Assembly: GCF_000621165.1 (NCBI RefSeq)
Contig: NZ_KK211218.1
Location: 117,196 to 181,195, forward strand
DNA: 64,000 nucleotides
Source of the DNA: Enterovibrio calviensis DSM 14347
GTDB lineage: Bacteria; Pseudomonadota; Gammaproteobacteria; Enterobacterales; Vibrionaceae
Direction: 5' to 3'
Shown piece by piece: positions 1 to 64,000 of this stretch. Under the pieces are notes generated by a model, which worked only from the letters and a program-made list of their open reading frames with translations, ran no database searches and was not told where the DNA came from. Numbering within the stretch: position 1 is the stretch's first letter; each line of letters begins with the position of its first letter. Made by a program: the position numbers and the translations under genes.

Positions 1-2588
1 AGAAGACTACTTGCTCGGAAAATGCCATCGTCATCGAGGTGTCGGGAAAGAGTGCTGTTGTCTAGCAGGTGCGTCATATTGATAGTGTCGCTGCCGGCTT
101 CAAAGTCGGTGATAGTGGCGTTATAAATGATGTTTTGGTCAGCGGAGGTGTAGCCGCCAATTTCAAACGTATCTTCGCCATCTCCCCCAGTTAAAATATG
201 GCTCCCTTGGTCTGCAATAAGGTGATCGTTTCCAGCTCCACCATAGAGTTCGTTGTTGCCTTTTTCGCTGTAAAGCGTGTCATCACCGTCTTCACCGTAA
301 AGCTTATCTGTGCCTGAATCGCCCCATATTTGGTCGTCGCCAGCGCCACCAAATACTTCATCATTGCCTGTGCCAGCTTTTATCTGGTCGTTGCCCATGC
401 CGCCATAAATAACGTCATTGCCCCATCCGCCATCAATATTGTCATCCCCGCCGAAGCCTTGAATCGTGTCATTGCCACCATACGTCGTAATTTGATTGTC
501 AGCGTTGTTCCCTAAAATCTGTTCATTTCCACTATTACCGATCACATTGAAAGAAATGTGATCGTTTGAAAGGGTGGAGACGTCTGTGTTTTTGAGTATG
601 ACTTGGAAATATTCATTAAACGTGAACACGGCCGATGAGCCTACTTGATCAGGGGTGATCGCCGATAGGTCAATACCCTCCAAGTCATAGGAATAGAATG
701 TGAGTGATAACGTGTCTACACCACCCGTAAAATCTTCTACTTGCGTAAACTGAAATTCGTCGTCGCGATAGAGATCTATATCGCGCCCAAGGATATCGAA
801 GTGGTCATTTCCTTCGCCTCCTACAAGGATGTCATTCCCACCAGTAGACGCTAAGTAATCATCCCCCGTACCACCATCTAGATATTCACTGGTGTTATTT
901 TTCCCTGAAAGTTGATTATCTTGGTCGTCACCAAAAATATTTTTTCCTTGAATGTCGTGGCTTGAAACATTGGGATTTTCAGTGGTTGTGTAGTGCCAGT
1001 TCTCATCAAGATGACCCTGCCAGTCGGCTAAAAGGTGGCTGTACGATGTGGCGCTAGTAAAGCTAAAGTCAGAGGCACTGATGTCTGATGATTGTGTTTT
1101 GTTTAGCGTAATGCTTGAACCATCAGGCAGCGTAATGCGGGTTGTAGAGTGAAATTGCTCAATCACCAGATCGTCCATGCTTTGTGCAAGGCTGGTATCA
1201 ATGCTGATGGTATCAACACCCAGCTCAAAGTCGACAATGCGGTCATTTCCGATGTTGGTAGTTTGTCCCTGGGTTGTTTCTTGGCTACGAAATATTGAAT
1301 GGCCGAAATGGAAGGTATCTGCACCGCTGCCACCGAACAGTAGCTGGTTACCACTATTGCCTGATAGGTAATCATCCCCCGTGCCACCAAAAAGTCGGGA
1401 ATTGCCGGCTGCCGATCCGTAAGCTTGTAATATATCGTTGCCAGATCCGCCGTTCAGAGTGTCGTCGGTGCCCAGACTAACGAGAATATCGTTGCCGCTA
1501 CCACCACGGAGGCTGTCTCCGCCAAACCCTTCCAAAAAGTCATTGCCAGCGCCCCCGATGCCGACGTCTTCAGTTGCGGCGTTTGTTGAGATGATGTCAT
1601 TGCCACCTGCACCAATAGCCAGTTCACTTTCACTGATGTTATCGTTTCCGATTGAGCCGTAAGCCTGATCGTAGCCGGCACCACCGATCAGTGTGTCGTC
1701 ACCCGTTCCGCTATAGAGAATGTCGTCGCCGAAACCACCAATAAGCTGGTTATCGCCACTTTGACCATACAGAACGTCGTTGCCTTTATTTCCATAAACC
1801 CAATCGTCGCCATTGCCAGCGTAAATGACATCGTCACCGTCGTTTCCATACAATAGGTCACTGTGGTCCCCGCCATCGATAGTGTCCTTGCCAATGCCGC
1901 CGTATATATAGTCACAGCCAGTACCACCTTCAAGATGATCATCTCCACCTTCTCCAAGAAGGTAATCATCGTCTGCATCACCAGAGAGAAAGTCAGCGTC
2001 ATCGCCTCCCTCTAGTCGATCAGTTCCTTCGCCACCATAAAGTTCATCCTCGCCTTGGCCTCCGTAGAGTTTGTCTGAACCGCTTCCGCCAAAGAGGGTG
2101 TCATCTCCCTCATCGCCTTCAAGCTCGTCATGGCCATCTTCACCGTAAAGTATGTCGTTGTCTTCACCGCCGGAAAGCTCATCGTTCTCGGTGCCGCCAT
2201 AGAGAACGTCTTCGCCAGCCTCGCCATAGAGTTGGTCTTCGCCATAGTTGCCATGAAGCTCATCATCGCCACTACCGCCATAGAGGTTATCGTTGTAGTT
2301 GGTCGGGTTGGAGGGAGATTCGCCGTCATCATTGACATCATCGCCATAGAGTTTGTCGTTACCCTCTCCACCATAGAGATAATCTCGTCGATTGCCACCG
2401 TGCAACTCATCGTCTCCGGCGAGGCCGTCAAGCCGGTCTGCACCACCAAGGCCAAAGATTCGGTCGTCTCCCTCCGTACCTTCTAATGTGTCGTTTTGAT
2501 TTGTCCCGACGATCTCGTTGACGGGTGTTTCTAGCGCACTGACTGACGTTGACTGTGTTTCTATAGAGCCTTCGTTATTATTAGACAT
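1..2588 (-). CDS. RTX-type calcium-binding repeat protein, 3' end outside window
   Basis: The frame is open from an ATG at 2588, preceded by GGAGAAAGGT, to the left edge, so at least 862 residues are present and the C terminus is missing. The protein begins MSNNNEGS and consists mostly of glycine- and aspartate-rich nonapeptides of the GGxGxDxLx type, which in RTX proteins form calcium-binding parallel beta-rolls. Such proteins usually leave the cell by type I secretion using a C-terminal signal, which is not visible here, and no TolC/HlyB/HlyD genes lie in the window. It is a tandem paralogue of the gene at 3144-6233, with the same module order. Its first roughly 188 bases in the window are almost identical to 3703-3890. 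The secreted or surface role is inferred from the family; adhesin-like or unknown function is equally possible. Confidence 0.88.
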   Translation of the reverse strand, partial: MSNNNEGSIETQSTSVSALETPVNEIVGTNQNDTLEGTEGDDRIFGLGGADRLDGLAGDDELHGGNRRDYLYGGEGNDKLYGDDVNDDGESPSNPTNYNDNLYGGSGDDELHGNYGEDQLYGEAGEDVLYGGTENDELSGGEDNDILYGEDGHDELEGDEGDDTLFGGSGSDKLYGGQGEDELYGGEGTDRLEGGDDADFLSGDADDDYLLGEGGDDHLEGGTGCDYIYGGIGKDTIDGGDHSDLLYGNDGDDVIYAGNGDDWVYGNKGNDVLYGQSGDNQLIGGFGDDILYSGTGDDTLIGGAGYDQAYGSIGNDNISESELAIGAGGNDIISTNAATEDVGIGGAGNDFLEGFGGDSLRGGSGNDILVSLGTDDTLNGGSGNDILQAYGSAAGNSRLFGGTGDDYLSGNSGNQLLFGGSGADTFHFGHSIFRSQETTQGQTTNIGNDRIVDFELGVDTISIDTSLAQSMDDLVIEQFHSTTRITLPDGSSITLNKTQSSDISASDFSFTSATSYSHLLADWQGHLDENWHYTTTENPNVSSHDIQGKNIFGDDQDNQLSGKNNTSEYLDGGTGDDYLASTGGNDILVGGEGNDHFDILGRDIDLYRDDEFQFTQVEDFTGGVDTLSLTFYSYDLEGIDLSAITPDQVGSSAVFTFNEYFQVILKNTDVSTLSNDHISFNVIGNSGNEQILGNNADNQITTYGGNDTIQGFGGDDNIDGGWGNDVIYGGMGNDQIKAGTGNDEVFGGAGDDQIWGDSGTDKLYGEDGDDTLYSEKGNNELYGGAGNDHLIADQGSHILTGGDGEDTFEIGGYTSADQNIIYNATITDFEAGSDTINMTHLLDNSTLSRHLDDDGIFRASSL

Positions 2589-3143
2589 ACCTTTCTCCGT
2601 GAGATGAATTCGCCGCAACGGTTGAATGCGAGTGGCTGGTGCGGACTTTGATGCTTGAAACTGCGGCTATTATTTTTGTATGCCACAACGGGCATTTAAC
2701 TAAATGATGTAGCTGAAATCTGTAGCATTCTTTAGACAGGTAAACGGCACTCTGCATGGCTTCACAATATCAATCTAAATCACCAGAACCCCATCCCATT
2801 GCCTCGAAAATCAACGGATAGAAATAGAACATGCTTTAGACAAAGAAGGGCAAAAATAGACATCGGAGAGTGGTCAAAGCGAAATTTTTATATTTATAAT
2901 CAATTAATTAATGATTTTCCGGTTCGGTTTCTTGATGTGGTAAACGTCGTTTACATGCATTGTTGGTGATCAATTCAATGGTGAGTGTGAAGAGTATGTT
3001 TCGCTGTTGCAGGGGAGGGGATTGAACCCAAACCTTGTGTGGCTTTCTTGAATCAATGTGAGCGAAAGGTTTTGGGGCAATGTTGAAGAAAGCACAACCC
3101 CCATTCATTGGGGATTGTGACGAATCGAATCGTGTACTACTAA
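2589..3143. other. Intergenic region between the two RTX genes
   Basis: I see no convincing gene here. A leftward 66-codon ORF (2908-3108) has no family resemblance and a poor start context. The part next to the upstream RTX gene includes a block shared with the promoter region of the second gene (see 2709-2739). No clear rho-independent terminator was found after the second RTX gene. Confidence 0.5.
2709..2739 (-). promoter_or_regulatory. Conserved upstream block of RTX gene 1
   Basis: A 31-base block with core GAAATCTGTA and ending TTAGACAG (plus-strand reading) lies about 120 bases upstream of the RTX start. The same block, with several substitutions, lies at 6355-6385 at a similar distance upstream of the second RTX gene, while the sequence between block and start is more diverged. 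It was either duplicated with the gene or retained as a promoter or operator. The regulator is unknown. Confidence 0.4.
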
Positions 3144-6100
3144 TCAGATTGAATAAAAGAACTCAAAGTCATTGGCACTAATGTCAGTGGCGTCTATCCC
3201 TTTGAGAAGCACGTTGACGTGGTCAGCCGTTACTGGTTCGTCCCGATAGGTGTATGCGCGGAACATCTGCACCAGGGTGTCATCTCCTTGTTGAGTGATG
3301 ATGAAGTCATTGAAATCCATTTGTTCGTGGAAGTAATCATTGAACGCGATTTTGTCTTCGCCGATGACGAAGTCGGTGATGGTGTCGGTTTCAACGTCGC
3401 TGGTGTAGTTGGCACGTTCGTCACTCACCACGAAAGTATCGGCACCGTTACCGCCAGTGAGCGTATCTTCGCCGGCGTCGCCTTGAAGCCAATCATTACC
3501 TTTACCACCTTCCAACGTATCATTGCCACTGCGGCCCATCAGCGTGTCGTTACCGTCCCAACCCACAATGTGATTCGCGCTGTTTCGTCCGAACAATGTA
3601 AAGTTGAATTGATCGCCAGAAATATCGGCCAGATCGACGTTCTCGAGCGTGACTGTCACGTTCTGAGAAGCGTCCAATATGACGTCATCGCCCCCTTGTT
3701 CGAGAAGACTACTTGCTCGGAAAATGCCATCGTCATCGAGGTGTCGGGAAAGAGTGCTGTTGTCTAGCAGGTGCGTCATATTGATAGTGTCGCTGCCGGC
3801 CTCAAAGTCGGTGATAGTGGCGTTATAAATGATGTTTTGGTCAGCGTAGGTGTAGCCGCCAATTTCAAACGTATCTTCGCCATCTCCTCCTGTTAGCGTG
3901 TGATTTCCTTGTTTTGTCAGAAGGAAGTCGTTACCTGCACCACCGTCGAGTTCGTTATAGCCGCCTCCAGTATCGTAGATTTTGTCGTCGCCATCGCCAC
4001 CATAGAGCTTGTCACTGCCTGAATCGCCCCATATTTGGTCGTTACCTGCGCCACCAAAAATCGTGTCATTGCCTAAACCGCCATCGATGATGTCATCACC
4101 GCCAAGGCCATGAATCGAGTCATGCCCATCGCGTGCATCTATTTCGTTAACCGCATCGTTTCCTATAATCTCCTCGCTCCCGTTATTGCAGATCACGCCG
4201 AAAGAGATTTGGTCGTTGGAGATAGAGGAAATATCGGTGTTTTTCAGTACCACATGGAAATAATCACTAAACGCAAACACACTTGACGATCCGACTTGCT
4301 CAGGAGTGATTGCTGATAGGTCGATCCCCTTTACGTCAAACGAATAGAAATTGATTGTTAGCGTGTCTACGCCAGCAGAATAATCTTCGACTTGTGTAAT
4401 TTGTGTGTCATGGGAGCTACCATATTTTTCAATGCCGAACCTTTCTGAGATAACAAAGGCATCATTTCCTTCACCACCAACCAGAATGTCGTTCCCGCCT
4501 GTGGACACCAAATAATCGTCGCCTGCGCCGCCATCTAAGTATTCGCTGGTATGGGTGCCGCCCGATAAACGATTGTCCTGATGGTTACCGAACAGTTTTT
4601 CCCCTTGGCTGTTCCCCAATGAAATATCTTGGTTGTTCTCGGTGGCGTAGTGCCAGTTTTCTTCCAAGTGAGCTTGCCAACCCGCGAGCAGATCGCTGTA
4701 AGTCGCAGTGGCAGTAAAGGCGAATGCAGACGCACTAAGGTCAGTGGCGTTGGTGTTGTTTAGAGTGATGGTTGAACCATCGTTCAGGGTAATGCGTGTT
4801 GTGGCGCCATATTGCTCAATGACCAGATCATCTATGCTTTGCGCTAGGCGAGTATCAATGCTGATGGTATCGACACCTAGTTCAAAATCGACAATGCGAT
4901 CATCGCCGATAACAGGGATTTGCGTTGTGGTTGTTTGGTCGGCACGAAAGAGAGAATGGCCGAAATGAAACGTATCAGCGCCGCTGCCACCAAACATAAG
5001 CTGGTTGCCAGCGTTACCCGAAAGGTAATCATTCCCTGTGCCGCCATAGAGACGAGAGTTGCTCGCAGCCGAGCCATCAGCTTGTAAGATATCGTTACCA
5101 GCGCCGCCGCGAAGTGTGTCGTCCCCTCCTAAGCTAATCAGCACATCGTCACCAGAGCCGCCGCGAAGCTGGTCATTACCATGGCCTTCAAGCCAATCAT
5201 TCCCCGCGCCACCAATACCAACGTCTGCCGACACTGAGTTTGTTGAGATGATGTCATTACCGCCGCCACCAATGGCGAGTTCACTTTCGCTGATGGTATC
5301 TTGGCCTGTCGAGCCATAAGCCAGATCGTCGCCAGAACCACCAATCAATATGTTGTTGCCACTGCTCGCATAGAGAATGTCATTGCCTTGATCGCCTAAA
5401 AGCTTGTCGTCGCCACTTTGCCCATCAAGAATGTCGTCTCCTTTGCCGCCGTAGAGCCTGTCGGTACCCGTGCCGCCGAAGAGTGAATCGTTCCCGTCAT
5501 TGCCATACAAGTAGTCGTTCCCGTCATCGCCGTAGAGCGTATCGTTTCCTTTCCCACCATGGAGGCTGTCATTGCCTGTGCCCCCATTGAGACGATCTTC
5601 TCCCGTTTCCCCTAAAAGGTTGTCATTTCCGTCATCACCCCATAAAGAATCATCGCCATCGCCTCCTTCTAACGTATCGCGATCGGAACCGCCATGAAGT
5701 CGATCTGCGCCTTCGCCGCCCGTCAGGTTGTCATCGCCACTGCCACCGAATAGGGTGTCTTCGCCTTCATCTCCATACATGTAGTCGTTACCTTCTTCAC
5801 CATGCAGGGTATCGTTGTTTTCACCGCCCCGCAGGTAGTCGGTTTCTGTGCCACCATAGAGTATGTCGTCGCCAGCTTCGCCATAAATACTGTCATGACC
5901 GTAGTAGCCATACAGTTCATCGTTGCCATTGCCGCCGTAGAGTTCGTCTCCGTAGTTATAAACGTCGGTGGGAGAGTTTTCGTCATCGCCATAGAGCTTG
6001 TCATTACCGTCGCCGCCATACAGGGTATCTCGTCGATTTCCTCCATATAGCTCGTCATCTCCTCCGTATCCATAGAGCTTGTCACTCCCTCCCAAGCCAA

Positions 6101-6233
6101 GAATGCGATCGCTCTCCTCTGTTCCTTCTAAGGTGTCAGGTTGAATTGTGCCGATTATTTCGTTGAATGATGCGCTTGTTGCGCTCACTGACGTTGAATG
6201 TGTTTCTGTTGAACCTTCGTTTTCGTTGGACAT
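3144..6233 (-). CDS. RTX-type calcium-binding repeat protein (1029 aa)
   Basis: The protein starts MSNENEGSTET at the ATG at 6233, right after GGAGAAAGGT; a longer in-frame TTG start at 6263 lacks an RBS. After about 40 residues without repeats it has long arrays of GGxGxDxLxG nonapeptides (residues about 40-400, 540-590, 690-770 and 860-920). These are separated by non-repeat beta-rich modules that begin with DTFxF or DTFEI and contain FxxGxDTI. The repeats predict calcium-dependent folding and probable type I secretion; no transporter is nearby. The last 190 residues have no counterpart inside the truncated paralogue's visible part. It ends FEFFYSI with a TGA stop. No enzymatic domain is recognisable, so a structural or adhesive role is an inference. 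Confidence 0.92.
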   Translation of the reverse strand: MSNENEGSTETHSTSVSATSASFNEIIGTIQPDTLEGTEESDRILGLGGSDKLYGYGGDDELYGGNRRDTLYGGDGNDKLYGDDENSPTDVYNYGDELYGGNGNDELYGYYGHDSIYGEAGDDILYGGTETDYLRGGENNDTLHGEEGNDYMYGDEGEDTLFGGSGDDNLTGGEGADRLHGGSDRDTLEGGDGDDSLWGDDGNDNLLGETGEDRLNGGTGNDSLHGGKGNDTLYGDDGNDYLYGNDGNDSLFGGTGTDRLYGGKGDDILDGQSGDDKLLGDQGNDILYASSGNNILIGGSGDDLAYGSTGQDTISESELAIGGGGNDIISTNSVSADVGIGGAGNDWLEGHGNDQLRGGSGDDVLISLGGDDTLRGGAGNDILQADGSAASNSRLYGGTGNDYLSGNAGNQLMFGGSGADTFHFGHSLFRADQTTTTQIPVIGDDRIVDFELGVDTISIDTRLAQSIDDLVIEQYGATTRITLNDGSTITLNNTNATDLSASAFAFTATATYSDLLAGWQAHLEENWHYATENNQDISLGNSQGEKLFGNHQDNRLSGGTHTSEYLDGGAGDDYLVSTGGNDILVGGEGNDAFVISERFGIEKYGSSHDTQITQVEDYSAGVDTLTINFYSFDVKGIDLSAITPEQVGSSSVFAFSDYFHVVLKNTDISSISNDQISFGVICNNGSEEIIGNDAVNEIDARDGHDSIHGLGGDDIIDGGLGNDTIFGGAGNDQIWGDSGSDKLYGGDGDDKIYDTGGGYNELDGGAGNDFLLTKQGNHTLTGGDGEDTFEIGGYTYADQNIIYNATITDFEAGSDTINMTHLLDNSTLSRHLDDDGIFRASSLLEQGGDDVILDASQNVTVTLENVDLADISGDQFNFTLFGRNSANHIVGWDGNDTLMGRSGNDTLEGGKGNDWLQGDAGEDTLTGGNGADTFVVSDERANYTSDVETDTITDFVIGEDKIAFNDYFHEQMDFNDFIITQQGDDTLVQMFRAYTYRDEPVTADHVNVLLKGIDATDISANDFEFFYSI

Positions 6234-6354
6234 ACCTTTCTCCATGAGATGGATTCCGCGCAACGTTGAATGCGGTGTTAACGACGCGGACGCTAATGCT
6301 GATGAACAGTGGCGTTATTATTGGTTTACCACTGACACCATTAGACGAAAGGAG

Positions 6355-6385
6355 CTAGTAGAAATCTGTATTATTTATTAGACAG
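6355..6385 (-). promoter_or_regulatory. Conserved upstream block of RTX gene 2
   Basis: Counterpart of 2709-2739: same 31-base length, same GAAATCTGTA core and GACAG end. It lies about 120 bases upstream of the RTX gene 2 start. The two paralogues are probably under the same control, but no -10/-35 assignment is secure. Confidence 0.4.
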
Positions 6386-6391
6386 TTATGG

Positions 6392-6595
6392 TTAGGGATG
6401 TATACCTTCACAAAGCGATAAAAAATCACAAATCTCGCTGAGCAACATTCTTTCGTTGCGGAGCTTCTGCACGCGCAGGCACAAATCAGTCATCCAGATG
6501 GCGGCATGATGATCTGGATTAAGAACCTTAAACTGGATACGCAAGCGTTCATCACGTGGGTGCTTGGCTTTGGTATAGGAATAGGTATATTTCAT
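6392..6595 (-). CDS. Small hypothetical protein (67 aa)
   Basis: An ATG-initiated ORF reading MKYTYSYTKAKHPRDERLR, ending just upstream of the RTX gene 2 control block. It is charged, soluble and lacks membrane segments or cysteine motifs. Its mid-part (LNPDHHAAIWMTDLCLRVQKL) looks like ordinary protein rather than shadow translation. I do not recognise a family. The start context is AT-rich with no strong Shine-Dalgarno, so it could be spurious. Confidence 0.4.
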   Translation of the reverse strand: MKYTYSYTKAKHPRDERLRIQFKVLNPDHHAAIWMTDLCLRVQKLRNERMLLSEICDFLSLCEGIHP

Positions 6596-6759
6596 TTGTG
6601 ACTAATTTAATAACCAAATAAATAATCGCCCATTGTTCTATATTTCATTGCCTTATCTCTGTGTTTCTATCCTGTTATACCCACCATTCCAAATCCGATT
6701 TGTGTTAATTCAATTTAAATTCAAAACTAATAGTGTCTGAATTATTCAAAGGAAGAATC

Positions 6760-7272
6760 ATGATTAATTTAAACTCTTTGGTTTCAGCCGTTCACCTGAG
6801 CGTGACTAAAGCCAATCAGGCACTTCAAAATGAAAACCAGGAGTTGATCAATCGTTTCTTTGACGCTGTGCCAAGCAGTGAATCAGGAAAGCTTGGTGGG
6901 TCGGAAGGTTCTGATAATGATGGTGAAACCACATATCGCCCTAAATACGTGACCATCGAATATCCGACAGAAACTTCTGAAGGCATTCATACAATAAGTG
7001 TCGATGTTCCTCTGCTGACACTTGTTCCTGTTGCCAGCCCAAGAGTGAGTGAAGTGAAATTTAGAACCAATTTAGAAGTGAATGTGAATGAAAGTAATGG
7101 GCTTGATGTTTCATTCGCTGGAAATAATAACGGCGGTTTGTTCAAGGCTGGAAAAAAAGAGAATCCAACCGCTGAACTTGAAATTACCATTAATGCCGAT
7201 GAACCGCCTGAAGGACTAAAAAAATTGGTTGAAGGTTATGAAAGAGCACTGAGAGCACAAATCCCAGGTTAA
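6760..7272 (+). CDS. DUF2589-family protein (170 aa)
   Basis: The ATG at 6760 follows AAGGAAG; an upstream GTG at 6733 in frame is less likely. Residues 1-45 are helical (MINLNSLVSAVHLSVTKANQ). The middle carries ISVDVPLLTLVPVASPRVSEV, which closely matches the DVPLLTIVPLNSL segment of the next gene. That pattern is typical of DUF2589 proteins as I remember them; their biochemical function is unknown. The C terminus is an amphipathic helix (LKKLVEGYERALRAQ). It is probably co-transcribed with the 7321 gene 48 bases downstream. It has no signal peptide, so it should be cytoplasmic or a cargo of an unknown export route. Confidence 0.75.
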   Translation: MINLNSLVSAVHLSVTKANQALQNENQELINRFFDAVPSSESGKLGGSEGSDNDGETTYRPKYVTIEYPTETSEGIHTISVDVPLLTLVPVASPRVSEVKFRTNLEVNVNESNGLDVSFAGNNNGGLFKAGKKENPTAELEITINADEPPEGLKKLVEGYERALRAQIPG

Positions 7273-7320
7273 TGGGTGCGGGCTTCATTTTGTAAATATT
7301 CATCTATCAGGAGAAATACC

Positions 7321-8016
7321 ATGCCAGACGTCAGCACAGGACCAGCACTAGTCTCTATGGCGCAGCAATTCGCAGGATTGCCAATGCGCTCATTAATCGG
7401 CGGCCCACTCAATGCCGCGGCACAAGCCAATAGCATGATGGCCGTTACCCAGACCAAATTTATGTTGGACACCTGCTTCAACAAGAAATCAGACACAGAC
7501 GGCAAAGGCAATGACACGCTAGAGCCCATTATGGTGACCATGCAAATCACCCGAGGGATAATATCCGAAGGGGAAGCGAAAGAGGGCGAAGCACCGGATG
7601 TGAACGTAACAGAAGTCACTACCCAATTTGATGTCCCCCTTTTGACGATTGTTCCGCTCAATTCCTTAGGTGTCGATAACGTGCAGGTCGACTTTGAGAT
7701 GGAAGTGAAATCGAGCTATTCAGACGAATCGTCGCAGTCAACGTCCAGCAAAACCAGTGAACAGGGCAGCTTCTCCGCCAAGCTGGGTGAGGGCTGGTGG
7801 TCTGTGGAAGTGAAAGGCAGCATCAGTCACGACAGTCAGTCTGCTTCTGCGCAAAAGTCATCCTATCAAAAGAGTAACAATGCCAAGTACACGGTGAGTG
7901 TTCATGCAGGCCAGCTTTCGCTGCCTCAGGGCGTCACGACCATTATTCAAGCGTTCACTAACAGCATCAGTCCGATCACACTGGGTTCCGCAAAAGCTGC
8001 GGAAAAATCGTCTTAA
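7321..8016 (+). CDS. DUF2589-family protein (231 aa)
   Basis: Starts at ATG 7321 after AGGAGAAATACC. The N-terminal 60 residues (MPDVSTGPALVSMAQQFAGL, then PMRSLIGGPLNAAAQAN) match the usual DUF2589 opening. A beta-rich centre follows with FDVPLLTIVPLNSLGVDNV, then a Ser/Thr/Gln-rich stretch (about residues 135-185) and a C-terminal amphipathic region. It is longer than the upstream copy because of the Ser-rich insert. There is no signal peptide or catalytic motif. It is the second gene of an apparent operon closed by a strong terminator at 8058-8110. Function unknown. Confidence 0.8.
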   Translation: MPDVSTGPALVSMAQQFAGLPMRSLIGGPLNAAAQANSMMAVTQTKFMLDTCFNKKSDTDGKGNDTLEPIMVTMQITRGIISEGEAKEGEAPDVNVTEVTTQFDVPLLTIVPLNSLGVDNVQVDFEMEVKSSYSDESSQSTSSKTSEQGSFSAKLGEGWWSVEVKGSISHDSQSASAQKSSYQKSNNAKYTVSVHAGQLSLPQGVTTIIQAFTNSISPITLGSAKAAEKSS

Positions 8017-8057
8017 CCTCATCCTCAATTAATTGAATTCACTGTGTGATTTTATCC

Positions 8058-8110
8058 CCCGGCTGTACACCGGACGGAGCGATACGCTCTTTTATCAGCC
8101 GGGCTTTTTT
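8058..8110 (+). terminator. Rho-independent terminator after the DUF2589 pair
   Basis: Stem CCCGGCTG (8058-8065) pairs with CAGCCGGG (8096-8103) and is followed by CTTTTTTTT. The 30-base loop is long and GC-rich, so a partly internal secondary hairpin is likely. Confidence 0.85.
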
Positions 8111-8128
8111 TGAATAGGAGCATCATTG

Positions 8129-8350
8129 ATGAAAAGCCAATTACCTTGCCCTGATTGCCGGACAAGCATCTCCTTTGATGTCAGCTTGCTGTTGTCTGGC
8201 ACCTCATTTTCATGCCCTTGCTGCGCACTGAAATTTAGCTTAGATCCTAGTAGCAAACCACAGTTGAGCAAAGCGGTAGAAGGCTTCGCAGAACTTAAGC
8301 GGTTAGATAACGAAGCAAAACACGCGTCTACGAACGTGATGAGAGGCTGA
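8129..8350 (+). CDS. Zinc-ribbon microprotein (73 aa)
   Basis: The ATG at 8129 follows TAGGAG. The protein carries two cysteine pairs, CPDC near residue 8 and CPCC near residue 30, in a treble-clef or zinc-ribbon arrangement, then a short charged tail. Its stop is one base before the start of the lipoprotein gene at 8352, so the two are probably translated together. The AGGAG immediately after the terminator suggests either read-through or a new promoter overlapping the terminator. Metal binding is inferred from the cysteines; no enzyme family is recognised. Confidence 0.75.
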   Translation: MKSQLPCPDCRTSISFDVSLLLSGTSFSCPCCALKFSLDPSSKPQLSKAVEGFAELKRLDNEAKHASTNVMRG

Positions 8351-8351
8351 C

Positions 8352-8795
8352 ATGAAATATTTTAGTACTTCAACCCAATCAATTTCTCTGGTGACGGTTT
8401 TGGCCCTGCTGCTATCAGGTTGCATCAAACAGGATAGAGAGGTTGAAAACCTTGCGCTCGGTGCGAATCCCCCGTTGAAAACAGGGTTGGTGATTCGGGC
8501 TGGGCAATGTTCAGCAACGGCGTTTAAAAACGGCAGTGGTGTTCATGTGGCTAGCGATGGCGATACCATTTCAGGTCTGAGTGTTAACTGCACAACAAAT
8601 ACGAGTAATAAAGCCGTCTATTCCAATTACCTGACGGGCATTGGCGGATATAGCCAGTACTGTGTTTCAACGGTAGCGGGGCTAAACGGCGTAGGTGCTA
8701 AAGTGGTCGCAGACCCGATTAAAGGAAATTCAGAGCACTGCTTGCTATCAGGCAAGGCGAGTAAGATTGCCGGTAAATTAGCTAAGTATCCCTAG
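8352..8795 (+). CDS. Cysteine-containing lipoprotein (147 aa)
   Basis: The signal sequence (SLVTVLALLLSGC) ends in a lipobox with acylation cysteine at about residue 24, so the product should be a membrane-anchored lipoprotein. The mature part contains four further cysteines (AGQCS, VNCTT, QYCVS, EHCLL) that could form two disulfides in the periplasm. It is small, glycine/serine-rich and without a recognised domain. It is the last gene of the rightward island operon, closed by the terminator at 8847-8883. Confidence 0.75.
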   Translation: MKYFSTSTQSISLVTVLALLLSGCIKQDREVENLALGANPPLKTGLVIRAGQCSATAFKNGSGVHVASDGDTISGLSVNCTTNTSNKAVYSNYLTGIGGYSQYCVSTVAGLNGVGAKVVADPIKGNSEHCLLSGKASKIAGKLAKYP

Positions 8796-8846
8796 CGTGC
8801 ATGTGAGATTTAACTCATTGTTGTTAAGCGATAAATATCAACTATT

Positions 8847-8883
8847 AAACGGCGTTTAATCCAGAAGATTAAACGCCGTTTTT
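8847..8883. terminator. Strong bidirectional terminator
   Basis: A near-perfect 15-bp stem (AAACGGCGTTTAATC paired with GATTAAACGCCGTTT) with a 6-base loop and flanking A/T runs. It separates the rightward lipoprotein gene from the leftward phosphorylase-like gene. Confidence 0.9.
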
Positions 8884-8954
8884 GTTCTGTCTGTACTCGT
8901 GGGGTTGGGTTCGTTGGCTTGGCTTGGCTAAGCTTTGACTTGGATTAGATTGGA

Positions 8955-10190
8955 TTAGTAAGGCTGATCGCTTTGTTGACCCGCTATCGCTGCCCAACTC
9001 ATCATCACACTGTTAAAGCTGCTGTAAAAACCGCAGCGCTTATAGATGATGCCTGACCAATTACCGCGTACAGCGTCTGATATAGGTTGACCAGACGCGG
9101 TTTGCGTCACCACGATGGGATCCGACACATTGCGGATGAAGGCATAGTTGATGCCCGCTTGCTCAGCTTGATGCGCGATCACCGCGTCATCCATTTCCAA
9201 GAAGCAATACGGTTTGCTCGGCTCCTTCCCTTCGATGAAGTAAAAATCCGTGGTTAACAACGCTTGGTCTTTGCTTACCTTTATCTGCGCTTGCTGAAGG
9301 TTTTCTGGGTTGAGCGGCGCATTGATCAAATCATCATAGGTGTAAGGCTTGGTGTCTTTTGCTGTTGTGGCATTCGAGGAAGTCGAGGAAGAAGAAGTTG
9401 TGATAGTAGAAGTCGCTGTGGTGTCTGCGCTAGCTGAAGTTTGTTCATTTTGAGTTGATTGATTTAGCTCGTCGATGGCCTCGGCAATGGTTGTATTGTT
9501 CCAAACCTTGTTCATCGGAAACATCAGGGCGTCCTGCGTTACTCGGTACAAACTCTCTGAGGGGAACCAACGGTTACACGTAAAGGTTTGGTGGTTGTAA
9601 CTGCAGTTTTCATTTTCCGGTTTTGCCAACAGAATGTGTGCTTTGTTGGTAACAATGGCAGCGCCCAACATATCTGTGATTGCGCCTCCGCCTGCGGTAC
9701 CGGTTGATAGGATGTACTTGGCACCCACGTTTTTCAGCAATATGTCGATGAAGGCTTCTAAACCTGAAATCCAAGGCGGGTGGGCGAGATGGACTTGTGA
9801 TTTCACCAACAGCACGCGTTGCTGTTGGCCGCTTTCATTTGTGATCCCCACCAACTGGAAATAGAAAATCGGGTCGGTGTCAGGTTCCTCGCTGTACGGC
9901 TCTATTTCTTGGTTATCTGCGTAGCTATACCAACTCTTCCGCCAATCAGTGTCTTCTGCGTAGCGCGGTTCGGTGCTGTTCAGCATGACATGATCAAGCG
10001 CTGACCACTCCGCCGATGTCCAAGTCACCAAGATAAAATCGGCGTTTGGCAGTTCACCTGCCGCCATGGTAAGCGGCACTGGTGCATCTTGGTTAATGGC
10101 CTGCCACTCAACGGTTGGCAGGGGAAGCGGATTAGTTGTCGTCGTGAGCTGAAACGCAGAGCAAATATTGACATCATCAAAACGGTTCAC
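8955..10190 (-). CDS. Nucleoside-phosphorylase-like protein with Ser/Thr-rich insert (411 aa)
   Basis: A GTG start at 10190 follows AGGGAGATAAAACA. Residues about 50-240 and 310-400 together resemble the PNP/MTA-SAH nucleosidase fold. There is a glycine loop STGTAGGGAITD near 164, and near 332 EMDDAVIAHQAEQAG followed by FIRNVSDP, which correspond to the family's MExxA and RxISD active-site segments. Between them lies an insert at about 244-279 made almost only of Ser, Thr, Ala and Asn, probably disordered. There is no signal peptide. It could cleave or phosphorolyse a nucleoside; standalone PNP-fold proteins also act as effectors in some defence systems, but nothing here proves that. It is first-to-last neighbour of two leftward unknown genes, 33 bases downstream of one of them. 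Confidence 0.7.
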   Translation of the reverse strand: MNRFDDVNICSAFQLTTTTNPLPLPTVEWQAINQDAPVPLTMAAGELPNADFILVTWTSAEWSALDHVMLNSTEPRYAEDTDWRKSWYSYADNQEIEPYSEEPDTDPIFYFQLVGITNESGQQQRVLLVKSQVHLAHPPWISGLEAFIDILLKNVGAKYILSTGTAGGGAITDMLGAAIVTNKAHILLAKPENENCSYNHQTFTCNRWFPSESLYRVTQDALMFPMNKVWNNTTIAEAIDELNQSTQNEQTSASADTTATSTITTSSSSTSSNATTAKDTKPYTYDDLINAPLNPENLQQAQIKVSKDQALLTTDFYFIEGKEPSKPYCFLEMDDAVIAHQAEQAGINYAFIRNVSDPIVVTQTASGQPISDAVRGNWSGIIYKRCGFYSSFNSVMMSWAAIAGQQSDQPY

Positions 10191-10223
10191 TGTTTTATCT
10201 CCCTATTAGGGTGTCAGGATGGT

Positions 10224-11126
10224 TCAGTTTTGGAGCAACAAGATCAGCGTTCGCTCGTTGAGCTGAACGTTGTGGATCAGCGAAATATCTGCAGTTTGTT
10301 GACTTGATAGCGCCAATTTCCAGCCTTCGCAATTGCCGTCAAATCGATTGAAGGTCATGGCACCATCAGGCTGATACGTGAAGAAGTAGGGGGTTTGATT
10401 TGTATCGTAAAAAGTTTGAACGTCGGATTGGCTTAACATTGATGGAGACGCAGATTCATTCAAGACCGGATGCGAACCAAGATCGATGCTGTCCATAAAG
10501 TGATCGATGTTGACCTTGAGGTATTTCTCGTTGGTTTTAATAAAGAAGTTTTCCGCGCCGAGGCGGAAAAACGCAAACCGTGTCCAGCCCTGAGCCCACG
10601 TATCGGACCAGACTTTTTGCGCATACAAGGCGGAATAAGCTGGGGCGACAATTTGAAATTTCGCTACGTCGCCTGACGTTTTGTTGTAAGCAACAAAGAA
10701 GACATCATTTCGATAGTAAAGAGGCTGCACCGTGGTGAAGCCTTGCCCTACTCGAATCTCGGTGACGGGTGTGATTGTTTCGCCATCAAAACGGTAGAAC
10801 TGCACATAGTCAGAATCTTGATGATACGAAAGTAACCAAGGCTGACCACCAAAATAGAAGCTGTGAAGGGTATCGATGGGGTAGTCGCTTGGAACAGAAA
10901 CTTGCTGTGAAAAGTAGCACTGCGTTTTTACGTCATAGGTTTTGCTGACAATAAACGCGTTAGGGCTTTGCAGAGCAAAAATGGAGTACGAACAGTCGTT
11001 AACATCGACACTGGTACTCGCCGTCACGGCTTGCCCCTGAGATTCGATGTGAGCGTCCGGCAGCGGCGTTAATTGCAGGACGTTGTCCGGCTGAACCGTC
11101 ACCTCCATTAGCGTACTTGCTTTCAT
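10224..11126 (-). CDS. Hypothetical protein, beta-rich, propeller-like (300 aa)
   Basis: The ATG at 11126 follows AAAGGAGTTAATC. The protein is dominated by alternating aromatic/polar strands with recurring motifs such as HSFYFGGQPWLLSYH, VQFYRFDG, TPYFFTYQPDGAMTFNRFDG. These resemble blades of a beta-propeller (the RFDG motif recurs at least twice). It has no signal peptide, membrane segment or catalytic signature. It is in the same direction as the phosphorylase-like gene with a 33-base gap, so probably one transcript. The propeller call is an inference from pattern only; function unknown. Confidence 0.6.
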   Translation of the reverse strand: MKASTLMEVTVQPDNVLQLTPLPDAHIESQGQAVTASTSVDVNDCSYSIFALQSPNAFIVSKTYDVKTQCYFSQQVSVPSDYPIDTLHSFYFGGQPWLLSYHQDSDYVQFYRFDGETITPVTEIRVGQGFTTVQPLYYRNDVFFVAYNKTSGDVAKFQIVAPAYSALYAQKVWSDTWAQGWTRFAFFRLGAENFFIKTNEKYLKVNIDHFMDSIDLGSHPVLNESASPSMLSQSDVQTFYDTNQTPYFFTYQPDGAMTFNRFDGNCEGWKLALSSQQTADISLIHNVQLNERTLILLLQN

Positions 11127-11286
11127 GATTAACTCCTTTGTCCTATTGGTGGATCTATTTGTTTGTGTTTATGCATCGTGTTTGTTGATTTGAATCGATG
11201 GAAAGGTGGCGTGCGGGTTGTCGGTTAAGCCAATTGTTTATACGCGATGCTTTAACTGAACCGATGCTTTTAAGCGGACCGATGCC

Positions 11287-12081
11287 TTAACCAGACAGGC
11301 GCACATCCAACGCTTGACCCGCAGACACGTCAATGCCGCTATCATCTTCACTAAACAGTGGCGAGATATTTACCGTGTCGTGAAATGCCTGCATCACCAC
11401 TGAACATTGATTATCAGCCAGAGTTTGGATAATTCGATCTGGCCAACTCAATACGTCTGACGCAAACCAAATAATCCCGTAACTTTCCTGCATAACAGCG
11501 ATGATTTCGAATAGATGATTGTTGCTTGATATCGCTTTTTCACAGGCATTCAAGAGATTGACGCTGCTTTGATAGGGGTCAGCCTTTCCGTCATTTTGCC
11601 AAATCCAAACAATCACGCCGACATACAGTCCGTGCCAGTCGATCGCTTCACCAGAGAAGTAGTAGGGTGTTTTCCATTGGCATTTGGTGGTGTTTGAGTA
11701 AGCCGTGGGAAAATTGGAAAAACTGGCGGGAACGGCATCCGGTGTAAAGTTAAAAACCGTTTCATGAAGGGAGGAGTAGGCTCTGCCAGCTACGGTTTGG
11801 TGGCTTGCTTGCTGATAGGTTTGTTGGGATGGATAACCCACTAAGGCGATTTCATCCGGTAGTTTTATGGTTGGGCAGACGACTTTTTGGGAAGCCACTG
11901 TTTGGGAAGGGACTGCTGGGTAGTACATTCTGAGGCCCATTGGGGTCATTAGTTGCACGGTGATCGGAATGAATATTTGCCCCAACTTATTTAAGAATCC
12001 CTCTGTATTATCAATGAATTCTGGGCGTCGATAGCCTTGCCAAACACGGATGCCATTCGGTGTGATGAGGTTTGTTTTCAT
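11287..12081 (-). CDS. Hypothetical protein (264 aa)
   Basis: Starts at ATG 12081 (MKTNLITPNGIRVWQGYRRP). The N-terminal 100 residues contain a repeated hydrophobic pattern around PITVQLMTPMGLRMYYPAVP. The rest is mixed alpha/beta with many aromatic residues and four cysteines. No family recognised. It is upstream of, and co-directional with, the propeller-like and phosphorylase-like genes (gap 160 bases). It starts opposite the LysR gene at 12395, so the LysR regulator is a candidate controller of this leftward trio. Confidence 0.6.
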   Translation of the reverse strand: MKTNLITPNGIRVWQGYRRPEFIDNTEGFLNKLGQIFIPITVQLMTPMGLRMYYPAVPSQTVASQKVVCPTIKLPDEIALVGYPSQQTYQQASHQTVAGRAYSSLHETVFNFTPDAVPASFSNFPTAYSNTTKCQWKTPYYFSGEAIDWHGLYVGVIVWIWQNDGKADPYQSSVNLLNACEKAISSNNHLFEIIAVMQESYGIIWFASDVLSWPDRIIQTLADNQCSVVMQAFHDTVNISPLFSEDDSGIDVSAGQALDVRLSG

Positions 12082-12394
12082 ATTTGATTTCCGTGTTTTA
12101 ATTCGAAAAAACGCACTCCAGTATTGTTAGCAAGCAGAAAGGAAGGCAAATCCGATTTGTTATAACCCCTATAACGACATCAGTACGTTGAAACAATCAT
12201 GTGATGCCGTCTCCGCATCTTGATTGCACCGATATTTAGGAAATGTATCTCGCAAGCGACACTGAGTGTATGAAACGAACACTACACTCAATATAGCGTG
12301 TTGTTTGATATACACCCAACCAAGCTAAAAATGCTCTTTGAATAGTCAGGCACACGAAATGCTCAATGAAACTCTTAGTAGGAAGGAAGAGAAA
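12082..12394. promoter_or_regulatory. Divergent control region with 28-base dyad
   Basis: An exact inverted repeat lies inside: TGAGTGTA (12263-12270) and TACACTCA (12283-12290), separated by 12 bases. This spacing is plausible for a LysR-type operator, and the site is about 105 bases upstream of the LysR start. No ORF of interest is present. Confidence 0.5.
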
Positions 12395-13315
12395 ATGATG
12401 CATTTAGACCCGAAGTTATTTCGCGCATTTAAAGCGGTGGCTGAATCCCGCAGTTTTAACGATGCCGCTGAAATGGCCGCCATGACTCAGGCAAATATCA
12501 GCAAGCACATCCGCAGCTTGGAAGAGCAAGTGGGTTATGAGCTGTTTATTCGAACGCCTAAGTGCCCAGTGATGACAGACGCGGGCAAGAAGCTCCTTCA
12601 GCACATCAAAAACATTGAGGATCTCAACAGCGATTTTTCTCTCGAAGTACAAAGCGATTTTAGCCAAATCGAAGGGGTGGTCGGCTATGCCATGCCGCCT
12701 TCTTGCTTGTTGTCGCCGCACTTTCTGATGCTGCTCGAACGGCGGTTGGACTACCCAAAACTGGAGATAGATTTAACCCTCATTCACAACAGTCAGGTTT
12801 TCGACAAAGTGTTATCGAGTCAGGTTGATTTTGGCTTTGTCACGGAGAAGGTGGATCACCCGCGTTTGGAGTATTTCAGCTTCTGTCAGGAAGAGTATGT
12901 CATGGTGGCTGCGCCGAATTGTGGCGTGTCTGAAATCAATGAAGACAATATTCTGGAATACAATTTCATCGAATATCCCGGCATGGATGTGTACTTTAAT
13001 TTTTGGCGTCGTCACTTCTTCCCAAGCCTTCATTCGGTCAGTGATTTGTCTGTGCATTTCGCGGGGCGAATCAATAGCATCGAAGGGGCTATTTTGATGG
13101 CGTTAGGCGGGCTGGGTATCTCGGTTTTCCCTCGTCATTGTGTACAGCAATACATTGATAGTGAGCGTCTGGAAGAGTGCAACATACACTCAACCGTTTC
13201 CGATCCGGTTTTCAATCATATCTACATCATCAAACTCAATACCTGCAGCCAGCCGAAGCGTGTCGATAAAGTGATTTCATGGTTTATGGAAATTGCAGCG
13301 GATAAGCATCACTGA
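12395..13315 (+). CDS. LysR-family transcriptional regulator (306 aa)
   Basis: I take the ATG at 12395 because AGGAAGGA sits just upstream; an earlier TTG at 12338 has no RBS. Residues 4-65 form the winged helix-turn-helix (FRAFKAVAESRSFNDAAEMA, then a recognition helix around ANISKHIRSLEEQVG). The effector-binding domain covers about 90-300. It is divergent from the unknown gene at 11287-12081, the usual LysR arrangement, and the 12263-12290 dyad is the likely operator. The inducer cannot be guessed. Confidence 0.88.
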   Translation: MMHLDPKLFRAFKAVAESRSFNDAAEMAAMTQANISKHIRSLEEQVGYELFIRTPKCPVMTDAGKKLLQHIKNIEDLNSDFSLEVQSDFSQIEGVVGYAMPPSCLLSPHFLMLLERRLDYPKLEIDLTLIHNSQVFDKVLSSQVDFGFVTEKVDHPRLEYFSFCQEEYVMVAAPNCGVSEINEDNILEYNFIEYPGMDVYFNFWRRHFFPSLHSVSDLSVHFAGRINSIEGAILMALGGLGISVFPRHCVQQYIDSERLEECNIHSTVSDPVFNHIYIIKLNTCSQPKRVDKVISWFMEIAADKHH

Positions 13316-13405
13316 TCTAAGGCTCTTGGTAGTGCTCCGAGCGGTGTGGCCAGCAATGAATAAGAAATGGCGAGTGCCAGATGGGAAGTGAAAATGAGGA
13401 ATGAC

Positions 13406-13653
13406 AAAAAGGGCAGCGATGCTGCCCTCTCATAGGATGAATCAATTTCTTGGTGCCTAACGTTAGGCTCGGTTTGAAGCTATAGCGATTCCGCTAACGA
13501 TTCAAACGCCTCCAATTTAGCCTTTGAGGTTTCACGTGCTGCATTGGATGCACTCTCAGCCGAAGAGAAGGTGGCGATAACGACATTCTTATCTTGGTTG
13601 ATATAGAGGAACTGCCCGAATACGCCGCGATATGTCGCAATGTTCTTGTCTGA
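13406..13653 (-). pseudogene. Truncated duplicate of serine hydrolase 3' end plus terminator
   Basis: These 248 bases match 15392-15639 with about four mismatches. They contain the hairpin GGGCAGCGATGCTGCCC, the palindrome GCCTAACGTTAGGC and the last ~57 codons of the serine hydrolase at 15466-16767 (from SDKNIATYRGVFGQFLYINQ onward). The reading frame continues to 13698 only by chance, giving a short ORF. This is the left member of a direct repeat flanking the protease gene at 13745-15019. Confidence 0.9.
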
Positions 13654-13715
13654 TTCACATCCAAATGATGGGACAGACGCGATAAGAACTAAAAGCATAT
13701 ACTTGATATTGTAGC

Positions 13716-13743
13716 TACTTTTCTTAAAGTGCCTGTCCCCACT
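13716..13743 (+). repeat. AAAGTGCCTGTCCCC motif at edge of inserted gene
   Basis: Contains TTTTCTTAAAGTGCCTGT followed by CCCC, directly abutting the stop codon of the protease gene on the other strand. Related copies are at 21644-21671, 23258-23284, 24441-24466 and 25484-25510. Confidence 0.6.
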
Positions 13744-13744
13744 A

Positions 13745-15019
13745 TTAGTCCATATTAAACTCAGGGGCGTCAGTGAAATCGAGATGGCCGAGCTTTCCGT
13801 TTGCTACGACCACGGTAATAGGTCCGAAACTAGCACTACCTGTGTTGGCGTAAACTTTGTAAGTAGCGTTTGCCAATACACCGCGCATTTCATAATGCAG
13901 CTGGTCAGAAGTTACCAACGCGCCATCGTTAGAATAAGCGCCATCCAGACTCTCAATATAAAGATCTATATACTCACCGTAACCGGCTTTAGGAGTAAAA
14001 TCTTGACGATATGTTGTCGCGTCTGCCCACTCTCCAATTTGGTGTTTGTAAGTGCTTGGTACTCTTAATTCAGTGTAGGACGACGGTAGGGTCATGGAGT
14101 TCTCTAGAACTGATAATGCCTTATCGAAACTGGAGAAATCTTCATTACTATTGGACGAATTTTTCGAGTCGCGAATCAGTTGAATGATGCCCTCATTTGT
14201 TAGACCGTGTGCGCCCAAATACGCTAGCGATTCCAAGTAGATGCTGTAAGGATTGGTATATTGAGGATGGATGCTGGAAAATTCTTGTTCGTCATACCAG
14301 GTTTGGACATTAAATGGAGATTCTTTCGTTGTATCGACAAAGTCGTTGAGCGTTGTCGTCGTCAGGTTACCAAACGTAGCACCAGTAAAGAGCTCTGCTG
14401 TAGACTCGGTAAACCAGCGTGGCATTCTCAAAAAGGCTAGCTCGTCAATAAGTTGCATTTTGAATGTGTGGAACAATTCATGTTTAGCTAAGTCGTAACC
14501 TGATGTGAAGCGAGAGCTGTTTGGGTCAACTGATGTTGGAGAAAATTCAAACTTATCAATATAAGCGGTACCTTGACCAGTCTGACTTGAATCATAGCAG
14601 ACCGTCCATTTTTGGCTAATATCTAAATCTTCTGTCAGTGATAAACCGGTGTGTTCAATCAATTCCGCTAACGCGACTTCAGTCATGCGTGTGGCATCTT
14701 TCAGGTTGTCTATATTATTTGTTGGGAGGTCATAATGAAATGAAGCAACAAAGTGGCTCGTTTCAACTGTAATGTTATCACCAGAGCCACAAATGTCAGC
14801 AGTCTTCCCATCAGTGATAGCCACCTTTTGAAGTTCTAATTTAATTTTGGTGAGATCCCACGGAGTAATACCAAAGGCTCCATTTTGATTACCGCCACCA
14901 TCCCCACCGGTATTGATGTCGCCATTATTACCACTATTCGAATTTGATGAGTCGTCACCACCACATCCTGCTAGAGCAGCAGCGATTGAGAGAATGATGA
15001 GTGATTTTACTAGTTTCAT
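13745..15019 (-). CDS. Lipoprotein with gluzincin-type metallopeptidase motif (424 aa)
   Basis: A lipobox (IAAALAGC, acylated Cys at about residue 19) is followed by a flexible Asn/Gly/Asp/Ser linker to about residue 48, then a globular domain. That domain contains HELFH (residues 180-184) and, about 20 residues later, WFTESTAELF, giving the HExxH plus distal glutamate pattern of gluzincin zinc peptidases. The protein should be anchored in the outer or inner membrane facing the periplasm or outside. The substrate is unknown. The gene and its AT-rich upstream flank are bracketed by the 248-base serine-hydrolase duplication, marking it as an insertion. Confidence 0.75.
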   Translation of the reverse strand: MKLVKSLIILSIAAALAGCGGDDSSNSNSGNNGDINTGGDGGGNQNGAFGITPWDLTKIKLELQKVAITDGKTADICGSGDNITVETSHFVASFHYDLPTNNIDNLKDATRMTEVALAELIEHTGLSLTEDLDISQKWTVCYDSSQTGQGTAYIDKFEFSPTSVDPNSSRFTSGYDLAKHELFHTFKMQLIDELAFLRMPRWFTESTAELFTGATFGNLTTTTLNDFVDTTKESPFNVQTWYDEQEFSSIHPQYTNPYSIYLESLAYLGAHGLTNEGIIQLIRDSKNSSNSNEDFSSFDKALSVLENSMTLPSSYTELRVPSTYKHQIGEWADATTYRQDFTPKAGYGEYIDLYIESLDGAYSNDGALVTSDQLHYEMRGVLANATYKVYANTGSASFGPITVVVANGKLGHLDFTDAPEFNMD

Positions 15020-15391
15020 GTATTTTTAATGCCTATATCTTTTTATAAAACAATAATTATGAGTTATGGGTTTTTAATTCCGGGCTAATAATACATGTAT
15101 TGTGTAAGGTTAAATGAATGAAGCTCACAATAAGCTCCTTGTTTTAATTTGATATGGTTGCTGGTTGAGGGTTTATTTTTAAGATCGAAATTATGTGGTT
15201 AGATTAATATTAATCCATTCACTGGGTGTATATCTGCAAGCTAACTCAGTTGACTATTCAATCTAAACTGATATTTTTAAATATATATCCTCGGTTGATA
15301 ATTTATAATTATTTCAAAGGGTATAAGGTATTTCTAGCTATAAAATGCAATAGCAAACAGTTGCCTAAATTGCAGGAATACGAAAACCATT
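15020..15391. other. AT-rich non-coding flank of the protease insertion
   Basis: Markedly AT-rich and without a plausible ORF. It carries the protease promoter region and extends to the right-hand duplicate, which starts at about 15392. The composition differs from the flanking genes, consistent with foreign origin. Confidence 0.5.
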
Positions 15392-15396
15392 AAAAA

Positions 15397-15414
15397 GGGC
15401 AGCGATGCTGCCCT
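15397..15414. terminator. Hairpin downstream of serine hydrolase
   Basis: AGGGCAGC pairs with GCTGCCCT around a GAT loop, preceded by A-rich sequence that gives a T-run on the minus strand. It ends the leftward serine hydrolase transcript. The same hairpin is in the left duplicate at about 13410-13427. Confidence 0.75.
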
Positions 15415-15465
15415 CTCATACGATGAATCGATTTCTTAGTGCCTAACGTTAGGCTCGGTTTGAAG

Positions 15466-16767
15466 CTATAGCGATTCCGCTAACGATTCAAACGCCTCCA
15501 ATTTAGCCTTTGAGGTTTCACGTGCTGCATTGGATGCACTCTCAGCCGAAGAGAAGGTGGCGATAACGACATTCTTATCTTGGTTGATATAGAGGAACTG
15601 CCCGAATACGCCGCGATATGTTGCAATGTTCTTGTCTGAATCATGTACCCACAAGAAGTTTTTGTAGCCTTCTAGGTGCGAGTCAAACACGTTTCCGTCT
15701 TCATTTTTATACACGCTGTTCATCATGTGCGTGTTTTCGTCTTTGGTGATGTTGAAGCTGTCTTTCACCCACTTTTCAGAGAACACTTGTTCGCCGTTGT
15801 ATTCACCATTGTTAGCCATGGCGAGGCCCACGCGCGCAAAGTCTTTCAACGTGGTATTGAAGCCGCCTGTCGCCACAGGGTTGTAGTTTATGTCGGTAAT
15901 AAAGAACGCATCATGATTTACGCCGAGTTTGCTCCAAATATTATCTGCAATGTATTCGTTGAGCGGTTGGCCAGATACGCGAGCGATAATCCAACCAATC
16001 ACATCCACGTTAGGGCTATGGTATTCAAACTGGTGATTCACATCCAAATCGGCGTTCTTCTCAAACATTGGCGCAAAGCTCAACAAATCACGCGGTGTAT
16101 CTGTTTTCGTTGGATCTAAAGCCATTAGGTCGTAAGCCGGAATAAACCCTAAGCGGCGGAAGTATTCATAGTGCACATCGCCTGGCGCCATGTTTACGTA
16201 GTCTTCGCTGTAATCAATGGCGGTTGTCATGTTCAGCAGCGTGCGAATCGTTTGCTCACCAAAGTAAGAGCCTTTTAACTCATCAATATAAACACTGACT
16301 TTTTGGTCAACGTCGACTTTGCCTTGTTCAACCAACAAACCCAATGCCTGACCCACGAGAGATTTGGTGCTCGATGCCCACATATGATGGTCTTTGGCCG
16401 TGAAATCTCCGAAGTATTCTTCGTGTAGTATCTTTCCATCTTTCAGAATGATGTAGCCGTCAGTGCTGTCGTTAATCATGGCGTCGCGGAATGTTTGTGT
16501 TTCATCACCGTAAGTGAATTTGTGTTGAGCGACGTCTGGATTCAGCGCTTGCGGGATTTCATTGATGGCGCCATCACGAGGAACCATCACGCTTGGGTGA
16601 ATGCCCATATTTTGGAACGCCCATTGATTGAACGGCGCGTGAGTCCAGTTACTTAACGTCACTTGCTCATCTGCCTGTGCAGGCACGGTAGACATTGGTT
16701 TGATGTCCGCAAACGCGGTGGTAGAGAATAGGCCAGTAACGATAAGAGTAATAATTGATTTTTTCAT
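15466..16767 (-). CDS. Periplasmic class-C beta-lactamase-like serine hydrolase (433 aa)
   Basis: A Sec signal peptide (MKKSIITLIVTGLFSTTAFA) precedes a serine beta-lactamase/PBP fold. The SxxK motif is SSTK (Ser132, Lys135), and a YHS motif (EYHSPN, about residue 249) supplies the second catalytic element. The overall sequence resembles 6-aminohexanoate-dimer hydrolase NylB-type and esterase members more than true AmpC. Substrate could be an amide or ester. It is divergent from the LysR gene at 16945 with tandem repeats between them. Its last 57 codons are duplicated at 13406-13653. Confidence 0.82.
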   Translation of the reverse strand: MKKSIITLIVTGLFSTTAFADIKPMSTVPAQADEQVTLSNWTHAPFNQWAFQNMGIHPSVMVPRDGAINEIPQALNPDVAQHKFTYGDETQTFRDAMINDSTDGYIILKDGKILHEEYFGDFTAKDHHMWASSTKSLVGQALGLLVEQGKVDVDQKVSVYIDELKGSYFGEQTIRTLLNMTTAIDYSEDYVNMAPGDVHYEYFRRLGFIPAYDLMALDPTKTDTPRDLLSFAPMFEKNADLDVNHQFEYHSPNVDVIGWIIARVSGQPLNEYIADNIWSKLGVNHDAFFITDINYNPVATGGFNTTLKDFARVGLAMANNGEYNGEQVFSEKWVKDSFNITKDENTHMMNSVYKNEDGNVFDSHLEGYKNFLWVHDSDKNIATYRGVFGQFLYINQDKNVVIATFSSAESASNAARETSKAKLEAFESLAESL

Positions 16768-16944
16768 TTGAATTCCCCGTTAACAATCTTGTGTGTACGG
16801 GAGTAGATTAACTTGTTAGATTCGAACATATAAATCCAAAATGTACGCTTAAGCAGTACATGTGATTCACCGCCAAGCAGTACATGTGATTCACCGCCAA
16901 GCAGTACGCCTATGCCGTACCTCGGCAAAATGGAAGGGACACTG
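16768..16944. promoter_or_regulatory. Divergent control region with 24-bp tandem repeat
   Basis: A 24-base unit beginning AAGCAGTACATGTGATTCAC and ending CGCC occurs twice exactly (16851-16874, 16875-16898) and a third time in part (AAGCAGTACGCC, 16899-16910). TGTACGCTTAAGCAGTACA at 16842-16860 is an imperfect dyad. These repeated AGTACAT sites between a LysR gene and its divergent target are likely operator half-sites. Confidence 0.65.
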
Positions 16945-17832
16945 ATGATTTCGATGGAACAAGTGGCTTGCTTCACCAGTGTTTACGAGCTGCAAAGCTA
17001 CAGCGCAGCCAGCAATAAATTGGGGAAGGCGCGTTCAACGGTGAGAGAGCGCATAAACGCCCTAGAAGATATGATGGGGGTTGAGCTGTTTTCTATCGAG
17101 GGAAAGAAAGCTGTTCCGAATAACATCGCACATCGTCTTTACCCAAGGGCAAGGCTATTGGCGCGGCAATCGCTGGAGTTTGAAAACATCGCTTTGTCGG
17201 CCTACAAAGGCGAACTGAGTAATATCACCGTGTATCACGACAGCGCCATTCCTACCAAGCTGTTGCTGAATATCGACACAGAAATCAAAGCCCTTCATCC
17301 GCATATCATCATTAACTGGCTGCAAAGAGACAGGCACCATTGCCTACAACAAATCGAAGACGGCGACGCACTGTTCGCGATCATGCCAGGGATGGGCAAC
17401 CTTCATCCAAGTGCGGGTATCGGTAACATCAACCTTGGCACGTTTTCATTGAGTATCTTTACGTCTGTGCATTCAAGCATTCCCAATGCGCCTGTCTCTA
17501 TCGCTGAATTGGCAACCTTCCGACAGCTCGTCACCGAGAATGACATCGCCAATCAACTCAGACACACCAAAGTAAGCCACGAGTTTGAAGTGGTGACCTC
17601 ACAGCGTTTACTGATTGAAAAGCTCAAGCAGGGCGGGTGGACAGTGTGCTCGCCAGACGTGATGACACCGCACATAAAGAATGGCGACATTCGAGAAGTC
17701 GAATTGGAAGAAGCGCCGATGACAGTGCGACAAGATTGCATCCTGTTCTACAATCTCTCCTCCAAAGCCTCTCAGCAAGAGTCAGAAATTCTAGATGTGG
17801 TGGCGAAGGTGGCTAAGAGTTTGGATTTGTAG
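16945..17832 (+). CDS. LysR-family transcriptional regulator (295 aa)
   Basis: The ATG at 16945 follows GGAAGGGA. The HTH covers residues about 3-62 (SMEQVACFTSVYELQSYSAA, then LGKARSTVRERINALEDMMG). The effector domain is shorter and less typical than most LysR proteins. It is divergent from the NylB-like hydrolase, so control of that gene is likely. The repeats at 16842-16910 are its probable binding sites. Confidence 0.85.
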   Translation: MISMEQVACFTSVYELQSYSAASNKLGKARSTVRERINALEDMMGVELFSIEGKKAVPNNIAHRLYPRARLLARQSLEFENIALSAYKGELSNITVYHDSAIPTKLLLNIDTEIKALHPHIIINWLQRDRHHCLQQIEDGDALFAIMPGMGNLHPSAGIGNINLGTFSLSIFTSVHSSIPNAPVSIAELATFRQLVTENDIANQLRHTKVSHEFEVVTSQRLLIEKLKQGGWTVCSPDVMTPHIKNGDIREVELEEAPMTVRQDCILFYNLSSKASQQESEILDVVAKVAKSLDL

Positions 17833-17908
17833 CAATCGAACGTGCGATCGTATGGACGCTAGCTGTCGTATCACTCTGTTAAATCACAGTTCATGGATAA
17901 GAAAATAA

Positions 17909-18520
17909 ATGGAAAACACCCAACTCTTAAGCCTTTTTGAAAATGGTTTTCGAACGCGATTTACACTTTCAGATGAAGAGTGGATGGCCTTTATCGACAA
18001 AGGAGCGCTTCGCGCGTTTTCAAAAGGAGACGTGCTATTTCACGCGGGTGATATTGCGGACAAGCTCCGATTTGTCTGCTCGGGTACGTTTTGTAATTAC
18101 TACCTCACGCCAGATGGAACACGAAGAAACAAATCGTTTTTGCTAAGCGGCGACGTTTCAGCAAGCCTCTCATCCTTCGTGGCATCGCGCCCGACACGAT
18201 TCACCTGCGAAGCGCTAACGGAAGGCGTGTGTTTTGAAATATCTGCGTCCTGCTTAAAGCAGTTGAGCGAGAGTCACTCAGGGTGGAAAGATACGTTTCT
18301 TGCCATGGTAACGGCGCTTGCGATGAAAAAAGAGCAGAGGGAAGCCGATTTACTCCTGCTTTCATCCACTGAACTGTATCTTCAATTTGTCGATGCCCAA
18401 CCGGAATTGGCGGCTTCATTGCCGAACTACCACATCGCATCATACCTTGGGATCACCGAAGTCTCGCTCTCTCGTATTCGCGCGAAACTCGGAATGCAAA
18501 ACGCCTATCAACGTCAGTAG
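17909..18520 (+). CDS. Crp/Fnr-family regulator (203 aa)
   Basis: Residues 25-115 form a cyclic-nucleotide-binding-like beta-barrel (FSKGDVLFHAGDIADKLRFV, then CSGTFCNYYLTPDGTRRNKS). The C-terminal 60 residues contain an HTH (YHIASYLGITEVSLSRIRAK). No Fnr-type N-terminal cysteine cluster is present, so it is not an iron-sulfur oxygen sensor. It lies upstream of the SDR-DUF2141-VTT genes in the same direction (152-base gap) and may regulate them. Confidence 0.82.
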   Translation: MENTQLLSLFENGFRTRFTLSDEEWMAFIDKGALRAFSKGDVLFHAGDIADKLRFVCSGTFCNYYLTPDGTRRNKSFLLSGDVSASLSSFVASRPTRFTCEALTEGVCFEISASCLKQLSESHSGWKDTFLAMVTALAMKKEQREADLLLLSSTELYLQFVDAQPELAASLPNYHIASYLGITEVSLSRIRAKLGMQNAYQRQ

Positions 18521-18672
18521 ATTCCTGCGTTTTTATAGCGAAGGCCAGAGCTAATACTAGGGTTAAATGTTCACTGTACTGGCAGAAAACGTAGGCGTTT
18601 TAACATGTGTTAATTTGTTTTGGTTGTCGGTTCATTACGATGAGTTCCATATCATTCAGATAGGGACACATC

Positions 18673-19404
18673 ATGAAGCTAACCAACAAAAGTATTGTGC
18701 TAACGGGCGGCACGTCCGGCATCGGGCGAGCGCTGGTGGAATGCTTGGCCGAGACAAATCAACTGATCGTGATTGGTCGGGACGCCGAGAAACTTGATCA
18801 CCTAAAACGTGACTGGCCATCAGTTATTACTTACCGCGCCGATCTTTCCGATGTGAAAAACGTCCATTCCATCGCGCATTCTATTCAGCAACAGCACCCC
18901 AAAATCGATGTATTGATAAACAATGCCGCAGTGCAATTTACGCCATTTTTTAACGATGATCGCTTCGAATTCGATTCCATTCAGCACGAAATTGACACCA
19001 ACTTCACCTCGGTGTGTGCATTAACGCATGGCTTATTGCCGTCACTGTTGGCGGCATCCTCATCGCGAATCGTGAACGTTAACTCCGCGCTTGCGTTAGT
19101 ACCTAAAGCATCTTCAGCGGTGTACTGCGCAACCAAAGCCGCGCTCAATATCTTCTCTCAAAGTTTACGTTATCAATTTGAAGGCTCTGCAATGGGTGTT
19201 CAGCAGGCATTCTTGCCGCTGGTGGACACAAAAATGACCACGGGCAGGGGCAAAGGAAAGATAAGCGCGTCGTCGGCAGCGTTTGAAATCATTGCGGGTA
19301 TCGAGAAGGGAAACAGGGATTTTGATATCGGGATGACGCGATTTTTGAGAGTGCTGCTCGCTATCGCCCCCTTTGCCGCGAAAAAGCTGTTAAAGGGGTC
19401 ATAA
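18673..19404 (+). CDS. Short-chain dehydrogenase/reductase (243 aa)
   Basis: Classical SDR: cofactor loop TGGTSGIG at residues 11-18, NNA at about 87, catalytic Ser (NVNSAL) near 138 and YCATK (Tyr/Lys) near 151-155. The arrangement resembles DltE/YdfG-like oxidoreductases using NAD(P)H; the substrate is unknown. The gene starts after a GGGACACATC context and its stop abuts the next start (TAAATG), so it forms an operon with the DUF2141 and VTT genes. Confidence 0.88.
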   Translation: MKLTNKSIVLTGGTSGIGRALVECLAETNQLIVIGRDAEKLDHLKRDWPSVITYRADLSDVKNVHSIAHSIQQQHPKIDVLINNAAVQFTPFFNDDRFEFDSIQHEIDTNFTSVCALTHGLLPSLLAASSSRIVNVNSALALVPKASSAVYCATKAALNIFSQSLRYQFEGSAMGVQQAFLPLVDTKMTTGRGKGKISASSAAFEIIAGIEKGNRDFDIGMTRFLRVLLAIAPFAAKKLLKGS

Positions 19405-19851
19405 ATGACGTTGAAGCAAGCGGTGATTGCCATGATTTTAGGAGGAATATCGATGAGTGTTGATGCGTTAGAAAACAGTGTAGAAATACGGGTTAAGGGG
19501 ATTGATACAAGCCGGCCTGGGCAAATATTGGTGATGTTGTTTCAAGAGGAAGGGTTTCCTAAGGTGCATGACAAAGCACTGAGCATTCTGCGTTATCCAT
19601 CCACGGACAGTGAGCGCGTTGTTGTGTTTGAAAACGTACCAACATTGTTCGCAATTAAAGTTCTTCATGATGAAGACGAGGATGGCAAGGTCACTAAGAA
19701 TTGGACGGGTATCCTTCCCAAAGAGGGCTTGGGGTTCTCCCAAGGGGCGCGTATTACCTATAAAGCGCCGAGCTTCTCTAGCGCACGTTTGTCCGTTGCA
19801 GAGCTTCAAGAAAGCAACGCGCCACATGACATCACCATGCGTTATCCCTAG
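19405..19851 (+). CDS. DUF2141-domain periplasmic protein (148 aa)
   Basis: Starts directly after the SDR stop codon. A signal peptide covers about residues 1-21 (AVIAMILGGISMSVDA), then a beta-sandwich domain containing GQILVMLFQEEGFP and AIKVLHDEDEDGKVTKNW, which match the DUF2141 pattern (VxVxxxF, HDENxNGKxD). The acidic DEDEDGK loop could bind calcium. Function is unknown. It is translationally coupled to the SDR and 8 bases upstream of the VTT gene. Confidence 0.8.
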   Translation: MTLKQAVIAMILGGISMSVDALENSVEIRVKGIDTSRPGQILVMLFQEEGFPKVHDKALSILRYPSTDSERVVVFENVPTLFAIKVLHDEDEDGKVTKNWTGILPKEGLGFSQGARITYKAPSFSSARLSVAELQESNAPHDITMRYP

Positions 19852-19859
19852 GAGGATTT

Positions 19860-20528
19860 ATGACATCACTCATCAAATTAATGAGCCTAATGGCCATCTT
19901 TTTTGCATCAACATTTTTAGTGGTCAACGGCCTTGGTTGGTTGTCCATGGAGAGTATCGAGCGCTGGCTCATTGCAGCTGAGTCCGTTAATGCCTTAGTG
20001 GTTGCAGCAATAGTGATTTCATTGCTTTTCTTAGACCTTTTCATCGCCGTGCCGACGCTTTCCATCATGATGTTAGGCGGCTACTTTGCAGGGCCTTACA
20101 TTGGCGCGCTGGCGGCATTTATCGGCACATTCTTGGCGGGTGTAGTGGGCTATGGATTGAGTTATTTCTTTGGTGACCGACTGCTCAATGTGGTGATTAA
20201 AGACAAGGCAAAACAGCGAGATCTTCGCCATAAGTTTCGTGAACATGGCGTGCTGATGATTCTGTTGTCCCGCGCGCTGCCGATCCTCCCAGAAGTGACC
20301 GCCTGTATGTCAGGGATCAGCCACATGAAGTTCATGACGTTTGTTTTATCGTGGATAACGGTGACATTGCCGTACACCATCATCGCGGCTTATGCGGGGT
20401 CTATTAGCTCGCTTGATAATCCTAAACCTGCCATTTTGACTGCCGTTGCACTCACGTCTTTCTTCTGGTGTGGCTGGCTACTGTTGAACCGCTATGGTTT
20501 TCGCAAAGAGGCTAATTCCGAGCTTTGA
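19860..20528 (+). CDS. VTT-domain (DedA/TVP38-like) membrane protein (222 aa)
   Basis: Starts at ATG 19860 after GGAGGATTT. About five membrane segments. The core has FIAVPTLSIMMLGGYFAGPY and a downstream RALPILPEVTACMSGIS segment typical of the VTT/SNARE-associated Golgi family. Members act in membrane lipid or small-molecule flux; the specific role is unknown. Its last 13 codons and downstream hairpin are duplicated, with substitutions, at 21684-21730, beyond the LysE-family gene. Confidence 0.85.
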   Translation: MTSLIKLMSLMAIFFASTFLVVNGLGWLSMESIERWLIAAESVNALVVAAIVISLLFLDLFIAVPTLSIMMLGGYFAGPYIGALAAFIGTFLAGVVGYGLSYFFGDRLLNVVIKDKAKQRDLRHKFREHGVLMILLSRALPILPEVTACMSGISHMKFMTFVLSWITVTLPYTIIAAYAGSISSLDNPKPAILTAVALTSFFWCGWLLLNRYGFRKEANSEL

Positions 20529-20645
20529 TCGCTAGATTCCTAGGGGGAAGTGACAGCGTCGCTTCCCCAATTAACTAACCAAACTCTTCTTCATGTTGTG
20601 GCTAACGACTTGATAACCCATGCTTGAATAGAGTGACTGAGCCGC
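20486..20645. repeat. Left copy of VTT/GNAT 3'-end direct repeat
   Basis: Contains the true VTT gene end, a hairpin and a truncated copy of the last 24 codons of the GNAT gene (leftward, 20573-20645). The right copy is at 21684-21849. The GNAT tail is almost identical in both; the VTT tail and spacer differ more. Confidence 0.9.
20544..20568. terminator. Hairpin after VTT gene
   Basis: GGGGAAGTGAC pairs with GTCGCTTCCCC around AGC. It lacks a long T-run, but it sits between convergent gene ends. A near-copy is at 21747-21772. Confidence 0.65.
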
Positions 20646-20677
20646 TTACTTGCGCTTTACGCCTTACGAAATCACGC

Positions 20678-20708
20678 TTGACCTGTCTATAGCTTCATGG
20701 TTTATAGT
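20678..20708 (+). promoter_or_regulatory. MerR-type promoter with 19-bp spacer
   Basis: A -35 box TTGACC (20678-20683) and a -10 box TATAGT (20703-20708) are separated by 19 bp, the long spacer used by MerR-family activators. A dyad TGTCTATA / TATAGTCA (one mismatch, 11-base centre) overlaps the spacer and -10. It lies upstream of the LysE-family exporter gene. No MerR-type gene is in the window. Confidence 0.5.
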
Positions 20709-20768
20709 CACGCCATTAATCGAGGAGGCGGTACCTGATTGGCCTCAGAAAGTGAGTAGAGAGGAACG

Positions 20769-20867
20769 ATGAAACGTTCCATCCAAAAAGAATGTTTGTC
20801 TCATTGGGGAATGACGGAAACGGGTAAGCTTTCGGGGCAAAAACTCGTTATGCTTGGCGGGCAATGA
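20769..20867 (+). CDS. Possible 32-residue leader peptide
   Basis: ATG after GAGAGGAACG encodes MKRSIQKECLSHWGMTETGK, then LSGQKLVMLGGQ and a stop, 39 bases before the exporter gene. The RBS is good and it sits inside the presumptive transcript, but such a short ORF could be chance or a remnant of a longer gene. Confidence 0.3.
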   Translation: MKRSIQKECLSHWGMTETGKLSGQKLVMLGGQ

Positions 20868-20906
20868 CGCTTTGTGCATTTCTCACGCTAAGAAGGAGCT
20901 TACCCG

Positions 20907-21554
20907 GTGCTAGGAATCGAAAACATTTGGTTATTTATTATCTCAGGTTTCCTACTCAACATGATGCCGGGGCCTGATTCATTGCTCATTGCTGGTCGTG
21001 CGGCCAGCCAAGGATTTAAAGCGGGTTCTGCTGCGGCTTTAGGAATTGGGAGCGGAACGCTTATTCATGTTTTTGCGGCGGCATTCGGGCTTTCGGCCAT
21101 TATGGCGACATCTGCAACGGCGTTTACTGTCGTGAAAATGCTCGGTGGTCTGTACCTGATCTACATGGCCGTGACGATGTTAGCGGGAAGCATGAAGAAC
21201 ACGAATGAACACCGCGCCAATTTGCCGCCTCAGCCCGCTAAAACATCCTTAATGAAGATTTACTCTCAAGGGTTTGTCACGAATGTGTTCAACCCTAAAG
21301 TGGCGATTTTTTTCCTCGCGTTCGTACCGCAATTCATTTCAGATACCAGTGAGAACAAAGCGCTGGCCTTTATCGTGCTTGGCCTTATTTTTAACCTTAA
21401 CGGCATGATTTGGTGTCACTTCATCGCTTGGGCTTCTTCGCTGATTAGTCACAAACTGTCGGTGAGTGATTCTGCCCAGAAATGGTTAACCCGACTCTCT
21501 GCGAGTTTGTTTGGCTTTTTCGGTATCAAGCTTTTGATGTCGACGCAAGATTGA
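20907..21554 (+). CDS. LysE/RhtB-family amino-acid exporter (215 aa)
   Basis: The GTG start at 20907 follows AAGGAGCTTACCCG. Six hydrophobic segments. The N-terminal signature PGPDSLLIAGRAASQGFKAG is diagnostic of the RhtB/LysE family, and GFVTNVFNPKVAIFFLAFVPQF is the second conserved block. It exports amino acids or related metabolites from the cytoplasm; the substrate is not deducible. It lies between two direct repeats made from the ends of its neighbours, so it is probably a recent insertion. Confidence 0.88.
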   Translation: MLGIENIWLFIISGFLLNMMPGPDSLLIAGRAASQGFKAGSAAALGIGSGTLIHVFAAAFGLSAIMATSATAFTVVKMLGGLYLIYMAVTMLAGSMKNTNEHRANLPPQPAKTSLMKIYSQGFVTNVFNPKVAIFFLAFVPQFISDTSENKALAFIVLGLIFNLNGMIWCHFIAWASSLISHKLSVSDSAQKWLTRLSASLFGFFGIKLLMSTQD

Positions 21555-21643
21555 TCAAACAAATAGCACCTTGTTCACTATGTGATCCAGCGGGCTCCAT
21601 TTGATTGCATCGTGCATAACACCTTTTATGATGACGGCGTGTG

Positions 21644-21671
21644 GTGCTTTTCAAAAAGTGCCTGTTCCCGC
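21644..21671 (+). repeat. AAAGTGCCTGTTCCC motif at insertion edge
   Basis: TGCTTTTCAAAAAGTGCCTG followed by TTCCCGCT, 12 bases before the right VTT/GNAT repeat begins. It is a relative of the motif at 13716-13743 and in the 23-25.5 kb repeats. Confidence 0.6.
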
Positions 21672-21683
21672 TATTGCTTTTTA

Positions 21684-21849
21684 GAACCGCTATGGTTTTC
21701 GAAAATCGGCTAATTCCGAGCTTTGATCGTTATATTGTTGGGGCTAGGGGAAGTGACAGCGTCGCTTTCCCCAATTAACTAACCAAACTCTTCTTCATGT
21801 TGTGGCTAACGACTTGATAACCCATGCTTGAATAAAGTGACTGAGCCGC
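21684..21849. repeat. Right copy of VTT/GNAT 3'-end direct repeat
   Basis: Starts with a remnant of the last 13 VTT codons, including the stop (FRKSANSEL against FRKEANSEL in the intact gene), then the hairpin GGGGAAGTGAC...GTCGCTTTCCCC (21747-21772) and the true GNAT end. The remnant has no upstream VTT coding sequence. Confidence 0.9.
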
Positions 21850-22263
21850 AGAATTATGGCTAAAAACGTGAAGGCCAAGGCTGGTTGCACCAAGATCAGA
21901 CGCTACCGTTTCAATGCAGCGAAGGGCTGATTTGGCATAGCCTTTGCGGCGATAACCTTCGAATATGCCGACACCATAGATAAACGCAGTTTTCGCCCCA
22001 AAATGGGTTTCAATTTTCACCCAAATGTATCCAACGTTTTGGTTCGTCGCGCTTTCAATGATGTTGAATAAGTGGTCGTCTGGGCTGTTTAACCCCTCTG
22101 GCAAAAGTTGCGCATAAACCTTTTTCGAGCGTTCCAATGCGTCGGATTTTTCCCACCGACCAGACTCGACATTGTCATGCGCGTAAGAGGGGATGGCGAA
22201 TTGCAAATACTCGGAGAATGACGCTGAATCCATGGCTTCTAAAGAAACGTGTATACCATCCAT
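21775..22263 (-). CDS. GNAT-family N-acetyltransferase (162 aa)
   Basis: GNAT fold with acetyl-CoA-binding loop EGYRRKGYAKSAL (about residues 101-113), a preceding beta-4 strand (TAFIYGVGIF) and a C-terminal NSAAQSLYSSMGYQVVSHNM motif. It acetylates an unknown small molecule or protein. ATG at 22263. The last 24 codons also occur as a truncated copy at 20573-20645. Confidence 0.85.
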   Translation of the reverse strand: MDGIHVSLEAMDSASFSEYLQFAIPSYAHDNVESGRWEKSDALERSKKVYAQLLPEGLNSPDDHLFNIIESATNQNVGYIWVKIETHFGAKTAFIYGVGIFEGYRRKGYAKSALRCIETVASDLGATSLGLHVFSHNSAAQSLYSSMGYQVVSHNMKKSLVS

Positions 22264-22472
22264 TTCTAATGACTACCCTCGTAATAAATCATTGAATAAA
22301 TGGTAAATATTCTAACTGAATGGATAGAGTATGAGCGTGCAGTGGTACGCATTATTCGGTGAGCATATTCATGTTGAACCATTAAACCTCGTTGATTTTT
22401 ACCCAAATTGAGCTTTTCTTGTTCGATTTAGATACGATTGTTTGATCGTACATAAAGGGAATGGGGTAGTTG

Positions 22473-23111
22473 ATGGAAATATGGATATTTCTCATTGTGT
22501 TGGTGTGCCTGTTCTGGCCTTGGCTCGCCTACAAGAAAAAGCGAAAAGCGCAGTTGGTTTTCATTGGCACGTATCGTTTCAATTCGGCGATAAAGAAGAG
22601 AGTGTCGAATAGATATCCGCATTTGACTGATCGTGATTTGGCGTTAGTGATAGATGGCCTTAAGGACTACCTTACGATCTGCAATCAGGCAAATAAAAAG
22701 CTGGTATCAATGCCGTCACAGGTGGTCGATGCCGCTTGGCATGAATTCATCTTGTTCACCAAGGAATACCAGCTGTTTTGTGATAAAGCGTTTGGACGGT
22801 TTCTTCACCACACACCAACAGAAGCGATGAAAACACCCACCTCCGCTCAAGAGGGGATCAAACGCGCTTGGCGCTTAGCTTGTGCTAGAGATCGCATTGA
22901 CCCCATTCACCCAACGAAATTGCCACTGCTTTTTGCAATTGATGCGCTGCTCAATATTGAAGACGGTTTTATCTATTCGCTTGATTGTAAAAACACATCA
23001 TCAGCGACAGAAGGAACAGGATACTGCGCCAGCCACATTGGCTGCTCTTCTGGCTGCGCGGGTTCTAGCAGCGTTGACGGCGACGGCGGAGGATGCGGAG
23101 GTGGTGATTAG
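22473..23111 (+). CDS. GRDP-like membrane-anchored protein with Cys/Gly-rich tail (212 aa)
   Basis: I take ATG 22473; a TTG precedes it. One N-terminal membrane segment (IWIFLIVLVCLFWPWLAY) is followed by a soluble domain with MPSQVVDAAWHEFILFTKEY and the FCDKAFGRFLHHTP block. This VDxxWHxHIL-like pattern is characteristic of glycine-rich-domain (GRDP-like) proteins. The last 35 residues are rich in Cys, Gly and Ser (GCSSGCAG, GGGCGGGD), ending like bacterial proteins with a metal-binding or membrane-associated tail. Function unknown. Confidence 0.7.
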   Translation: MEIWIFLIVLVCLFWPWLAYKKKRKAQLVFIGTYRFNSAIKKRVSNRYPHLTDRDLALVIDGLKDYLTICNQANKKLVSMPSQVVDAAWHEFILFTKEYQLFCDKAFGRFLHHTPTEAMKTPTSAQEGIKRAWRLACARDRIDPIHPTKLPLLFAIDALLNIEDGFIYSLDCKNTSSATEGTGYCASHIGCSSGCAGSSSVDGDGGGCGGGD

Positions 23112-23142
23112 GGAGGCTAGGCTGATTATTTCATTTGTGGTC

Positions 23143-23288
23143 AAAATGGTTGGCAATCAAACAATATGAAAAGCATATCGTTCCGAAGCCACCCATTCAT
23201 CTTTACTAGGCGTCTTTGAGCTTGGGGGCGCTGAATTTATGCAAGTGATAATATTGTACTTTTCTAAAAGAGCCTGTCCCCGCTAATC
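23143..23288 (+). repeat. Structured intergenic repeat, copy 1
   Basis: About 145 bases beginning AAAATGGTTGGCAATCAAAC and ending in AGCCTGTCCCCGCT. Homologous to 24330-24470 and 25370-25510. It contains an inverted-repeat head (AATGGTTGGC / GCCACCCATT, one mismatch) enclosing ATATG / CATAT. The left extension seen in copies 2 and 3 is missing. Confidence 0.85.
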
Positions 23289-23556
23289 CATGATCGGAAT
23301 GCACAGCCCAATCTATTTACAAATTTTTTGTTGAAATTTTCGTCACCTCACTTAAAATACAGTGTATTGTTAAATTATTGAGTGTGTATAAATTCTGAAA
23401 TTAAAGAGTGAGAGGCATCTTTAAGAACTAGATATATGGTTTTTAGGTGATTGGCGATTTTCGTGAGAACTAAATGAATCGGATCGCCATGTAACGCCCT
23501 AACAAGCGCGTAAAAATTGCAATTTTCGATGATCTTCAAAAATACAGGGAGAAATT
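23289..23556. other. AT-rich leader of the 23557 gene pair
   Basis: No gene. It contains CGCCCTAACAAGCGC at about 23495-23509, reminiscent of the first core of Vibrio integron attC sites, but no second core or integrase was found. Confidence 0.35.
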
Positions 23557-23847
23557 ATGAAGTCACATTTTTTTGTTCGGCAGAAAGGAAAAGCAACCGC
23601 GTATTTCTTTGAAATGTACGATAACCATGTAATTGTTCACCGAGCTTCACCACAGGCCGAACGAACAACAGTGCATACTTTCTACTTTGGTGATGTGTTG
23701 AGCAACAACAGTGGTGTTCAGTTTGTAGTTGATCGTTTTCATGCGCCAAATCCGAATCAGTATAACGCAAGTGTTTATGCTTACGGTGGAACGAACGGAG
23801 AGTGTTCACTAGCTAGCCAATGTGATAAGCAAGCAGGTATGATGTAA
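23557..23847 (+). CDS. Hypothetical protein (96 aa)
   Basis: ATG after AGGGAGAAATT. A small soluble beta-rich protein (FFVRQKGKATAYFFEMYDNH, then VIVHRASPQAERTTVHTFYF) with two cysteines near the end. No family recognised. The stop overlaps the next start (TAATG), so it is coupled to the membrane protein at 23847. It lies between repeat copies 1 and 2, as a cassette-like unit. Confidence 0.6.
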   Translation: MKSHFFVRQKGKATAYFFEMYDNHVIVHRASPQAERTTVHTFYFGDVLSNNSGVQFVVDRFHAPNPNQYNASVYAYGGTNGECSLASQCDKQAGMM

Positions 23848-24182
23848 TGTTACTGATGTGGATTCTGTTAACTATTTGTGTTTCTTACTTGGCTTCGAAG
23901 TTCAATCGCGATTGGGTCTCATATTTCGTTCTAGCATTATTACTTTCTCCGTTAATTGGATTTATTGTTCTGTTGATTAAAGGCAAGGCTAAGTCAGGTT
24001 TGCAATTAAGAAATGAATATAAAGAATATAAAATGTATAGTGACGCATTCATTAGCAGGTATTTGGAAAGTGAAAGTGTACACCAGGAAAATCCAATAAT
24101 TAAAGAGGTCTTTGACAGTTTATCTAGCAACAAAACTGTCGATATTGGAATGATAAAAAGCGCATTGAATATTATTAAGTGA
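23847..24182 (+). CDS. Small membrane protein (111 aa)
   Basis: Two N-terminal hydrophobic segments (LLMWILLTICVSYLASKF and VSYFVLALLLSPLIGFIVLL) are followed by a charged cytoplasmic tail with helix-forming sequence (RNEYKEYKMYSDAF). The first half resembles small two-TM proteins with a C-terminal oligomerisation tail. It is translationally coupled to the preceding gene by a 1-base overlap. Function unknown. Confidence 0.6.
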   Translation: MLLMWILLTICVSYLASKFNRDWVSYFVLALLLSPLIGFIVLLIKGKAKSGLQLRNEYKEYKMYSDAFISRYLESESVHQENPIIKEVFDSLSSNKTVDIGMIKSALNIIK

Positions 24183-24242
24183 TTTATCCTTGTCTGTTTT
24201 GTTAGGGATTTGCGAAAAAAGAATGATAAAGTTAGAGTCACA

Positions 24243-24470
24243 ATCGCCGAACACAACGTGAAACGCATTGGTAGTAAGGGGTTGCGTTGATACTGATGAG
24301 AGACGTACGGGGTTTAGTCATTAGCAATAAAAATGGTTGGCAATCAAGTAATATGAAAAGGATATCGTTCAAAAGGCAACCATTCATCTTTACCAAGCGT
24401 CTTTGATCTTGGGAATGCTGAATGCATGTATCTGATAATGTCTTTCTTAAAGTGCTTGTCCACGCTATTC
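24243..24470 (+). repeat. Structured intergenic repeat, copy 2 (extended)
   Basis: The core is 24330-24470. An additional left part from 24243 (ATCGCCGAACACAACGTGAA) is shared with copy 3 only. It ends AAAGTGCTTGTCCACGCT at 24449-24466. Confidence 0.85.
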
Positions 24471-24493
24471 CGCCTTTCCGTTGTTTTGATTTT

Positions 24494-24982
24494 CTATCCG
24501 CAATCTGGCTGAAAGCTAGGTAGGGTGTTATCTATTTTTTCACAGCTCATGAAAATGTTGATGTTTGCCTCACAGTAACTTTTCATTGCGACAAGAAGCG
24601 AGTCGGCGGCTTCAATTTTGCCATTATCTCGAAGGTGACTTTGAACGATGAGCGCAGTCGCTATAGACTGCTCATAAGTCTTTGATGGTTGTTGTGTGAT
24701 AGTACCCAAAAATAAGCTTGTTAAAGAGAGTGCTTCGGGTATATCTGACGAAAGTTCTCCGTCACAGGACGATTCAAGGGCGAGGGCGTTAGATGCTTTT
24801 ATGATTTCGTTTGCTTCATTGCTATAAGAGTATCGGGATAAATCTAGTTGGCCTTGCGCCATTTTTGAAATCAGTTCATCGTTACGGTCTACGATATTAC
24901 TGACGAAATAGAGTCCAATGGTAAAGCAAAATGCTGCGCCCAAGGTGAACGCGCTTAGTAATTTCATCCATTGTTTTAGCAA
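24494..24982 (-). CDS. Membrane-anchored hypothetical protein (162 aa)
   Basis: One N-terminal membrane segment (LLSAFTLGAAFCFTIGLYFV) with most of the protein outside the cytoplasm, carrying four cysteines (SSCDG, SYCEA, MSCEK, PDCG) likely to form disulfides. No family recognised. It lies between repeat copies 2 and 3, on the opposite strand to the 23557/23847 pair. Confidence 0.6.
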   Translation of the reverse strand: MLKQWMKLLSAFTLGAAFCFTIGLYFVSNIVDRNDELISKMAQGQLDLSRYSYSNEANEIIKASNALALESSCDGELSSDIPEALSLTSLFLGTITQQPSKTYEQSIATALIVQSHLRDNGKIEAADSLLVAMKSYCEANINIFMSCEKIDNTLPSFQPDCG

Positions 24983-25282
24983 TTCAATATTCCTTTTCTA
25001 CACATAGCAACCTTACTGAAGGTGGCGTATTCAAGTAAGGTCAGTTTCTTGCGTTGATTGCAAAATGTCCTTTTACTCTCGCCTCCATACATCTGTGGCT
25101 TACCTTCAGTTGTTCGCCCGATAACTGAATATTCAAAGTGATGGTAACAGTATCTCGCGCTAATTAGTCTTTTATGTCAGAGGCATACGGAGTGATTCAC
25201 AGTTTATAGGTTCTAGCTGCCATTGCTTGGAAAACGTTGCTAAAGGATCACTGGGCTTTTTCATCATACCCACAAAGAAATG
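24983..25282. other. Intergenic region with no gene seen
   Basis: Upstream region of the leftward 24494 gene. No ORF or terminator stands out. Confidence 0.4.
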
Positions 25283-25510
25283 ATCGCCGAACACAATGTG
25301 AAACGCAGTGATCGTAAGGGGTTGCGTCGATACTGATGAGGGATGAACGGGGCTTAGTCATTAGCAATCAAAATGGTTGGCAATCAAACAATATGAAAAA
25401 CATATCGTTCCGAAGCCAACCATTCATCTTTAATCAGCGCCTTTGAGCTTGAGGGAACTGAATACATGCAACTGATAATATTGTGCTTTTCTAAAACTAA
25501 CAGTCCCAGT
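25283..25510 (+). repeat. Structured intergenic repeat, copy 3 (extended)
   Basis: Best-preserved stem-loop: ATGGTTGGC (25373-25381) and GCCAACCAT (25415-25423) are perfectly complementary and enclose ATATG-AAAAA-CATAT. The right end (CTTTTCTAAAACTAACAGTC, then CCAG) is the most diverged version of the shared motif and directly abuts the stop codon of the HNH gene. Confidence 0.85.
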
Positions 25511-25512
25511 TT

Positions 25513-26636
25513 TTAGATAAGTTTTTTGCTATGTTTCGTTGGTCTTCGAAGATACATGTCCGCTAGCCCTTGTGCGATAGTTTCGAACAACTCATCACTA
25601 CAATCATCATCTATAGATGTCACATTATGCTGTAACATTGCCGATTCGATTATGCGCTGCTCTTCTCTTTGAGCATCCATTTCAGATATATAGTCAAATA
25701 GTGGAGCTAGCTGCTTTATAGCTTTCGATTGGATGCACCCTCTTGTATTGAGAATTACTTGTGGGCTAATGTTATACTCTATGTCCAAATCCAGTTTTTC
25801 TAAAGAGACTGGGTCTATAGCGTAGCAATAAGAAATATCGGGGCCAGACCAAGCTCTTGAGAGCAAAACACTAAACCTAAAACCTCCAAACAACTCGACA
25901 AGTGCAATACACAGCTTATCTTTATTGGAAGAATATAAAAAACACGATGATTTATACTCGAAACACTATATTTTTCAGGGAATTCTGAGTTTGTATCGGA
26001 GAAAACAATATCTTCAATATTTTCATCGCTACCGTTGATGTAATCTATAATATCATTAAATTCTCCACTTCTTAACCTCGAAGGGGATACTTTTGTAGCT
26101 AACATCGTAAGAGCCATTTTAGCTACAGACCTCAAGTCATCTTCGCAGAGGGAAAAAGTCGAGTTTGTTTCAGCACCGTATTGAGACACTAACGTTATAG
26201 TCCCATTCTCTACATCATCTAAAGACTTGCCACGCGATTTCAATTGACCTTTAACTATTTTTAGAGCCTGCTCTTCGGTGTTAGCGATGACTTGGAAGTT
26301 GATTTTATTAGATTCCTCTTTCCATTGTTGTTTAATCTTACGCTTCAGCATTTCTCCATTAGGTGACAAATTGTAATATTCGCCGTCTAGCTTTACCGCG
26401 TCTATTTGAGTTGGGGCACTCTTATTGCGACCAGTCGTTATATTTAGTAATGTTGAAATCATTGACAGCCTTGAAGAGAGTCCGTCATCAATAGCTTTTC
26501 CTAATCGATTATTACAAAGCTCACAACAACTATTTCTAGACAATTTTCTGCCGCCTAAAGAAGATAAAATAGCATGCTCCTTAGATCCTTTCCCCAGTGG
26601 AAATCGCTCTGTTTTACAATAAATACAATCTAACAT
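25513..26636 (-). pseudogene. HNH endonuclease-like gene, frameshifted
   Basis: The N-terminal part (MLDCIYCKTERFPLGKGSKE, then HAILSSLGGRKLSRNSCCEL and CNNRLGKAID) is a clear HNH-5-type zinc-finger nuclease motif: CxxC, EHxxxxSLGG, CxxCNN. The first frame ends in unlikely sequence after HRVFYILP. The second frame, 25513-25893, continues sensibly as DKLCIALVELFGGFRFSVLL. A single-base deletion near 25927-25930 (after the codons for YILP) explains the break; restored length would be about 373 residues. It could be a real pseudogene or a sequencing error. It lies next to repeat copy 3 as part of the cassette-like stretch. Confidence 0.75.
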
Positions 26637-26970
26637 GTCTATCTTCTTAGTCTAACAATTTATTAGCGGGCAACTTGCCCGTTTAGTCCGAAATCGGGAC
26701 GCCCGACTAGTCCGGTGAAGCTGTACAGAATCAAAACATACTGATTAAAAATCAATTGCATAGACATCAAGGCTACACCCCAAGTCGTAGAAATCGGGCG
26801 TCCCGACCTAAAATTACGTTTTTTCACTATATTCATAATGCCGTTCATTTGAACAGTATTACATACTGTGCATTCATACTGCTGATAGTACAGTAATTTA
26901 CGCAATTTGATGCTTAAAAAAGTCAGCTCTACAACACACTTCAAAGCAAAGATATTAGCTTTAAGCACCT
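26637..26970. other. Non-coding region with inverted REP-like pair
   Basis: Two short hairpins face each other: TCGGGACGCCCGA (26694-26706) and TCGGGCGTCCCGA (26798-26810), the second preceded by GTAGAAA. The pair, about 100 bases apart, resembles a bacterial interspersed REP doublet. A 101-codon leftward ORF here (26663-26968) looks like chance. Confidence 0.55.
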
Positions 26971-26973
26971 ACA

Positions 26974-27001
26974 AAAACGCCACGTAATCACGTGGCGTTT
27001 T
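26974..27001. terminator. Terminator of the RND efflux operon
   Basis: Stem AAAACGCCACGT with ACGTGGCGTTTT around AATC, with a T-run on the minus strand (TTTTTGT). Confidence 0.9.
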
Positions 27002-27026
27002 GCTTTCTACTTTTCAGCTTTAGCGC

Positions 27027-30000
27027 TTAAACCGCTTCCACCTTCACCCTAAAGAAAATCGCATAGAACAGCGGGATAACCACCAAGGTTAGGATCGTTG
27101 CGAACAGCAGGCCAAACATGATGGTGACGGCCATACTCTTGAAGAACGGGTCTACCAAGAGAGGGGCGACACCTAAGATGGTGGTTAATGCGCCCAGCAA
27201 TACCGGCCTTGCGCGGCTGAGTGCGGCGTCGATAATCGCGTGGTAGGCGGTTTTGCCATCTTTGATTTCCACGTCGGCTTGGTCGACCAATACAATGGCG
27301 TTTTTCACCATCATTCCGATCAGGCTCAAGAAGCCGAGTATCGCCATAAACTCAAACGGCGTTTGGAAGATGATCAAACCGACCGTCACACCAATGATGG
27401 CGAGTGGGGCGGTTAGCCAAATCACCAATGGCTGACGAATCGCGTTGAACATGAAGATGACCGACAAAATCATCGCGGCAAAACCGTATGGCGCTGAAAT
27501 CACCAAGCCTTCATTCGCGTCTTTTGATGCCTTGTATTCGCCGTACCATTTCAGGGTATAACCTGCGGGCAATTCGAGGGCTTCAATTTCCGTGCGAACT
27601 TTGTTGAACGCATCCGCCGTTAACACGCCTGGGGCAGGGTCAGCTTGCACCAGAATGGTAGGCGTGCGGTCAATACGACGCAGCATGTCATCTTGGTACA
27701 CTACATCGACCGATTCCACGACTTGGCTGACGGGAATGAAACCGCCGACGGTGTGGCTAAACACTTCGGTGTTTTCAATCGCACGCTGATGGTTGCGTTC
27801 CGCATCTGGCGAGCGCACCACAATCGGGATCAAATCATTACCTTCGCGGTACACGCCAACATTGCGGCCTGACAAGGTCTGCGCAATCGCTTGGTTGATC
27901 TCTTGTGTCGTCAAGCCATAGCGCTGTGCCTCTTCCGCGGAATAAACAGGGCGGAGCACAGGCACTTGCTGACGCCAATCATCTTGCACGGCAATCAGGT
28001 TTGAATCGTTAAGCATGATGGCTTTGGCTTTTTCAGCCAGCTCACGCAGCACAGCGCTGTCTGGGCCTTTAAAGCCTGCTTCAATTTTCTTGCCGCCCCC
28101 GCGACCGAGCATGAACTTCCATACCTTGATTGACGCATCTGGGTATTTCACAGAAAGCTCGTGTTGTAGTTCGCCGAGCAGTGGCGCGATCTTCTTGTAA
28201 TCGTCGATGTCGATCAGCAATTGACCGTAGCTTGGGTTACGCGCTTCGGGTGCGTAGGTCAGCATGAAGCGCAAACCACCGCCGCCAATGAAGCTAGAGA
28301 TATTGGTGATGCCTTCTTTGGCTTGTACATCTTTTTCAATGTTCGCAACCAGCGCTTCGGTGCGCTTGATGTCAGAGCCTTGTGGCAAGTAAACATCAAC
28401 GACAAACTGCGCGCGTTGTGATTCTGGCATAAAGCCCGGTGGCACGAATTGCACGCTCCACATGGCAGTAGCGAGTGTACCGAAAAGCATGAGTGAACTC
28501 AGTGCGCGGTGCGCCAATACCCACTGCAACAAGCCTTTGTATGCAGTCACGACACGGCCCGGTTTTTGGTCGGGGTTTGCGGCTTTTACTTTGAGGAAAT
28601 CCAAGCAAAGCATCGGCGTGATAGTGACGGCAAACACCCAGCTTAGGAACATGGAATACAAGATCACCCAGAACAGGGAACCCGCGTATTCGCCCATGTC
28701 AGACGGGGACAAACCAATTGCACTAAACGCACAGATACCAACGACAGTACCGCCAAGCAGTGGCCATTTGGTGGCGCTCACCACCTCTGACACGATGGTT
28801 TCACGATCTTCTTCTGGGTTTTGCTGGAAGCGCACCAGAATACCGTCGGTCACTACGATGGCGTTATCCACCAACATGCCGAGCGCGATGATCAGCGCAC
28901 CGAGTGAAATACGCTGCATGGCGATGTCTTCAATCAACATCACACACAGTGTGCCCGCCACGGTGAGTAGCAATACGAAGCCGATGATCACACCAGAACG
29001 CACGCCCATGAACAGCAGCAATACCACAAAGACGATGGCGACAGCGGCAATCAGGTTATCAATAAAGTTGGTGACGGAATCACGCACCGAGTCGGACTGC
29101 ATGGAAATAACGTGCAGTTCCATACCCAATGGACGTTGGTCATCCAACTCAGCAATGCGCGCTTTTACGGCATCGCCCATGTCGACAACGTTACCGCCGG
29201 TGACATTGGAGATACCAAAGCCAATCGCACGTTCGCCGTTGTAGCGCATCAGCATAGATGCCGGTTCTTTGTAGCCGCGTGTGACGTCGGCAATGTCGCC
29301 CAAACGCAGCACGGTATTGTTGTTACCGACGGCGATTTGCAGGTTCTTCAAATCAGCGAACGAATCAATGCTTGAGCTTGGGATCACCGGAATACGCATG
29401 GCGTCGGTTTCGATGCTGCCTGCCACGGTGACCATGTTCTGCTTTTGCAGCACTTGGTAGACTTTCTCAGCAGATACGCCGAACTTCGCCAAACGTTCGC
29501 TGGAGATCTCAACAAAGATGGTTTCTTGTTGTTCCGCTAACGTGGCGGTTTTGGCAACCCCTGGCACCAACACTAAATCACGACGTAAGGTATCAACGTA
29601 ATCTTGCAGCTGCTTGTCGGTAAACCCTTCGCCAGTGACAGCAAAGAAGAGGGCATACACGTCGGCGAAATCATCGTTGACGATGGAAGGGCCAGCACCG
29701 GGAGGGAGCTGTCGCTGAACATCTGAAATCTTGCGGCGAAGTTTGTCCCAAACCTGTTGTAAATCCGCCGCGCTGTTGGCGAATTCGAGTTTGATTTCGA
29801 CCGTGACTTCGGACATGCCTTGCTTCGAGACGGACTTCACTTCTTTGAGTTCTTGAAGCGATTGCACCGCGCCTTCAATCACGTCCGTGACTTCGTCTGA
29901 CACTTCTTGTGCGGTTGCACCCGAGTAAGCGGTGTTGATCACTGCCTGACGGATAACGAACTCGGGATCTTCAAAGCGCCCGAGCTTTAAGTAACTGATG

Positions 30001-30077
30001 TAGCCACCCAGCAGTACGAGGGCAATCAATACCCAAACACTGGTGCGTTTGGCGATGGTGATACGTGCTAAGTCCAT
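27027..30077 (-). CDS. RND-family efflux transporter, AcrB/MexF type (1016 aa)
   Basis: Twelve-segment inner-membrane proton antiporter. An N-terminal first TM (VWVLIALVLLGGYISYLKLG) is followed by a large periplasmic loop and the conserved LGALIIALGMLVDNAIVVTD segment holding the proton-relay aspartate (family motif LVDDAIVVVEN, here LVDN). The C-terminal half repeats the layout (AILGFLSLIGMMVKNAIVLV). It exports drugs or toxic compounds with the adaptor encoded just upstream (30081-31202, 3-base gap) and an outer-membrane channel not in this operon. Divergent TetR repressor at 31404. Substrates unknown. Confidence 0.92.
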   Translation of the reverse strand: MDLARITIAKRTSVWVLIALVLLGGYISYLKLGRFEDPEFVIRQAVINTAYSGATAQEVSDEVTDVIEGAVQSLQELKEVKSVSKQGMSEVTVEIKLEFANSAADLQQVWDKLRRKISDVQRQLPPGAGPSIVNDDFADVYALFFAVTGEGFTDKQLQDYVDTLRRDLVLVPGVAKTATLAEQQETIFVEISSERLAKFGVSAEKVYQVLQKQNMVTVAGSIETDAMRIPVIPSSSIDSFADLKNLQIAVGNNNTVLRLGDIADVTRGYKEPASMLMRYNGERAIGFGISNVTGGNVVDMGDAVKARIAELDDQRPLGMELHVISMQSDSVRDSVTNFIDNLIAAVAIVFVVLLLFMGVRSGVIIGFVLLLTVAGTLCVMLIEDIAMQRISLGALIIALGMLVDNAIVVTDGILVRFQQNPEEDRETIVSEVVSATKWPLLGGTVVGICAFSAIGLSPSDMGEYAGSLFWVILYSMFLSWVFAVTITPMLCLDFLKVKAANPDQKPGRVVTAYKGLLQWVLAHRALSSLMLFGTLATAMWSVQFVPPGFMPESQRAQFVVDVYLPQGSDIKRTEALVANIEKDVQAKEGITNISSFIGGGGLRFMLTYAPEARNPSYGQLLIDIDDYKKIAPLLGELQHELSVKYPDASIKVWKFMLGRGGGKKIEAGFKGPDSAVLRELAEKAKAIMLNDSNLIAVQDDWRQQVPVLRPVYSAEEAQRYGLTTQEINQAIAQTLSGRNVGVYREGNDLIPIVVRSPDAERNHQRAIENTEVFSHTVGGFIPVSQVVESVDVVYQDDMLRRIDRTPTILVQADPAPGVLTADAFNKVRTEIEALELPAGYTLKWYGEYKASKDANEGLVISAPYGFAAMILSVIFMFNAIRQPLVIWLTAPLAIIGVTVGLIIFQTPFEFMAILGFLSLIGMMVKNAIVLVDQADVEIKDGKTAYHAIIDAALSRARPVLLGALTTILGVAPLLVDPFFKSMAVTIMFGLLFATILTLVVIPLFYAIFFRVKVEAV

Positions 30078-30080
30078 CGA

Positions 30081-31202
30081 TTACGCTCCGCCGTTGTTTT
30101 TGGTAGACGTGTTGTCGGTATAAGGACGCACTTCCAACCCCTCGCGAATGCTCGATACACCCGCGATCACCACACGCTCACCTTGCGCTAGGTGACTTTT
30201 CACCACGATGCGGTTTTTGCTCAATGCACCCACTTCGATAAAGCGTTTTTCGGCTTTGTTGTCAGCGTTGATCACCCACACGAATTGTTTGCCCTGATTA
30301 TCAGGAACAACGGCAGTCAGCGGCACAGTTAAAATCTGCGCTCGCTCATGACCATCGCTTGCGTCAGCAGGGACGACTTTCACTGCCATACCCGGCAAGG
30401 CGCGGAAGCCTTTCAAATCATCAAAGCCCAAGACGACAGGGTAGGTTTGGGAAACAGGGTCGGCTTCGGTGGCGTAAGTACGCAAAACCAGCGGGAATTG
30501 TTGACCCGGAATGGCAGAAAGCTCGGCCATGGCTTTGGTTTGATTTAGGCCAGACAACATCACTTTATGAGGAATGTTGATCACGACTTCCAAATCACTC
30601 AAGTCATGCAAAGCAACAATGGTTTCGTTGGCTTGAATTTGAACGTGGTTGTCCACGAATTTACGACCAATGATGCCATCGAATGGGGCTTTCAACTCGG
30701 TGTATTCAAGTTGACGCGTAGCATCATCGACGCGGTTTTTCGCTAAGTCGTAGCGAGTAGTAATGGCGTCCAAATCGCTTTTCGAAATGGCTTGGCTTTT
30801 GTCGAAAATCGCCTTCGCACGGCGGTATTCAACTTCGGTGTTTTTCAGTTCTAGCTTGGCAGATTCCAACGCGGTTTTCGCATCACGCGCATCAAGCACT
30901 GCCAGCACTTGGCCCTGCTTTACTTGGTCGCCTTCTTTCACGAACACATCGGTGAGACGGCCGCCAACGCGAAACGCCAAATCAGCACGCTCTGCCGCTT
31001 GGATCACGCCATTGAAACTCAGTTCGTCACTGGCACGTGCTGACACAAGTTCGGTAAGGGCTGGTTTAATCACAGGTGCAGCAACTTGCTGAACCTCTTT
31101 CTCGCCACATCCACTCAATAGAAGTACAGACACCGCGATGCTCGCAGCGAGGGTATTGGCTTTGAATGTTGCCAATGCAGACTTTTTAGAAACCATGTTC
31201 AC
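30081..31202 (-). CDS. RND efflux periplasmic adaptor lipoprotein (373 aa)
   Basis: A signal region ending in lipobox VLLLSGCGEK anchors the protein. Lipoyl/barrel-sandwich halves are seen around VFVKEGDQVKQGQVLAVLDA and LKAPFDGIIGRKFVDNHVQI, with a helical hairpin between (about residues 105-165), as in AcrA/MexA-type membrane fusion proteins. It bridges the RND pump to the outer membrane. The start is either GTG 31202 (after GGAGAAAAAG) or ATG 31196 two codons on. First gene of the pump operon. Confidence 0.92.
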   Translation of the reverse strand: MNMVSKKSALATFKANTLAASIAVSVLLLSGCGEKEVQQVAAPVIKPALTELVSARASDELSFNGVIQAAERADLAFRVGGRLTDVFVKEGDQVKQGQVLAVLDARDAKTALESAKLELKNTEVEYRRAKAIFDKSQAISKSDLDAITTRYDLAKNRVDDATRQLEYTELKAPFDGIIGRKFVDNHVQIQANETIVALHDLSDLEVVINIPHKVMLSGLNQTKAMAELSAIPGQQFPLVLRTYATEADPVSQTYPVVLGFDDLKGFRALPGMAVKVVPADASDGHERAQILTVPLTAVVPDNQGKQFVWVINADNKAEKRFIEVGALSKNRIVVKSHLAQGERVVIAGVSSIREGLEVRPYTDNTSTKNNGGA

Positions 31203-31295
31203 CTTTTTCTCCTTAGAAAGAAGGGTCAGGCGCGACCACTGTATGAAGGTTTTTGTGTTTGTTGGTGACTTCGGGTGCGTTCAAATGCCCAGAAG

Positions 31296-31351
31296 TAAAC
31301 TCTGGAGTTTATTTTATGCGTGTTTTTCGAAAAGGTAAACTCAAAAGTGTA
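31296..31351. promoter_or_regulatory. Twin TetR-type operators
   Basis: A perfect 16-bp palindrome TAAACTCTGGAGTTTA (31296-31311) and a degenerate copy TAAACTCAAAAGTGTA (31336-31351) start exactly 40 bp apart between the divergent efflux operon and tetR gene. Binding by the TetR protein would control both directions. Confidence 0.7.
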
Positions 31352-31403
31352 CTTTAATGATCGGCCTTGCTAAAGTTGTCGCATCGGTAAACGGAGAAAT
31401 GTA

Positions 31404-32000
31404 ATGACACGCTCTGAACAAAAACGTCTCGCCATCATCAACGCGGCGAGAGAAGAATTTATTCAACATGGTTTTATCGCGGCAAACATGGACAGAGTCT
31501 GCACCTCGGCAGAAGTGTCGAAGCGTACGTTGTATCGCCATTTTGAAAGCAAAGAGGTGTTGTTTGAATCGGTGTTGACCATCATTCAAGAATCGATTGA
31601 AGAATTGGCTAGCTATCCGTTTGATCCTGAAATCAGCGCTTATGAGCAGCTAAAAGCCATCAGCCGAAAGGAAGTCGATATTCTGTATCACTCCTACGGT
31701 ATTCCGCTCACGCGCGTTATCTTGATTGAGTTTCTTCGCCAGCCTGACATGGCGCACACTATTATTTCCAAGCTCTATAACGCCAAAGCACTATCAGCAT
31801 GGTTTGCGGGTGGATTAGAAGCAGGCAAGCTCAGCAACATGACGCCCGAGCTTTTTACTAACACTTATACGAGCCTGTTTAATGGCATGTTCCTGTGGCC
31901 ACAAGTTTTCGACATGCGCGCAATCCCTGAAGGGAAAGAGATCGATGACAACATTGAGCATTTTGTAAATGTGGTGTTGGGGGCGTGTGGGGTGGAGTAA
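31404..32000 (+). CDS. TetR-family repressor of the efflux operon (198 aa)
   Basis: N-terminal HTH (residues 8-55: AIINAAREEFIQHGFIAANM, VCTSAEVSKRTLYRHFESKE) followed by an all-helical ligand domain with the TetR_C AefR-like pattern. Starts at ATG 31404. It is divergent from the adaptor/pump genes with twin palindromes between, so autorepression and control of the pump are likely. Confidence 0.88.
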   Translation: MTRSEQKRLAIINAAREEFIQHGFIAANMDRVCTSAEVSKRTLYRHFESKEVLFESVLTIIQESIEELASYPFDPEISAYEQLKAISRKEVDILYHSYGIPLTRVILIEFLRQPDMAHTIISKLYNAKALSAWFAGGLEAGKLSNMTPELFTNTYTSLFNGMFLWPQVFDMRAIPEGKEIDDNIEHFVNVVLGACGVE

Positions 32001-32033
32001 TCAGCGCATTGACACCAATGCGCGGGCAAGTGT

Positions 32034-32210
32034 TTATGCTTTTTCTTGCTCGAGTTTTTCTATTTCTTGCCAAATTTGCTCGGCTTCTTCGGTGATGGTG
32101 GAGTACGACCTGATGTCACCGTTGCGCTGGGCTTTCATCGCTTCTTCTAATTTTGCGTTGAAGGTCTTTCGTAACTTCTTGGTTGGGTCCGATTTGAAAA
32201 ATGAAAACAT
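32034..32210 (-). CDS. DUF6435-like microprotein (58 aa)
   Basis: ATG at 32210 after ACGGAGTACACGC. The product starts MFSFFKSDPTKKLRKTFNAK and continues LEEAMKAQRNGDIRSYSTIT, a short charged helical protein. It is clearly paralogous to the gene at 39528-39704 (shared SDPTKKLR/KDPTKKLR, AMKAQRNGDI/AMQAQRNGDI, EEAEQIWQEIE/AEAEDLWREIE). Short proteins of this type are known in Vibrio as DUF6435, as I recall; function unknown. Convergent with the TetR gene. Confidence 0.75.
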   Translation of the reverse strand: MFSFFKSDPTKKLRKTFNAKLEEAMKAQRNGDIRSYSTITEEAEQIWQEIEKLEQEKA

Positions 32211-32599
32211 GCGTGTACTCCGTTGATAATTTGAAGAGTGTTACGCATGTCGATAGCCGTAAGATCATAAACCCACTGCTCCTTTTTGAATTTGTCATTT
32301 TCATTTCCCATCATTTCGTTCCTCAGACACAGCTTGAACGTTTTCGACGTCAGGCAAACCACCCTTGTTTCCCCCATCAAACACATCTGATTCCCTGTCT
32401 CGTGTTACAGCTTTTACGCTTTTTTGATCGCATTTCGTTTCGATGAATTCTAAAAAATTGAGGTCACTCTAATTTACTGACAATAAGCCATTTACATTCG
32501 AAATTTGAATATCTTATGTGATGCTAAATCAATAATTCGACCGAATAAATACCTATGATTTGAGCGTTTATTATTAACGTTGTCATCAAGGAGATTGAT
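32211..32599. other. Intergenic region upstream of the Dcu transporter
   Basis: A leftward ORF from 32311 (MGNENDKFKKEQWVYDLTAI) overlaps the DUF6435-like start out of frame and could be a short upstream peptide, but the evidence is weak. No clear FNR or CRP site was confirmed near the Dcu gene start. Confidence 0.35.
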
Positions 32600-33913
32600 G
32601 TGTTTTTCATCGAGTTTTTCATAGTTCTCGGCTGTATTCTTATCGGGGCTCGCATCGGCGGGATTGGTTTAGGTGTTCTTGGTGGCGTCGGTCTTGCCAT
32701 TCTGAGTTTTGGTTTTGGCCTTCAACCTACCAGCCCACCGATTGATGTGATGCTAATGATCATGGCGGTTGTTGCTGCGGCAGCGGCAATGCAAGCGTCA
32801 GGTGGTTTGGATTACCTCATCAAGATCGCATCAAGCATTTTGCGTAAGAACCCTCGCCACATCACTTTTATCGCGCCACTTGTTACTTATCTATTCACCT
32901 TCCTAGCAGGTACGGGCCACGTGGCATATTCCGTGCTTCCTGTTATTGCTGAAGTCAGCCGTCGCAGCGGTGTTCGTCCTGAGCGCCCAATGGGTATGGC
33001 GGTTATCGCATCTCAGTTCGCGATTGTGGCGAGCCCGATTGCAGCGGCAGTTGTTGCGCTGGTGGCGTTCCTTGAGCCTCAAGGCATCACCCTTGCCCAA
33101 GTGCTAGCCATCACGATTCCGGGTACTTTCCTTGGTTTGGCGTCAGCTTGTGTCATCGTGAACAAGCTAGGTAAAGAGCTGAAAGACGACCCTGAATATC
33201 AACGCCGCATGCAAGATCCTGCGTTCCGTCATGAGATGGAACAAGACGTTGAAGTGGCTGAAATCGTTGTGAAGAAAGAAGCAAAAACGGCGGTTGGCCT
33301 GTTTTTGTTTGGTGCGTTGGCCGTGGTCATCATGGGTGCATTCCCAGCACTTCGCCCTCAGTTTAATGGCTCAGCGATGGGTATGGCTCACACCATTGAA
33401 ATCATCATGCTTTCAATGGGTGCGTTGATCATTCTGATTTGTAAGCCTGATGGAAATGACATTACTCAAGGTTCGGTTTTCCATGCGGGTATGCGCGCTA
33501 TTGTGGCGATCTTCGGTATTGCTTGGTTGGGTGATACTTTCATCGCAGGCCATGGTGACATCGTAAAAGAAACCGTATCTGGTCTAGTAGAAGTTGCACC
33601 ATGGACATTTGCGTTCGCTCTGTTTGGTTTGTCTGTGATGGTAAACAGCCAAGGTGCGACAACGGCGGTATTGGTGCCGGTTGCCATTGCGCTTGAGTTG
33701 CCGGTGGAAGTGATCATCGCGACGTTTGTGGCGGTGAATGGTTACTTCTTCATTCCAAACTACGGCCCAATCATTGCGTCTATCGACTTTGACCGTACGG
33801 GCACGACTAAGATTGGTAAGTACATTTTCAACCACAGCTTTATGATCCCTGGTCTGTTGAGCATGGTGTTCAGTATTATCTTCGGCTTTATCTTTGCAGG
33901 TTTCGTTCTGTAA
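32600..33913 (+). CDS. Anaerobic C4-dicarboxylate transporter, Dcu family (437 aa)
   Basis: GTG start at 32600 after AAGGAGATTGAT. About ten membrane segments. Hallmarks are [20 protein letters not shown], the LQASGGLD-like [40 protein letters not shown] and the [13 protein letters not shown] block near the end, all as in DcuA/DcuB. It exchanges or takes up aspartate, fumarate, malate and succinate, usually during anaerobic growth. Length fits DcuA/DcuB. It is followed by a bidirectional terminator at 33955. Confidence 0.88.
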
Positions 33914-33954
33914 TCTGAAAGCACGTTCTCGTTATTGCGGGAATGCGTTGATAC

Positions 33955-33985
33955 AAAAAAGTCGCCCTCAGTGGCGACTTTTTCT
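33955..33985. terminator. Bidirectional terminator
   Basis: AAAAAAGTCGCC pairs with GGCGACTTTTT around CTCAGT. Shared by the rightward Dcu gene and the leftward deacetylase gene. Confidence 0.9.
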
Positions 33986-34002
33986 ATTTTAGATATCGAG
34001 AA

Positions 34003-35043
34003 TCACTTGGCCGATTTAAACCCGTTCAACACAGCAACGGTGTTATGGCCAAGATCGTCAACGGCGTAACCACCTTCAAACACAAACAGGGTTGGAAGAC
34101 CTAACTCGCCCAGCATTTCGCCGATGTTTAGGTAGTCTTCAAGCTTGAGCTTGAAGTGGCTGATTGGATCGTGCTCATACGTGTCCATGCCCAATGAAAT
34201 CACCAGAGATTCCGCGCCAAAGATGCGAATTCGCTCGATTGCGGTTTCAAGCGCAGGGCGATACAAAGACCAATCGGTTTTGCCTTGTGGCAATGGCAAG
34301 TTGAGGTTGAAACCTTCACCTTTGCCTTCGCCGTGCTCATCATCAAACCCCAAATAGTGCGGGTAATCGTAATCTGGGTCACCGTGGATCGAGACAAAAA
34401 GCACATCGTCACGGTCGTAGAAAATACTCTGCGTGCCGTTGCCGTGGTGATAGTCGATATCTAAGATCGCGACTTTCTCGTGGCCTTGGCGACGTAAGCT
34501 TTCAGCGGCGATGGCAGCATTGTTGATGTAGCAGTAACCGCCCATCAAATCAGGCGCGGCGTGGTGACCTGGCGGACGGCATAATGCGAATGCGGCGTTC
34601 TCGCCATTCATGAGCACTTCAACACCTGTCAGGGCGCAATCTACCGCGGAAGAAATCGCTTCAAAGCTGGTTTTGGTGATCGCCGCTGTCATGTCGAAAC
34701 TGTAGTAACCCAGTTTGCCTTCGATGTCTTTCGGTACGCGGTTACGAAGGTGACGAGCAGGAACAAAGCAGTAAGGCGACGCATCGCGTTCTGGGCCGTA
34801 AGTGGCTTCCCACTCGTTCCATGCGTTTTGCAGGAACTCGACATAATCTGGGGTGTGCACCCACAACATTGGGTCGATGCCAAACGTTTGTGGCTCGATA
34901 ACGTCGTAGCCGCCGTTGCTGTTAATGGCGTTGAGCACCATGTCGGCACGTTCTGGTTTTTCGAAACACGCAGTTGGCTCGCCGCCAAGGAATTCGTATT
35001 TTACGTGGTGAAGTTTTTGCTTCCCGCTGTAAATAACTTTCAT
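34003..35043 (-). CDS. Acetylpolyamine amidohydrolase (HDAC-like deacetylase, 346 aa)
   Basis: Class II histone-deacetylase fold. GHHA (CRPPGHHAAPDLMGGYCYIN) near 158, the metal-site motif DIDYHHGNGTQSIFY near 194, and FVFEGGYAVDDLG near 323 are all present. The N terminus (YSGKQKLHHVKYEFLGGEP) matches acetylpolyamine amidohydrolases rather than AcuC or histone deacetylases. It would hydrolyse acetylputrescine or acetylspermidine in the cytoplasm with zinc. Its ATG overlaps the stop of the PotD-like gene by one base (TAATG), so uptake and deacetylation of polyamines are coupled. Confidence 0.88.
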   Translation of the reverse strand: MKVIYSGKQKLHHVKYEFLGGEPTACFEKPERADMVLNAINSNGGYDVIEPQTFGIDPMLWVHTPDYVEFLQNAWNEWEATYGPERDASPYCFVPARHLRNRVPKDIEGKLGYYSFDMTAAITKTSFEAISSAVDCALTGVEVLMNGENAAFALCRPPGHHAAPDLMGGYCYINNAAIAAESLRRQGHEKVAILDIDYHHGNGTQSIFYDRDDVLFVSIHGDPDYDYPHYLGFDDEHGEGKGEGFNLNLPLPQGKTDWSLYRPALETAIERIRIFGAESLVISLGMDTYEHDPISHFKLKLEDYLNIGEMLGELGLPTLFVFEGGYAVDDLGHNTVAVLNGFKSAK

Positions 35044-36071
35044 TATCGTTTTAGCTCCATCCAGTATTGATTGTAGATAGACACCGCGTCGCCAATGTCT
35101 GACAGGAATTGACCTTTTTCTTTGACCTCTTTAGGCGGGAAGATCACTTCGCTGTTTTTCAATTCGTTAGGTAGATGGTTTAGCGCGCCAAGATTTGGCA
35201 CCGCATAACCAATTTCCTCTACCAATACCGCTTGGTTTTCTGGTTTCATCAAGAAGTTAATAAAAGCGTAAGCTGCATCTTTGTTTTCGGCATGTTTTGG
35301 AATGACGATGTTGTCCATCCAGAAAATCGTGCCTTCTTCTGGGTAAACATAGTGGATGGCTGGGTTTTCAACCGTCGCGCGATACGCCGTGCCGTTCCAC
35401 TGCATACCGACATTCACTTCGCCCATGATCAGCGGGGTATGCGGTGCATCTGAATTGAACAAGGTGACGTTCGGTTTTAGCGTTTTCAGCTTTTCATAGG
35501 CTTGGCGAATTTCATTTTCATCGCGGCTGTTAACGCTGTGTCCATTCATGATCAGCGCCATGCCGAACACGTCACGCACGTCATCGGTCAGTAACAGTTG
35601 GCCTGCGAAATCGTCATTCCAAAGGTCTGCCCAACGCTTAACGTCTTTACCATCAACCATGTCTGCGTTGTAACCCATGCCGGTGCTGCCCCACATGTAG
35701 GGAAGGGAGTAGCGGTTTTCTGGGTCAAACGGTTGGTTAAGGATAGACGCATCAAGGTTGGCAAAGGCAGCGATTTTGCTTTTGTCCAATTCGTGCAGCA
35801 GGTCTTCTTGTGCCAGCAAAGAAACGTAGTACGTGGAAGGCACCACCAAATCGTAGCCTTTTGCGTTGAGCAGTTTCAACTTGGCGTACATGGTTTCATT
35901 ACTCTCGAACGTGGAGTAGTTAACCTTGATGTTGGTTTCTTTGGTGAACTGTTCGATCAACTGTTGAGGAAGATATTCTGACCAGTTGTATATGTTCAAG
36001 AATTGTTCGGCATGCACAGAGGCAGAGAAAAGCAGGCTGGAGGTTGCAGCGATAACAAAGGATTTTTTCAT
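35043..36071 (-). CDS. PotD/PotF-like polyamine-binding protein (342 aa)
   Basis: A Sec signal peptide (MKKSFVIAATSSLLFSASVHA) is followed by a type 2 periplasmic-binding fold, starting FLNIYNWSEYLPQQLIEQFT as in PotD/PotF. The pocket-associated blocks include MWGSTGMGYNADMVDG and GTIFWMDNIVIPKHA. It binds spermidine, putrescine or acetylpolyamines in the periplasm. No permease or ATPase is adjacent, so it would rely on a PotABC elsewhere or act as a receptor. First gene of a two-gene unit with the deacetylase. Confidence 0.85.
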   Translation of the reverse strand: MKKSFVIAATSSLLFSASVHAEQFLNIYNWSEYLPQQLIEQFTKETNIKVNYSTFESNETMYAKLKLLNAKGYDLVVPSTYYVSLLAQEDLLHELDKSKIAAFANLDASILNQPFDPENRYSLPYMWGSTGMGYNADMVDGKDVKRWADLWNDDFAGQLLLTDDVRDVFGMALIMNGHSVNSRDENEIRQAYEKLKTLKPNVTLFNSDAPHTPLIMGEVNVGMQWNGTAYRATVENPAIHYVYPEEGTIFWMDNIVIPKHAENKDAAYAFINFLMKPENQAVLVEEIGYAVPNLGALNHLPNELKNSEVIFPPKEVKEKGQFLSDIGDAVSIYNQYWMELKR

Positions 36072-36323
36072 TTATGTCGTGTTTTCCGAAAGCATAATTT
36101 CTATTAATTGAGCGCGATATTGCGCGCGCGAATTACATAGTAAAATGAAGGCGGTCGCAATAACTGCCTTGTATCTATTGGAATTTTTTACCCTTTCCAT
36201 TGATCTCACCCCGTTTTTGTCTGGGTCTTATTGTTCTGAGGAATAAGAAGCCATACATCGCGTTGAGGTGGAGCATTGCTTGCCGTTACAAAGGCGCGGA
36301 CGAGGACGAGGAGAGGTTATAAA
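36072..36323. other. Intergenic region between PotD-like gene and alkylsulfatase
   Basis: No gene seen. A GC-rich short tract GCGCGATATTGCGCGCGCG lies at about 36113-36131, possibly a regulatory dyad. Confidence 0.35.
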
Positions 36324-36350
36324 AAAACCTCCCCAAGATGAGGAGGTTTT
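36324..36350. terminator. Terminator downstream of alkylsulfatase
   Basis: AAAACCTCC pairs with GGAGGTTTT around CCAAGATGA, with A/T runs on both sides. Confidence 0.85.
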
Positions 36351-36399
36351 GTCGAAACAAGCGTTAGGAAAACCTGATTTCTTGTCTAGCGTGCGAAGA

Positions 36400-38382
36400 T
36401 TACTTCTTCGGTTCGATGATGTTGAACCAGAAATCGAAGTTATCCATCATGCTGGCAATGTCGGTCAACGCTTTAGCATTTCCGTCGATTTTCGCGTTAC
36501 CTGATTTCACGAGTTCTGCAATGTTGGTTGTACCCATGAGCACTTTGTTTAGCTCTGAACGATTCATGGTCAGTGTCATGTCTGGGTTATCAGATTGCAC
36601 GCCTTTAAGGTTGTTCAAGTGCGCGTTTTCCAGTTCCACTAAGAAGGATTCATTCACGTCAGGCAGCACGAAGTTAATGGTGTAATCCACGTTTGCCGCT
36701 TTCATGCCGTTCAAACGTACGCCGAGGTAATCCAAGAACAGTTCGGTGTCCATGGCAACGACCATATCAGCGCCTGCCGTTTTGGTTGCATCGCCTTTTG
36801 GCGTGCCGTTACGAAGCTCAAACGCGCCCATCAGGTAAGTGTTTCGCTCGCCAGCAGACTCACTTTGGTAGCCCAGCTGTTCCAAGCAGTCCGCTTGAAG
36901 GTAACGCGCTTGCTGGTTGGTCGGTTCTGCAAATACGGCTTTATCGACAATCTCGGCACACCAACGGTATTCGCCGTTGTTAAAGGCTTTTTGGCCAACG
37001 CTTAGTACGTTATCAATGCCACCCATGGCTTCAACGTATTTTGGCGCGGCGTCAGCAGGCGCAAGTGGTCGCAGCGTCGCTGGGTTCATGTCGAAGTAAC
37101 CCAAGTATTTGTTGATCACGGCTTTGGCATTGCGGTGGTAACTGCCGTGGTAGCCACGGTTGTACCATTCATTCGCGAGTACGTCAGGCACGTAAAACTC
37201 GTCTTGAATTTCATTGATGGTCACGCCGTGGTTTGCCATGCGCAGCGCTTGGTCATGAATGTAGCCATACATGTCACGCTGTTTACGAAGGAAGTGATTG
37301 ATCTCTTCTTCGCCCCAACGAGGCCAACTGTGCGATGCGAACATCACGTCAGATTTGTCGCCGTACATGTGAATGGATTCATTGATGTACTTGCTCCACG
37401 CTTTGGCATCACGCACTTCTGCGCCGCGCAACGTGTAAACATTGTGCAGGCCGCCAACCGTGTTCTCCGCCATCCACAAAGCATCGAATTGTGGGAAATA
37501 GGTGTTCATTTCCGCAGGAGATTCAGTTCCTGGCGTATTTTGGAACTCCATGGTGATGCCGTCGATAGTTTTGGTTTCGACTTCTTCGACAATCACTGTG
37601 GTTGGTGCGATCAGGCTGATTTCACCCTGCGCGACCCCTTTGCCGATGGCGGCATCCACTTGGCCCGTTGCCGCTTTTTCTAACGCGTTGCCATATTGGT
37701 AAGTCACGCGACGAGACATCGCATTGCCTGCAAGCACGTTTTCCGCGACAGCATGATGCAAGAAACCGCGAGGAGCGATAATAGCGACTTCGCCGCTGTC
37801 AGCTTGCTCTTGAGTGACGATACCTTTTACGCCGCCAAAGTGGTCAGCGTGCGCGTGGCTGTATACCACGGCTTTTACAGGGCGCTCACCTAACTCTTGG
37901 TTTACGAAATCCAGCGCGGCTTTTGCGGTTACTGGCACGGTGAGTGGATCGAAAACGATCCAACCGGTGTCACCTTGAACAAAGGTAATGTTGGCAAGGT
38001 CATAGCCGCGTACTTGATAAATGCGGTCGGTGACTTTGTATAGGCCATGGTGCATGTTCAGTTGTGCTTGGCGTTGAAGACTCGGGTGAATACTGTCGTA
38101 GTTCTTGCCATCAAGTAGGAACTCGTAGTTACCCAGCTCCCAAACAACTTTGCCGTTTTTGTCTTTTATCTCTAGATTATCTTGCCTTGCGATGAACCCT
38201 TTTTCGACGAGTTTAAAATCGGTTTTATCAGCAAATGGAAGCGTGGTGCGTTGCTCTGCTGCAAACGCTTGGGTGGTGGAAGTTGGCGCTTTTGTATCAG
38301 GAGAATAGGTGTGTGCGACAACTGGTGCGCTGACAGCTGTAACAAGCAATGCGATTAACGTCGGCTTGAATATAGTTTTCAT
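36400..38382 (-). CDS. Alkylsulfatase, SdsA1/YjcS-type metallo-beta-lactamase (660 aa)
   Basis: A Sec signal peptide (ALLVTAVSAPVVAH) precedes a metallo-beta-lactamase domain with SHAHADHFGG (residues about 170-179). Later ligands lie in AEMNTYFPQFDALWMAEN and MFASHSWPRWG. The dimerisation helices and a C-terminal SCP2-like domain (about 545-660, TLTMNRSELNKVLMGTTNIA) complete the SdsA1 layout, and length fits. It would cleave primary alkyl sulfates such as SDS in the periplasm. A LysR gene lies immediately upstream in the same direction. Confidence 0.88.
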   Translation of the reverse strand: MKTIFKPTLIALLVTAVSAPVVAHTYSPDTKAPTSTTQAFAAEQRTTLPFADKTDFKLVEKGFIARQDNLEIKDKNGKVVWELGNYEFLLDGKNYDSIHPSLQRQAQLNMHHGLYKVTDRIYQVRGYDLANITFVQGDTGWIVFDPLTVPVTAKAALDFVNQELGERPVKAVVYSHAHADHFGGVKGIVTQEQADSGEVAIIAPRGFLHHAVAENVLAGNAMSRRVTYQYGNALEKAATGQVDAAIGKGVAQGEISLIAPTTVIVEEVETKTIDGITMEFQNTPGTESPAEMNTYFPQFDALWMAENTVGGLHNVYTLRGAEVRDAKAWSKYINESIHMYGDKSDVMFASHSWPRWGEEEINHFLRKQRDMYGYIHDQALRMANHGVTINEIQDEFYVPDVLANEWYNRGYHGSYHRNAKAVINKYLGYFDMNPATLRPLAPADAAPKYVEAMGGIDNVLSVGQKAFNNGEYRWCAEIVDKAVFAEPTNQQARYLQADCLEQLGYQSESAGERNTYLMGAFELRNGTPKGDATKTAGADMVVAMDTELFLDYLGVRLNGMKAANVDYTINFVLPDVNESFLVELENAHLNNLKGVQSDNPDMTLTMNRSELNKVLMGTTNIAELVKSGNAKIDGNAKALTDIASMMDNFDFWFNIIEPKK

Positions 38383-38484
38383 TGTGATCTGCTTTCTTCG
38401 TTAATAATGGGAAACAAGCAGCACTATAGGTAAGCACGCCGCTTTTAACGATGTGAAAAACTATAATCAATAGTTAAGCAGTGC

Positions 38485-39393
38485 TTAATGGTTGGTGAGT
38501 GTTTCAGCGATCTGTTGTCGAAGCCAGTTGATACCGTCGTCATTTTGTTTTGCTTGGTGCCAGCATAGAAAAGTCGGGATAGGGCGGATTTCAAAGGGGA
38601 GAGGTTGGACAATGAGGCCAAGTTTTTCTGCCCATAAATCGGCAAGACGTTTGGGTGTGAAACAGAGTAAATCAGTCATGGCGGCGGTTGCCATCAAGTT
38701 GAGCATGGAATCGCTTTGATAATGCACGTTGCGCGCGGGTAACGGTTTATCAATGAGGTTTGAAAACATGAAGTTACCGAATCGGCGACTGGTTAGCGCA
38801 GTATGTTTCTCAGCAAAAAACTGCTGAAGTGAAACTTCTCCAGCCAGCCGAGGATGGTCTTTTGCATAAGCGACAACCAGCTCTTCCTCCGACACTTTCT
38901 CTGTAACAATCGATGGGTGGCTGATTGGAAGCGATGAGAGAAACAGGTCAACGCCACGCTCACTGAGCACCTGACTTGGCGTGAAATGATTGTCTTCATA
39001 AGGCGTTAAACTAACTCGGACATTTGGTGCTATTTGGCTGAATTTTTTCAACAATTGAGGCAATACTGCCAAATCGAAGTAGGCATGGCCGCCCAACATG
39101 AATTCGCGCGTGCTGGTGGCAGGGTCAAACGAAATGTTGGTTTCTAACCCGAAGCGAATGGCACTCAAACCTTCTGCAATATGCTTGTGCATATTGATGG
39201 CATGCTGTGTCGGCTGAATACCGCGACCATAGCGAATAAAAAGGGGCTCACCAATGTGCTCACGTAATCGAGAGAGATTCTGACTAACAGCTGCGGACGT
39301 CATGTTGAGCTTATCAGCAGCTTTGGCGACTGAACCTAATGTCATCACTGAATCAAAAACGGTAAGCAGGTTTAAATCACAATCTCTAAGCAT
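38485..39393 (-). CDS. LysR-family regulator (302 aa)
   Basis: HTH at residues 4-64 (DLNLLTVFDSVMTLGSVAKA, LNMTSAAVSQNLSRLREHIG) and a NodD/SyrM-like effector domain. It lies 102 bases upstream of the alkylsulfatase and in the same direction, which is less usual than the divergent layout, but makes it a candidate regulator of that gene. The start is ATG 39393. Confidence 0.85.
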   Translation of the reverse strand: MLRDCDLNLLTVFDSVMTLGSVAKAADKLNMTSAAVSQNLSRLREHIGEPLFIRYGRGIQPTQHAINMHKHIAEGLSAIRFGLETNISFDPATSTREFMLGGHAYFDLAVLPQLLKKFSQIAPNVRVSLTPYEDNHFTPSQVLSERGVDLFLSSLPISHPSIVTEKVSEEELVVAYAKDHPRLAGEVSLQQFFAEKHTALTSRRFGNFMFSNLIDKPLPARNVHYQSDSMLNLMATAAMTDLLCFTPKRLADLWAEKLGLIVQPLPFEIRPIPTFLCWHQAKQNDDGINWLRQQIAETLTNH

Positions 39394-39527
39394 GATGTTC
39401 TATTAAGCATTGGTTAATGTTTGTTAGCTTAACATGACGAAGTTAGTGGGGTGAAGAGAAAGGAAAAGCCACTGATACAATCAATGGCTTTTGGGGTGGA
39501 TATGGGCTGAAAGGGGAAATTGAAAAA

Positions 39528-39704
39528 TTATTTGGCGTTACTCTCGATGCGTTCTATTTCTCGCCAAAGATCTTCAGCCTCTGCGTGGATAAAGGAATAA
39601 GCGCTGATGTCACCATTGCGTTGCGCTTGCATCGCACGCTCTAGTTTATCGTTGTATTGCTCACGCAGTTTCTTCGTTGGGTCTTTCTTAAATAGTGAAA
39701 ACAT
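39528..39704 (-). CDS. DUF6435-like microprotein, second copy (58 aa)
   Basis: The ATG at 39704 follows GGAGAGGTGTCTT. The product MFSLFKKDPTKKLREQYNDK, then LERAMQAQRNGDISAYSFIH, is about 60% identical by eye to the gene at 32034-32210. A longer in-frame start at 39719 has no RBS. Charged helical microprotein of unknown function, probably monocistronic. Confidence 0.8.
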   Translation of the reverse strand: MFSLFKKDPTKKLREQYNDKLERAMQAQRNGDISAYSFIHAEAEDLWREIERIESNAK

Positions 39705-39801
39705 AAGACACCTCTCCAAATACTAGATGTACTATCACTACGCAAAGTATTGCATTAATGATCTTTGTTGTCGTTATGTTAACACTGTAATTGCGACGAA
39801 C

Positions 39802-40701
39802 TCATGACGCCTTGTTGACAGTTTGCATACGCGCTTTCTGAACCAGCCATACACCAATCATGATAAAACCCATGGCACCAAGGTCAGTGGTACTGATCGG
39901 TTCATTCACTAAAAATGCGCCAATCAGTAAGGCAACGACAGGCGGTATATAAGTGACGCCTGACGCAACAATCGCACCCATTTGATCGACCAAGTAGTAA
40001 TAGATGATGTAGGCCATTCCCGTTCCCAGAATGCCAAGCCCAAACACTAATCCTAGTGAGGCTTTGGTGTCTTCAAACACCGCGTTAATACCCGACATAT
40101 CAGTAATGAAGAACAAAAACACCATGGCGAAGCCGGTTTGATAGGTTGCGAGCGCGAGAGGCTTCAACCCCAACGGCTTAATAAAATGCTTTGCATAAAC
40201 GAATGAAATCCCCACGCTAAATGCCCCCGCAATCATGTATAGGGTTCCTAGACCATTTACGCTGCTAACATCGCTTTGCCAAGGTTGTGCAATCAACAAC
40301 ACGCCTAAGAAGCCCATGGCGGTGCCAATGATGGAGCTGAGAGTGATTGGCTCGTCTCGCAACAAGAGCGCCGCTGAGACAAAGGTAAATAGAGGAATAG
40401 CGCCACTTAACATGCCCGCGATACTGGAAGGTAATAAAGCTGTACCTTCCGCAAACGCAATATAGTAGAGCGAGGTAGCAATGAGTGACATCACCACAAA
40501 ATGTTTCCAGTGCTTAAGATCTTCCCAATGTAATACGCGCTTAGACAAGGCATAGAAAAACAAAGGCAGAAAGCCGAATACGACGCGTAGCAGCACGATT
40601 TGAATCGGAGTGATGAACTCTGCTGCCCATTTGGTGAACAGGAACATGGTTCCCCAAACAACCCCTAAGGCGATGAATGCAATGGCAGGTAAAGATGGCA
40701 T
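39802..40701 (-). CDS. EamA/DMT-family membrane transporter (299 aa)
   Basis: Ten membrane segments in two homologous EamA halves: ALGVVWGTMFLFTKWAAEF opens the first and IAGAFSVGISFVYAKHF the second. The usual PPVVALLIGAFLVNEPIS block lies near the C terminus. It exports metabolites or amino acids; the substrate is not known. It is divergent from the LysR at 40856, which probably controls it. Confidence 0.87.
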   Translation of the reverse strand: MPSLPAIAFIALGVVWGTMFLFTKWAAEFITPIQIVLLRVVFGFLPLFFYALSKRVLHWEDLKHWKHFVVMSLIATSLYYIAFAEGTALLPSSIAGMLSGAIPLFTFVSAALLLRDEPITLSSIIGTAMGFLGVLLIAQPWQSDVSSVNGLGTLYMIAGAFSVGISFVYAKHFIKPLGLKPLALATYQTGFAMVFLFFITDMSGINAVFEDTKASLGLVFGLGILGTGMAYIIYYYLVDQMGAIVASGVTYIPPVVALLIGAFLVNEPISTTDLGAMGFIMIGVWLVQKARMQTVNKAS

Positions 40702-40855
40702 GAAACACCTCTGACTATTTTAGTTATCGACGCCAATATCCATTGGCGCGTTGGTATGACCCTTTATTGAGAAAAATTTTATCTGTCTCTGTGCAGCTGG
40801 AACAAGCGCGAAAATTTTGTGCTAGTGTGAAGAAAAACTACAGTCTGGACAGCGG

Positions 40856-41740
40856 ATGCGTTTACCTAACCTGAACAGCCTTCGAATTTTTGAAGCCGTT
40901 GCGCGTCATGGCAACGTACGAATTGCCGCTGAGGAGTTGAACCTCACGTCCAGTGCGGTGGCGCAGCGTATTCGTCGCCTTGAAGAAGAAGTCGACCATG
41001 TGCTGTTTATTAGAGAGGCGAGGGGCGTGTCGTTGACGGAGGGGGGAAAGGCCTTGTTCAGTGAAGTGTCGAGAAGTTTATCAATACTCAATCATGCACT
41101 CAAAGCGCTAGGAGACGTAAACCAATCCGTATTGATGAGTGTGCCGCCGTCTTTTGGTGTGAAATGGCTGATCCCGCGCCTCGGGCAATTTCAGCAACAC
41201 CATCCAGAGATCGACTTAAGGCTTTCCTCTTCCGAAGCGGTGAGCAACTTTTTTGCCGATGACGTCGATTTCGTTGTTCGTTTCGGTATGCCACCGTTTG
41301 GCGACGATTTGGAGTGGCACTTATTGTCACCTGTAAACCTCAAAATTGTCTATAACCCACTTTATCTGGACTCTCACCCGCGATTGCCAACAAATAGAGA
41401 CTTTACCGGACATGTGCTGATCGATGATTCGCATCAGAATTGGAAAAAAGTCATGGGAAAACAACACGGCGCAAAGCTTGGGAAGATGCTCAATATGTAT
41501 CAAACTGGCTTGGCAATTGATGCAGCGTTGTCAGGGCAAGGCCTGTGCATTTCACCTCTCGTGTTGATTTCAAGCTATGTCGCACAAGGTGATATGGTGG
41601 TTTTGGGAGATGTGCCCGCCCCAGATCATCAAGGTTTTTACCTTGTATATCCAAAGGGCAGGCAATTTAGTGTAGAAAAGCAGTGTGTTATGGATTGGTT
41701 GCGATGTGAAATCGAGCAAAGCAACGCTCAAATGTGTTAA
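40856..41740 (+). CDS. LysR-family regulator, GcvA-like (294 aa)
   Basis: The start is an ATG at 40856. The HTH (LNSLRIFEAVARHGNVRIAA, LNLTSSAVAQRIRRLEEEVD) and the effector region (VPPSFGVKWLIPRLGQFQQH) match the GcvA/AmpR-like subgroup. It is divergent from the EamA exporter with a 154-base gap. Confidence 0.86.
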   Translation: MRLPNLNSLRIFEAVARHGNVRIAAEELNLTSSAVAQRIRRLEEEVDHVLFIREARGVSLTEGGKALFSEVSRSLSILNHALKALGDVNQSVLMSVPPSFGVKWLIPRLGQFQQHHPEIDLRLSSSEAVSNFFADDVDFVVRFGMPPFGDDLEWHLLSPVNLKIVYNPLYLDSHPRLPTNRDFTGHVLIDDSHQNWKKVMGKQHGAKLGKMLNMYQTGLAIDAALSGQGLCISPLVLISSYVAQGDMVVLGDVPAPDHQGFYLVYPKGRQFSVEKQCVMDWLRCEIEQSNAQMC

Positions 41741-41754
41741 CGATCCGAAACAGC

Positions 41755-42519
41755 TTAGAATTTACCGTTCTCGTTGTTCCACTCGTCGCGCGGGGGAACG
41801 GCTTCAACGGTATCCCAATGCTCCACAATTTTTCCGCTTTCTATCCGAAACAGATCGTAGAATGCGGAATGTTCTCCCTTTCGAAATCCTTCGCAAACCG
41901 ATAGTACAAAATTACCTTCTGCCAGTGTCCGGTAATGGGTCTCATAATGCAGGGTGGATGGGTTATCTGCGGTACCCAATGCGGCCTTAAGCAACGCCAC
42001 GTCGTCACCCAGCTCTGGGCTGTGTTCGTGGTAGTGGTTTGTGTCTATGTAGTCTGTCAGCGCTTCAGTGTTTTTATTAATCATTACGTCATCGATAAAA
42101 CGCTCAATGATGCGTCGATTTGTTTCCGTTTGCTCAAGGTGAGAGACTTCGGTAAGGCCATCGGTCATTGAACGACCTGATGCATTTAAGGGTTGGCGAA
42201 GCTGAAGGTTGTCCCAGTGCTCGACAGTTTTATCGCCTTCAAAGCGGAAAACCTCGAAGCAAATCTTCTCGCTACTAAAATCGTATTCCGTATGCGCAAA
42301 GATGTAATCGCCATCGGAGAAAATGCGAATGATTTCTACGTGTGGATTGGTTAATGCAAGGCGCGCAAACAATTCAGCAAGGCCTATTCCGCCTTCTTTG
42401 GTGAGCGGGTTGTGTTGTACATATTGAGATTCGTCCACGACTGCTACGGCTTCAGCATCGCCATTTTCGATACCTTTCTTTAAGAGGTCGTGAATCCATT
42501 GCTTGCGTTCATTGCTCAT
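41755..42519 (-). CDS. Double SnoaL-like (NTF2-fold) protein (254 aa)
   Basis: Two tandem NTF2/SnoaL modules. Each carries a conserved N-terminal helix (GIENGDAEAVAVVDESQYVQ and DVMINKNTEALTDYIDTNHY), a HN/HSP motif (VQHNPL, HEHSPE) and an FEVFRFEGDKTVEHWD / YDLFRIESGKIVEHWD segment. The duplication within one chain suggests an internal dimer. The family includes polyketide cyclases, isomerases and many unknowns. Convergent with LysR at 40856. I choose ATG 42519 over GTG 42522. Confidence 0.8.
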   Translation of the reverse strand: MSNERKQWIHDLLKKGIENGDAEAVAVVDESQYVQHNPLTKEGGIGLAELFARLALTNPHVEIIRIFSDGDYIFAHTEYDFSSEKICFEVFRFEGDKTVEHWDNLQLRQPLNASGRSMTDGLTEVSHLEQTETNRRIIERFIDDVMINKNTEALTDYIDTNHYHEHSPELGDDVALLKAALGTADNPSTLHYETHYRTLAEGNFVLSVCEGFRKGEHSAFYDLFRIESGKIVEHWDTVEAVPPRDEWNNENGKF

Positions 42520-42913
42520 CACTTTGATTCCCTTCGGCCAACACCCATCTATTCACTTCTCACACATTACGTTCTGACAATCTGCACAAGATCGTGTGAC
42601 ATAGTTTAGCTGAAAGCACTTCAGACAATTGTCTGTCTTTTGATCTCTGGTGGGCAAAAGTGGTGCATGGGTCATAGCGTGTGATGTCTGGATGCCATAA
42701 TGTTTAGGGTCTGTTGTCTTTAGTGATGGCTTAGTTTGCTTTCAATTCAGCAAATGGATTGCCGCGCTGTTAAACTGTCTATCTGTGTCTTGCAGCGTAT
42801 GTTTCTTTACTTATGCCGCGAGGACAATTATTGTGCCGGAAAAAGTATTGTCGCTAATACAAAATCACTAGCGTCATGCGTGTTGTAACGGTTTAATCAC
42901 GTACGAAGGTGTA
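42520..42913. other. Intergenic region before RIO kinase gene
   Basis: No gene or clear hairpin; presumably contains divergent promoters for the SnoaL protein and the RIO kinase. Confidence 0.4.
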
Positions 42914-43774
42914 ATGAAAATACCGACAAGGTTACTGCCATTGGTTGAAGATGGCATGGTTGATGAAGTGATTTCTCAGCTAATGAGTGGCAAAGAAGCT
43001 GACGTTTTTGTTGTTTCGAGCAATGGAAACATTTGCTGCGCCAAAGTGTATAAAGAAATCGATCAGCGCAGCTTCAAGAAAGCCGCTGCTTATCGAGAAG
43101 GACGTAAAGTCCGTGACAGTCGCCGAGAACGTGCGATGTCGAAAGGTTCGAAGTTCGGACGAGAAGAAGCAGAGAAAGTGTGGCAGAACGCAGAGGTTGA
43201 CGCTTTGTATGCGCTGTCAGCGGCGGGTGTTCGTGTTCCTACGCCATTAGGTTGTGTAGATGGCGTGCTTTTGATGGAACTCGTTACTGATGATCAGGGC
43301 AGTGTTGCACCACGTTTGAACGATGTGACGCTCACCAAAGAACAAGCATTGAGAGACCATGCCACGGTGATCCAAGACGTGGTTCGTATGCTTTGCGTGG
43401 GTATCATTCACGGCGACTTATCAGAATTCAATGTACTGGTTGATCACCTCGGCCCCGTTATTATCGATTTACCACAGGCTGTGGATGCATCGGCAAACAA
43501 TAACGCGAAGTGGATGCTAGAGCGTGACGTGAATAATATGACCAACTATTACGGTCAATACGCGCCAGAGTTGATTGGCACGCAATACGCTAAAGAGATG
43601 TGGGCGCTTTACGAAGCGGGTGATCTCACGCCGAATACTGAACTGACCGGGATTTATGAAGATGATGGCGAGGACGCTGACGTCGACGGCCTAATGGCCG
43701 AAATCAATGCCGTGATGGAAGAAGCAAGGTTGCGTAAAGAGCGCCGAATGGAAGCTGAATCTGACAGCGAGTAA
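42914..43774 (+). CDS. RIO-type serine/threonine protein kinase (286 aa)
   Basis: RIO1-like kinase: a glycine-poor nucleotide loop with SGKEADVFVVSSNG (about 25-38), conserved Lys in CAKVYKEI, catalytic IIHGDLSEFNVLV (about 165-177) and metal-binding IIDLPQAVD (about 184-192). Cytoplasmic ATP-dependent kinase, probably linked to ribosome or translation functions in bacteria, but substrates are unknown. The C-terminal tail (MAEINAVMEEARLRKERRME) is acidic/basic and is present again as a fragment at 46333-46428. Confidence 0.9.
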   Translation: MKIPTRLLPLVEDGMVDEVISQLMSGKEADVFVVSSNGNICCAKVYKEIDQRSFKKAAAYREGRKVRDSRRERAMSKGSKFGREEAEKVWQNAEVDALYALSAAGVRVPTPLGCVDGVLLMELVTDDQGSVAPRLNDVTLTKEQALRDHATVIQDVVRMLCVGIIHGDLSEFNVLVDHLGPVIIDLPQAVDASANNNAKWMLERDVNNMTNYYGQYAPELIGTQYAKEMWALYEAGDLTPNTELTGIYEDDGEDADVDGLMAEINAVMEEARLRKERRMEAESDSE

Positions 43775-43815
43775 CCAATACTCTTTCTATTATTTTTTTG
43801 CTTACATACACATAG

Positions 43816-43839
43816 AAGCCAGTCTTAGACTGGCTTTTT
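43816..43839 (+). terminator. Terminator after RIO kinase
   Basis: AAGCCAGTC pairs with GACTGGCTT around TTA, followed by TTTG. Confidence 0.85.
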
Positions 43840-43996
43840 GCATTTGATCTCCCCGATAAACAATTTCTTCCCTTTCCCCCAAATTATCCTGCGTTGTTTG
43901 TGCATCAACCCCTGCTTATGCTCTTGGAATGATAAATAAGTGGCTAACGTCCTCATAAATAGAGATTGAAAAACGCAGGACGAAAGACATAGGGAG

Positions 43997-45373
43997 ATGA
44001 ACACCATGTATCAAGACAGTCGAGGTCTTTCCTATTCAGGAACAGATGAAGAAGGTATCGCAAAATTCGAAGCAGCAATGGCATGGAATTTCGATTATCG
44101 ACCGAATGGATTAGAAAAGGTCGATGCATTGCTAGAGGCGTATCCAGATTTTGTCATGGCATGGGTACTAAAGGGATACAGCATTGCAAGTGAAGGGCGC
44201 TTCGAAGCGCTTGGTAATATCCCTCTCTCGTTTATTGAAAGCAGCAGTATTGCTGCAACCCAAAGGGAAAGGAGGCATGTTCTGGCATTGTCTGCCTATG
44301 TACGAGGGGACATAAAGAAAGCGGTTGAAATTTGGGCCGATATTTTGAATGAATGGCCACTGGACTTACTTGCGTTCCGACAATCGACTGGGGTCTTATT
44401 CTGGATGGGAGAACGTCAACGCTTGGTAGATACCGCTGCAAAAATAGCGCCTCATTGGACTGAGAATACTCCTGGATATGGCTACTTTATTGGTGCTTTC
44501 AGTTTCGCACTGGAAGAGGTTGGGGAATATACAACTGCTGAAAAATACGCACGCCGAGCTGTCGAAATAAACCCATCCGATATGTGGGCAGTGCATTCCA
44601 TGGCGCATGTTTTGGAAATGAATGCGAGGACGGACGAAGGCATCGTCTGGATTGAAGAAAGGCATGGGCGACTGCCAACCCACAATGCGTTTGTGGGTCA
44701 CATATGGTGGCACCTCGGTTTGTTTCACTTAGAGAAAGGCAACATTGATAAAGTATTGTCTTTGTTTGACCAGTATATATACCCAGAAGCCTCATCGTTT
44801 TACCTGAATGTGCAAAACGGTGCCTCTTTACTTAAACGCTTGGAGTTTGTTGGTGTAGATGTGGGTCACCGATGGGAACGATTATATGAGGGCGTCAGAG
44901 AATCCGTCGGCGACTACCTGTTTCTATTCACAGAACTGCATGTAGCGATGGTGCTGAGTCGCTCGGGCAATGCTTATCAGCTTTCACATCTTCATTCGTC
45001 TTTGTCTGACTGGAGCAAATTAAGATATGCCAATGAAACGGCGATCACCCAACAGTTAGTGTCAGGTATCGCAGCGTATGAAGATAATCAGTATGGCATC
45101 GCGTCAGAAAACATACTCCCTCAACGTTATAACCTATCTGTCCTTGGTGGAAGCCATGCCCAACAAGATATTCTCTCTCAATACCTCATTAATGCTGAGT
45201 ACAAAAGCGGTAACTACAATGCAGTGACTGGATTAATGAAAGAGCGAGTATCTCGTCGAACGCAATGGGACCAAAAGCCAGAGCGATTCATGGAAATGTG
45301 GCATCAAATTGAAGCCATAAAAGATGGCGTTTCAAACGATGTGTTTTATCAACTGCTTAGAAAGGTTCATTGA
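43997..45373 (+). CDS. TTC38-like tetratricopeptide repeat protein (458 aa)
   Basis: Helical TPR protein with repeats around residues 75-260 (for example YTTAEKYARRAVEINPSDMW, AVHSMAHVLEMNARTDEGIV). The HSMAHVLEM, GHIWWHLGLFHLEKGN and SFYLNVQNGASLLKRLE blocks resemble eukaryotic/bacterial TTC38 proteins. Starts at ATG 43997 after AGGGAGATGA. Cytoplasmic scaffold of unknown partner. It is followed 87 bases later by the DsbA-fold gene, probably the same transcript, and sits in the gap between RIO and the CDP-alcohol transferase. Confidence 0.8.
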   Translation: MNTMYQDSRGLSYSGTDEEGIAKFEAAMAWNFDYRPNGLEKVDALLEAYPDFVMAWVLKGYSIASEGRFEALGNIPLSFIESSSIAATQRERRHVLALSAYVRGDIKKAVEIWADILNEWPLDLLAFRQSTGVLFWMGERQRLVDTAAKIAPHWTENTPGYGYFIGAFSFALEEVGEYTTAEKYARRAVEINPSDMWAVHSMAHVLEMNARTDEGIVWIEERHGRLPTHNAFVGHIWWHLGLFHLEKGNIDKVLSLFDQYIYPEASSFYLNVQNGASLLKRLEFVGVDVGHRWERLYEGVRESVGDYLFLFTELHVAMVLSRSGNAYQLSHLHSSLSDWSKLRYANETAITQQLVSGIAAYEDNQYGIASENILPQRYNLSVLGGSHAQQDILSQYLINAEYKSGNYNAVTGLMKERVSRRTQWDQKPERFMEMWHQIEAIKDGVSNDVFYQLLRKVH

Positions 45374-45460
45374 GGCATACGGGATTTAATGCCTTAGGCA
45401 AGGCAAAGTGAGCAAACAAAACAGTGTTAATTATGGAAGCAATCATAAGGAAAATTAGGC

Positions 45461-46096
45461 ATGTCAGTCACCATCAATTTTTATAGCGACTTGCTTTGCT
45501 TTTGGGGTTGGGTGGGTCAGCAACACAATGACAAGTTGATGCCGCTTTGCAATGCCAATGTGGAATGGAAGCACCATTGTTTAGCTTTGTACGGAAACGT
45601 GCCTGAACGAATGCATGCGCTTGGGGCAGGAGACAAAGGTTACATGAAATATGCTGAAATCACGGAGCGGTTAATGGGACGTTTTGATGGGTTAGATGTT
45701 CACCCAGACCTATGGCGAAAAGTGCGACCCACTAGTTCATTAATGCCGCATCAAGCGATTAAAGCGGTTAGGTATGTTGCAGGGGAAAAAGAGGCACATG
45801 ATGTTGAACGTGCTCTGCGCGAGGCATTGTTTTGTGATGCCCGCGACATTAGCCACTTTGGTGTGATAAAAGACGTTCTTGTCGACCTCCATTTGGCTGT
45901 GCCTGATGTGATTGAATGCCTGCAGAGTGGACATGCGTTAGCCAAGGTCTATGGCGACATCAAACGCGCTGAAGCGGATAAAGTGCCGGGTAGTCCTGCT
46001 TGGATCTTTGATGAAGGACGATATCGTTTTTTTGGTCAAGTTGATGTTGAGTCTCTGGCATTTGCCATTAATCGTGTCGCGGAAAAGAACGCTTAG
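45461..46096 (+). CDS. DsbA-fold (FrnE/HCCA-isomerase-like) protein (211 aa)
   Basis: Thioredoxin-like DsbA domain: N-terminal NFYSDLLCFWGWVGQQHNDK where FrnE-type proteins carry CPWCY, here only one cysteine (CFWG). The helical insert and GSPAWIFDEGRYRFFGQVDV C-terminal block match the DsbA/HCCA-isomerase family. Loss of the CxxC argues against disulfide exchange and for a glutathione-dependent isomerase-like or binding role. Starts at ATG 45461. Last gene before a terminator at 46137. Confidence 0.82.
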   Translation: MSVTINFYSDLLCFWGWVGQQHNDKLMPLCNANVEWKHHCLALYGNVPERMHALGAGDKGYMKYAEITERLMGRFDGLDVHPDLWRKVRPTSSLMPHQAIKAVRYVAGEKEAHDVERALREALFCDARDISHFGVIKDVLVDLHLAVPDVIECLQSGHALAKVYGDIKRAEADKVPGSPAWIFDEGRYRFFGQVDVESLAFAINRVAEKNA

Positions 46097-46136
46097 GCTT
46101 GCTTAACCAGAATGGCTAAGACAGAAGAACTAAGAC

Positions 46137-46188
46137 AAAAGAGCCAGCGAGAGGCGTCTATCAACCTACCTCATCGGCTCTTTTTTCA
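46137..46188 (+). terminator. Terminator after the TTC38/DsbA-fold pair
   Basis: AAAAGAGCC (46137-46145) pairs with GGCTCTTTT (46176-46184), with a long loop and a T-run. Confidence 0.75.
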
Positions 46189-46203
46189 ACATACCTAACA
46201 TGG

Positions 46204-46336
46204 TTACTCGTCGGCGTTATCCACTTTCAACGTTTGATAACCCGCCTAAACCTGAGTTGCTGTTGTCACCCAACACAGTGCGCCAAAGGACCAAGCGATT
46301 TCGGCAAAGTAGCCTGGGAATAAACAGAACAGGACG
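46204..46336 (-). pseudogene. Fragment of a diverged CDP-alcohol transferase 3' end
   Basis: Homologous to the last ~43 codons of the gene at 47789-48403, but with a nonsense change (TGG to TAG, in TATRVWAGY) and a different tail (AGYQTLKVDNADE against AGYNTLKTSD). The fragment is therefore a distinct allele, not a fresh copy. Confidence 0.8.
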
Positions 46337-46428
46337 TCGACGGCCTAATGGCCGAAATCAATGCCGTGATGGAAGAAGTAAGGTTGCGTAAAGAGCGCCG
46401 AATGGAAGCTGAATCTGACAGCGAATAG
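46333..46428 (+). pseudogene. Fragment of RIO kinase 3' end
   Basis: Matches the last ~32 codons of the RIO kinase gene (43679-43774) with one amino-acid change and a different stop codon (TAG). It is fused directly to the CDP-alcohol transferase fragment with AGGACG shared at the joint. Confidence 0.85.
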
Positions 46429-46466
46429 CATCGATTCTGCATAGGCTGATACACAGCATGAATAAA

Positions 46467-46501
46467 AAAAGGGAGTGAATGAATGATTCACTCCCTTTTT
46501 G
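46467..46501. terminator. Strong terminator after RIO fragment
   Basis: AAAAGGGAGTGAAT pairs with ATTCACTCCCTTTT around GAATG, followed by T. It presumably ended the imported RIO allele. Confidence 0.85.
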
Positions 46502-46641
46502 ATTTTTGTCGTTCTGAAACATGTAACGCACAAAGACTTCCTGATAGAAATCAGAAAAGTAGAAAAGACGGCGCACAGATGAGACCATACCGTTTTGTAT
46601 GAATCTTGCCCACAATGCCCACGATGAGCACAAGGATGACG

Positions 46642-47721
46642 ATGAGAACAAGAGTGACAGGGTTTGATGTCGCCAGAGCATTGGCTATTTTCGGTATGGT
46701 TATCGTGAATTTTAAGATAGCCATGAATGCTGAAACTGGATCATCACTTTTACTGGCGTTCTCAGCGCTATTCGAAGGGCGAGCGTCCGCATTGTTTGTG
46801 ATCCTTGCTGGTGTGGGGGTGACATTTCTAACCAACAAAGCCCGAGAAGCAAATAACCCAGACCGTGCAAAAAAAGCAGCGTATGCCCTGATTAAGCGAG
46901 GGGTACTATTAGTGGCGATTGGCCTCCTTTATGTGCCTATTTGGGAAGCTGATATCCTGCATTTTTATGGCTTCTACTTTCTGATTGCAGCGGCAGTTTT
47001 TATGCTAAGTAATCAGCGCTTGCTGCTCGTTTCGGTTGGAATCATGTTCGCTTTTCCATTGTTAATGATGGTGTTCAATTATGATGCCAATTGGGATTGG
47101 GACACGCTGACTTACCAACACTTTTGGACAGTAGACGGCATGTTTCGTCATATTGTATTCAATGGTTTTCACCCAGTGTTTCCATGGGCTGCTTTTCTGG
47201 TGTTTGGCATGTGGCTTGGCAGGCAAGATCTGTCTCAGCCTGCATTAAGAAAGCGCTTGTTCATCCAGAGCATGGTCACTTTCGTCGTTATAGAAGCCGT
47301 ATTTTGGGGATTAAGAACCATCGTCGGAAATGGCAGTGAATTCGAACTAACGCCGGAAGAAGCGACATTGCTGTTTTCGACCTCAATCATTCCACCATTG
47401 CCTCAGTACATGCTTTCGGCTGCGAGTTCCGCGGTGATGGTACTGATAACTTGCCTCTATCTTTCCGATAAATTCTCAAGCAGTCGCATCCACTTTTGGC
47501 TCAATCAAACAGGAAAGATGTCGCTGACACTCTATGTGGCACACGTGATCATTGGTTTGGGTGTATTGGAAGCATTAGGACGATTAAGCGACGAGTCGAT
47601 TGAGTTTTCTTTGCTCAGTTCTTTGGTTTTTTGTATTTTCAGCGTGATATTTAGTGTTGTTTGGTTACGGTTCTTTTCCTCTGGGCCTCTTGAATGGCTG
47701 TTTAGAAAAGCGGCGACCTAA
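46642..47721 (+). CDS. DUF418/acyltransferase-like membrane protein (359 aa)
   Basis: About nine membrane segments. The opening TRVTGFDVARALAIFGMVIV and the FNGFHPVFPWAAFLVFGMWL and FWLNQTGKMSLTLYVAHVII segments match DUF418 proteins. Several upstream ATGs or a TTG (46606) are possible; ATG 46642 fits the family N terminus and follows AAGGATGACG. Function unknown, perhaps acyl transfer across the membrane. It lies between the gene fragments and the intact CDP-alcohol transferase, so is part of the imported segment. Confidence 0.78.
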   Translation: MRTRVTGFDVARALAIFGMVIVNFKIAMNAETGSSLLLAFSALFEGRASALFVILAGVGVTFLTNKAREANNPDRAKKAAYALIKRGVLLVAIGLLYVPIWEADILHFYGFYFLIAAAVFMLSNQRLLLVSVGIMFAFPLLMMVFNYDANWDWDTLTYQHFWTVDGMFRHIVFNGFHPVFPWAAFLVFGMWLGRQDLSQPALRKRLFIQSMVTFVVIEAVFWGLRTIVGNGSEFELTPEEATLLFSTSIIPPLPQYMLSAASSAVMVLITCLYLSDKFSSSRIHFWLNQTGKMSLTLYVAHVIIGLGVLEALGRLSDESIEFSLLSSLVFCIFSVIFSVVWLRFFSSGPLEWLFRKAAT

Positions 47722-47736
47722 GCGAAGATGAACAAA

Positions 47737-47767
47737 AAGGATGTGAGCGATTCATGCTCACATCCTT
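47737..47767. terminator. Terminator between DUF418 and CDP-alcohol transferase genes
   Basis: AAGGATGTGAGC pairs with GCTCACATCCTT around GATTCAT; T-run weak, serves convergent genes. Confidence 0.7.
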
Positions 47768-47788
47768 ACGTTGAAACGCTAAATAGAT

Positions 47789-48403
47789 TCAGTCCGACGT
47801 TTTTAATGTGTTGTATCCCGCCCAAACCCGAGTTGCTGTTGTCACCCAACACAGTGCGCCAAAGGTCCAAGCGATTTCGGCGAAGTAGCCTGGGAATAAA
47901 CAGAACAGGACGAAACAGGCGATGGTTTCGGTGCCTTCGGTTAATCCGCCAATGTAGTAAAGCGACTTGCTTTTGTACACGGGGTTTTCAATGTTGCGCT
48001 TGCTCGCCATCACTGCAAAGGCAAGGAAACTCGAACCCGTTCCCATGAAAGAAAACACCAAGAAGGTTGCCGCGACGGCATTCTGTTCAGGGTTTGCTAA
48101 AGCGAAGGCGAACGGGATCATGGCGTAGAACAAGAAATCGAGCGTGATATCGAGAAACCCGCCAGCGTCAGTAATACCTTGTCGCCGAGCGAGAGCGCCG
48201 TCTAGTCCATCAAATATCCGATTTAGCGCAATAAACAATAGCCCAAGCCAATAGTTCTCAGTGGCAATCGCAGGCAGCGCGAGCAAACCAATTAGAAAAC
48301 CCACCACCGTGACCTGATTCGCTGAGCAACCGATTTTGTCCGGCAGTTTTGCCGCTTGTTTAAGTGGCCATCGAATGATGGGGATGGCGTAGCGATCAAG
48401 CAT
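47789..48403 (-). CDS. ynjF: CDP-alcohol phosphatidyltransferase, YnjF-like (204 aa)
   Basis: Six-segment membrane enzyme with the signature DGLDGALARRQGITDAGGFL followed by DITLD, i.e. the DGxxARx8GxxxDxxxD motif that binds CDP-alcohol and metal. It transfers a phosphatidyl or phospho-group between a CDP-alcohol and another alcohol in the inner membrane. It overlaps the ABC ATPase gene by 8 bases and ends the cluster, as ynjF does beside ynjBCD in E. coli. Start ATG 48403. Its 3' end also exists as the diverged fragment at 46204-46336. Confidence 0.82.
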   Translation of the reverse strand: MLDRYAIPIIRWPLKQAAKLPDKIGCSANQVTVVGFLIGLLALPAIATENYWLGLLFIALNRIFDGLDGALARRQGITDAGGFLDITLDFLFYAMIPFAFALANPEQNAVAATFLVFSFMGTGSSFLAFAVMASKRNIENPVYKSKSLYYIGGLTEGTETIACFVLFCLFPGYFAEIAWTFGALCWVTTATRVWAGYNTLKTSD

Positions 48404-49106
48404 GTTTGTGCTCCGATTGAAGACTGTCAGTGTCTTTTTCTTGTTGCGTTAGCTCGTGAGTGGAGGGCTCGTTTGATGCCATCGGCCAGTTAAGCAAAGT
48501 GCTTTCAGGCGGCACGTCATCTTCATCGTGCGTGACCATCACTGCCGCTATATTGCGGTTTTTGATTTGCTTAAACACAAAGGCACGAAACGATTTTCGA
48601 AGCGGCTTATCGAGCTTACTGAAGGGTTCATCCAGCAAGATGACAGTAGGGTGTGAGAGTAGAGTGCGCATCAAGCTAATTCGCGCTCGCTGCCCACCCG
48701 AAATTTGGTCCGGCGCTTTGTAGGCGATATCGCCCAGTTCTATTTCTTCTAATGTTGCCAACGCTCGTGACTTTTTCTCTGGTGCTGTCATGGTGTCGGG
48801 TAAGCCAAACGCGAGGTTTTGCCACACGCTGAGGTGAGGGAACAGCAGATCATCTTGGAACAAAATACCGATTGCCCGTTTTTCCGCAGGCAAAGTCAGC
48901 ACACTTTTTTGGCTGACTTGAATGTCTCCTTCGCATTTGAATTCTGGTGACAAATGTCCCGCGATAGCGCTTAGCAAGGTCGATTTCCCACATCCGCTAG
49001 GCCCCATGATCGAGAGAATGTTGCCGTTCTCAACATCGAAGGACATATTGCCGACCAAGGTCGCTTGTTTAGACTTTATAGTCAGGTTTTGTACGGACAA
49101 ACTCAT
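48396..49106 (-). CDS. ynjD: ABC transporter ATPase, YnjD-like (236 aa)
   Basis: Walker A GPSGCGKST (about 35-43), signature SGGQRARISLMRTLLSHP, Walker B VILLDEPFSKLD and switch His in VMVTHDEDD. Cytoplasmic ATPase partner of the permease encoded upstream, with which it overlaps by 38 bases. A short acidic C-terminal extension follows. Substrate of the YnjBCD-type system is not established. Confidence 0.87.
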   Translation of the reverse strand: MSLSVQNLTIKSKQATLVGNMSFDVENGNILSIMGPSGCGKSTLLSAIAGHLSPEFKCEGDIQVSQKSVLTLPAEKRAIGILFQDDLLFPHLSVWQNLAFGLPDTMTAPEKKSRALATLEEIELGDIAYKAPDQISGGQRARISLMRTLLSHPTVILLDEPFSKLDKPLRKSFRAFVFKQIKNRNIAAVMVTHDEDDVPPESTLLNWPMASNEPSTHELTQQEKDTDSLQSEHKHA

Positions 49107-50775
49107 TCATTGTGTCTCTTTTTGGGGCGCGCTTAGCAATACGTCTTCGCGGATCGGCAAACCGACTGGCTACCAGAGCAAAGCCAAAGAATACGAGCGG
49201 CAAGAAGGCTTGGATTAAACCATATACAGCACTGATACGACGGTCTTGTCCGCTGGCAAGGCTGACAGCTTCGGTCGTTAACGTTGTTATGCGGCCAGCG
49301 CCTAACAGTTGTGTGGGCAAGTATTGAGAAAAACTGACACTCAGCCCTACTGCCCATGCGAGTAAAATAGCGGGTAGCACGATAGGCAACTTAACCGACC
49401 ACCAAGCTTTTGTGGCACTCTGACCTAGGCTTCGCGCTGTCTGGGTGAGGCGTTGATCGAATGACCGCCAAGGGCCGTCCAATGCCAAGTACACATAAGG
49501 AAAGGCGAACAGAATGTGCGCCCAAATGGTGGCGGGCACATGCCATTGACCAGGTAACATATAGATGGCGATTTGAATCCCAAACAGTATCGAAAGTTGC
49601 GGGATCAGCATCGGAATTGCGATCACGAGCTGCGGCAGTGATTTGTGGTATCTGTCTCTATATTCCAAACACCCCACGGCGAATATCAGCGCAACCGTTG
49701 CCGATACCAATCCTAGAATCAAGCTGTTGGCTGCCAGTTCGATAAGGTTTGAAGACTCTTGTTCCCAAAAGCGCACGCTAAGTCGTGAGGGCCATATGTC
49801 GGGGAAACGCCACCGAAGCGCGAAAGACCAGACGAGTAGGACAGGGATCATGAGAAACGGCACGATGGCGATAAGTTTGAACCAGTGCTTTCCCGGTAGG
49901 TTGAACGTTTTGCTACCGCTGAATTGCCAGTTTTGCCAGCGAGAAATCAGCACAAATTCGAGCAAGCGATACACGGATAATACGCCGAAGCATAAAACAA
50001 ACAAAGTAATCGCACCGGCTGCGGCACGGGGAAGTTGGAGTAAGTCAGGGTCGTTAAACCATTGCCATACCAATACGGCAAACGTGGATGGCGTAGAAGG
50101 GCCAAGGATCATGGCGACGTCTACCACGGATAAGCCGTAAGCAAGCACTGCATAAATGGGGAAGCGCATTTTCGGTAACCATTGCGGCAACACCACTTTA
50201 AGCCACGCAGCGCTTCGGTTGTAGCCCAAACTTTGGGAGGCGGCCAACAAGCGGTCTACTTGCATTTGGCGTAAAACCGATAAGCTCATGAGTAACAAAA
50301 ACGGGGTTTCTTTGATTGCCAAGGCAATGATCAGCCCATAGCCACTGCTGTCTTGAACCAGTGACCATGTGTAAGGCGTCGGTTCTTGAGTAAATAGGGC
50401 AAAGAAGCGGAACAACCAACCTGAAGGCGCGAACGTCAGTGCGAAACCAATGGCAAAGGCAACATGCGGCATGGCCAGTAGCGGAGAAAGCCATTTCTCG
50501 ACACGGTTCCAGCCACGTGTTGCCCAGCAACGCTGCAGAATCAAAAATGTGATTGTTACTGCCAGCAGTGTGGCGGTGACACCAGTGAAAATCGTTAGTT
50601 GAAGCGCGTTAAGGCTACCAGGCCATGCCGACATGGCTCGCCAACCGTCAAAGTTTGGTTCAGTCAGTCCGAGAACAGGAAGGTAGCTGGTGGCGGACAG
50701 AAGCACGCCACCAAGCCCAGGTATTAAAGGCAAACAACATACAGTCAGCGTCATCACGTACAGCAGACGTAACAT
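49069..50775 (-). CDS. ynjC: ABC transporter permease, YnjC-like (568 aa)
   Basis: Two fused binding-protein-dependent permease halves: each has about six membrane segments and an EAA loop (ASQSLGYNRSAAWLKVVLPQ and TARSLGQSATKAWWSVKLPI). Length and architecture match YnjC. It forms a complex with the ATPase (YnjD-like) and the binding protein (YnjB-like). Start ATG 50775. Confidence 0.87.
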   Translation of the reverse strand: MLRLLYVMTLTVCCLPLIPGLGGVLLSATSYLPVLGLTEPNFDGWRAMSAWPGSLNALQLTIFTGVTATLLAVTITFLILQRCWATRGWNRVEKWLSPLLAMPHVAFAIGFALTFAPSGWLFRFFALFTQEPTPYTWSLVQDSSGYGLIIALAIKETPFLLLMSLSVLRQMQVDRLLAASQSLGYNRSAAWLKVVLPQWLPKMRFPIYAVLAYGLSVVDVAMILGPSTPSTFAVLVWQWFNDPDLLQLPRAAAGAITLFVLCFGVLSVYRLLEFVLISRWQNWQFSGSKTFNLPGKHWFKLIAIVPFLMIPVLLVWSFALRWRFPDIWPSRLSVRFWEQESSNLIELAANSLILGLVSATVALIFAVGCLEYRDRYHKSLPQLVIAIPMLIPQLSILFGIQIAIYMLPGQWHVPATIWAHILFAFPYVYLALDGPWRSFDQRLTQTARSLGQSATKAWWSVKLPIVLPAILLAWAVGLSVSFSQYLPTQLLGAGRITTLTTEAVSLASGQDRRISAVYGLIQAFLPLVFFGFALVASRFADPRRRIAKRAPKRDTMNEFVRTKPDYKV

Positions 50776-50815
50776 GCTTACCCCTTAGTGAATGGCGATG
50801 TGTCGTACATTGCCA

Positions 50816-51955
50816 TTATTGACCGTAGCGCTCAAGCCACGCTTTTTCTAACGCGACTTGCCAGCTTGGGTGCGGTTCAGGTTGAGATTTAAATAGCGGC
50901 TTGTTGCCAACGCTGGAGAGTTTCACCACCGCCGGATCGCCCCACACATCACTGTTTGCCTTACGCGCTTGCGCTTCTTCACTCATGAGGAAGTTAATCG
51001 CGACGAGGGCACCTTCTTTGGCATTGGCATTCCAAGGCACACCCATGTAGTGGATGTTAGAAAGCGCGCCTTTATCAAACGCAAACGCTTTTGCTGATGG
51101 GGCCAGTGTGCCGTTTTTAACTGCAGTTTCTGCCGCGTTTGGGTTGAAGGTGATGGCGAGCAGTAGTTCGCTGTCGTCTAGGAGTTGTAACGTCTCCGCG
51201 CTGCCTGCAGGGAATTGTTTACCATTGCGCCACGCAACAGGGTGTAGCTCATCTAAGTAAGCCCAAAGTGGTGCAGTGATCGCATCGAAACGCGCTTCAT
51301 CAACCGGTTGATAAAGTGGAGCACTGTCTGTTGCCAATTCAAGCAACGCGGCTTTTAAAAAGCTGGTGCCATGAAATTGCGGCGGTTTCGGGTAGGCGAT
51401 CTTACCTGGGTTCGCTTTCGCCAGACTCAGCATTTCTACAAATGAGGTCGGCGGATTAGCTAGCGTCTTTTGATCATGAATAAAGACTAGCTGGCCCATG
51501 CCCCAAGGGGCTTCTAGGCCATTCGTTGGCTCAGTAAAGTCAGCGGTGACAGGAAGAGACTTATCCACGATTGACCAATTAGGCAGTTGTTCGGCAAACG
51601 GGCCGAACAACAATCCATTGGACTTCATCGATTTAAAGTTCTCACCGTTAATCCATACCATATCGACACTGCCGCCTTCGGTTTTATCTGCGGCTTTTTC
51701 TGCGACCAAGCGGTTTACGGTTTCTGCAATGTCTGACACTTTAACGTGCTCAAGCGTGACACCGTAACGATCTTCAAGTGTGTCGCCAGCCCAGCGCAAG
51801 TAGGCGTTGATTTCTTGGCTGCCGCCCCATGCATTGAAGTAAACCGTTTGTCCTTTGGCGTCTTTCTCAATCTGTTCCCAGTTAGAGAGATCTGTCGCAA
51901 TGCTAACCGAGCTAACACCGAGTGCACATGCAGTGGCGATTGATAGGTATTTCAT
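50816..51955 (-). CDS. ynjB: ABC transporter substrate-binding protein, YnjB-like (379 aa)
   Basis: A signal peptide (MKYLSIATACALGVSSVSIA) leads into a type 2 periplasmic-binding fold. Motifs TVYFNAWGGSQEINAYLRWA and VDMVWINGENFKSMKSNGLL match YnjB, and the order B-C-D-F is as in E. coli, though ynjE is missing. The ligand is unknown; the early WGGS motif recalls iron/thiamine/polyamine-type binding proteins. First of a four-gene operon. Confidence 0.87.
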   Translation of the reverse strand: MKYLSIATACALGVSSVSIATDLSNWEQIEKDAKGQTVYFNAWGGSQEINAYLRWAGDTLEDRYGVTLEHVKVSDIAETVNRLVAEKAADKTEGGSVDMVWINGENFKSMKSNGLLFGPFAEQLPNWSIVDKSLPVTADFTEPTNGLEAPWGMGQLVFIHDQKTLANPPTSFVEMLSLAKANPGKIAYPKPPQFHGTSFLKAALLELATDSAPLYQPVDEARFDAITAPLWAYLDELHPVAWRNGKQFPAGSAETLQLLDDSELLLAITFNPNAAETAVKNGTLAPSAKAFAFDKGALSNIHYMGVPWNANAKEGALVAINFLMSEEAQARKANSDVWGDPAVVKLSSVGNKPLFKSQPEPHPSWQVALEKAWLERYGQ

Positions 51956-51981
51956 GGTTAATTGTCTTCCTTAAGGTTCTA

Positions 51982-54138
51982 TTAAGCGCGGTTGTTTTTT
52001 GGCGCGTTACGCATCCAAGCGTGGAATTTCTCGACCCAAGCTAATAATCCTTGTGGCGCGTTGTTCTGTTTCCAAACGCCAGCCGTGTATTTCGTGGCTT
52101 CACTCATGGTTGGGTATGGGTGAACCGTACCAAGAATTTTGTTTAGACCAAGGCCGTGGCGCATGGCGAGTGTAAATTCTGCGAGCAAGTCGCCAGCATG
52201 TGAACCCACAATGGTGGCTCCGAGAATCTTGTCTTTGCCCTTTGGCGTAATGACTTTAATAAAGCCGTGGTCTTCACCGTCTGCAATCGCACGGTCGAGG
52301 TCATCAATGCCATAGTGAGCCACTTCGTAGTCGATACCTTGTGCGATGGCTTCTTTTTCGTTGATACCGACACGAGCGACTTCGGGGGCGGTGTAAGTCG
52401 CAGCAGGCATAACCGAATAGTCAGCTTTGAACTTCTTGAAGTCGCCGAACAGGGCATTCACAGCGGCATACCATGCTTGGTGACCTGCTGCATGCGTTAA
52501 CTGGAATGGGCCAGCCACATCGCCAACGGCAAAGATATTGGGGTAGTTGGTTTGCAGGTAATCGTTCACTTTTACTGTGCCGCGCTCTGTTAGCTCAACA
52601 CCGATGTCTTCAAGGCCAAAGCCCTTGGTGTTTGCCACACGGCCTAGCGCCAGCATCACATGGTCAAATTCCACCACGACTTCTTCGCCATTCTTATCAA
52701 GGTAAGCACGTTGAGTGTCGCCCTCTTTTTCAAAGCGAGTGGCTTTGTGACCCAGCAGGATATTAACGCCATCTTCTGTTAAGCCTTTAACAACAAGCTC
52801 TGCGGCATCAGCATCTTCACGGATCAGCAGTTGGTCAGCCATTTCAACCAGAGTGACGTCTGAGCCTAGGCGAGAGAAACTCTGCGCCAGTTCAGCGCCG
52901 ATAGGACCACCACCTAATACCAGCAGTTTCTTAGGTAATTCTTCCAATTCCCACACGTTGTCTGACGTGAGGTAGCTAACGTCTGCAAGGCCAGGAATGC
53001 CCGGAACTAAAGGACGTGCACCTGTGGCAATCACGATATTTTTTGTAGTGAGTCGCTCACCATTTACTTCGACTTCCCAAGGCGAAAGGATTTTTGCTTC
53101 ACCTTGAATACATTCCACACCAAGTTTTGTGTAACGCTCGACTGAATCATGGGGTTCGATATCGGCAATCACCTGATGAACGCGGCCCATGACCTCTTTA
53201 AAGTTCACGCTTGGTTCGCCCACGGTGACACCAAACTCATTGGCTCGTTTGATTTCATGCACCGCATGACCAGCACGAATGAGCGCTTTTGACGGTACAC
53301 AGCCCGTGTTCAAACAGTCACCGCCCATTTTGTGTTTTTCAATCAGAGTGACTTTCGCCTTCACTGCCGCGCCAATGTAAGTCGTCACCAAGCCGCCAGC
53401 ACCAGCACCGATTGCGATGAGGTTACGATCGTAAGTAACAGGCTTTTGCCATTTTGCGTAAACACGGCGTTTTTGAATGAAGTTCATAATAACCTTTGCA
53501 ATAACTGGGAACAGACCAAGTAGCACAAGTGAAAGCAGTACGCCCGGAGAGACAATGCCGCTTAATGAATCAATTTGAGCGAGTTGCGTACCCGCATTGA
53601 TGTATACCGCGGTACCCGGGAGCATGCCGATTTGGCTGACAACATAGAAGGTCAATGTGCGAATAGGGGTGAGGCCCATCAGCAGATTGATGAGGAAAAA
53701 CGGAAACACGGGAATCAAACGAAGTGTTAGTAAGTAGAACGGCCCATCGTTTTCGACGCCTTCGTTGATGGTGGAAAGCTTATTACCGAATTTACTTTGA
53801 ACCGAATCTTTCAAGAGGAATCGGCTAACAAGGAATGCCAGTGTGGCACCGATGGAACTTGCAAACGAAACCAGAAGCAATGCCCACCAGAACCCGAAGA
53901 GTGCCGCGCCAAGCAAGGTTGCTATGGCTGCACCTGGCAGTGAGAGAGCCGTCATGGCGATGTATACCAAGAAGTAAACAATACTGGCGGTTAGGAAGTT
54001 TTGTGAAATGCTGTCTTTGAGAGACTCATGCTGTGCTTTAGCATTTTCAAGTGTGAAAAGCGCGCCTAAATCAAAGGCAAACCACGCAATAAATATGGCT
54101 GCAATGATAAAGACAATGCCTAACTTCTGTTTATTCAT
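51982..54138 (-). CDS. VTT membrane domain fused to disulfide oxidoreductase (718 aa)
   Basis: Residues 1-230 form a VTT/TVP38 membrane domain (SIVYFLVYIAMTALSLPGAA, LLTLRLIPVFPFFLINLLMG). Residues 240-718 form a mercuric-reductase/dihydrolipoamide-dehydrogenase-like module: FAD loop AIGAGAGGLVTTYIGAAVKA, redox-active pair CLNTGC (about 274-279), NAD loop LVLGGGPIGAELAQSF and the C-terminal HPYPTMSEA active-site segment. It should tether a flavin disulfide reductase to the membrane, with unknown electron acceptor. Just upstream of the ynjB-like gene, 26 bases away, so possibly in the same operon. Fusions of this kind occur in other marine bacteria. Confidence 0.87.
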   Translation of the reverse strand: MNKQKLGIVFIIAAIFIAWFAFDLGALFTLENAKAQHESLKDSISQNFLTASIVYFLVYIAMTALSLPGAAIATLLGAALFGFWWALLLVSFASSIGATLAFLVSRFLLKDSVQSKFGNKLSTINEGVENDGPFYLLTLRLIPVFPFFLINLLMGLTPIRTLTFYVVSQIGMLPGTAVYINAGTQLAQIDSLSGIVSPGVLLSLVLLGLFPVIAKVIMNFIQKRRVYAKWQKPVTYDRNLIAIGAGAGGLVTTYIGAAVKAKVTLIEKHKMGGDCLNTGCVPSKALIRAGHAVHEIKRANEFGVTVGEPSVNFKEVMGRVHQVIADIEPHDSVERYTKLGVECIQGEAKILSPWEVEVNGERLTTKNIVIATGARPLVPGIPGLADVSYLTSDNVWELEELPKKLLVLGGGPIGAELAQSFSRLGSDVTLVEMADQLLIREDADAAELVVKGLTEDGVNILLGHKATRFEKEGDTQRAYLDKNGEEVVVEFDHVMLALGRVANTKGFGLEDIGVELTERGTVKVNDYLQTNYPNIFAVGDVAGPFQLTHAAGHQAWYAAVNALFGDFKKFKADYSVMPAATYTAPEVARVGINEKEAIAQGIDYEVAHYGIDDLDRAIADGEDHGFIKVITPKGKDKILGATIVGSHAGDLLAEFTLAMRHGLGLNKILGTVHPYPTMSEATKYTAGVWKQNNAPQGLLAWVEKFHAWMRNAPKNNRA

Positions 54139-54569
54139 CTGTCATCCTTAATGAGTAACTGAGTGCCACGCTGTTTCTCATTCAACAAACAACGTCGGTA
54201 ATTTTCTCTCACAGTGTTTCCCTAGCCTAAGTGTATAACGTCATTTCGTTGTAAAGGCGTATCTCAATGAATCAACGCGATTATTTACCCAGACTGTGAC
54301 CACAATAGGGTCTAAAAAATGAGTTCGTATAACGAGTGAGCGATTTCTGGTTTTGTGTGGGGATAAAGACCTGTGAGCGAGGCGTTTAATTCCACACTTC
54401 ATCAATTTTTTCGATGTTATTACGTGATAGTGGAGCATTTGGATTGGAGGGGTGGATTTAAACCCTTGTTTTAATTAATGAATTCAAGGTGGGGATGGGT
54501 AGGCGTGAGAGGTTTGAGTCGGATTGCTAGGTGCGGGGAGCCCCAAGCAGTAGCAAGCGAAACACAATG
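54139..54569. other. Intergenic region, nothing clear
   Basis: A leftward 65-codon ORF (54241-54438) has low plausibility. No terminator or operator found. Confidence 0.4.
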
Positions 54570-54926
54570 TTATATGCAGTATTTTGAATATTGAATGGCT
54601 AGCAGCGATAAAGGAACCACGGCGAGGGTAGTGGTTCCTACAATGTGGTAGTTACGATGCCAGTATCGCTGTGCGAAGCTATTGAGCCTTAATCCCCAAA
54701 GGATCACCACGGAGTTGATACTGATAAAGACAATCACCAAAATTGAGAGAAATGACGGCGCAAACATCCCATCGACAAGGGCTGCATAAAACGAGATCGG
54801 CAACAAGAAGCAGAAAAATACTGCCCACTTGAAACGTCGAGGCCACTTGCGAAAGTGGTCTCTAAAGATCCTGTCAATTTGGTCTGGATAGGGTCTGCTG
54901 TAATGCATTTTATTGTTGCCATTCAT
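54570..54926 (-). CDS. Small membrane protein (118 aa)
   Basis: An arginine-rich N terminus (YPDQIDRIFRDHFRKWPRRF) is followed by three hydrophobic segments (FKWAVFFCFLLPISFYAALV, LSILVIVFISINSVVILWGL and TTTLAVVPLSLLAIQY). The positive N terminus suggests it stays in the cytoplasm. No family recognised. The start, ATG 54926, follows AAAGAGTAGATAG. Confidence 0.6.
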   Translation of the reverse strand: MNGNNKMHYSRPYPDQIDRIFRDHFRKWPRRFKWAVFFCFLLPISFYAALVDGMFAPSFLSILVIVFISINSVVILWGLRLNSFAQRYWHRNYHIVGTTTLAVVPLSLLAIQYSKYCI

Positions 54927-55333
54927 CTATCTACTCTTTGGGCTTAGTTCAAAATTTCACCAATAGATAGTCAACTGGATGCATTTGGAATAATAAACGT
55001 GATAATTGTCACATAAATGAGAGTTTTGGCTTTTTGGCAGCCTCAAAAAGAGATTGATAAAAATTCTGTATTTATCGACAAAAAGGTCATTAGAACCTTA
55101 CCCAGTAAGCAATGGAACATGATGTTCTTTTCGCTTAAGTGTTAGCTTTGAACTAAAAATCGTCGAGATGATTGGGAGTTTTGTTAGATACGGTATGAAA
55201 TGCGTTTAATGTAACCCGTATGTGTTTGAGTGATGGGCTGGGAAATAGAGGTTCGTAGGGGAGTTTATCGTCCCATCTCCCGCTGGTTGAAAAAGAAGCG
55301 GGAGACTGGACGAAAGAATATTGTATCGTTAAA
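54927..55333. other. Intergenic region with a hairpin after tfoY
   Basis: CTCCCGCT (55277-55284) and AGCGGGAG (55297-55304) form a hairpin downstream of tfoY without an obvious U-tract, so terminator status is uncertain. No gene. Confidence 0.5.
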
Positions 55334-55927
55334 TCACTGTCTGAGAGTTTCTAATAGCTCATCGCGTCTTTGAGGTGTGACGACTGACCAATGTTTACCT
55401 TCAATTGCGCCCTCTAGTGCCCAAAGAAGTTCCAGACTTAGCGTATCACTGTGTGACTTTTGTAGAGCTTGATAAGCCCTCACGGCGCCTTCTGTTTGCA
55501 ATTGCTCCACAGAATCGATGCCCGCTTTTTTCAGCATACGTTCTGTCGCAAGTCTTAGGTTTGGCAAATCTTTGATACGCGTTGGCGCCGCAGCCTTCTT
55601 TTCTTGTTGATCATCTTTCGCGATAGCATACGCCGTGTTTGCGTAATTCATTAGCACGTCAGATTGATCCCACCAGGTTTCTGGCACGGCATAGTATTTG
55701 GTGACGACAGGGAAGCCACGTTTTTTATAAACGTAGGGTGTCATCGAAAGTTTGATGAAATCGGCTTCATTCGCGGGACCAGCGCGAAGGTGAAGCTGGT
55801 CGTTAACGACCAAGGCGAACATTGTCTCGTCGCAAAAGACACCAAATCCGCCAAACATAGAACGTGATTTGATTTTGCCCAGACATTCGAAGAATTTTAA
55901 CGTGTTTTTTAGTGTTGGTTTATCCAT
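55334..55927 (-). CDS. tfoY: TfoY, TfoX/Sxy-family regulator (197 aa)
   Basis: N-terminal TfoX domain (KIKSRSMFGGFGVFCDETMF, YVYKKRGFPVVTKYYA) and C-terminal TfoX domain (IKDLPNLRLATERMLKKAGI, LELLWALEGAIEGKHWSVVT). The sequence closely matches V. cholerae TfoY as I remember it, starting MDKP; I therefore choose ATG 55927 over a TTG at 55942. TfoY governs type VI secretion, motility and related lifestyle genes, and is distinct from the competence regulator TfoX. The cyclic-di-GMP riboswitch at 56046-56138 lies about 120 bases upstream and should tune its expression. Confidence 0.92.
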   Translation of the reverse strand: MDKPTLKNTLKFFECLGKIKSRSMFGGFGVFCDETMFALVVNDQLHLRAGPANEADFIKLSMTPYVYKKRGFPVVTKYYAVPETWWDQSDVLMNYANTAYAIAKDDQQEKKAAAPTRIKDLPNLRLATERMLKKAGIDSVEQLQTEGAVRAYQALQKSHSDTLSLELLWALEGAIEGKHWSVVTPQRRDELLETLRQ

Positions 55928-56045
55928 GTGACTTATTCTCAATCATTACGTTCCGTTCCTGGATGAGCGGTCAAGGAGCAACGTAGCAAAGCTAATTCAG
56001 AGAATTGTCAATGTACCGAAGTAATTCGGTGTATGAATGCTAACG

Positions 56046-56138
56046 TCATCGGTAACTCCGCTACCACCAACACGAAAATTTGTGTGTTGTGAGGCCGGAA
56101 GCTTTGCGTCCCACGCTTTCGCTGTGGTTTGCCTTTTT
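56046..56138 (-). ncRNA. Class-I cyclic-di-GMP riboswitch (GEMM-I)
   Basis: On the minus strand the segment reads GGCAAACCAC, a GCGAAAGC tetraloop hairpin, GTGGGACGCAAAGC, then CCGGCCT, a variable hairpin and GGTAGCGGAGTTACCGATG. This is the GEMM consensus, including the tetraloop, the GGACGCAAAGC ligand region and the tetraloop receptor-like second arm. It matches the V. cholerae Vc2 riboswitch upstream of tfoY in position and sequence. It senses cyclic-di-GMP in the tfoY leader. Confidence 0.95.
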
Positions 56139-56392
56139 CTTGACGTCTATTAGCTTAACTGAATCGCACCATATTGTCGTTATTGCTAGTCTCAAAAAGT
56201 GTGATCTTGCTTCAGATAGAGTCTTATTGATATAAGTAAAAATATCAGGTTGTCTTTGTAATTGAAGCAATTTTAACCAAGATGGTCATTTTCTGATTGG
56301 GTTAAAGATTAGCACTAGAAAACTAGACAAAATGCAGTTATTGAAGCTGATCGCAACATTGAGAAGAATTTGTTAGGTTTACTTGTCACAAA

Positions 56393-56424
56393 GAAAAATA
56401 GCCCGTCATTTCTGGCGAGCTATT
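56393..56424 (-). terminator. Terminator of purR
   Basis: On the minus strand AATAGCTCG pairs with CGGGCTATT around CCAGAAATGA and is followed by TTTTTC. Confidence 0.75.
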
Positions 56425-56447
56425 GATAGGAATCTTGAGAAAAGACA

Positions 56448-57458
56448 TTACTCTTCGTTGAGGTTCTTCACTGAGTTACGAATAATCAGTTCAGGCTGCA
56501 TCACAAAGATTTGTTGCTGGTTTTCTTTGTTTGCTAAACGCTCTAGTAATAACTTTATCGCCGTTTTACCCAAGCGGTTTTTTGGCTGGTGGATCGTTGT
56601 CAGTGGCGGTGAGAAAAACGCTGCCAAATCGATGTTGTCGTAGCCAATGATTGAAATGTCGTTAGGTACATCAAGCCCTGCTTGGCGGAAAGTACTGATG
56701 GCTGCCAGCGCCATGATGTCATTGAAGCAAAAGAGGGCAGTTGGACGATCATCAAGAGCTAACAATTTGTTCGCGGCTTCTACAGCGGTGTCACATTCGA
56801 AATCTGCATCAACAATCCAATCAGGGTTTTCTTCTAATCCAGCTTCTGCCAATGCTTTGCGGAAACCAGCAAGGCGCGTTTGACAGGTTAACTTATCTAG
56901 CTGACCTGACATGCAGCCAATTTTGGTGTGGCCGTTATCAATAAAGTGCTTAGTAGCAATGTAACCACCGAGCTCTGCATTGTCTTGAATGCAGTCTGTA
57001 TTGACGTGTTGCGTACCCCAATCCATGACGACCATTGGCAGATCTTGTTTCTTCTCAAGCAGGGCAAGCAGCTCTTCGTTCAAATCTGAACACATGACTA
57101 GCAAACCATCGACACGTTTCTCTGCCAACATGCGTAAGTAGTCGCGCTGCTTCGCCAGGTTGCCCTCGGTGTTACATAAGATCAGCGTATAGCCCTCTTT
57201 GTAACAGTACTCTTCTACGCCATGCACAACTTCTGCAAAGAATGGGTTGGTCGACTTCGTCACAAGCATGCCGATGGTGCGGGTTGAGTTGCATTTCAAG
57301 CTACGCGCAACAGCACTCGGTGCGTAGTTTAAGTCATCCACCGCAGCCCATACTTTTTTGGTCGTATTCTCTGCGACAAAACGTGTTTTGTTGATCACGT
57401 GGGAAACCGTTGTGGTTGAAACTCCGGCCATGCGTGCGACGTCTTTAATCGTTGCCAT
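56448..57458 (-). CDS. purR: PurR-like LacI-family repressor (336 aa)
   Basis: HTH at residues 1-50 ([36 protein letters not shown]) and the hinge [12 protein letters not shown] are nearly as in E. coli PurR. The effector domain includes [20 protein letters not shown] and [20 protein letters not shown]. The protein should bind hypoxanthine or guanine and repress purine biosynthesis genes at PUR boxes. Length fits. The start is ATG 57458. It stands alone between tfoY and torD, as in other vibrios. Confidence 0.88.
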
Positions 57459-57996
57459 TTGGTATTCTTCTTATCATTTTCGTCGGCAGCATGAGAAATG
57501 CGGGCTGCCTTACATGTTTACGCCGCTAACGAGGAGCGGCGTACTGGATTCGACGAAACAGGTTTCCATTTTCTCGACCGTTTCGTATCAATGTGTGAAA
57601 GCACGTAGCCAAAATGCATGCCTTCTGTGTTCTTTGCGATTCGTCTTACGCGATAGGCAGCGAATCGTCGAAACGATTGGAATTATTCAGCCATCTGGCA
57701 CTAAGACATATGAGGCCATGGCATCACATCGGTCGATCACTACGTTGATCTATCGAAACAACAAGTGGTTGTTATGACCTTGTTGCTGTGAATGAGAGTT
57801 TTCAGCAATTTCTCAATGCCAATCGCTTGCGTTCACAGTTTACTGACTCATGGGCGCGGTCGCAATTATTCAATTGAAGCGACTCGCATAAGCTTGATGC
57901 GTATCAAGCTTGCGAAATCACTACTCTTTTCACTTTCTATCTCTAAAAAATGAAAAAGCCGGGCAAGCCCGGCTTCGAGGTTTTGGCGCTTGAGCG
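57459..57996. other. purR upstream region and torD terminator
   Basis: No gene. A 16-bp palindrome AATCGTCGAAACGATT at 57663-57678 does not match the PUR box and is of unknown meaning. A torD terminator is at 57955-57976. Confidence 0.45.
57955..57976 (-). terminator. Terminator of torCAD operon
   Basis: AAGCCGGGC pairs with GCCCGGCTT around AA; the minus strand then reads TTTTTCATTTTTT. Confidence 0.9.
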
Positions 57997-58644
57997 CTAT
58001 TCGCCCTTAAGAAACGAAAGATCAAGTGCGACAAATGCGGTAACTAGTGCGCCCGACGCTTTGTAAAAGCCGAAATTGTCGAACTGTTCCAGAGATTTCT
58101 GGAAGCTGCCTAGCCACGTTGTCACCATGGTTTCCAAGAAAACTTGCTGCTCTTGCATCAAGGCTTCTTGCTTGTCTTCTTCCGTCTCTTTATTCGCAAG
58201 AATGACCAAGTTACCCATGAAATCGAGGACAACAGCAAGGTGGTCGAAAGGCTCGTTAAAGTCTTTGCGTTGAGCAATGCCGTATTTTTCCATCCATTGA
58301 CCCATCTCTTGTGCAGGTTTGTCATTCAGCAAACCTGTTTCGCCGATGTACATGGAGGCATAAGGCAATGCGCCAGTTTTTGGCGTGCTCAAGAACAAGC
58401 CACAAAAATCAGCGGCGAGCTCCAGTTGCGCGTCTTCGCGTAGCTTGAGTGCAGCCAGTGCGTTACGAAAATCTGCAATAGGGGCTTTCAACTCATCTGT
58501 CATAGCCAGCGCAGAATAGTAACTATCCATGGCACTGCCTTGGTAGTTCTTCAGATCTTCTTGCGTTAGCTCAGTGGCAAAAAGAGAAGACATCCACCAG
58601 TAAAATTCGGCGCGTTGTTCGTTGATGGCGATAAATTCTTTCAT
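57997..58644 (-). CDS. torD: TorD, TorA-specific chaperone (215 aa)
   Basis: All-helical redox-enzyme chaperone. MKEFIAINEQRAEFYWWMSS opens the domain, and the EPFDHLAVVLDFMGNLVILA motif corresponds to the EPxDH signature of TorD/DmsD proteins. It binds TorA before Tat export and helps insert the molybdenum cofactor. I choose ATG 58644, with GGA six bases before; longer in-frame starts reach 58734 but run into the attenuator. Last gene of torCAD. Confidence 0.9.
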   Translation of the reverse strand: MKEFIAINEQRAEFYWWMSSLFATELTQEDLKNYQGSAMDSYYSALAMTDELKAPIADFRNALAALKLREDAQLELAADFCGLFLSTPKTGALPYASMYIGETGLLNDKPAQEMGQWMEKYGIAQRKDFNEPFDHLAVVLDFMGNLVILANKETEEDKQEALMQEQQVFLETMVTTWLGSFQKSLEQFDNFGFYKASGALVTAFVALDLSFLKGE

Positions 58645-58700
58645 TGTCATTCCGTCGTTAAGGAAGGGCAGAGAGAGTACAAGTGTATATAAGTTCAAGT

Positions 58701-58729
58701 AAAAAAGGGCAGCTAAGCTGCCCTTTTTC
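58701..58729 (-). terminator. Attenuator hairpin between torA and torD
   Basis: AAAAAGGGCAGC pairs with GCTGCCCTTTTT around TAA. It lies just after torA and before torD, so would lower torD expression relative to torCA. Confidence 0.85.
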
Positions 58730-58742
58730 TTCACACTGTCTC

Positions 58743-61271
58743 TTATGCGATATCCATCGCTGGGAACAGCGGGTTCACGTCGTCCACAGCGGTTGGGCCA
58801 CTAAAGCCGGTCACTGATGGAACTTCTCCCGTGTATTTTTCAATCTCGACCAATGCAGTGTGTGCAGAGGTAGCTTGAGCCAGTTTCGATGTGCCGATAT
58901 CCACAGTCAGTACGTTTGGATCGCCGTAGGTACAAAGTGTGCCTGGTTTACCGCCTTCCAGAGGGGAGTACCATGCACCTTCTTCAATACGACATACGCC
59001 TGTTTTGTAATCGTCAGTTACTACTGCGCCTGCTAGCACTTGGCCACGGTCGTTAAACACGCGAACGATATCACCAGAGACAATGCCACGTGCTTTTGCA
59101 TCAGCAGAGTTGATGTAGCAAGGCTCACGACCCGCAACAGCATAAGTGTTACGGAAAGCGTCTGATGAACATAGTTGCGAGTGCAAACGGTAGTTCGGGT
59201 GACAGCTTTGCATGTGCAGTGGGAAGCTGTTTGACTTAGGACCGCCATGGCTACGTTCTACTTTTTCGAACCACATTGGGTGACCTTGACAGTCGTCGTA
59301 ACCCATATCTGCGATTGTTTTACAGTAGATTTCGATCAAGCCTGACGCAGTACCCAATGGTTCCAAGTCAGGTTCGTTACGGAACGCTTGGTGGCGAACC
59401 CACTCAGTGCCTTCAGGGAACGAAATGAATTGTTCTTCTTCCCAGAATTTAACGAAGTTTGGCATACGAACGCCGATACCACGGCCTTGCAGACGTGCAC
59501 CGTTGTAGATTTCTTCGATCCATTCCATCTTGGTTTTGCCACCGGTGAACGCTTCTTCGCGATCGTAACGGGTGCAAAGTTCACGGAAAATATCGAAGTC
59601 ATCTTTCGCTTCAAACATTGGCTCAACGATTTGTTTCATCGCGATGATGCCTTTGTTCGAGTGGTTACCGAATGACTCAATGTCATTTCGCTCGTAAGTT
59701 GTGGTTGCTGGCAGAACGATATCTGCAAAGCGGCAACTTGCGGTCCACTGGTGGTCGATAGAAACGTAGGTTTCTATCTTACGCCACGCCTTGATCATGC
59801 GGTTGCGATCTTGGTGTTGGTGGAACAGGTTACTACCACATGAAATTGCCATCTTAATGTGTGGGAATTTCACTTTGTGACCATTGAAGTCAATGGTTTC
59901 ACCCGGTTTCTCAAGGCAATCCACAATACGCGCGATTGGGATATAACTTGAGTAACCGTTGTAGCTACCGTTATGGATCGGGTCAACGCCAGTCACTGAG
60001 TTGAAGCCTGACATTAGCGGGCCAGCCGAGGTCACGGTACCTGCATCATTGTAGTGCCAGCCGAAACCGAAACCACCACCAGGTAGACCAATTTGGCCTA
60101 GCATTGCAGAAATGACGACGATCATCCATGCGTACTGCTCGCCGTGCTGCATACGTTGCAGACACCAGCCAGCCATGATTTGCGTGCGGCCACTTGCCAT
60201 GGTGCGTGCAAGGTCGCGAATGTCATCAGCTGGAATGCCACAGATTTTCTCTGCCCATTCTGGTGTTTTTGCTACGCCGTCTTTTTCACCCAGCAGGTAA
60301 GGCAAGAACTTGTCAAAACCTGTGGTGTAGTCCGCCAAGAATTGCTCATCGTGCAATTTCTCAGTGTATAGCGTGTGTGCGATAGCAAGCATCAATGGCA
60401 CGTCAGTTTGTGGGTTAACCGCAATCTGTTTGCCACCGAAGAATTTGTATGAAGAAGTTTTTACTGGGTCAACGTGGAACACCTTGATTTCGCCAGCTTT
60501 TACTTTCTCTGCCAATTGCTGGTAGTAGCCGTAAACGCTGTGGTCAGGGATCTGCCAACCAACCTGCAGGTTCTTAACTGGGTCGTTGCCCCAAATCACG
60601 ATGTTTTTGGTGTTTTCCAGTACAACAGGCCATGAAGTTTGTTGTTCGTAAACTTCCATTGCGCCAGCAACGTACGGCAATACCACTTGCGCAGAACCGG
60701 TTGAGTAGTCACCCATCTTCGCAAGGAAAGTACCATGCAAACCGATTGCACGATGCATCATGGTGCCAGCAACGTTAAGTTTGCCAACTGACTGCCAACC
60801 CGTGTTACCTGCGTAAAGAGCGCTAGGGCCGTAGGTGGTTTGAACACGCTCCAACTCGTGGTGGAAGAAGTCCAATGCCTGAGACCATGGCACACGTACA
60901 AAGCGGTTATCACCACGTTGTGAGGTGTCTGATTTCCAGCCGTGCTTTAGCCAGTCAATACGTACCATTGGGTATTTAACGCGAGATGGGTTGTAAACCA
61001 CTTCGCGAACAGCGTTAAGCATTGCTGTCGGGTGCGGGTCGTGTTCAAACGGAACGGTGTCGACCCAAATGCCATTTTCTACTTTTGCGCGGAAAGCACC
61101 CCAGTGTGAACCGTGGATCACGTCACCAGAGAAGGTGTTTTTCGCGTCAGTCGCTGCCATTGCAGAGCGTGGCGCAAGTAAGCTACCACCGATAACAGCA
61201 CCCGCACTTGCGGTTAACATGCCAGAGAGAAAACGACGGCGGGTAATGCCTTGTAGTTTTTCAGTCGCCAT
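58743..61271 (-). CDS. torA: TorA, trimethylamine-N-oxide reductase (842 aa)
   Basis: A Tat signal (RRRFLSGML, cleavage near AMA) leads to a molybdopterin bis-MGD oxidoreductase of the DMSO-reductase family. The KMGDYSTGSAQVVLPYV segment supplies the serine ligand to Mo, and TASCRFADIVLPATTTYERN is the usual family block. Periplasmic terminal reductase converting TMAO to TMA, fed by TorC. Length close to E. coli TorA (848). Second gene of torCAD. Confidence 0.95.
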   Translation of the reverse strand: MATEKLQGITRRRFLSGMLTASAGAVIGGSLLAPRSAMAATDAKNTFSGDVIHGSHWGAFRAKVENGIWVDTVPFEHDPHPTAMLNAVREVVYNPSRVKYPMVRIDWLKHGWKSDTSQRGDNRFVRVPWSQALDFFHHELERVQTTYGPSALYAGNTGWQSVGKLNVAGTMMHRAIGLHGTFLAKMGDYSTGSAQVVLPYVAGAMEVYEQQTSWPVVLENTKNIVIWGNDPVKNLQVGWQIPDHSVYGYYQQLAEKVKAGEIKVFHVDPVKTSSYKFFGGKQIAVNPQTDVPLMLAIAHTLYTEKLHDEQFLADYTTGFDKFLPYLLGEKDGVAKTPEWAEKICGIPADDIRDLARTMASGRTQIMAGWCLQRMQHGEQYAWMIVVISAMLGQIGLPGGGFGFGWHYNDAGTVTSAGPLMSGFNSVTGVDPIHNGSYNGYSSYIPIARIVDCLEKPGETIDFNGHKVKFPHIKMAISCGSNLFHQHQDRNRMIKAWRKIETYVSIDHQWTASCRFADIVLPATTTYERNDIESFGNHSNKGIIAMKQIVEPMFEAKDDFDIFRELCTRYDREEAFTGGKTKMEWIEEIYNGARLQGRGIGVRMPNFVKFWEEEQFISFPEGTEWVRHQAFRNEPDLEPLGTASGLIEIYCKTIADMGYDDCQGHPMWFEKVERSHGGPKSNSFPLHMQSCHPNYRLHSQLCSSDAFRNTYAVAGREPCYINSADAKARGIVSGDIVRVFNDRGQVLAGAVVTDDYKTGVCRIEEGAWYSPLEGGKPGTLCTYGDPNVLTVDIGTSKLAQATSAHTALVEIEKYTGEVPSVTGFSGPTAVDDVNPLFPAMDIA

Positions 61272-61356
61272 GTAGGAATCCTTATTCGTTTAAAGTTGAA
61301 GTGGACAGGCGCATCTGCACCTGTCCATTGTTTATTCTTTTTATCGCTGCGGCAGA

Positions 61357-62520
61357 TTAGTGCGCGCCAGCACCACCGGTGTCGCTGCCATGGTTCTGCA
61401 GATACTTCAGCAGGGTGCGTTCTTCGGTTTTGCTCAGGCGGTAATAAGCACTCATTGCTTTCAGGCTCGAAATCCAGCCGTTAGCGGTGAAGTGGCCTGG
61501 AGCAGGGGCTGCGTGACAAGAGTTACAAGAAGACGAGTACATTTCTGATGCGTAATCCCAAACAGGATCGATGCTGTCAATCAGACCGTCTTTGGTCACG
61601 TAGGCGTTAACTGCAACTTGTTTCCAAGCAATGTTGGTTGCTTGGTCGATTTCTTCAGAAATCACAGTTTCAGTCGTTTTGACTTCACCACGGATGGTTG
61701 CCTTGAATACACGTTTACCCATGTATTCGGTCATCACGCGGCCTTTACCGTTGGTTTCGATCCAGCCCTGAATGCGAACTTTCAGCATGTCGCCTTCTTC
61801 AGCGATTACATCGATTTCAGAAGCAGGTAGCAGTTGACCTTCCACTTTGCCATTCGCATCAGCAGTGGCGAACAAGCTCTTCTCTTCAATTGAGTACAGC
61901 TTTTTAGCGCCAGCAGGAACTGTTGCAGAAGCCGTCAGTGTTTCGAATGTCTTACGGAAACCACCTGCCATGTTTGGCAGTTCGTGGGCAATACCTTTGT
62001 GACACTCAACACACGCCATGTTTTCTTTGGCAGCAGGGATCATCTCTTTCATGGCTTGAACAGATTGTTTGCTGTGATCCATTGCGTCGTATGAGTGACA
62101 AGTCGTACAGGTTTTGTAGTTCTCGTCCGCCATGCGATCCCAGACTTTCTGGGCGAGCTCGAGCCGGTGCTCCTCGAACTTTTCGGGTGTATCTATCTTG
62201 CCAGTGATGAAGTGGTGATAAAGGTCAGTCACCGCACCCATCTTGCGGGTTACTTTACCAACGAAATCTTTTGGTTGGTGACAATCCACACATTCAGCAC
62301 GGATGCCTTTGGCATTACTGAAGTGAACAGATTGCTTATATTCTTCGTAGTTCTGCTGCATGGTATGGCACGACGTACAGAATTCAGTCGTCGAGAACAC
62401 CTCAAAGGTTTTGTTCATCGTGACTACACCTGCGATCGCAATGATGGCACCGATCAGTACCAACGCAATGATTGGATACTTACGGCTTGGCTTCATCAGC
62501 TTTTGCAATAGCTTTTTCAT
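61357..62520 (-). CDS. torC: TorC, pentahaem NapC/NirT-type cytochrome (387 aa)
   Basis: An N-terminal membrane anchor (YPIIALVLIGAIIAIAGVVT) is followed by five CxxCH haem sites: CTSCH, CVDCH, CTTCH, CVECH and, in the C-terminal domain, CNSCH. This 4+1 layout is diagnostic of TorC. It passes electrons from the quinol pool to TorA in the periplasm. The first gene of torCAD; Tor boxes lie upstream. Confidence 0.95.
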   Translation of the reverse strand: MKKLLQKLMKPSRKYPIIALVLIGAIIAIAGVVTMNKTFEVFSTTEFCTSCHTMQQNYEEYKQSVHFSNAKGIRAECVDCHQPKDFVGKVTRKMGAVTDLYHHFITGKIDTPEKFEEHRLELAQKVWDRMADENYKTCTTCHSYDAMDHSKQSVQAMKEMIPAAKENMACVECHKGIAHELPNMAGGFRKTFETLTASATVPAGAKKLYSIEEKSLFATADANGKVEGQLLPASEIDVIAEEGDMLKVRIQGWIETNGKGRVMTEYMGKRVFKATIRGEVKTTETVISEEIDQATNIAWKQVAVNAYVTKDGLIDSIDPVWDYASEMYSSSCNSCHAAPAPGHFTANGWISSLKAMSAYYRLSKTEERTLLKYLQNHGSDTGGAGAH

Positions 62521-62932
62521 AAAATGGATACACCCATAATGTTCTTGTAGTTAGTGATGGGTCATTCCCTGAACCGTGTTAGGAAAGCAAACCAGCGCAC
62601 TTTAGCTACGTGTTTTTGATGCGTTATTTCGAGTGGCGCATAGTAACGGTTGGATGTGAATATGGTTACGCACCAAAATGAACGGCAGGGATCGAGATAT
62701 GAAAGGATGTGAACAGATGACAATTCGGCGTCGTAATGTGGCGACAATGTGCTTCTAACTCCTTAAAAAATGGAGAATTTGTAATTCAACTCGCAAAATT
62801 CCACTTCATGTCTTTTTAAAATCATTAGCTTGAGATTCCAAAAAACTGAAAAAATAGTGAGATAAATCAAATTTCGCCACGCATTAGCTGTTAAAGTGCG
62901 CGCCTTCGTGACGAGTTGTGAACAGGATTACG
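62521..62932. promoter_or_regulatory. Divergent torC-torR control region
   Basis: On the minus strand four decamers resemble the E. coli Tor box CTGTTCATAT: CTGTTCACAT (62707-62716), CCTTTCATAT (62697-62706, directly adjacent), CCGTTCATTT (62676-62685) and ATATTCACAT (62654-62663). The first two abut and the others are spaced 11-12 bases on, as in the E. coli torC promoter. They are likely bound by TorR. Confidence 0.75.
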
Positions 62933-63643
62933 TTGAGTTATCACATTTTGGTCGTAGATGACGAAGTTGTTACTCGCACAATGATATGCGGATACTTCGA
63001 AAAACAAGGATATAGTGTCAGTCAGGCCGCTGACGGCAGGGAAATGCACAAAATTATGAACGACCGGCATGTTGATCTCGTTTTACTCGATATCAACTTA
63101 CCGGGTGAAGACGGTTTAATGCTGACCAGAGATCTTCGCAGTAAATCTGATGTGGGGATCATTTTGGTGACGGCTCGGACCGACAGCATCGACCGCATCG
63201 TCGGTTTAGAAATGGGCGCAGATGACTACTGCACAAAACCTGTCGAATTGCGTGAGTTGTTGGTAAGAGTCAGAAATTTGCTTTGGCGTATCTCTCGCAG
63301 CAATAACGCCACAGTTATTGAGAGTTTACCGCGAGAAAATGATAAAATCGTTAACTTCAATGGTTGGACATTCGACATTGATCGCCGAGCGCTCAGTAAT
63401 GCGTATGATGCGGTAAAGTTGACCAAAGCAGAATATGAAATGCTCGTTGCTTTTACGGCAAATCCGAATCGGGTTTTGAGCAGAGAGCGTCTTCTCAATC
63501 TGATCAGCCATCGTGTCGATGCGCCGAATGATCGTACCGTTGATGTACTGGTTCGTCGCTTAAGAAACAAAATAGAAGCAGAACCCAAGAAACCGCAGTT
63601 GTTTATTACTGTGCATGGTGAAGGTTACATGTTTGCGGGTTGA
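62933..63643 (+). CDS. torR: TorR, OmpR-type response regulator (236 aa)
   Basis: Receiver domain with HILVVDDEVVTRTMICGYFE (acidic pocket), phosphoacceptor Asp in LVLLDINLPGEDG and Lys in YCTKPVELREL, followed by a winged-helix DNA-binding domain (LTKAEYEMLVAFTANPNRVL, VDVLVRRLRNKIEAEP). It closely resembles E. coli TorR. I choose TTG 62933 after ACAGGATTACG because MSYHILVVDDE aligns with the E. coli start; a GTG at 62918 is an alternative. Activates torCAD when phosphorylated by TorS, which is not in the window. Confidence 0.9.
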   Translation: MSYHILVVDDEVVTRTMICGYFEKQGYSVSQAADGREMHKIMNDRHVDLVLLDINLPGEDGLMLTRDLRSKSDVGIILVTARTDSIDRIVGLEMGADDYCTKPVELRELLVRVRNLLWRISRSNNATVIESLPRENDKIVNFNGWTFDIDRRALSNAYDAVKLTKAEYEMLVAFTANPNRVLSRERLLNLISHRVDAPNDRTVDVLVRRLRNKIEAEPKKPQLFITVHGEGYMFAG

Positions 63644-63669
63644 TAGATGACTCGTGATCTGAGAGAGCT

Positions 63670-64000
63670 ATGAATTACATTTCCTTTGAAGACTACAAAC
63701 GTAAGTGGATTTTCACGCACCAGTCTATGCCTGTTGCGCCGGAAGACTACACCGAAATCAAGCCAATGGCGGAAGCGCGTGGCGCACAGTTGTGGCGTGA
63801 TTTTATTAGCAATGAAAGCCCGACACCTGACCATTTTGGTAAAGGTGATTGGCCTGTCATGCAAAGTGTGTGGGAGAACGATGTTAACTGGCAAAACCCT
63901 TGGGAAGAGGAAGCGGATTTGCCAGAGGCATTCATTGCGCATTTCCCATGGGAAGACAATGCGGTGGTGTATTTTTGCTATGAAAAAAATAACATCATAG
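63670..64000 (+). CDS. DUF2947-like protein, 3' end outside window
   Basis: ATG 63670 opens a frame that stays open to the right edge (110 codons). The product starts MNYISFEDYKRKWIFTHQSM and is rich in Trp and acidic residues (DFISNESPTPDHFGKGDWPV, NDVNWQNPWEEEADLPEAFI). It resembles DUF2947, a Vibrio-rich family of unknown function, as I recall. It is 26 bases after torR in the same direction, so possibly co-transcribed. Confidence 0.7.
   Translation, partial: MNYISFEDYKRKWIFTHQSMPVAPEDYTEIKPMAEARGAQLWRDFISNESPTPDHFGKGDWPVMQSVWENDVNWQNPWEEEADLPEAFIAHFPWEDNAVVYFCYEKNNII

Follow-up and report, generated by a model that had tools for sequence, protein, structure and literature searches.

Accessory genes beside duplicated core-gene tails in Enterovibrio calviensis, with IS ends at the seams of two of three loci

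At three loci in one stretch of the Enterovibrio calviensis DSM 14347 genome, accessory genes adjoin a truncated direct copy of the 3' end of a core gene, and in two cases the seam lies at the end of an insertion sequence (IS), which suggests how gene additions may be stitched in. The stretch, called the window here, is 64,000 nt of contig NZ_KK211218.1 (C3), positions 117,196-181,195 of the forward strand; the host is a marine bacterium. How single genes come to be added between core genes when no phage, plasmid or integrase is involved has so far been poorly explained. We give an even chance to the reading that two alleles of one intergenic site are fused in tandem at each locus, with the joint at an IS end at loci 1 and 2 or at a microhomology at locus 3.

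Results

Table 1. Features of the three loci and of the IS remnants, in window coordinates
Feature	Position	Strand	Evidence
LysR-family regulator, left neighbour of locus 1	12338..13315	+	Pfam LysR_substrate, HTH_1
Locus 1, truncated copy: beta-lactamase-family gene terminator and 3' tail	13406..13657	-	identity to 15392-15643
Locus 1, inverted IS-terminus pair, MITE-like, at seam of truncated tail and insert	13667..13742	.	weight-matrix scores 15.6, 32.1
Locus 1, accessory gene X, 424 aa	13745..15019	-	ORF, Pfam search
Locus 1, intact beta-lactamase-family (PF00144) gene whose tail is duplicated	15466..16767	-	Pfam
Locus 2, VTT-domain (DedA-like) gene, intact, 3' tail duplicated	19860..20528	+	Pfam VTT_dom
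Locus 2, left copy: DedA tail, terminator-like hairpin, truncated GNAT tail	20486..20645	.	repeat comparison
Locus 2, block containing LysE-family gene (20907-21554)	20780..21647	+	Pfam; 93% DNA identity to G002
Locus 2, solo IS terminus	21648..21671	-	weight-matrix score 23.1
Locus 2, right copy: truncated DedA tail, hairpin, intact GNAT tail	21684..21849	.	repeat comparison
Locus 2, intact GNAT acetyltransferase gene	21775..22263	-	Pfam Acetyltransf_1
IS remnant 1: upstream region and terminus	23131..23283	-	repeat comparison, terminus scoring
IS remnant 2: transposase N-terminus, upstream region, terminus	24223..24465	-	homology, terminus scoring
IS remnant 3: transposase N-terminus, upstream region, decayed terminus	25239..25510	-	homology, terminus scoring
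Locus 3, RIO1-domain gene, intact, tail 43679-43773 duplicated	42914..43774	+	Pfam RIO1
Locus 3, X1: TPR protein and DsbA-like protein	43997..46096	+	Pfam; relatives
Locus 3, truncated pgsA-tail copy	46225..46336	-	91% to 47801-47912
Locus 3, truncated RIO1-tail copy	46333..46427	+	98% to 43679-43773
Locus 3, X2: HGSNAT/DUF418-type membrane protein	46606..47721	+	Pfam
Locus 3, CDP-alcohol phosphatidyltransferase (pgsA-like), intact	47789..48403	-	Pfam CDP-OH_P_transf

In each repeat pair of the three loci, one copy belongs to an intact gene and the other is a stump (Table 1), which bears out the original prediction of accessory genes beside direct copies of core-gene 3' ends, one of them truncated. 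The locus 1 repeat (13406-13657 and 15392-15643) covers 252 bp at 98%, with 247 of 252 columns identical. Between the truncated tail and X lie the paired termini, 13667-13690 on the plus strand scoring 15.6 with the weight matrix and 13719-13742 on the minus strand scoring 32.1. The 424-residue protein X matches no Pfam family at E ≤ 0.01, and at E ≤ 1e-20 it has matches in 2 of 79 other relatives, the best at 36% identity in G011. At the 13 loci homologous to locus 1, no tail repeat was found in the available downstream DNA, which amounts to 275 bp at L283, about 2.3 kb at L289 and 4-6 kb at the other 11.

Locus 2 has a direct repeat of 166 bp at 91% (20486-20645 and 21684-21849) in which the two sides diverge differently, 55 of 69 columns agreeing on the DedA side and 96 of 99 on the GNAT side, and directly after the DedA stop codon the right copy is identical to the relative G013. 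This mosaic divergence, together with flanks that diverge from the stop codon, indicates two parents. G013 itself has DedA tail, hairpin and GNAT gene without the accessory gene. Its DedA is broken further upstream, and a weak terminus is joined to the broken gene with no duplication, so that joints of tail and terminus can also arise otherwise. The DNA of the LysE block has a 93% identical counterpart at a different genomic place in G002 (the LysE-family protein matches at 95%), and this homology stops at the edge of the solo IS terminus at 21648-21671.

Locus 3 carries two inserts, in the order RIO1-X1-pgsA'-RIO1'-X2-pgsA, with RIO1 tails (43679-43773 and 46333-46427) at 98% and pgsA tails (46225-46336 and 47801-47912) at 91%. 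The two stumps overlap by 4 bp (GACG), a microhomology, and there is no edge motif or IS terminus at this locus. X1 likewise sits between RIO1 and pgsA in G002, G006, G012 and G013, which have X1 only, and G014 has the RIO1-pgsA site without insert; X2 is without a match at E ≤ 1e-30 in any of the other 17 genomes of the genus that were searched.

Direct-repeat pairs of at least 50 bp were sought in C1:1-800000 and C3:1-460000, or 1.26 Mb of the 5.5-Mb genome. Among the 35 pairs found, a stump beside an intact gene end occurs only in the four pairs of the window loci, and the remainder lie within long or paralogous ORFs or are IS remnants, intergenic or MITE-like. One intergenic pair (C1:389171 and 390692, 86 bp, 77%) is hairpin-like and brackets a 370-aa ORF, with no gene tail. 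Within the 1.26 Mb scanned, the three loci are a local cluster and not a genome-wide mode. The original prediction of a genome-wide habit found no case beyond the window loci, and its single mode common to all three loci gives way at locus 3, where the seam is a microhomology without IS terminus. It was to be abandoned if there were no genome-wide excess or if the loci differed in mechanism, and the outcome goes part of that way, because the 1.26 Mb hold no further case and the locus 3 seam differs.

The edge motif, GTGCCTGTCCCC, occurs 3 times in the window with at most 1 mismatch, against a chance mean of 0.09, and a degenerate form occurs at five window places, two of which are the seams of loci 1 and 2. 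It is the terminus of an IS of about 1.3 kb whose transposase is RAYT-like (Y1/HUH), an element that relatives keep intact and that is decayed in the E. calviensis window; 29 pairs of inverted termini lie 1.2-1.45 kb apart, some with a common terminus. The N-terminus of the transposase is encoded at 25239-25367 (E = 6.4 × 10−13) and 24223-24327 (E = 2.0 × 10−7), so the earlier view that no recombinase is visible does not hold, remnants of its gene being inside the window. The expectation that the motif marks a sequence-specific factor survives for loci 1 and 2 and fails for locus 3. With a cut of 23 picked afterwards, four terminus sites in the 1.26 Mb score at or above it, all within window positions 13719-24465, and C1 has four weaker sites scoring 19.3-22.0. 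No uninterrupted full-length transposase is found in the strain's own genome, the best copy having a stop. Matches occur in 15 of 18 genus genomes and, at E ≤ 1e-20, in 53 of 150 family genomes.

H71, H73 and Y183 are invariant in 12 of 12 aligned transposases, which gives the HUH motif and single tyrosine, and Y183 is probably the catalytic tyrosine. The gene is flanked by oppositely oriented terminal repeats, as that of a RAYT is expected to be. All 4 transposases run against NCBIfam REP_Tyr_transpos match it with E = 4.6 × 10−10 to 1.7 × 10−9 at 37.7-39.5 bits, under the 80-bit cut-off, and 5 of 5 score under the cut-off of Pfam Y1_Tnp. The own genome has 0 Y1_Tnp matches at E ≤ 0.01, because the RAYT-like family is distant from the Pfam model. 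No sequence match to solved structures is worth naming. The fold predicted for the transposase, at a low mean pLDDT of 56, matches Y1-type transposases, best the RAYT 4er8 with probability 1.00 and E = 0.003. One-ended transposition of the ISCR/IS91 kind was set aside on the inverted termini and this predicted fold.

An integron cassette array was also rejected, the window repeats at 23.1-25.5 kb being upstream regions of the transposase gene, whose start is included in two of them. The genome has one integron integrase match above the cut-off (C7:271010-271951, 448 bits) and none on C3, and at E ≤ 0.01 nothing in the window matches the repeated DNA that adjoins the integrase (C7:271900-277932, a presumed array). 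Scanning for a simple attC pattern is uninformative, since it finds nothing even in that presumed array.

In the Enterovibrio loci, a gene-tail repeat adjoins the terminus across the element in 5 of 137 cases, versus 60 of 27,552 control points, and in 3 of 131 with the window left out (p = 0.003). The excess is not clearly directional, because outer-side gene-tail partners occur too (3 of 137 versus 58 of 27,552). A broader count of 18/137 was replaced because most of its cases compare IS with IS. The architecture of truncated tail, terminus, insert and intact gene is repeated in L133, L142 and L213. L127 is similar and was left out of the count because its partner copy contains an N gap. Among 20 loci of another genus (G135, G148, G149 and G150, all g12), one, L262, has a gene-tail repeat, with the IS alone as insert between 58-bp repeats. 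The five gene-tail cases have repeats of 129-285 bp around their inserts, and 5-25 nt of foreign sequence separate tail from terminus, so that the joints are not precise transposase products, which weakens a precise product of one-ended transposition as the explanation. In L127, L142, L213, RIO1 and pgsA the repeat edges fall on the stop codon or no more than about 20 bp from it, which looks like allele divergence. L140 is a head-to-tail array of 11 units with a common start at one IS end and variable cut points.

Discussion

In the fusion of two alleles, the incoming DNA would be an alternative allele carrying the accessory gene and the 3' tail of the flanking core gene, and would be taken in through one crossover within the shared tail, in the manner of a circle or tandem molecule. 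Both core genes would stay intact, and the closing joint would be left with a truncated tail. Integration of circles or concatemers through homology, proposed originally, fits all three loci, and locus 2 is a mosaic of two lineages. The closing joint at loci 1 and 2 would be made at the end of the RAYT-like IS, for instance if a Y1 transposase opened one IS end and that end were joined to DNA of the neighbouring gene; at locus 3 it would be the 4-bp microhomology, without IS. The IS may bring events to convergent 3' ends because it would favour A-rich sites such as terminator tracts, and the transposase may take an active part in making the joint. What is shown for allele fusion are the repeats, the insert-free neighbours at locus 2 (G013) and locus 3 (G014, besides the four relatives with X1 only), the mosaic divergence of locus 2 and, for loci 1 and 2, IS termini at the seams. 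In its favour we also count the intact elements of relatives, the high-scoring termini confined to the window, the recurrent architecture of L133, L142, L213 and L262, the excess of gene-tail repeats at termini, the L140 array, the LysE-block homology that stops at the terminus and the repeat edges near stop codons. Against the IS-end reading we count the joint filler, the missing terminus at locus 3, the outer-side partners, the 1 in 20 of another genus, the G013 joint without duplication and the interrupted transposase of the own genome.

Homology-facilitated illegitimate recombination after DNA uptake has a minor but real share of the probability. A linear DNA end would pair with the core-gene tail and the other end would be joined illegitimately slightly further in, duplicating the tail, with IS ends as mere ends of donor fragments or breaks. 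Joints with a short filler or a 4-bp microhomology agree with this, and a similar mechanism is proposed for Vibrio cholerae gene arrays in the account of PMC5361080, yet by itself it leaves the excess of IS termini at joints unexplained, as well as the constant start of the 11 L140 units. Homologous recombination between two IS copies, the first inserted in the tail of the core gene in one allele and the second next to the accessory gene in the other allele, would also fuse alleles and make the seam an ordinary IS insertion site; the transposase matches in 15 of 18 genus genomes, the terminus beside the broken DedA of G013 and the IS-bordered tandem duplications by alternative pairing in transformation reported in PMC3784515 are in keeping with it. 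We regard it as unlikely, though, since a plain insertion site would match the continuing gene and the spacer between tail and terminus does not do so in L133, L142 and locus 2, and since loci 1 and 2 keep short termini only and no whole IS.

The five gene-tail cases with their repeats of 129-285 bp, and likewise L262, where the IS alone lies between 58-bp repeats, would also follow from one-step insertion with a long target duplication, in which staggered breaks about 60-290 bp apart are filled in around an IS-borne insert. This seems quite improbable to us against the mosaic of locus 2 and the flanks that diverge from the stop codon onward, which indicate two parents, and against the two inserts of locus 3. 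Insertion with long target duplication (Nobusato et al. 2000, as described in PMC1643837) is linked there to restriction-modification genes. It shares with our loci genes between long direct target repeats, seen by comparing related genomes, and its marks, long direct repeats and a single-copy insert-free relative, are found with G013 at locus 2; the RAYT-like IS termini at 2 of 3 loci and the core-gene 3' ends set our loci apart from that description.

Other systems are alike in part, as far as their published accounts describe them. The IS-centred duplication of Ngan et al. 2024 (PMC11708052) also has an IS between two copies and no ordinary target duplication, but involves IS481 and about 60 kb, whereas here a Y1-type IS end, 58-285 bp and gained accessory genes are involved. 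ISCR1 complex class 1 integrons, attributed in PMC7707992 to readthrough beyond one end of the IS together with homologous recombination, likewise have copies of a shared segment flanking IS and captured gene, although ISCR1 is described there as IS91-like without terminal inverted repeats and this IS has inverted termini and a Y1-type transposase. With RAYTs, REP and REPIN (PMC2817692, PMC6006769) we share a RAYT-resembling transposase, an inverted terminal motif and, at locus 1, a short derivative of paired termini. By the account of those papers, REPtrons do not appear to transpose as units, whereas here there are multi-copy units of 1.3 kb with a protein of about 320 aa. The Vibrio cholerae immunity-gene arrays, in the same bacterial family, also show additive gene gain at 3' regions, but those are effector-immunity loci with no IS termini described at their joints (PMC5361080). 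Our literature search, partly judged by titles, found nothing tying RAYT-like IS ends to gene additions.

A stronger reading, which we hold doubtful, is that the RAYT-like Y1 transposase drives additive gene capture by opening an end of the IS, which becomes linked to sequence within a nearby gene, IS end, accessory gene and gene tail forming a circle that is integrated by homologous recombination at the gene 3' end. If so, core genes would remain intact while cassettes pile up at convergent gene ends, amounting to an integrase-free cassette system. Should gene additions of this kind have their seams at the ends of a common small IS, one transposase gene and one marked allele would suffice to test the process, and gene-tail repeats would be a searchable scar of allele fusion.

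Layout of the three loci

All three tail duplications that the original prediction had claimed are present where it had placed them. Each locus has accessory genes beside truncated copies (stumps) of core-gene 3' tails, with the gene orders listed in the table. The 252-bp copy of locus 1 takes in the beta-lactamase-family gene's 3' tail and terminator. At locus 3, which has 2 inserts, X1 and X2, the fused pgsA and RIO1 stumps overlap by 4 bp.

Features of the window, of other contigs (C1, C7) of the genome, and of relatives' loci (L140, L260)
Feature	Position	Description
Locus 1		LysR gene / 252-bp tail copy / 424-aa accessory gene / intact beta-lactamase-family gene
Locus 2		VTT/DedA gene / hairpin / GNAT stump / LysE-family gene / DedA stump / hairpin / intact GNAT gene
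Locus 3		RIO1 / X1 / pgsA stump fused to RIO1 stump / X2 / pgsA
X1 of locus 3		TPR and DsbA-like genes
X2 of locus 3		HGSNAT/DUF418
Large repeats	window 1-6265	internally duplicated, presumably of RTX type
Strong terminus sites	window, between 13719 and 24465	4 sites scoring ≥23
Tandem repeat	window 16851-16898	exact, 24 bp, directly upstream of LysR gene at 16912
IS remnants	window 23131-25514	repeats, decayed 5' parts of ~1.3-kb IS
Riboswitch	window 56048-56143, minus strand	c-di-GMP-I
Hairpin-like repeats	C1:389171-389256 and 390692-390776	86 bp, intergenic, 77% identical, flank a 370-aa ORF
Palindromic repeats	C1 384385, 692674, 755846	end in CCCAAG...ACCTGAAGATG
Integron integrase	C7:271010-271951	over curated cut-off
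Repetitive DNA beside integrase	C7:271900-277932 (L296 from 271900)	highly repetitive
IS array	L140 8230-12315	11 head-to-tail units, same start, varying ends
IS tandem	L260 8479-11016	2 copies, 99% identical, directly in tandem

Edge motif and insertion sequence

The reverse complement of the motif recurring at the edges of loci 1 and 2 is contained in GGGGACAGGCACTTTAAGAAAA, the upstream end of an insertion sequence (IS) of ~1.3 kb, and when relatives' DNA upstream of transposase copies is aligned, similarity breaks off at about the motif. Inverted termini are found 1.2-1.45 kb apart in 29 pairs, some with a common terminus. At about 320 aa, the transposase resembles the NCBIfam REP-associated tyrosine transposase model at E = 4.6e-10 to 1.7e-9, below the model's cut-off, and a fold search from a low-confidence predicted model gave the RAYT structure 4er8 as best match. 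The window had been described as having no visible recombinase, which is contradicted by its IS remnants, 2 of which retain the beginning of the transposase gene. The seam of locus 1 has IS termini as a 76-bp inverted pair and that of locus 2 a solo terminus, so the idea of a sequence-specific edge holds at these 2 loci, but not at locus 3, where microhomology is found.

Genome scan

A scan of the genome for direct repeats of at least 50 bp and at least 75% identity covered 1.26 Mb of 5.5 Mb (C1:1-800000 and C3:1-460000, window included) and gave 35 pairs, 26 on C1 and 9 on C3. Only 4 of the 35 pair an intact gene end with a stump, all from the three window loci, the others being inside long or paralogous ORFs, IS remnants, intergenic or MITE-like. 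With no further gene-end/stump pair in this 1.26 Mb, a genome-wide mode of gene acquisition is not supported; the events cluster in 35 kb. The 4 strong terminus sites of the same 1.26 Mb are likewise all in the window, with 4 weaker ones (score 19.3-22.0) on C1, and the reversed-sequence control gave 0 sites at ≥18.

Among the other C1 repeats, the hairpin-like pair may be the trace of an old, similar event that involved no gene tails, and the palindromes are probably another MITE family. A single integron integrase in the genome passes the curated cut-off, and the repetitive DNA beside it at C7:271900-277932, presumably part of a cassette array, has no match to the window at E ≤ 0.01.

Tail repeats at other IS termini

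The terminus survey took in 43 loci, 40 picked for carrying this transposase plus the window and 2 stretches of the relative G013. A non-IS direct repeat with its partner across the element abuts 5 of 137 termini, these gene-tail cases being 2 in the window and one each in L133, L142, and L213, while at 3 of 137 (L137, L138, and L141) the partner lies on the outer side. Random control points in these loci, placed 1.5 kb or more from every terminus and not filtered for IS, had partners at 60/27,552 across and 58/27,552 on the outer side. The across-element excess gives a one-sided Fisher p of 1.8e-5 with the window and 0.003 without its 6 termini; the outer-side count is also raised (Fisher p 0.003). 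Head-to-tail runs of truncated IS copies that share one start point occur as well, as in L140. In another genus (20 loci, 4 genomes), the only gene-tail repeat is in L262, where a 58-bp terminator plus tail flanks the IS on both sides.

Relatives

The genus is Enterovibrio, as a contig of the relative G006 agrees perfectly over its first 7,574 bases with a record of Enterovibrio sp. ZSDZ42. At locus 2, G013 lacks the insert; its DedA tail, hairpin, and GNAT correspond to the right copy, and its DedA is broken upstream, beside a weak IS terminus (score 17.3). Directly left of the broken DedA is a gene similar to the large repeats that begin the window. The LysE protein of locus 2 has a 95% match in another relative, G002, where DNA homology stops exactly at the locus 2 IS terminus and the 5 kb around the gene have no other similarity to locus 2.

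Where aligned, window 21684-31999 is 94-95% identical to G013, versus 67-84% for the pieces at 39.5-50 kb, and this difference suggests recent exchange with the G013 lineage. From GNAT to the RND gene (window 22900-26650; L086 and L085 of G013), there is one common IS-remnant-bounded segment at 94.7%, and the segments on either side differ between the window species and G013, like a cassette array.

RIO1-X1-pgsA is found at locus 3 in 4 relatives (G002, G006, G012, and G013), while in G014 the aligned parts of RIO1 and pgsA lie only about 94 bp apart. A search of the other 17 genomes of the genus gave no match to X2 at E ≤ 1e-30, and one of 79 other relatives gave 2 (50%, 48%). For the locus 1 accessory gene, 2 of 79 relatives give a match at E ≤ 1e-20, one of them within the genus (G011, 36%). 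The available DNA of 13 homologous beta-lactamase-family loci, which downstream is short for L283 (275 bp) and L289 (about 2.3 kb), shows no tail repeat.

How the fusions may arise

In the 5 gene-tail cases, the truncated seam runs from tail through 5-25 nt to terminus. On the side away from the seam, the copies lose similarity at the stop codon or no more than about 20 bp from it in L127, L142, L213, RIO1, and pgsA, and where the terminator ends in locus 1 and L262. These edges look like natural divergence of 2 alleles, not joints, and so one true joint per event would be enough. That joint would connect allele A, broken off within the tail, to allele B at its IS end, and the observed layout would result if allele B, as a circle or tandem, integrated via one crossover in the shared tail. 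The locus 2 copies agree in 55/69 columns on the DedA side and 96/99 on the GNAT side, which supports an origin from 2 parents. At loci 1 and 2 the closing joint may have been made by an IS end, and at locus 3 by microhomology.

Insertion with long target duplication has been described in Helicobacter (Nobusato et al. 2000, via PMC1643837), and PMC11708052 calls an IS seen in the laboratory between 2 duplication copies not readily explained. The ISCR1 complex integrons have a layout like that of the window loci, and PMC7707992 accounts for them by readthrough at one end of the IS, followed up by homologous recombination. For Vibrio cholerae gene arrays, homology-anchored illegitimate joining is proposed in PMC5361080, and for pneumococcus PMC3784515 has IS-bordered tandem duplications that can form by transformation. 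The open-licence literature searched gave no link between gene additions of this sort and the ends of RAYT-like ISs, and an active role of the RAYT-like IS in them is plausible but unproven. The tail-duplication pattern is real and locally clustered, and a known kind of mobile element explains part of it.
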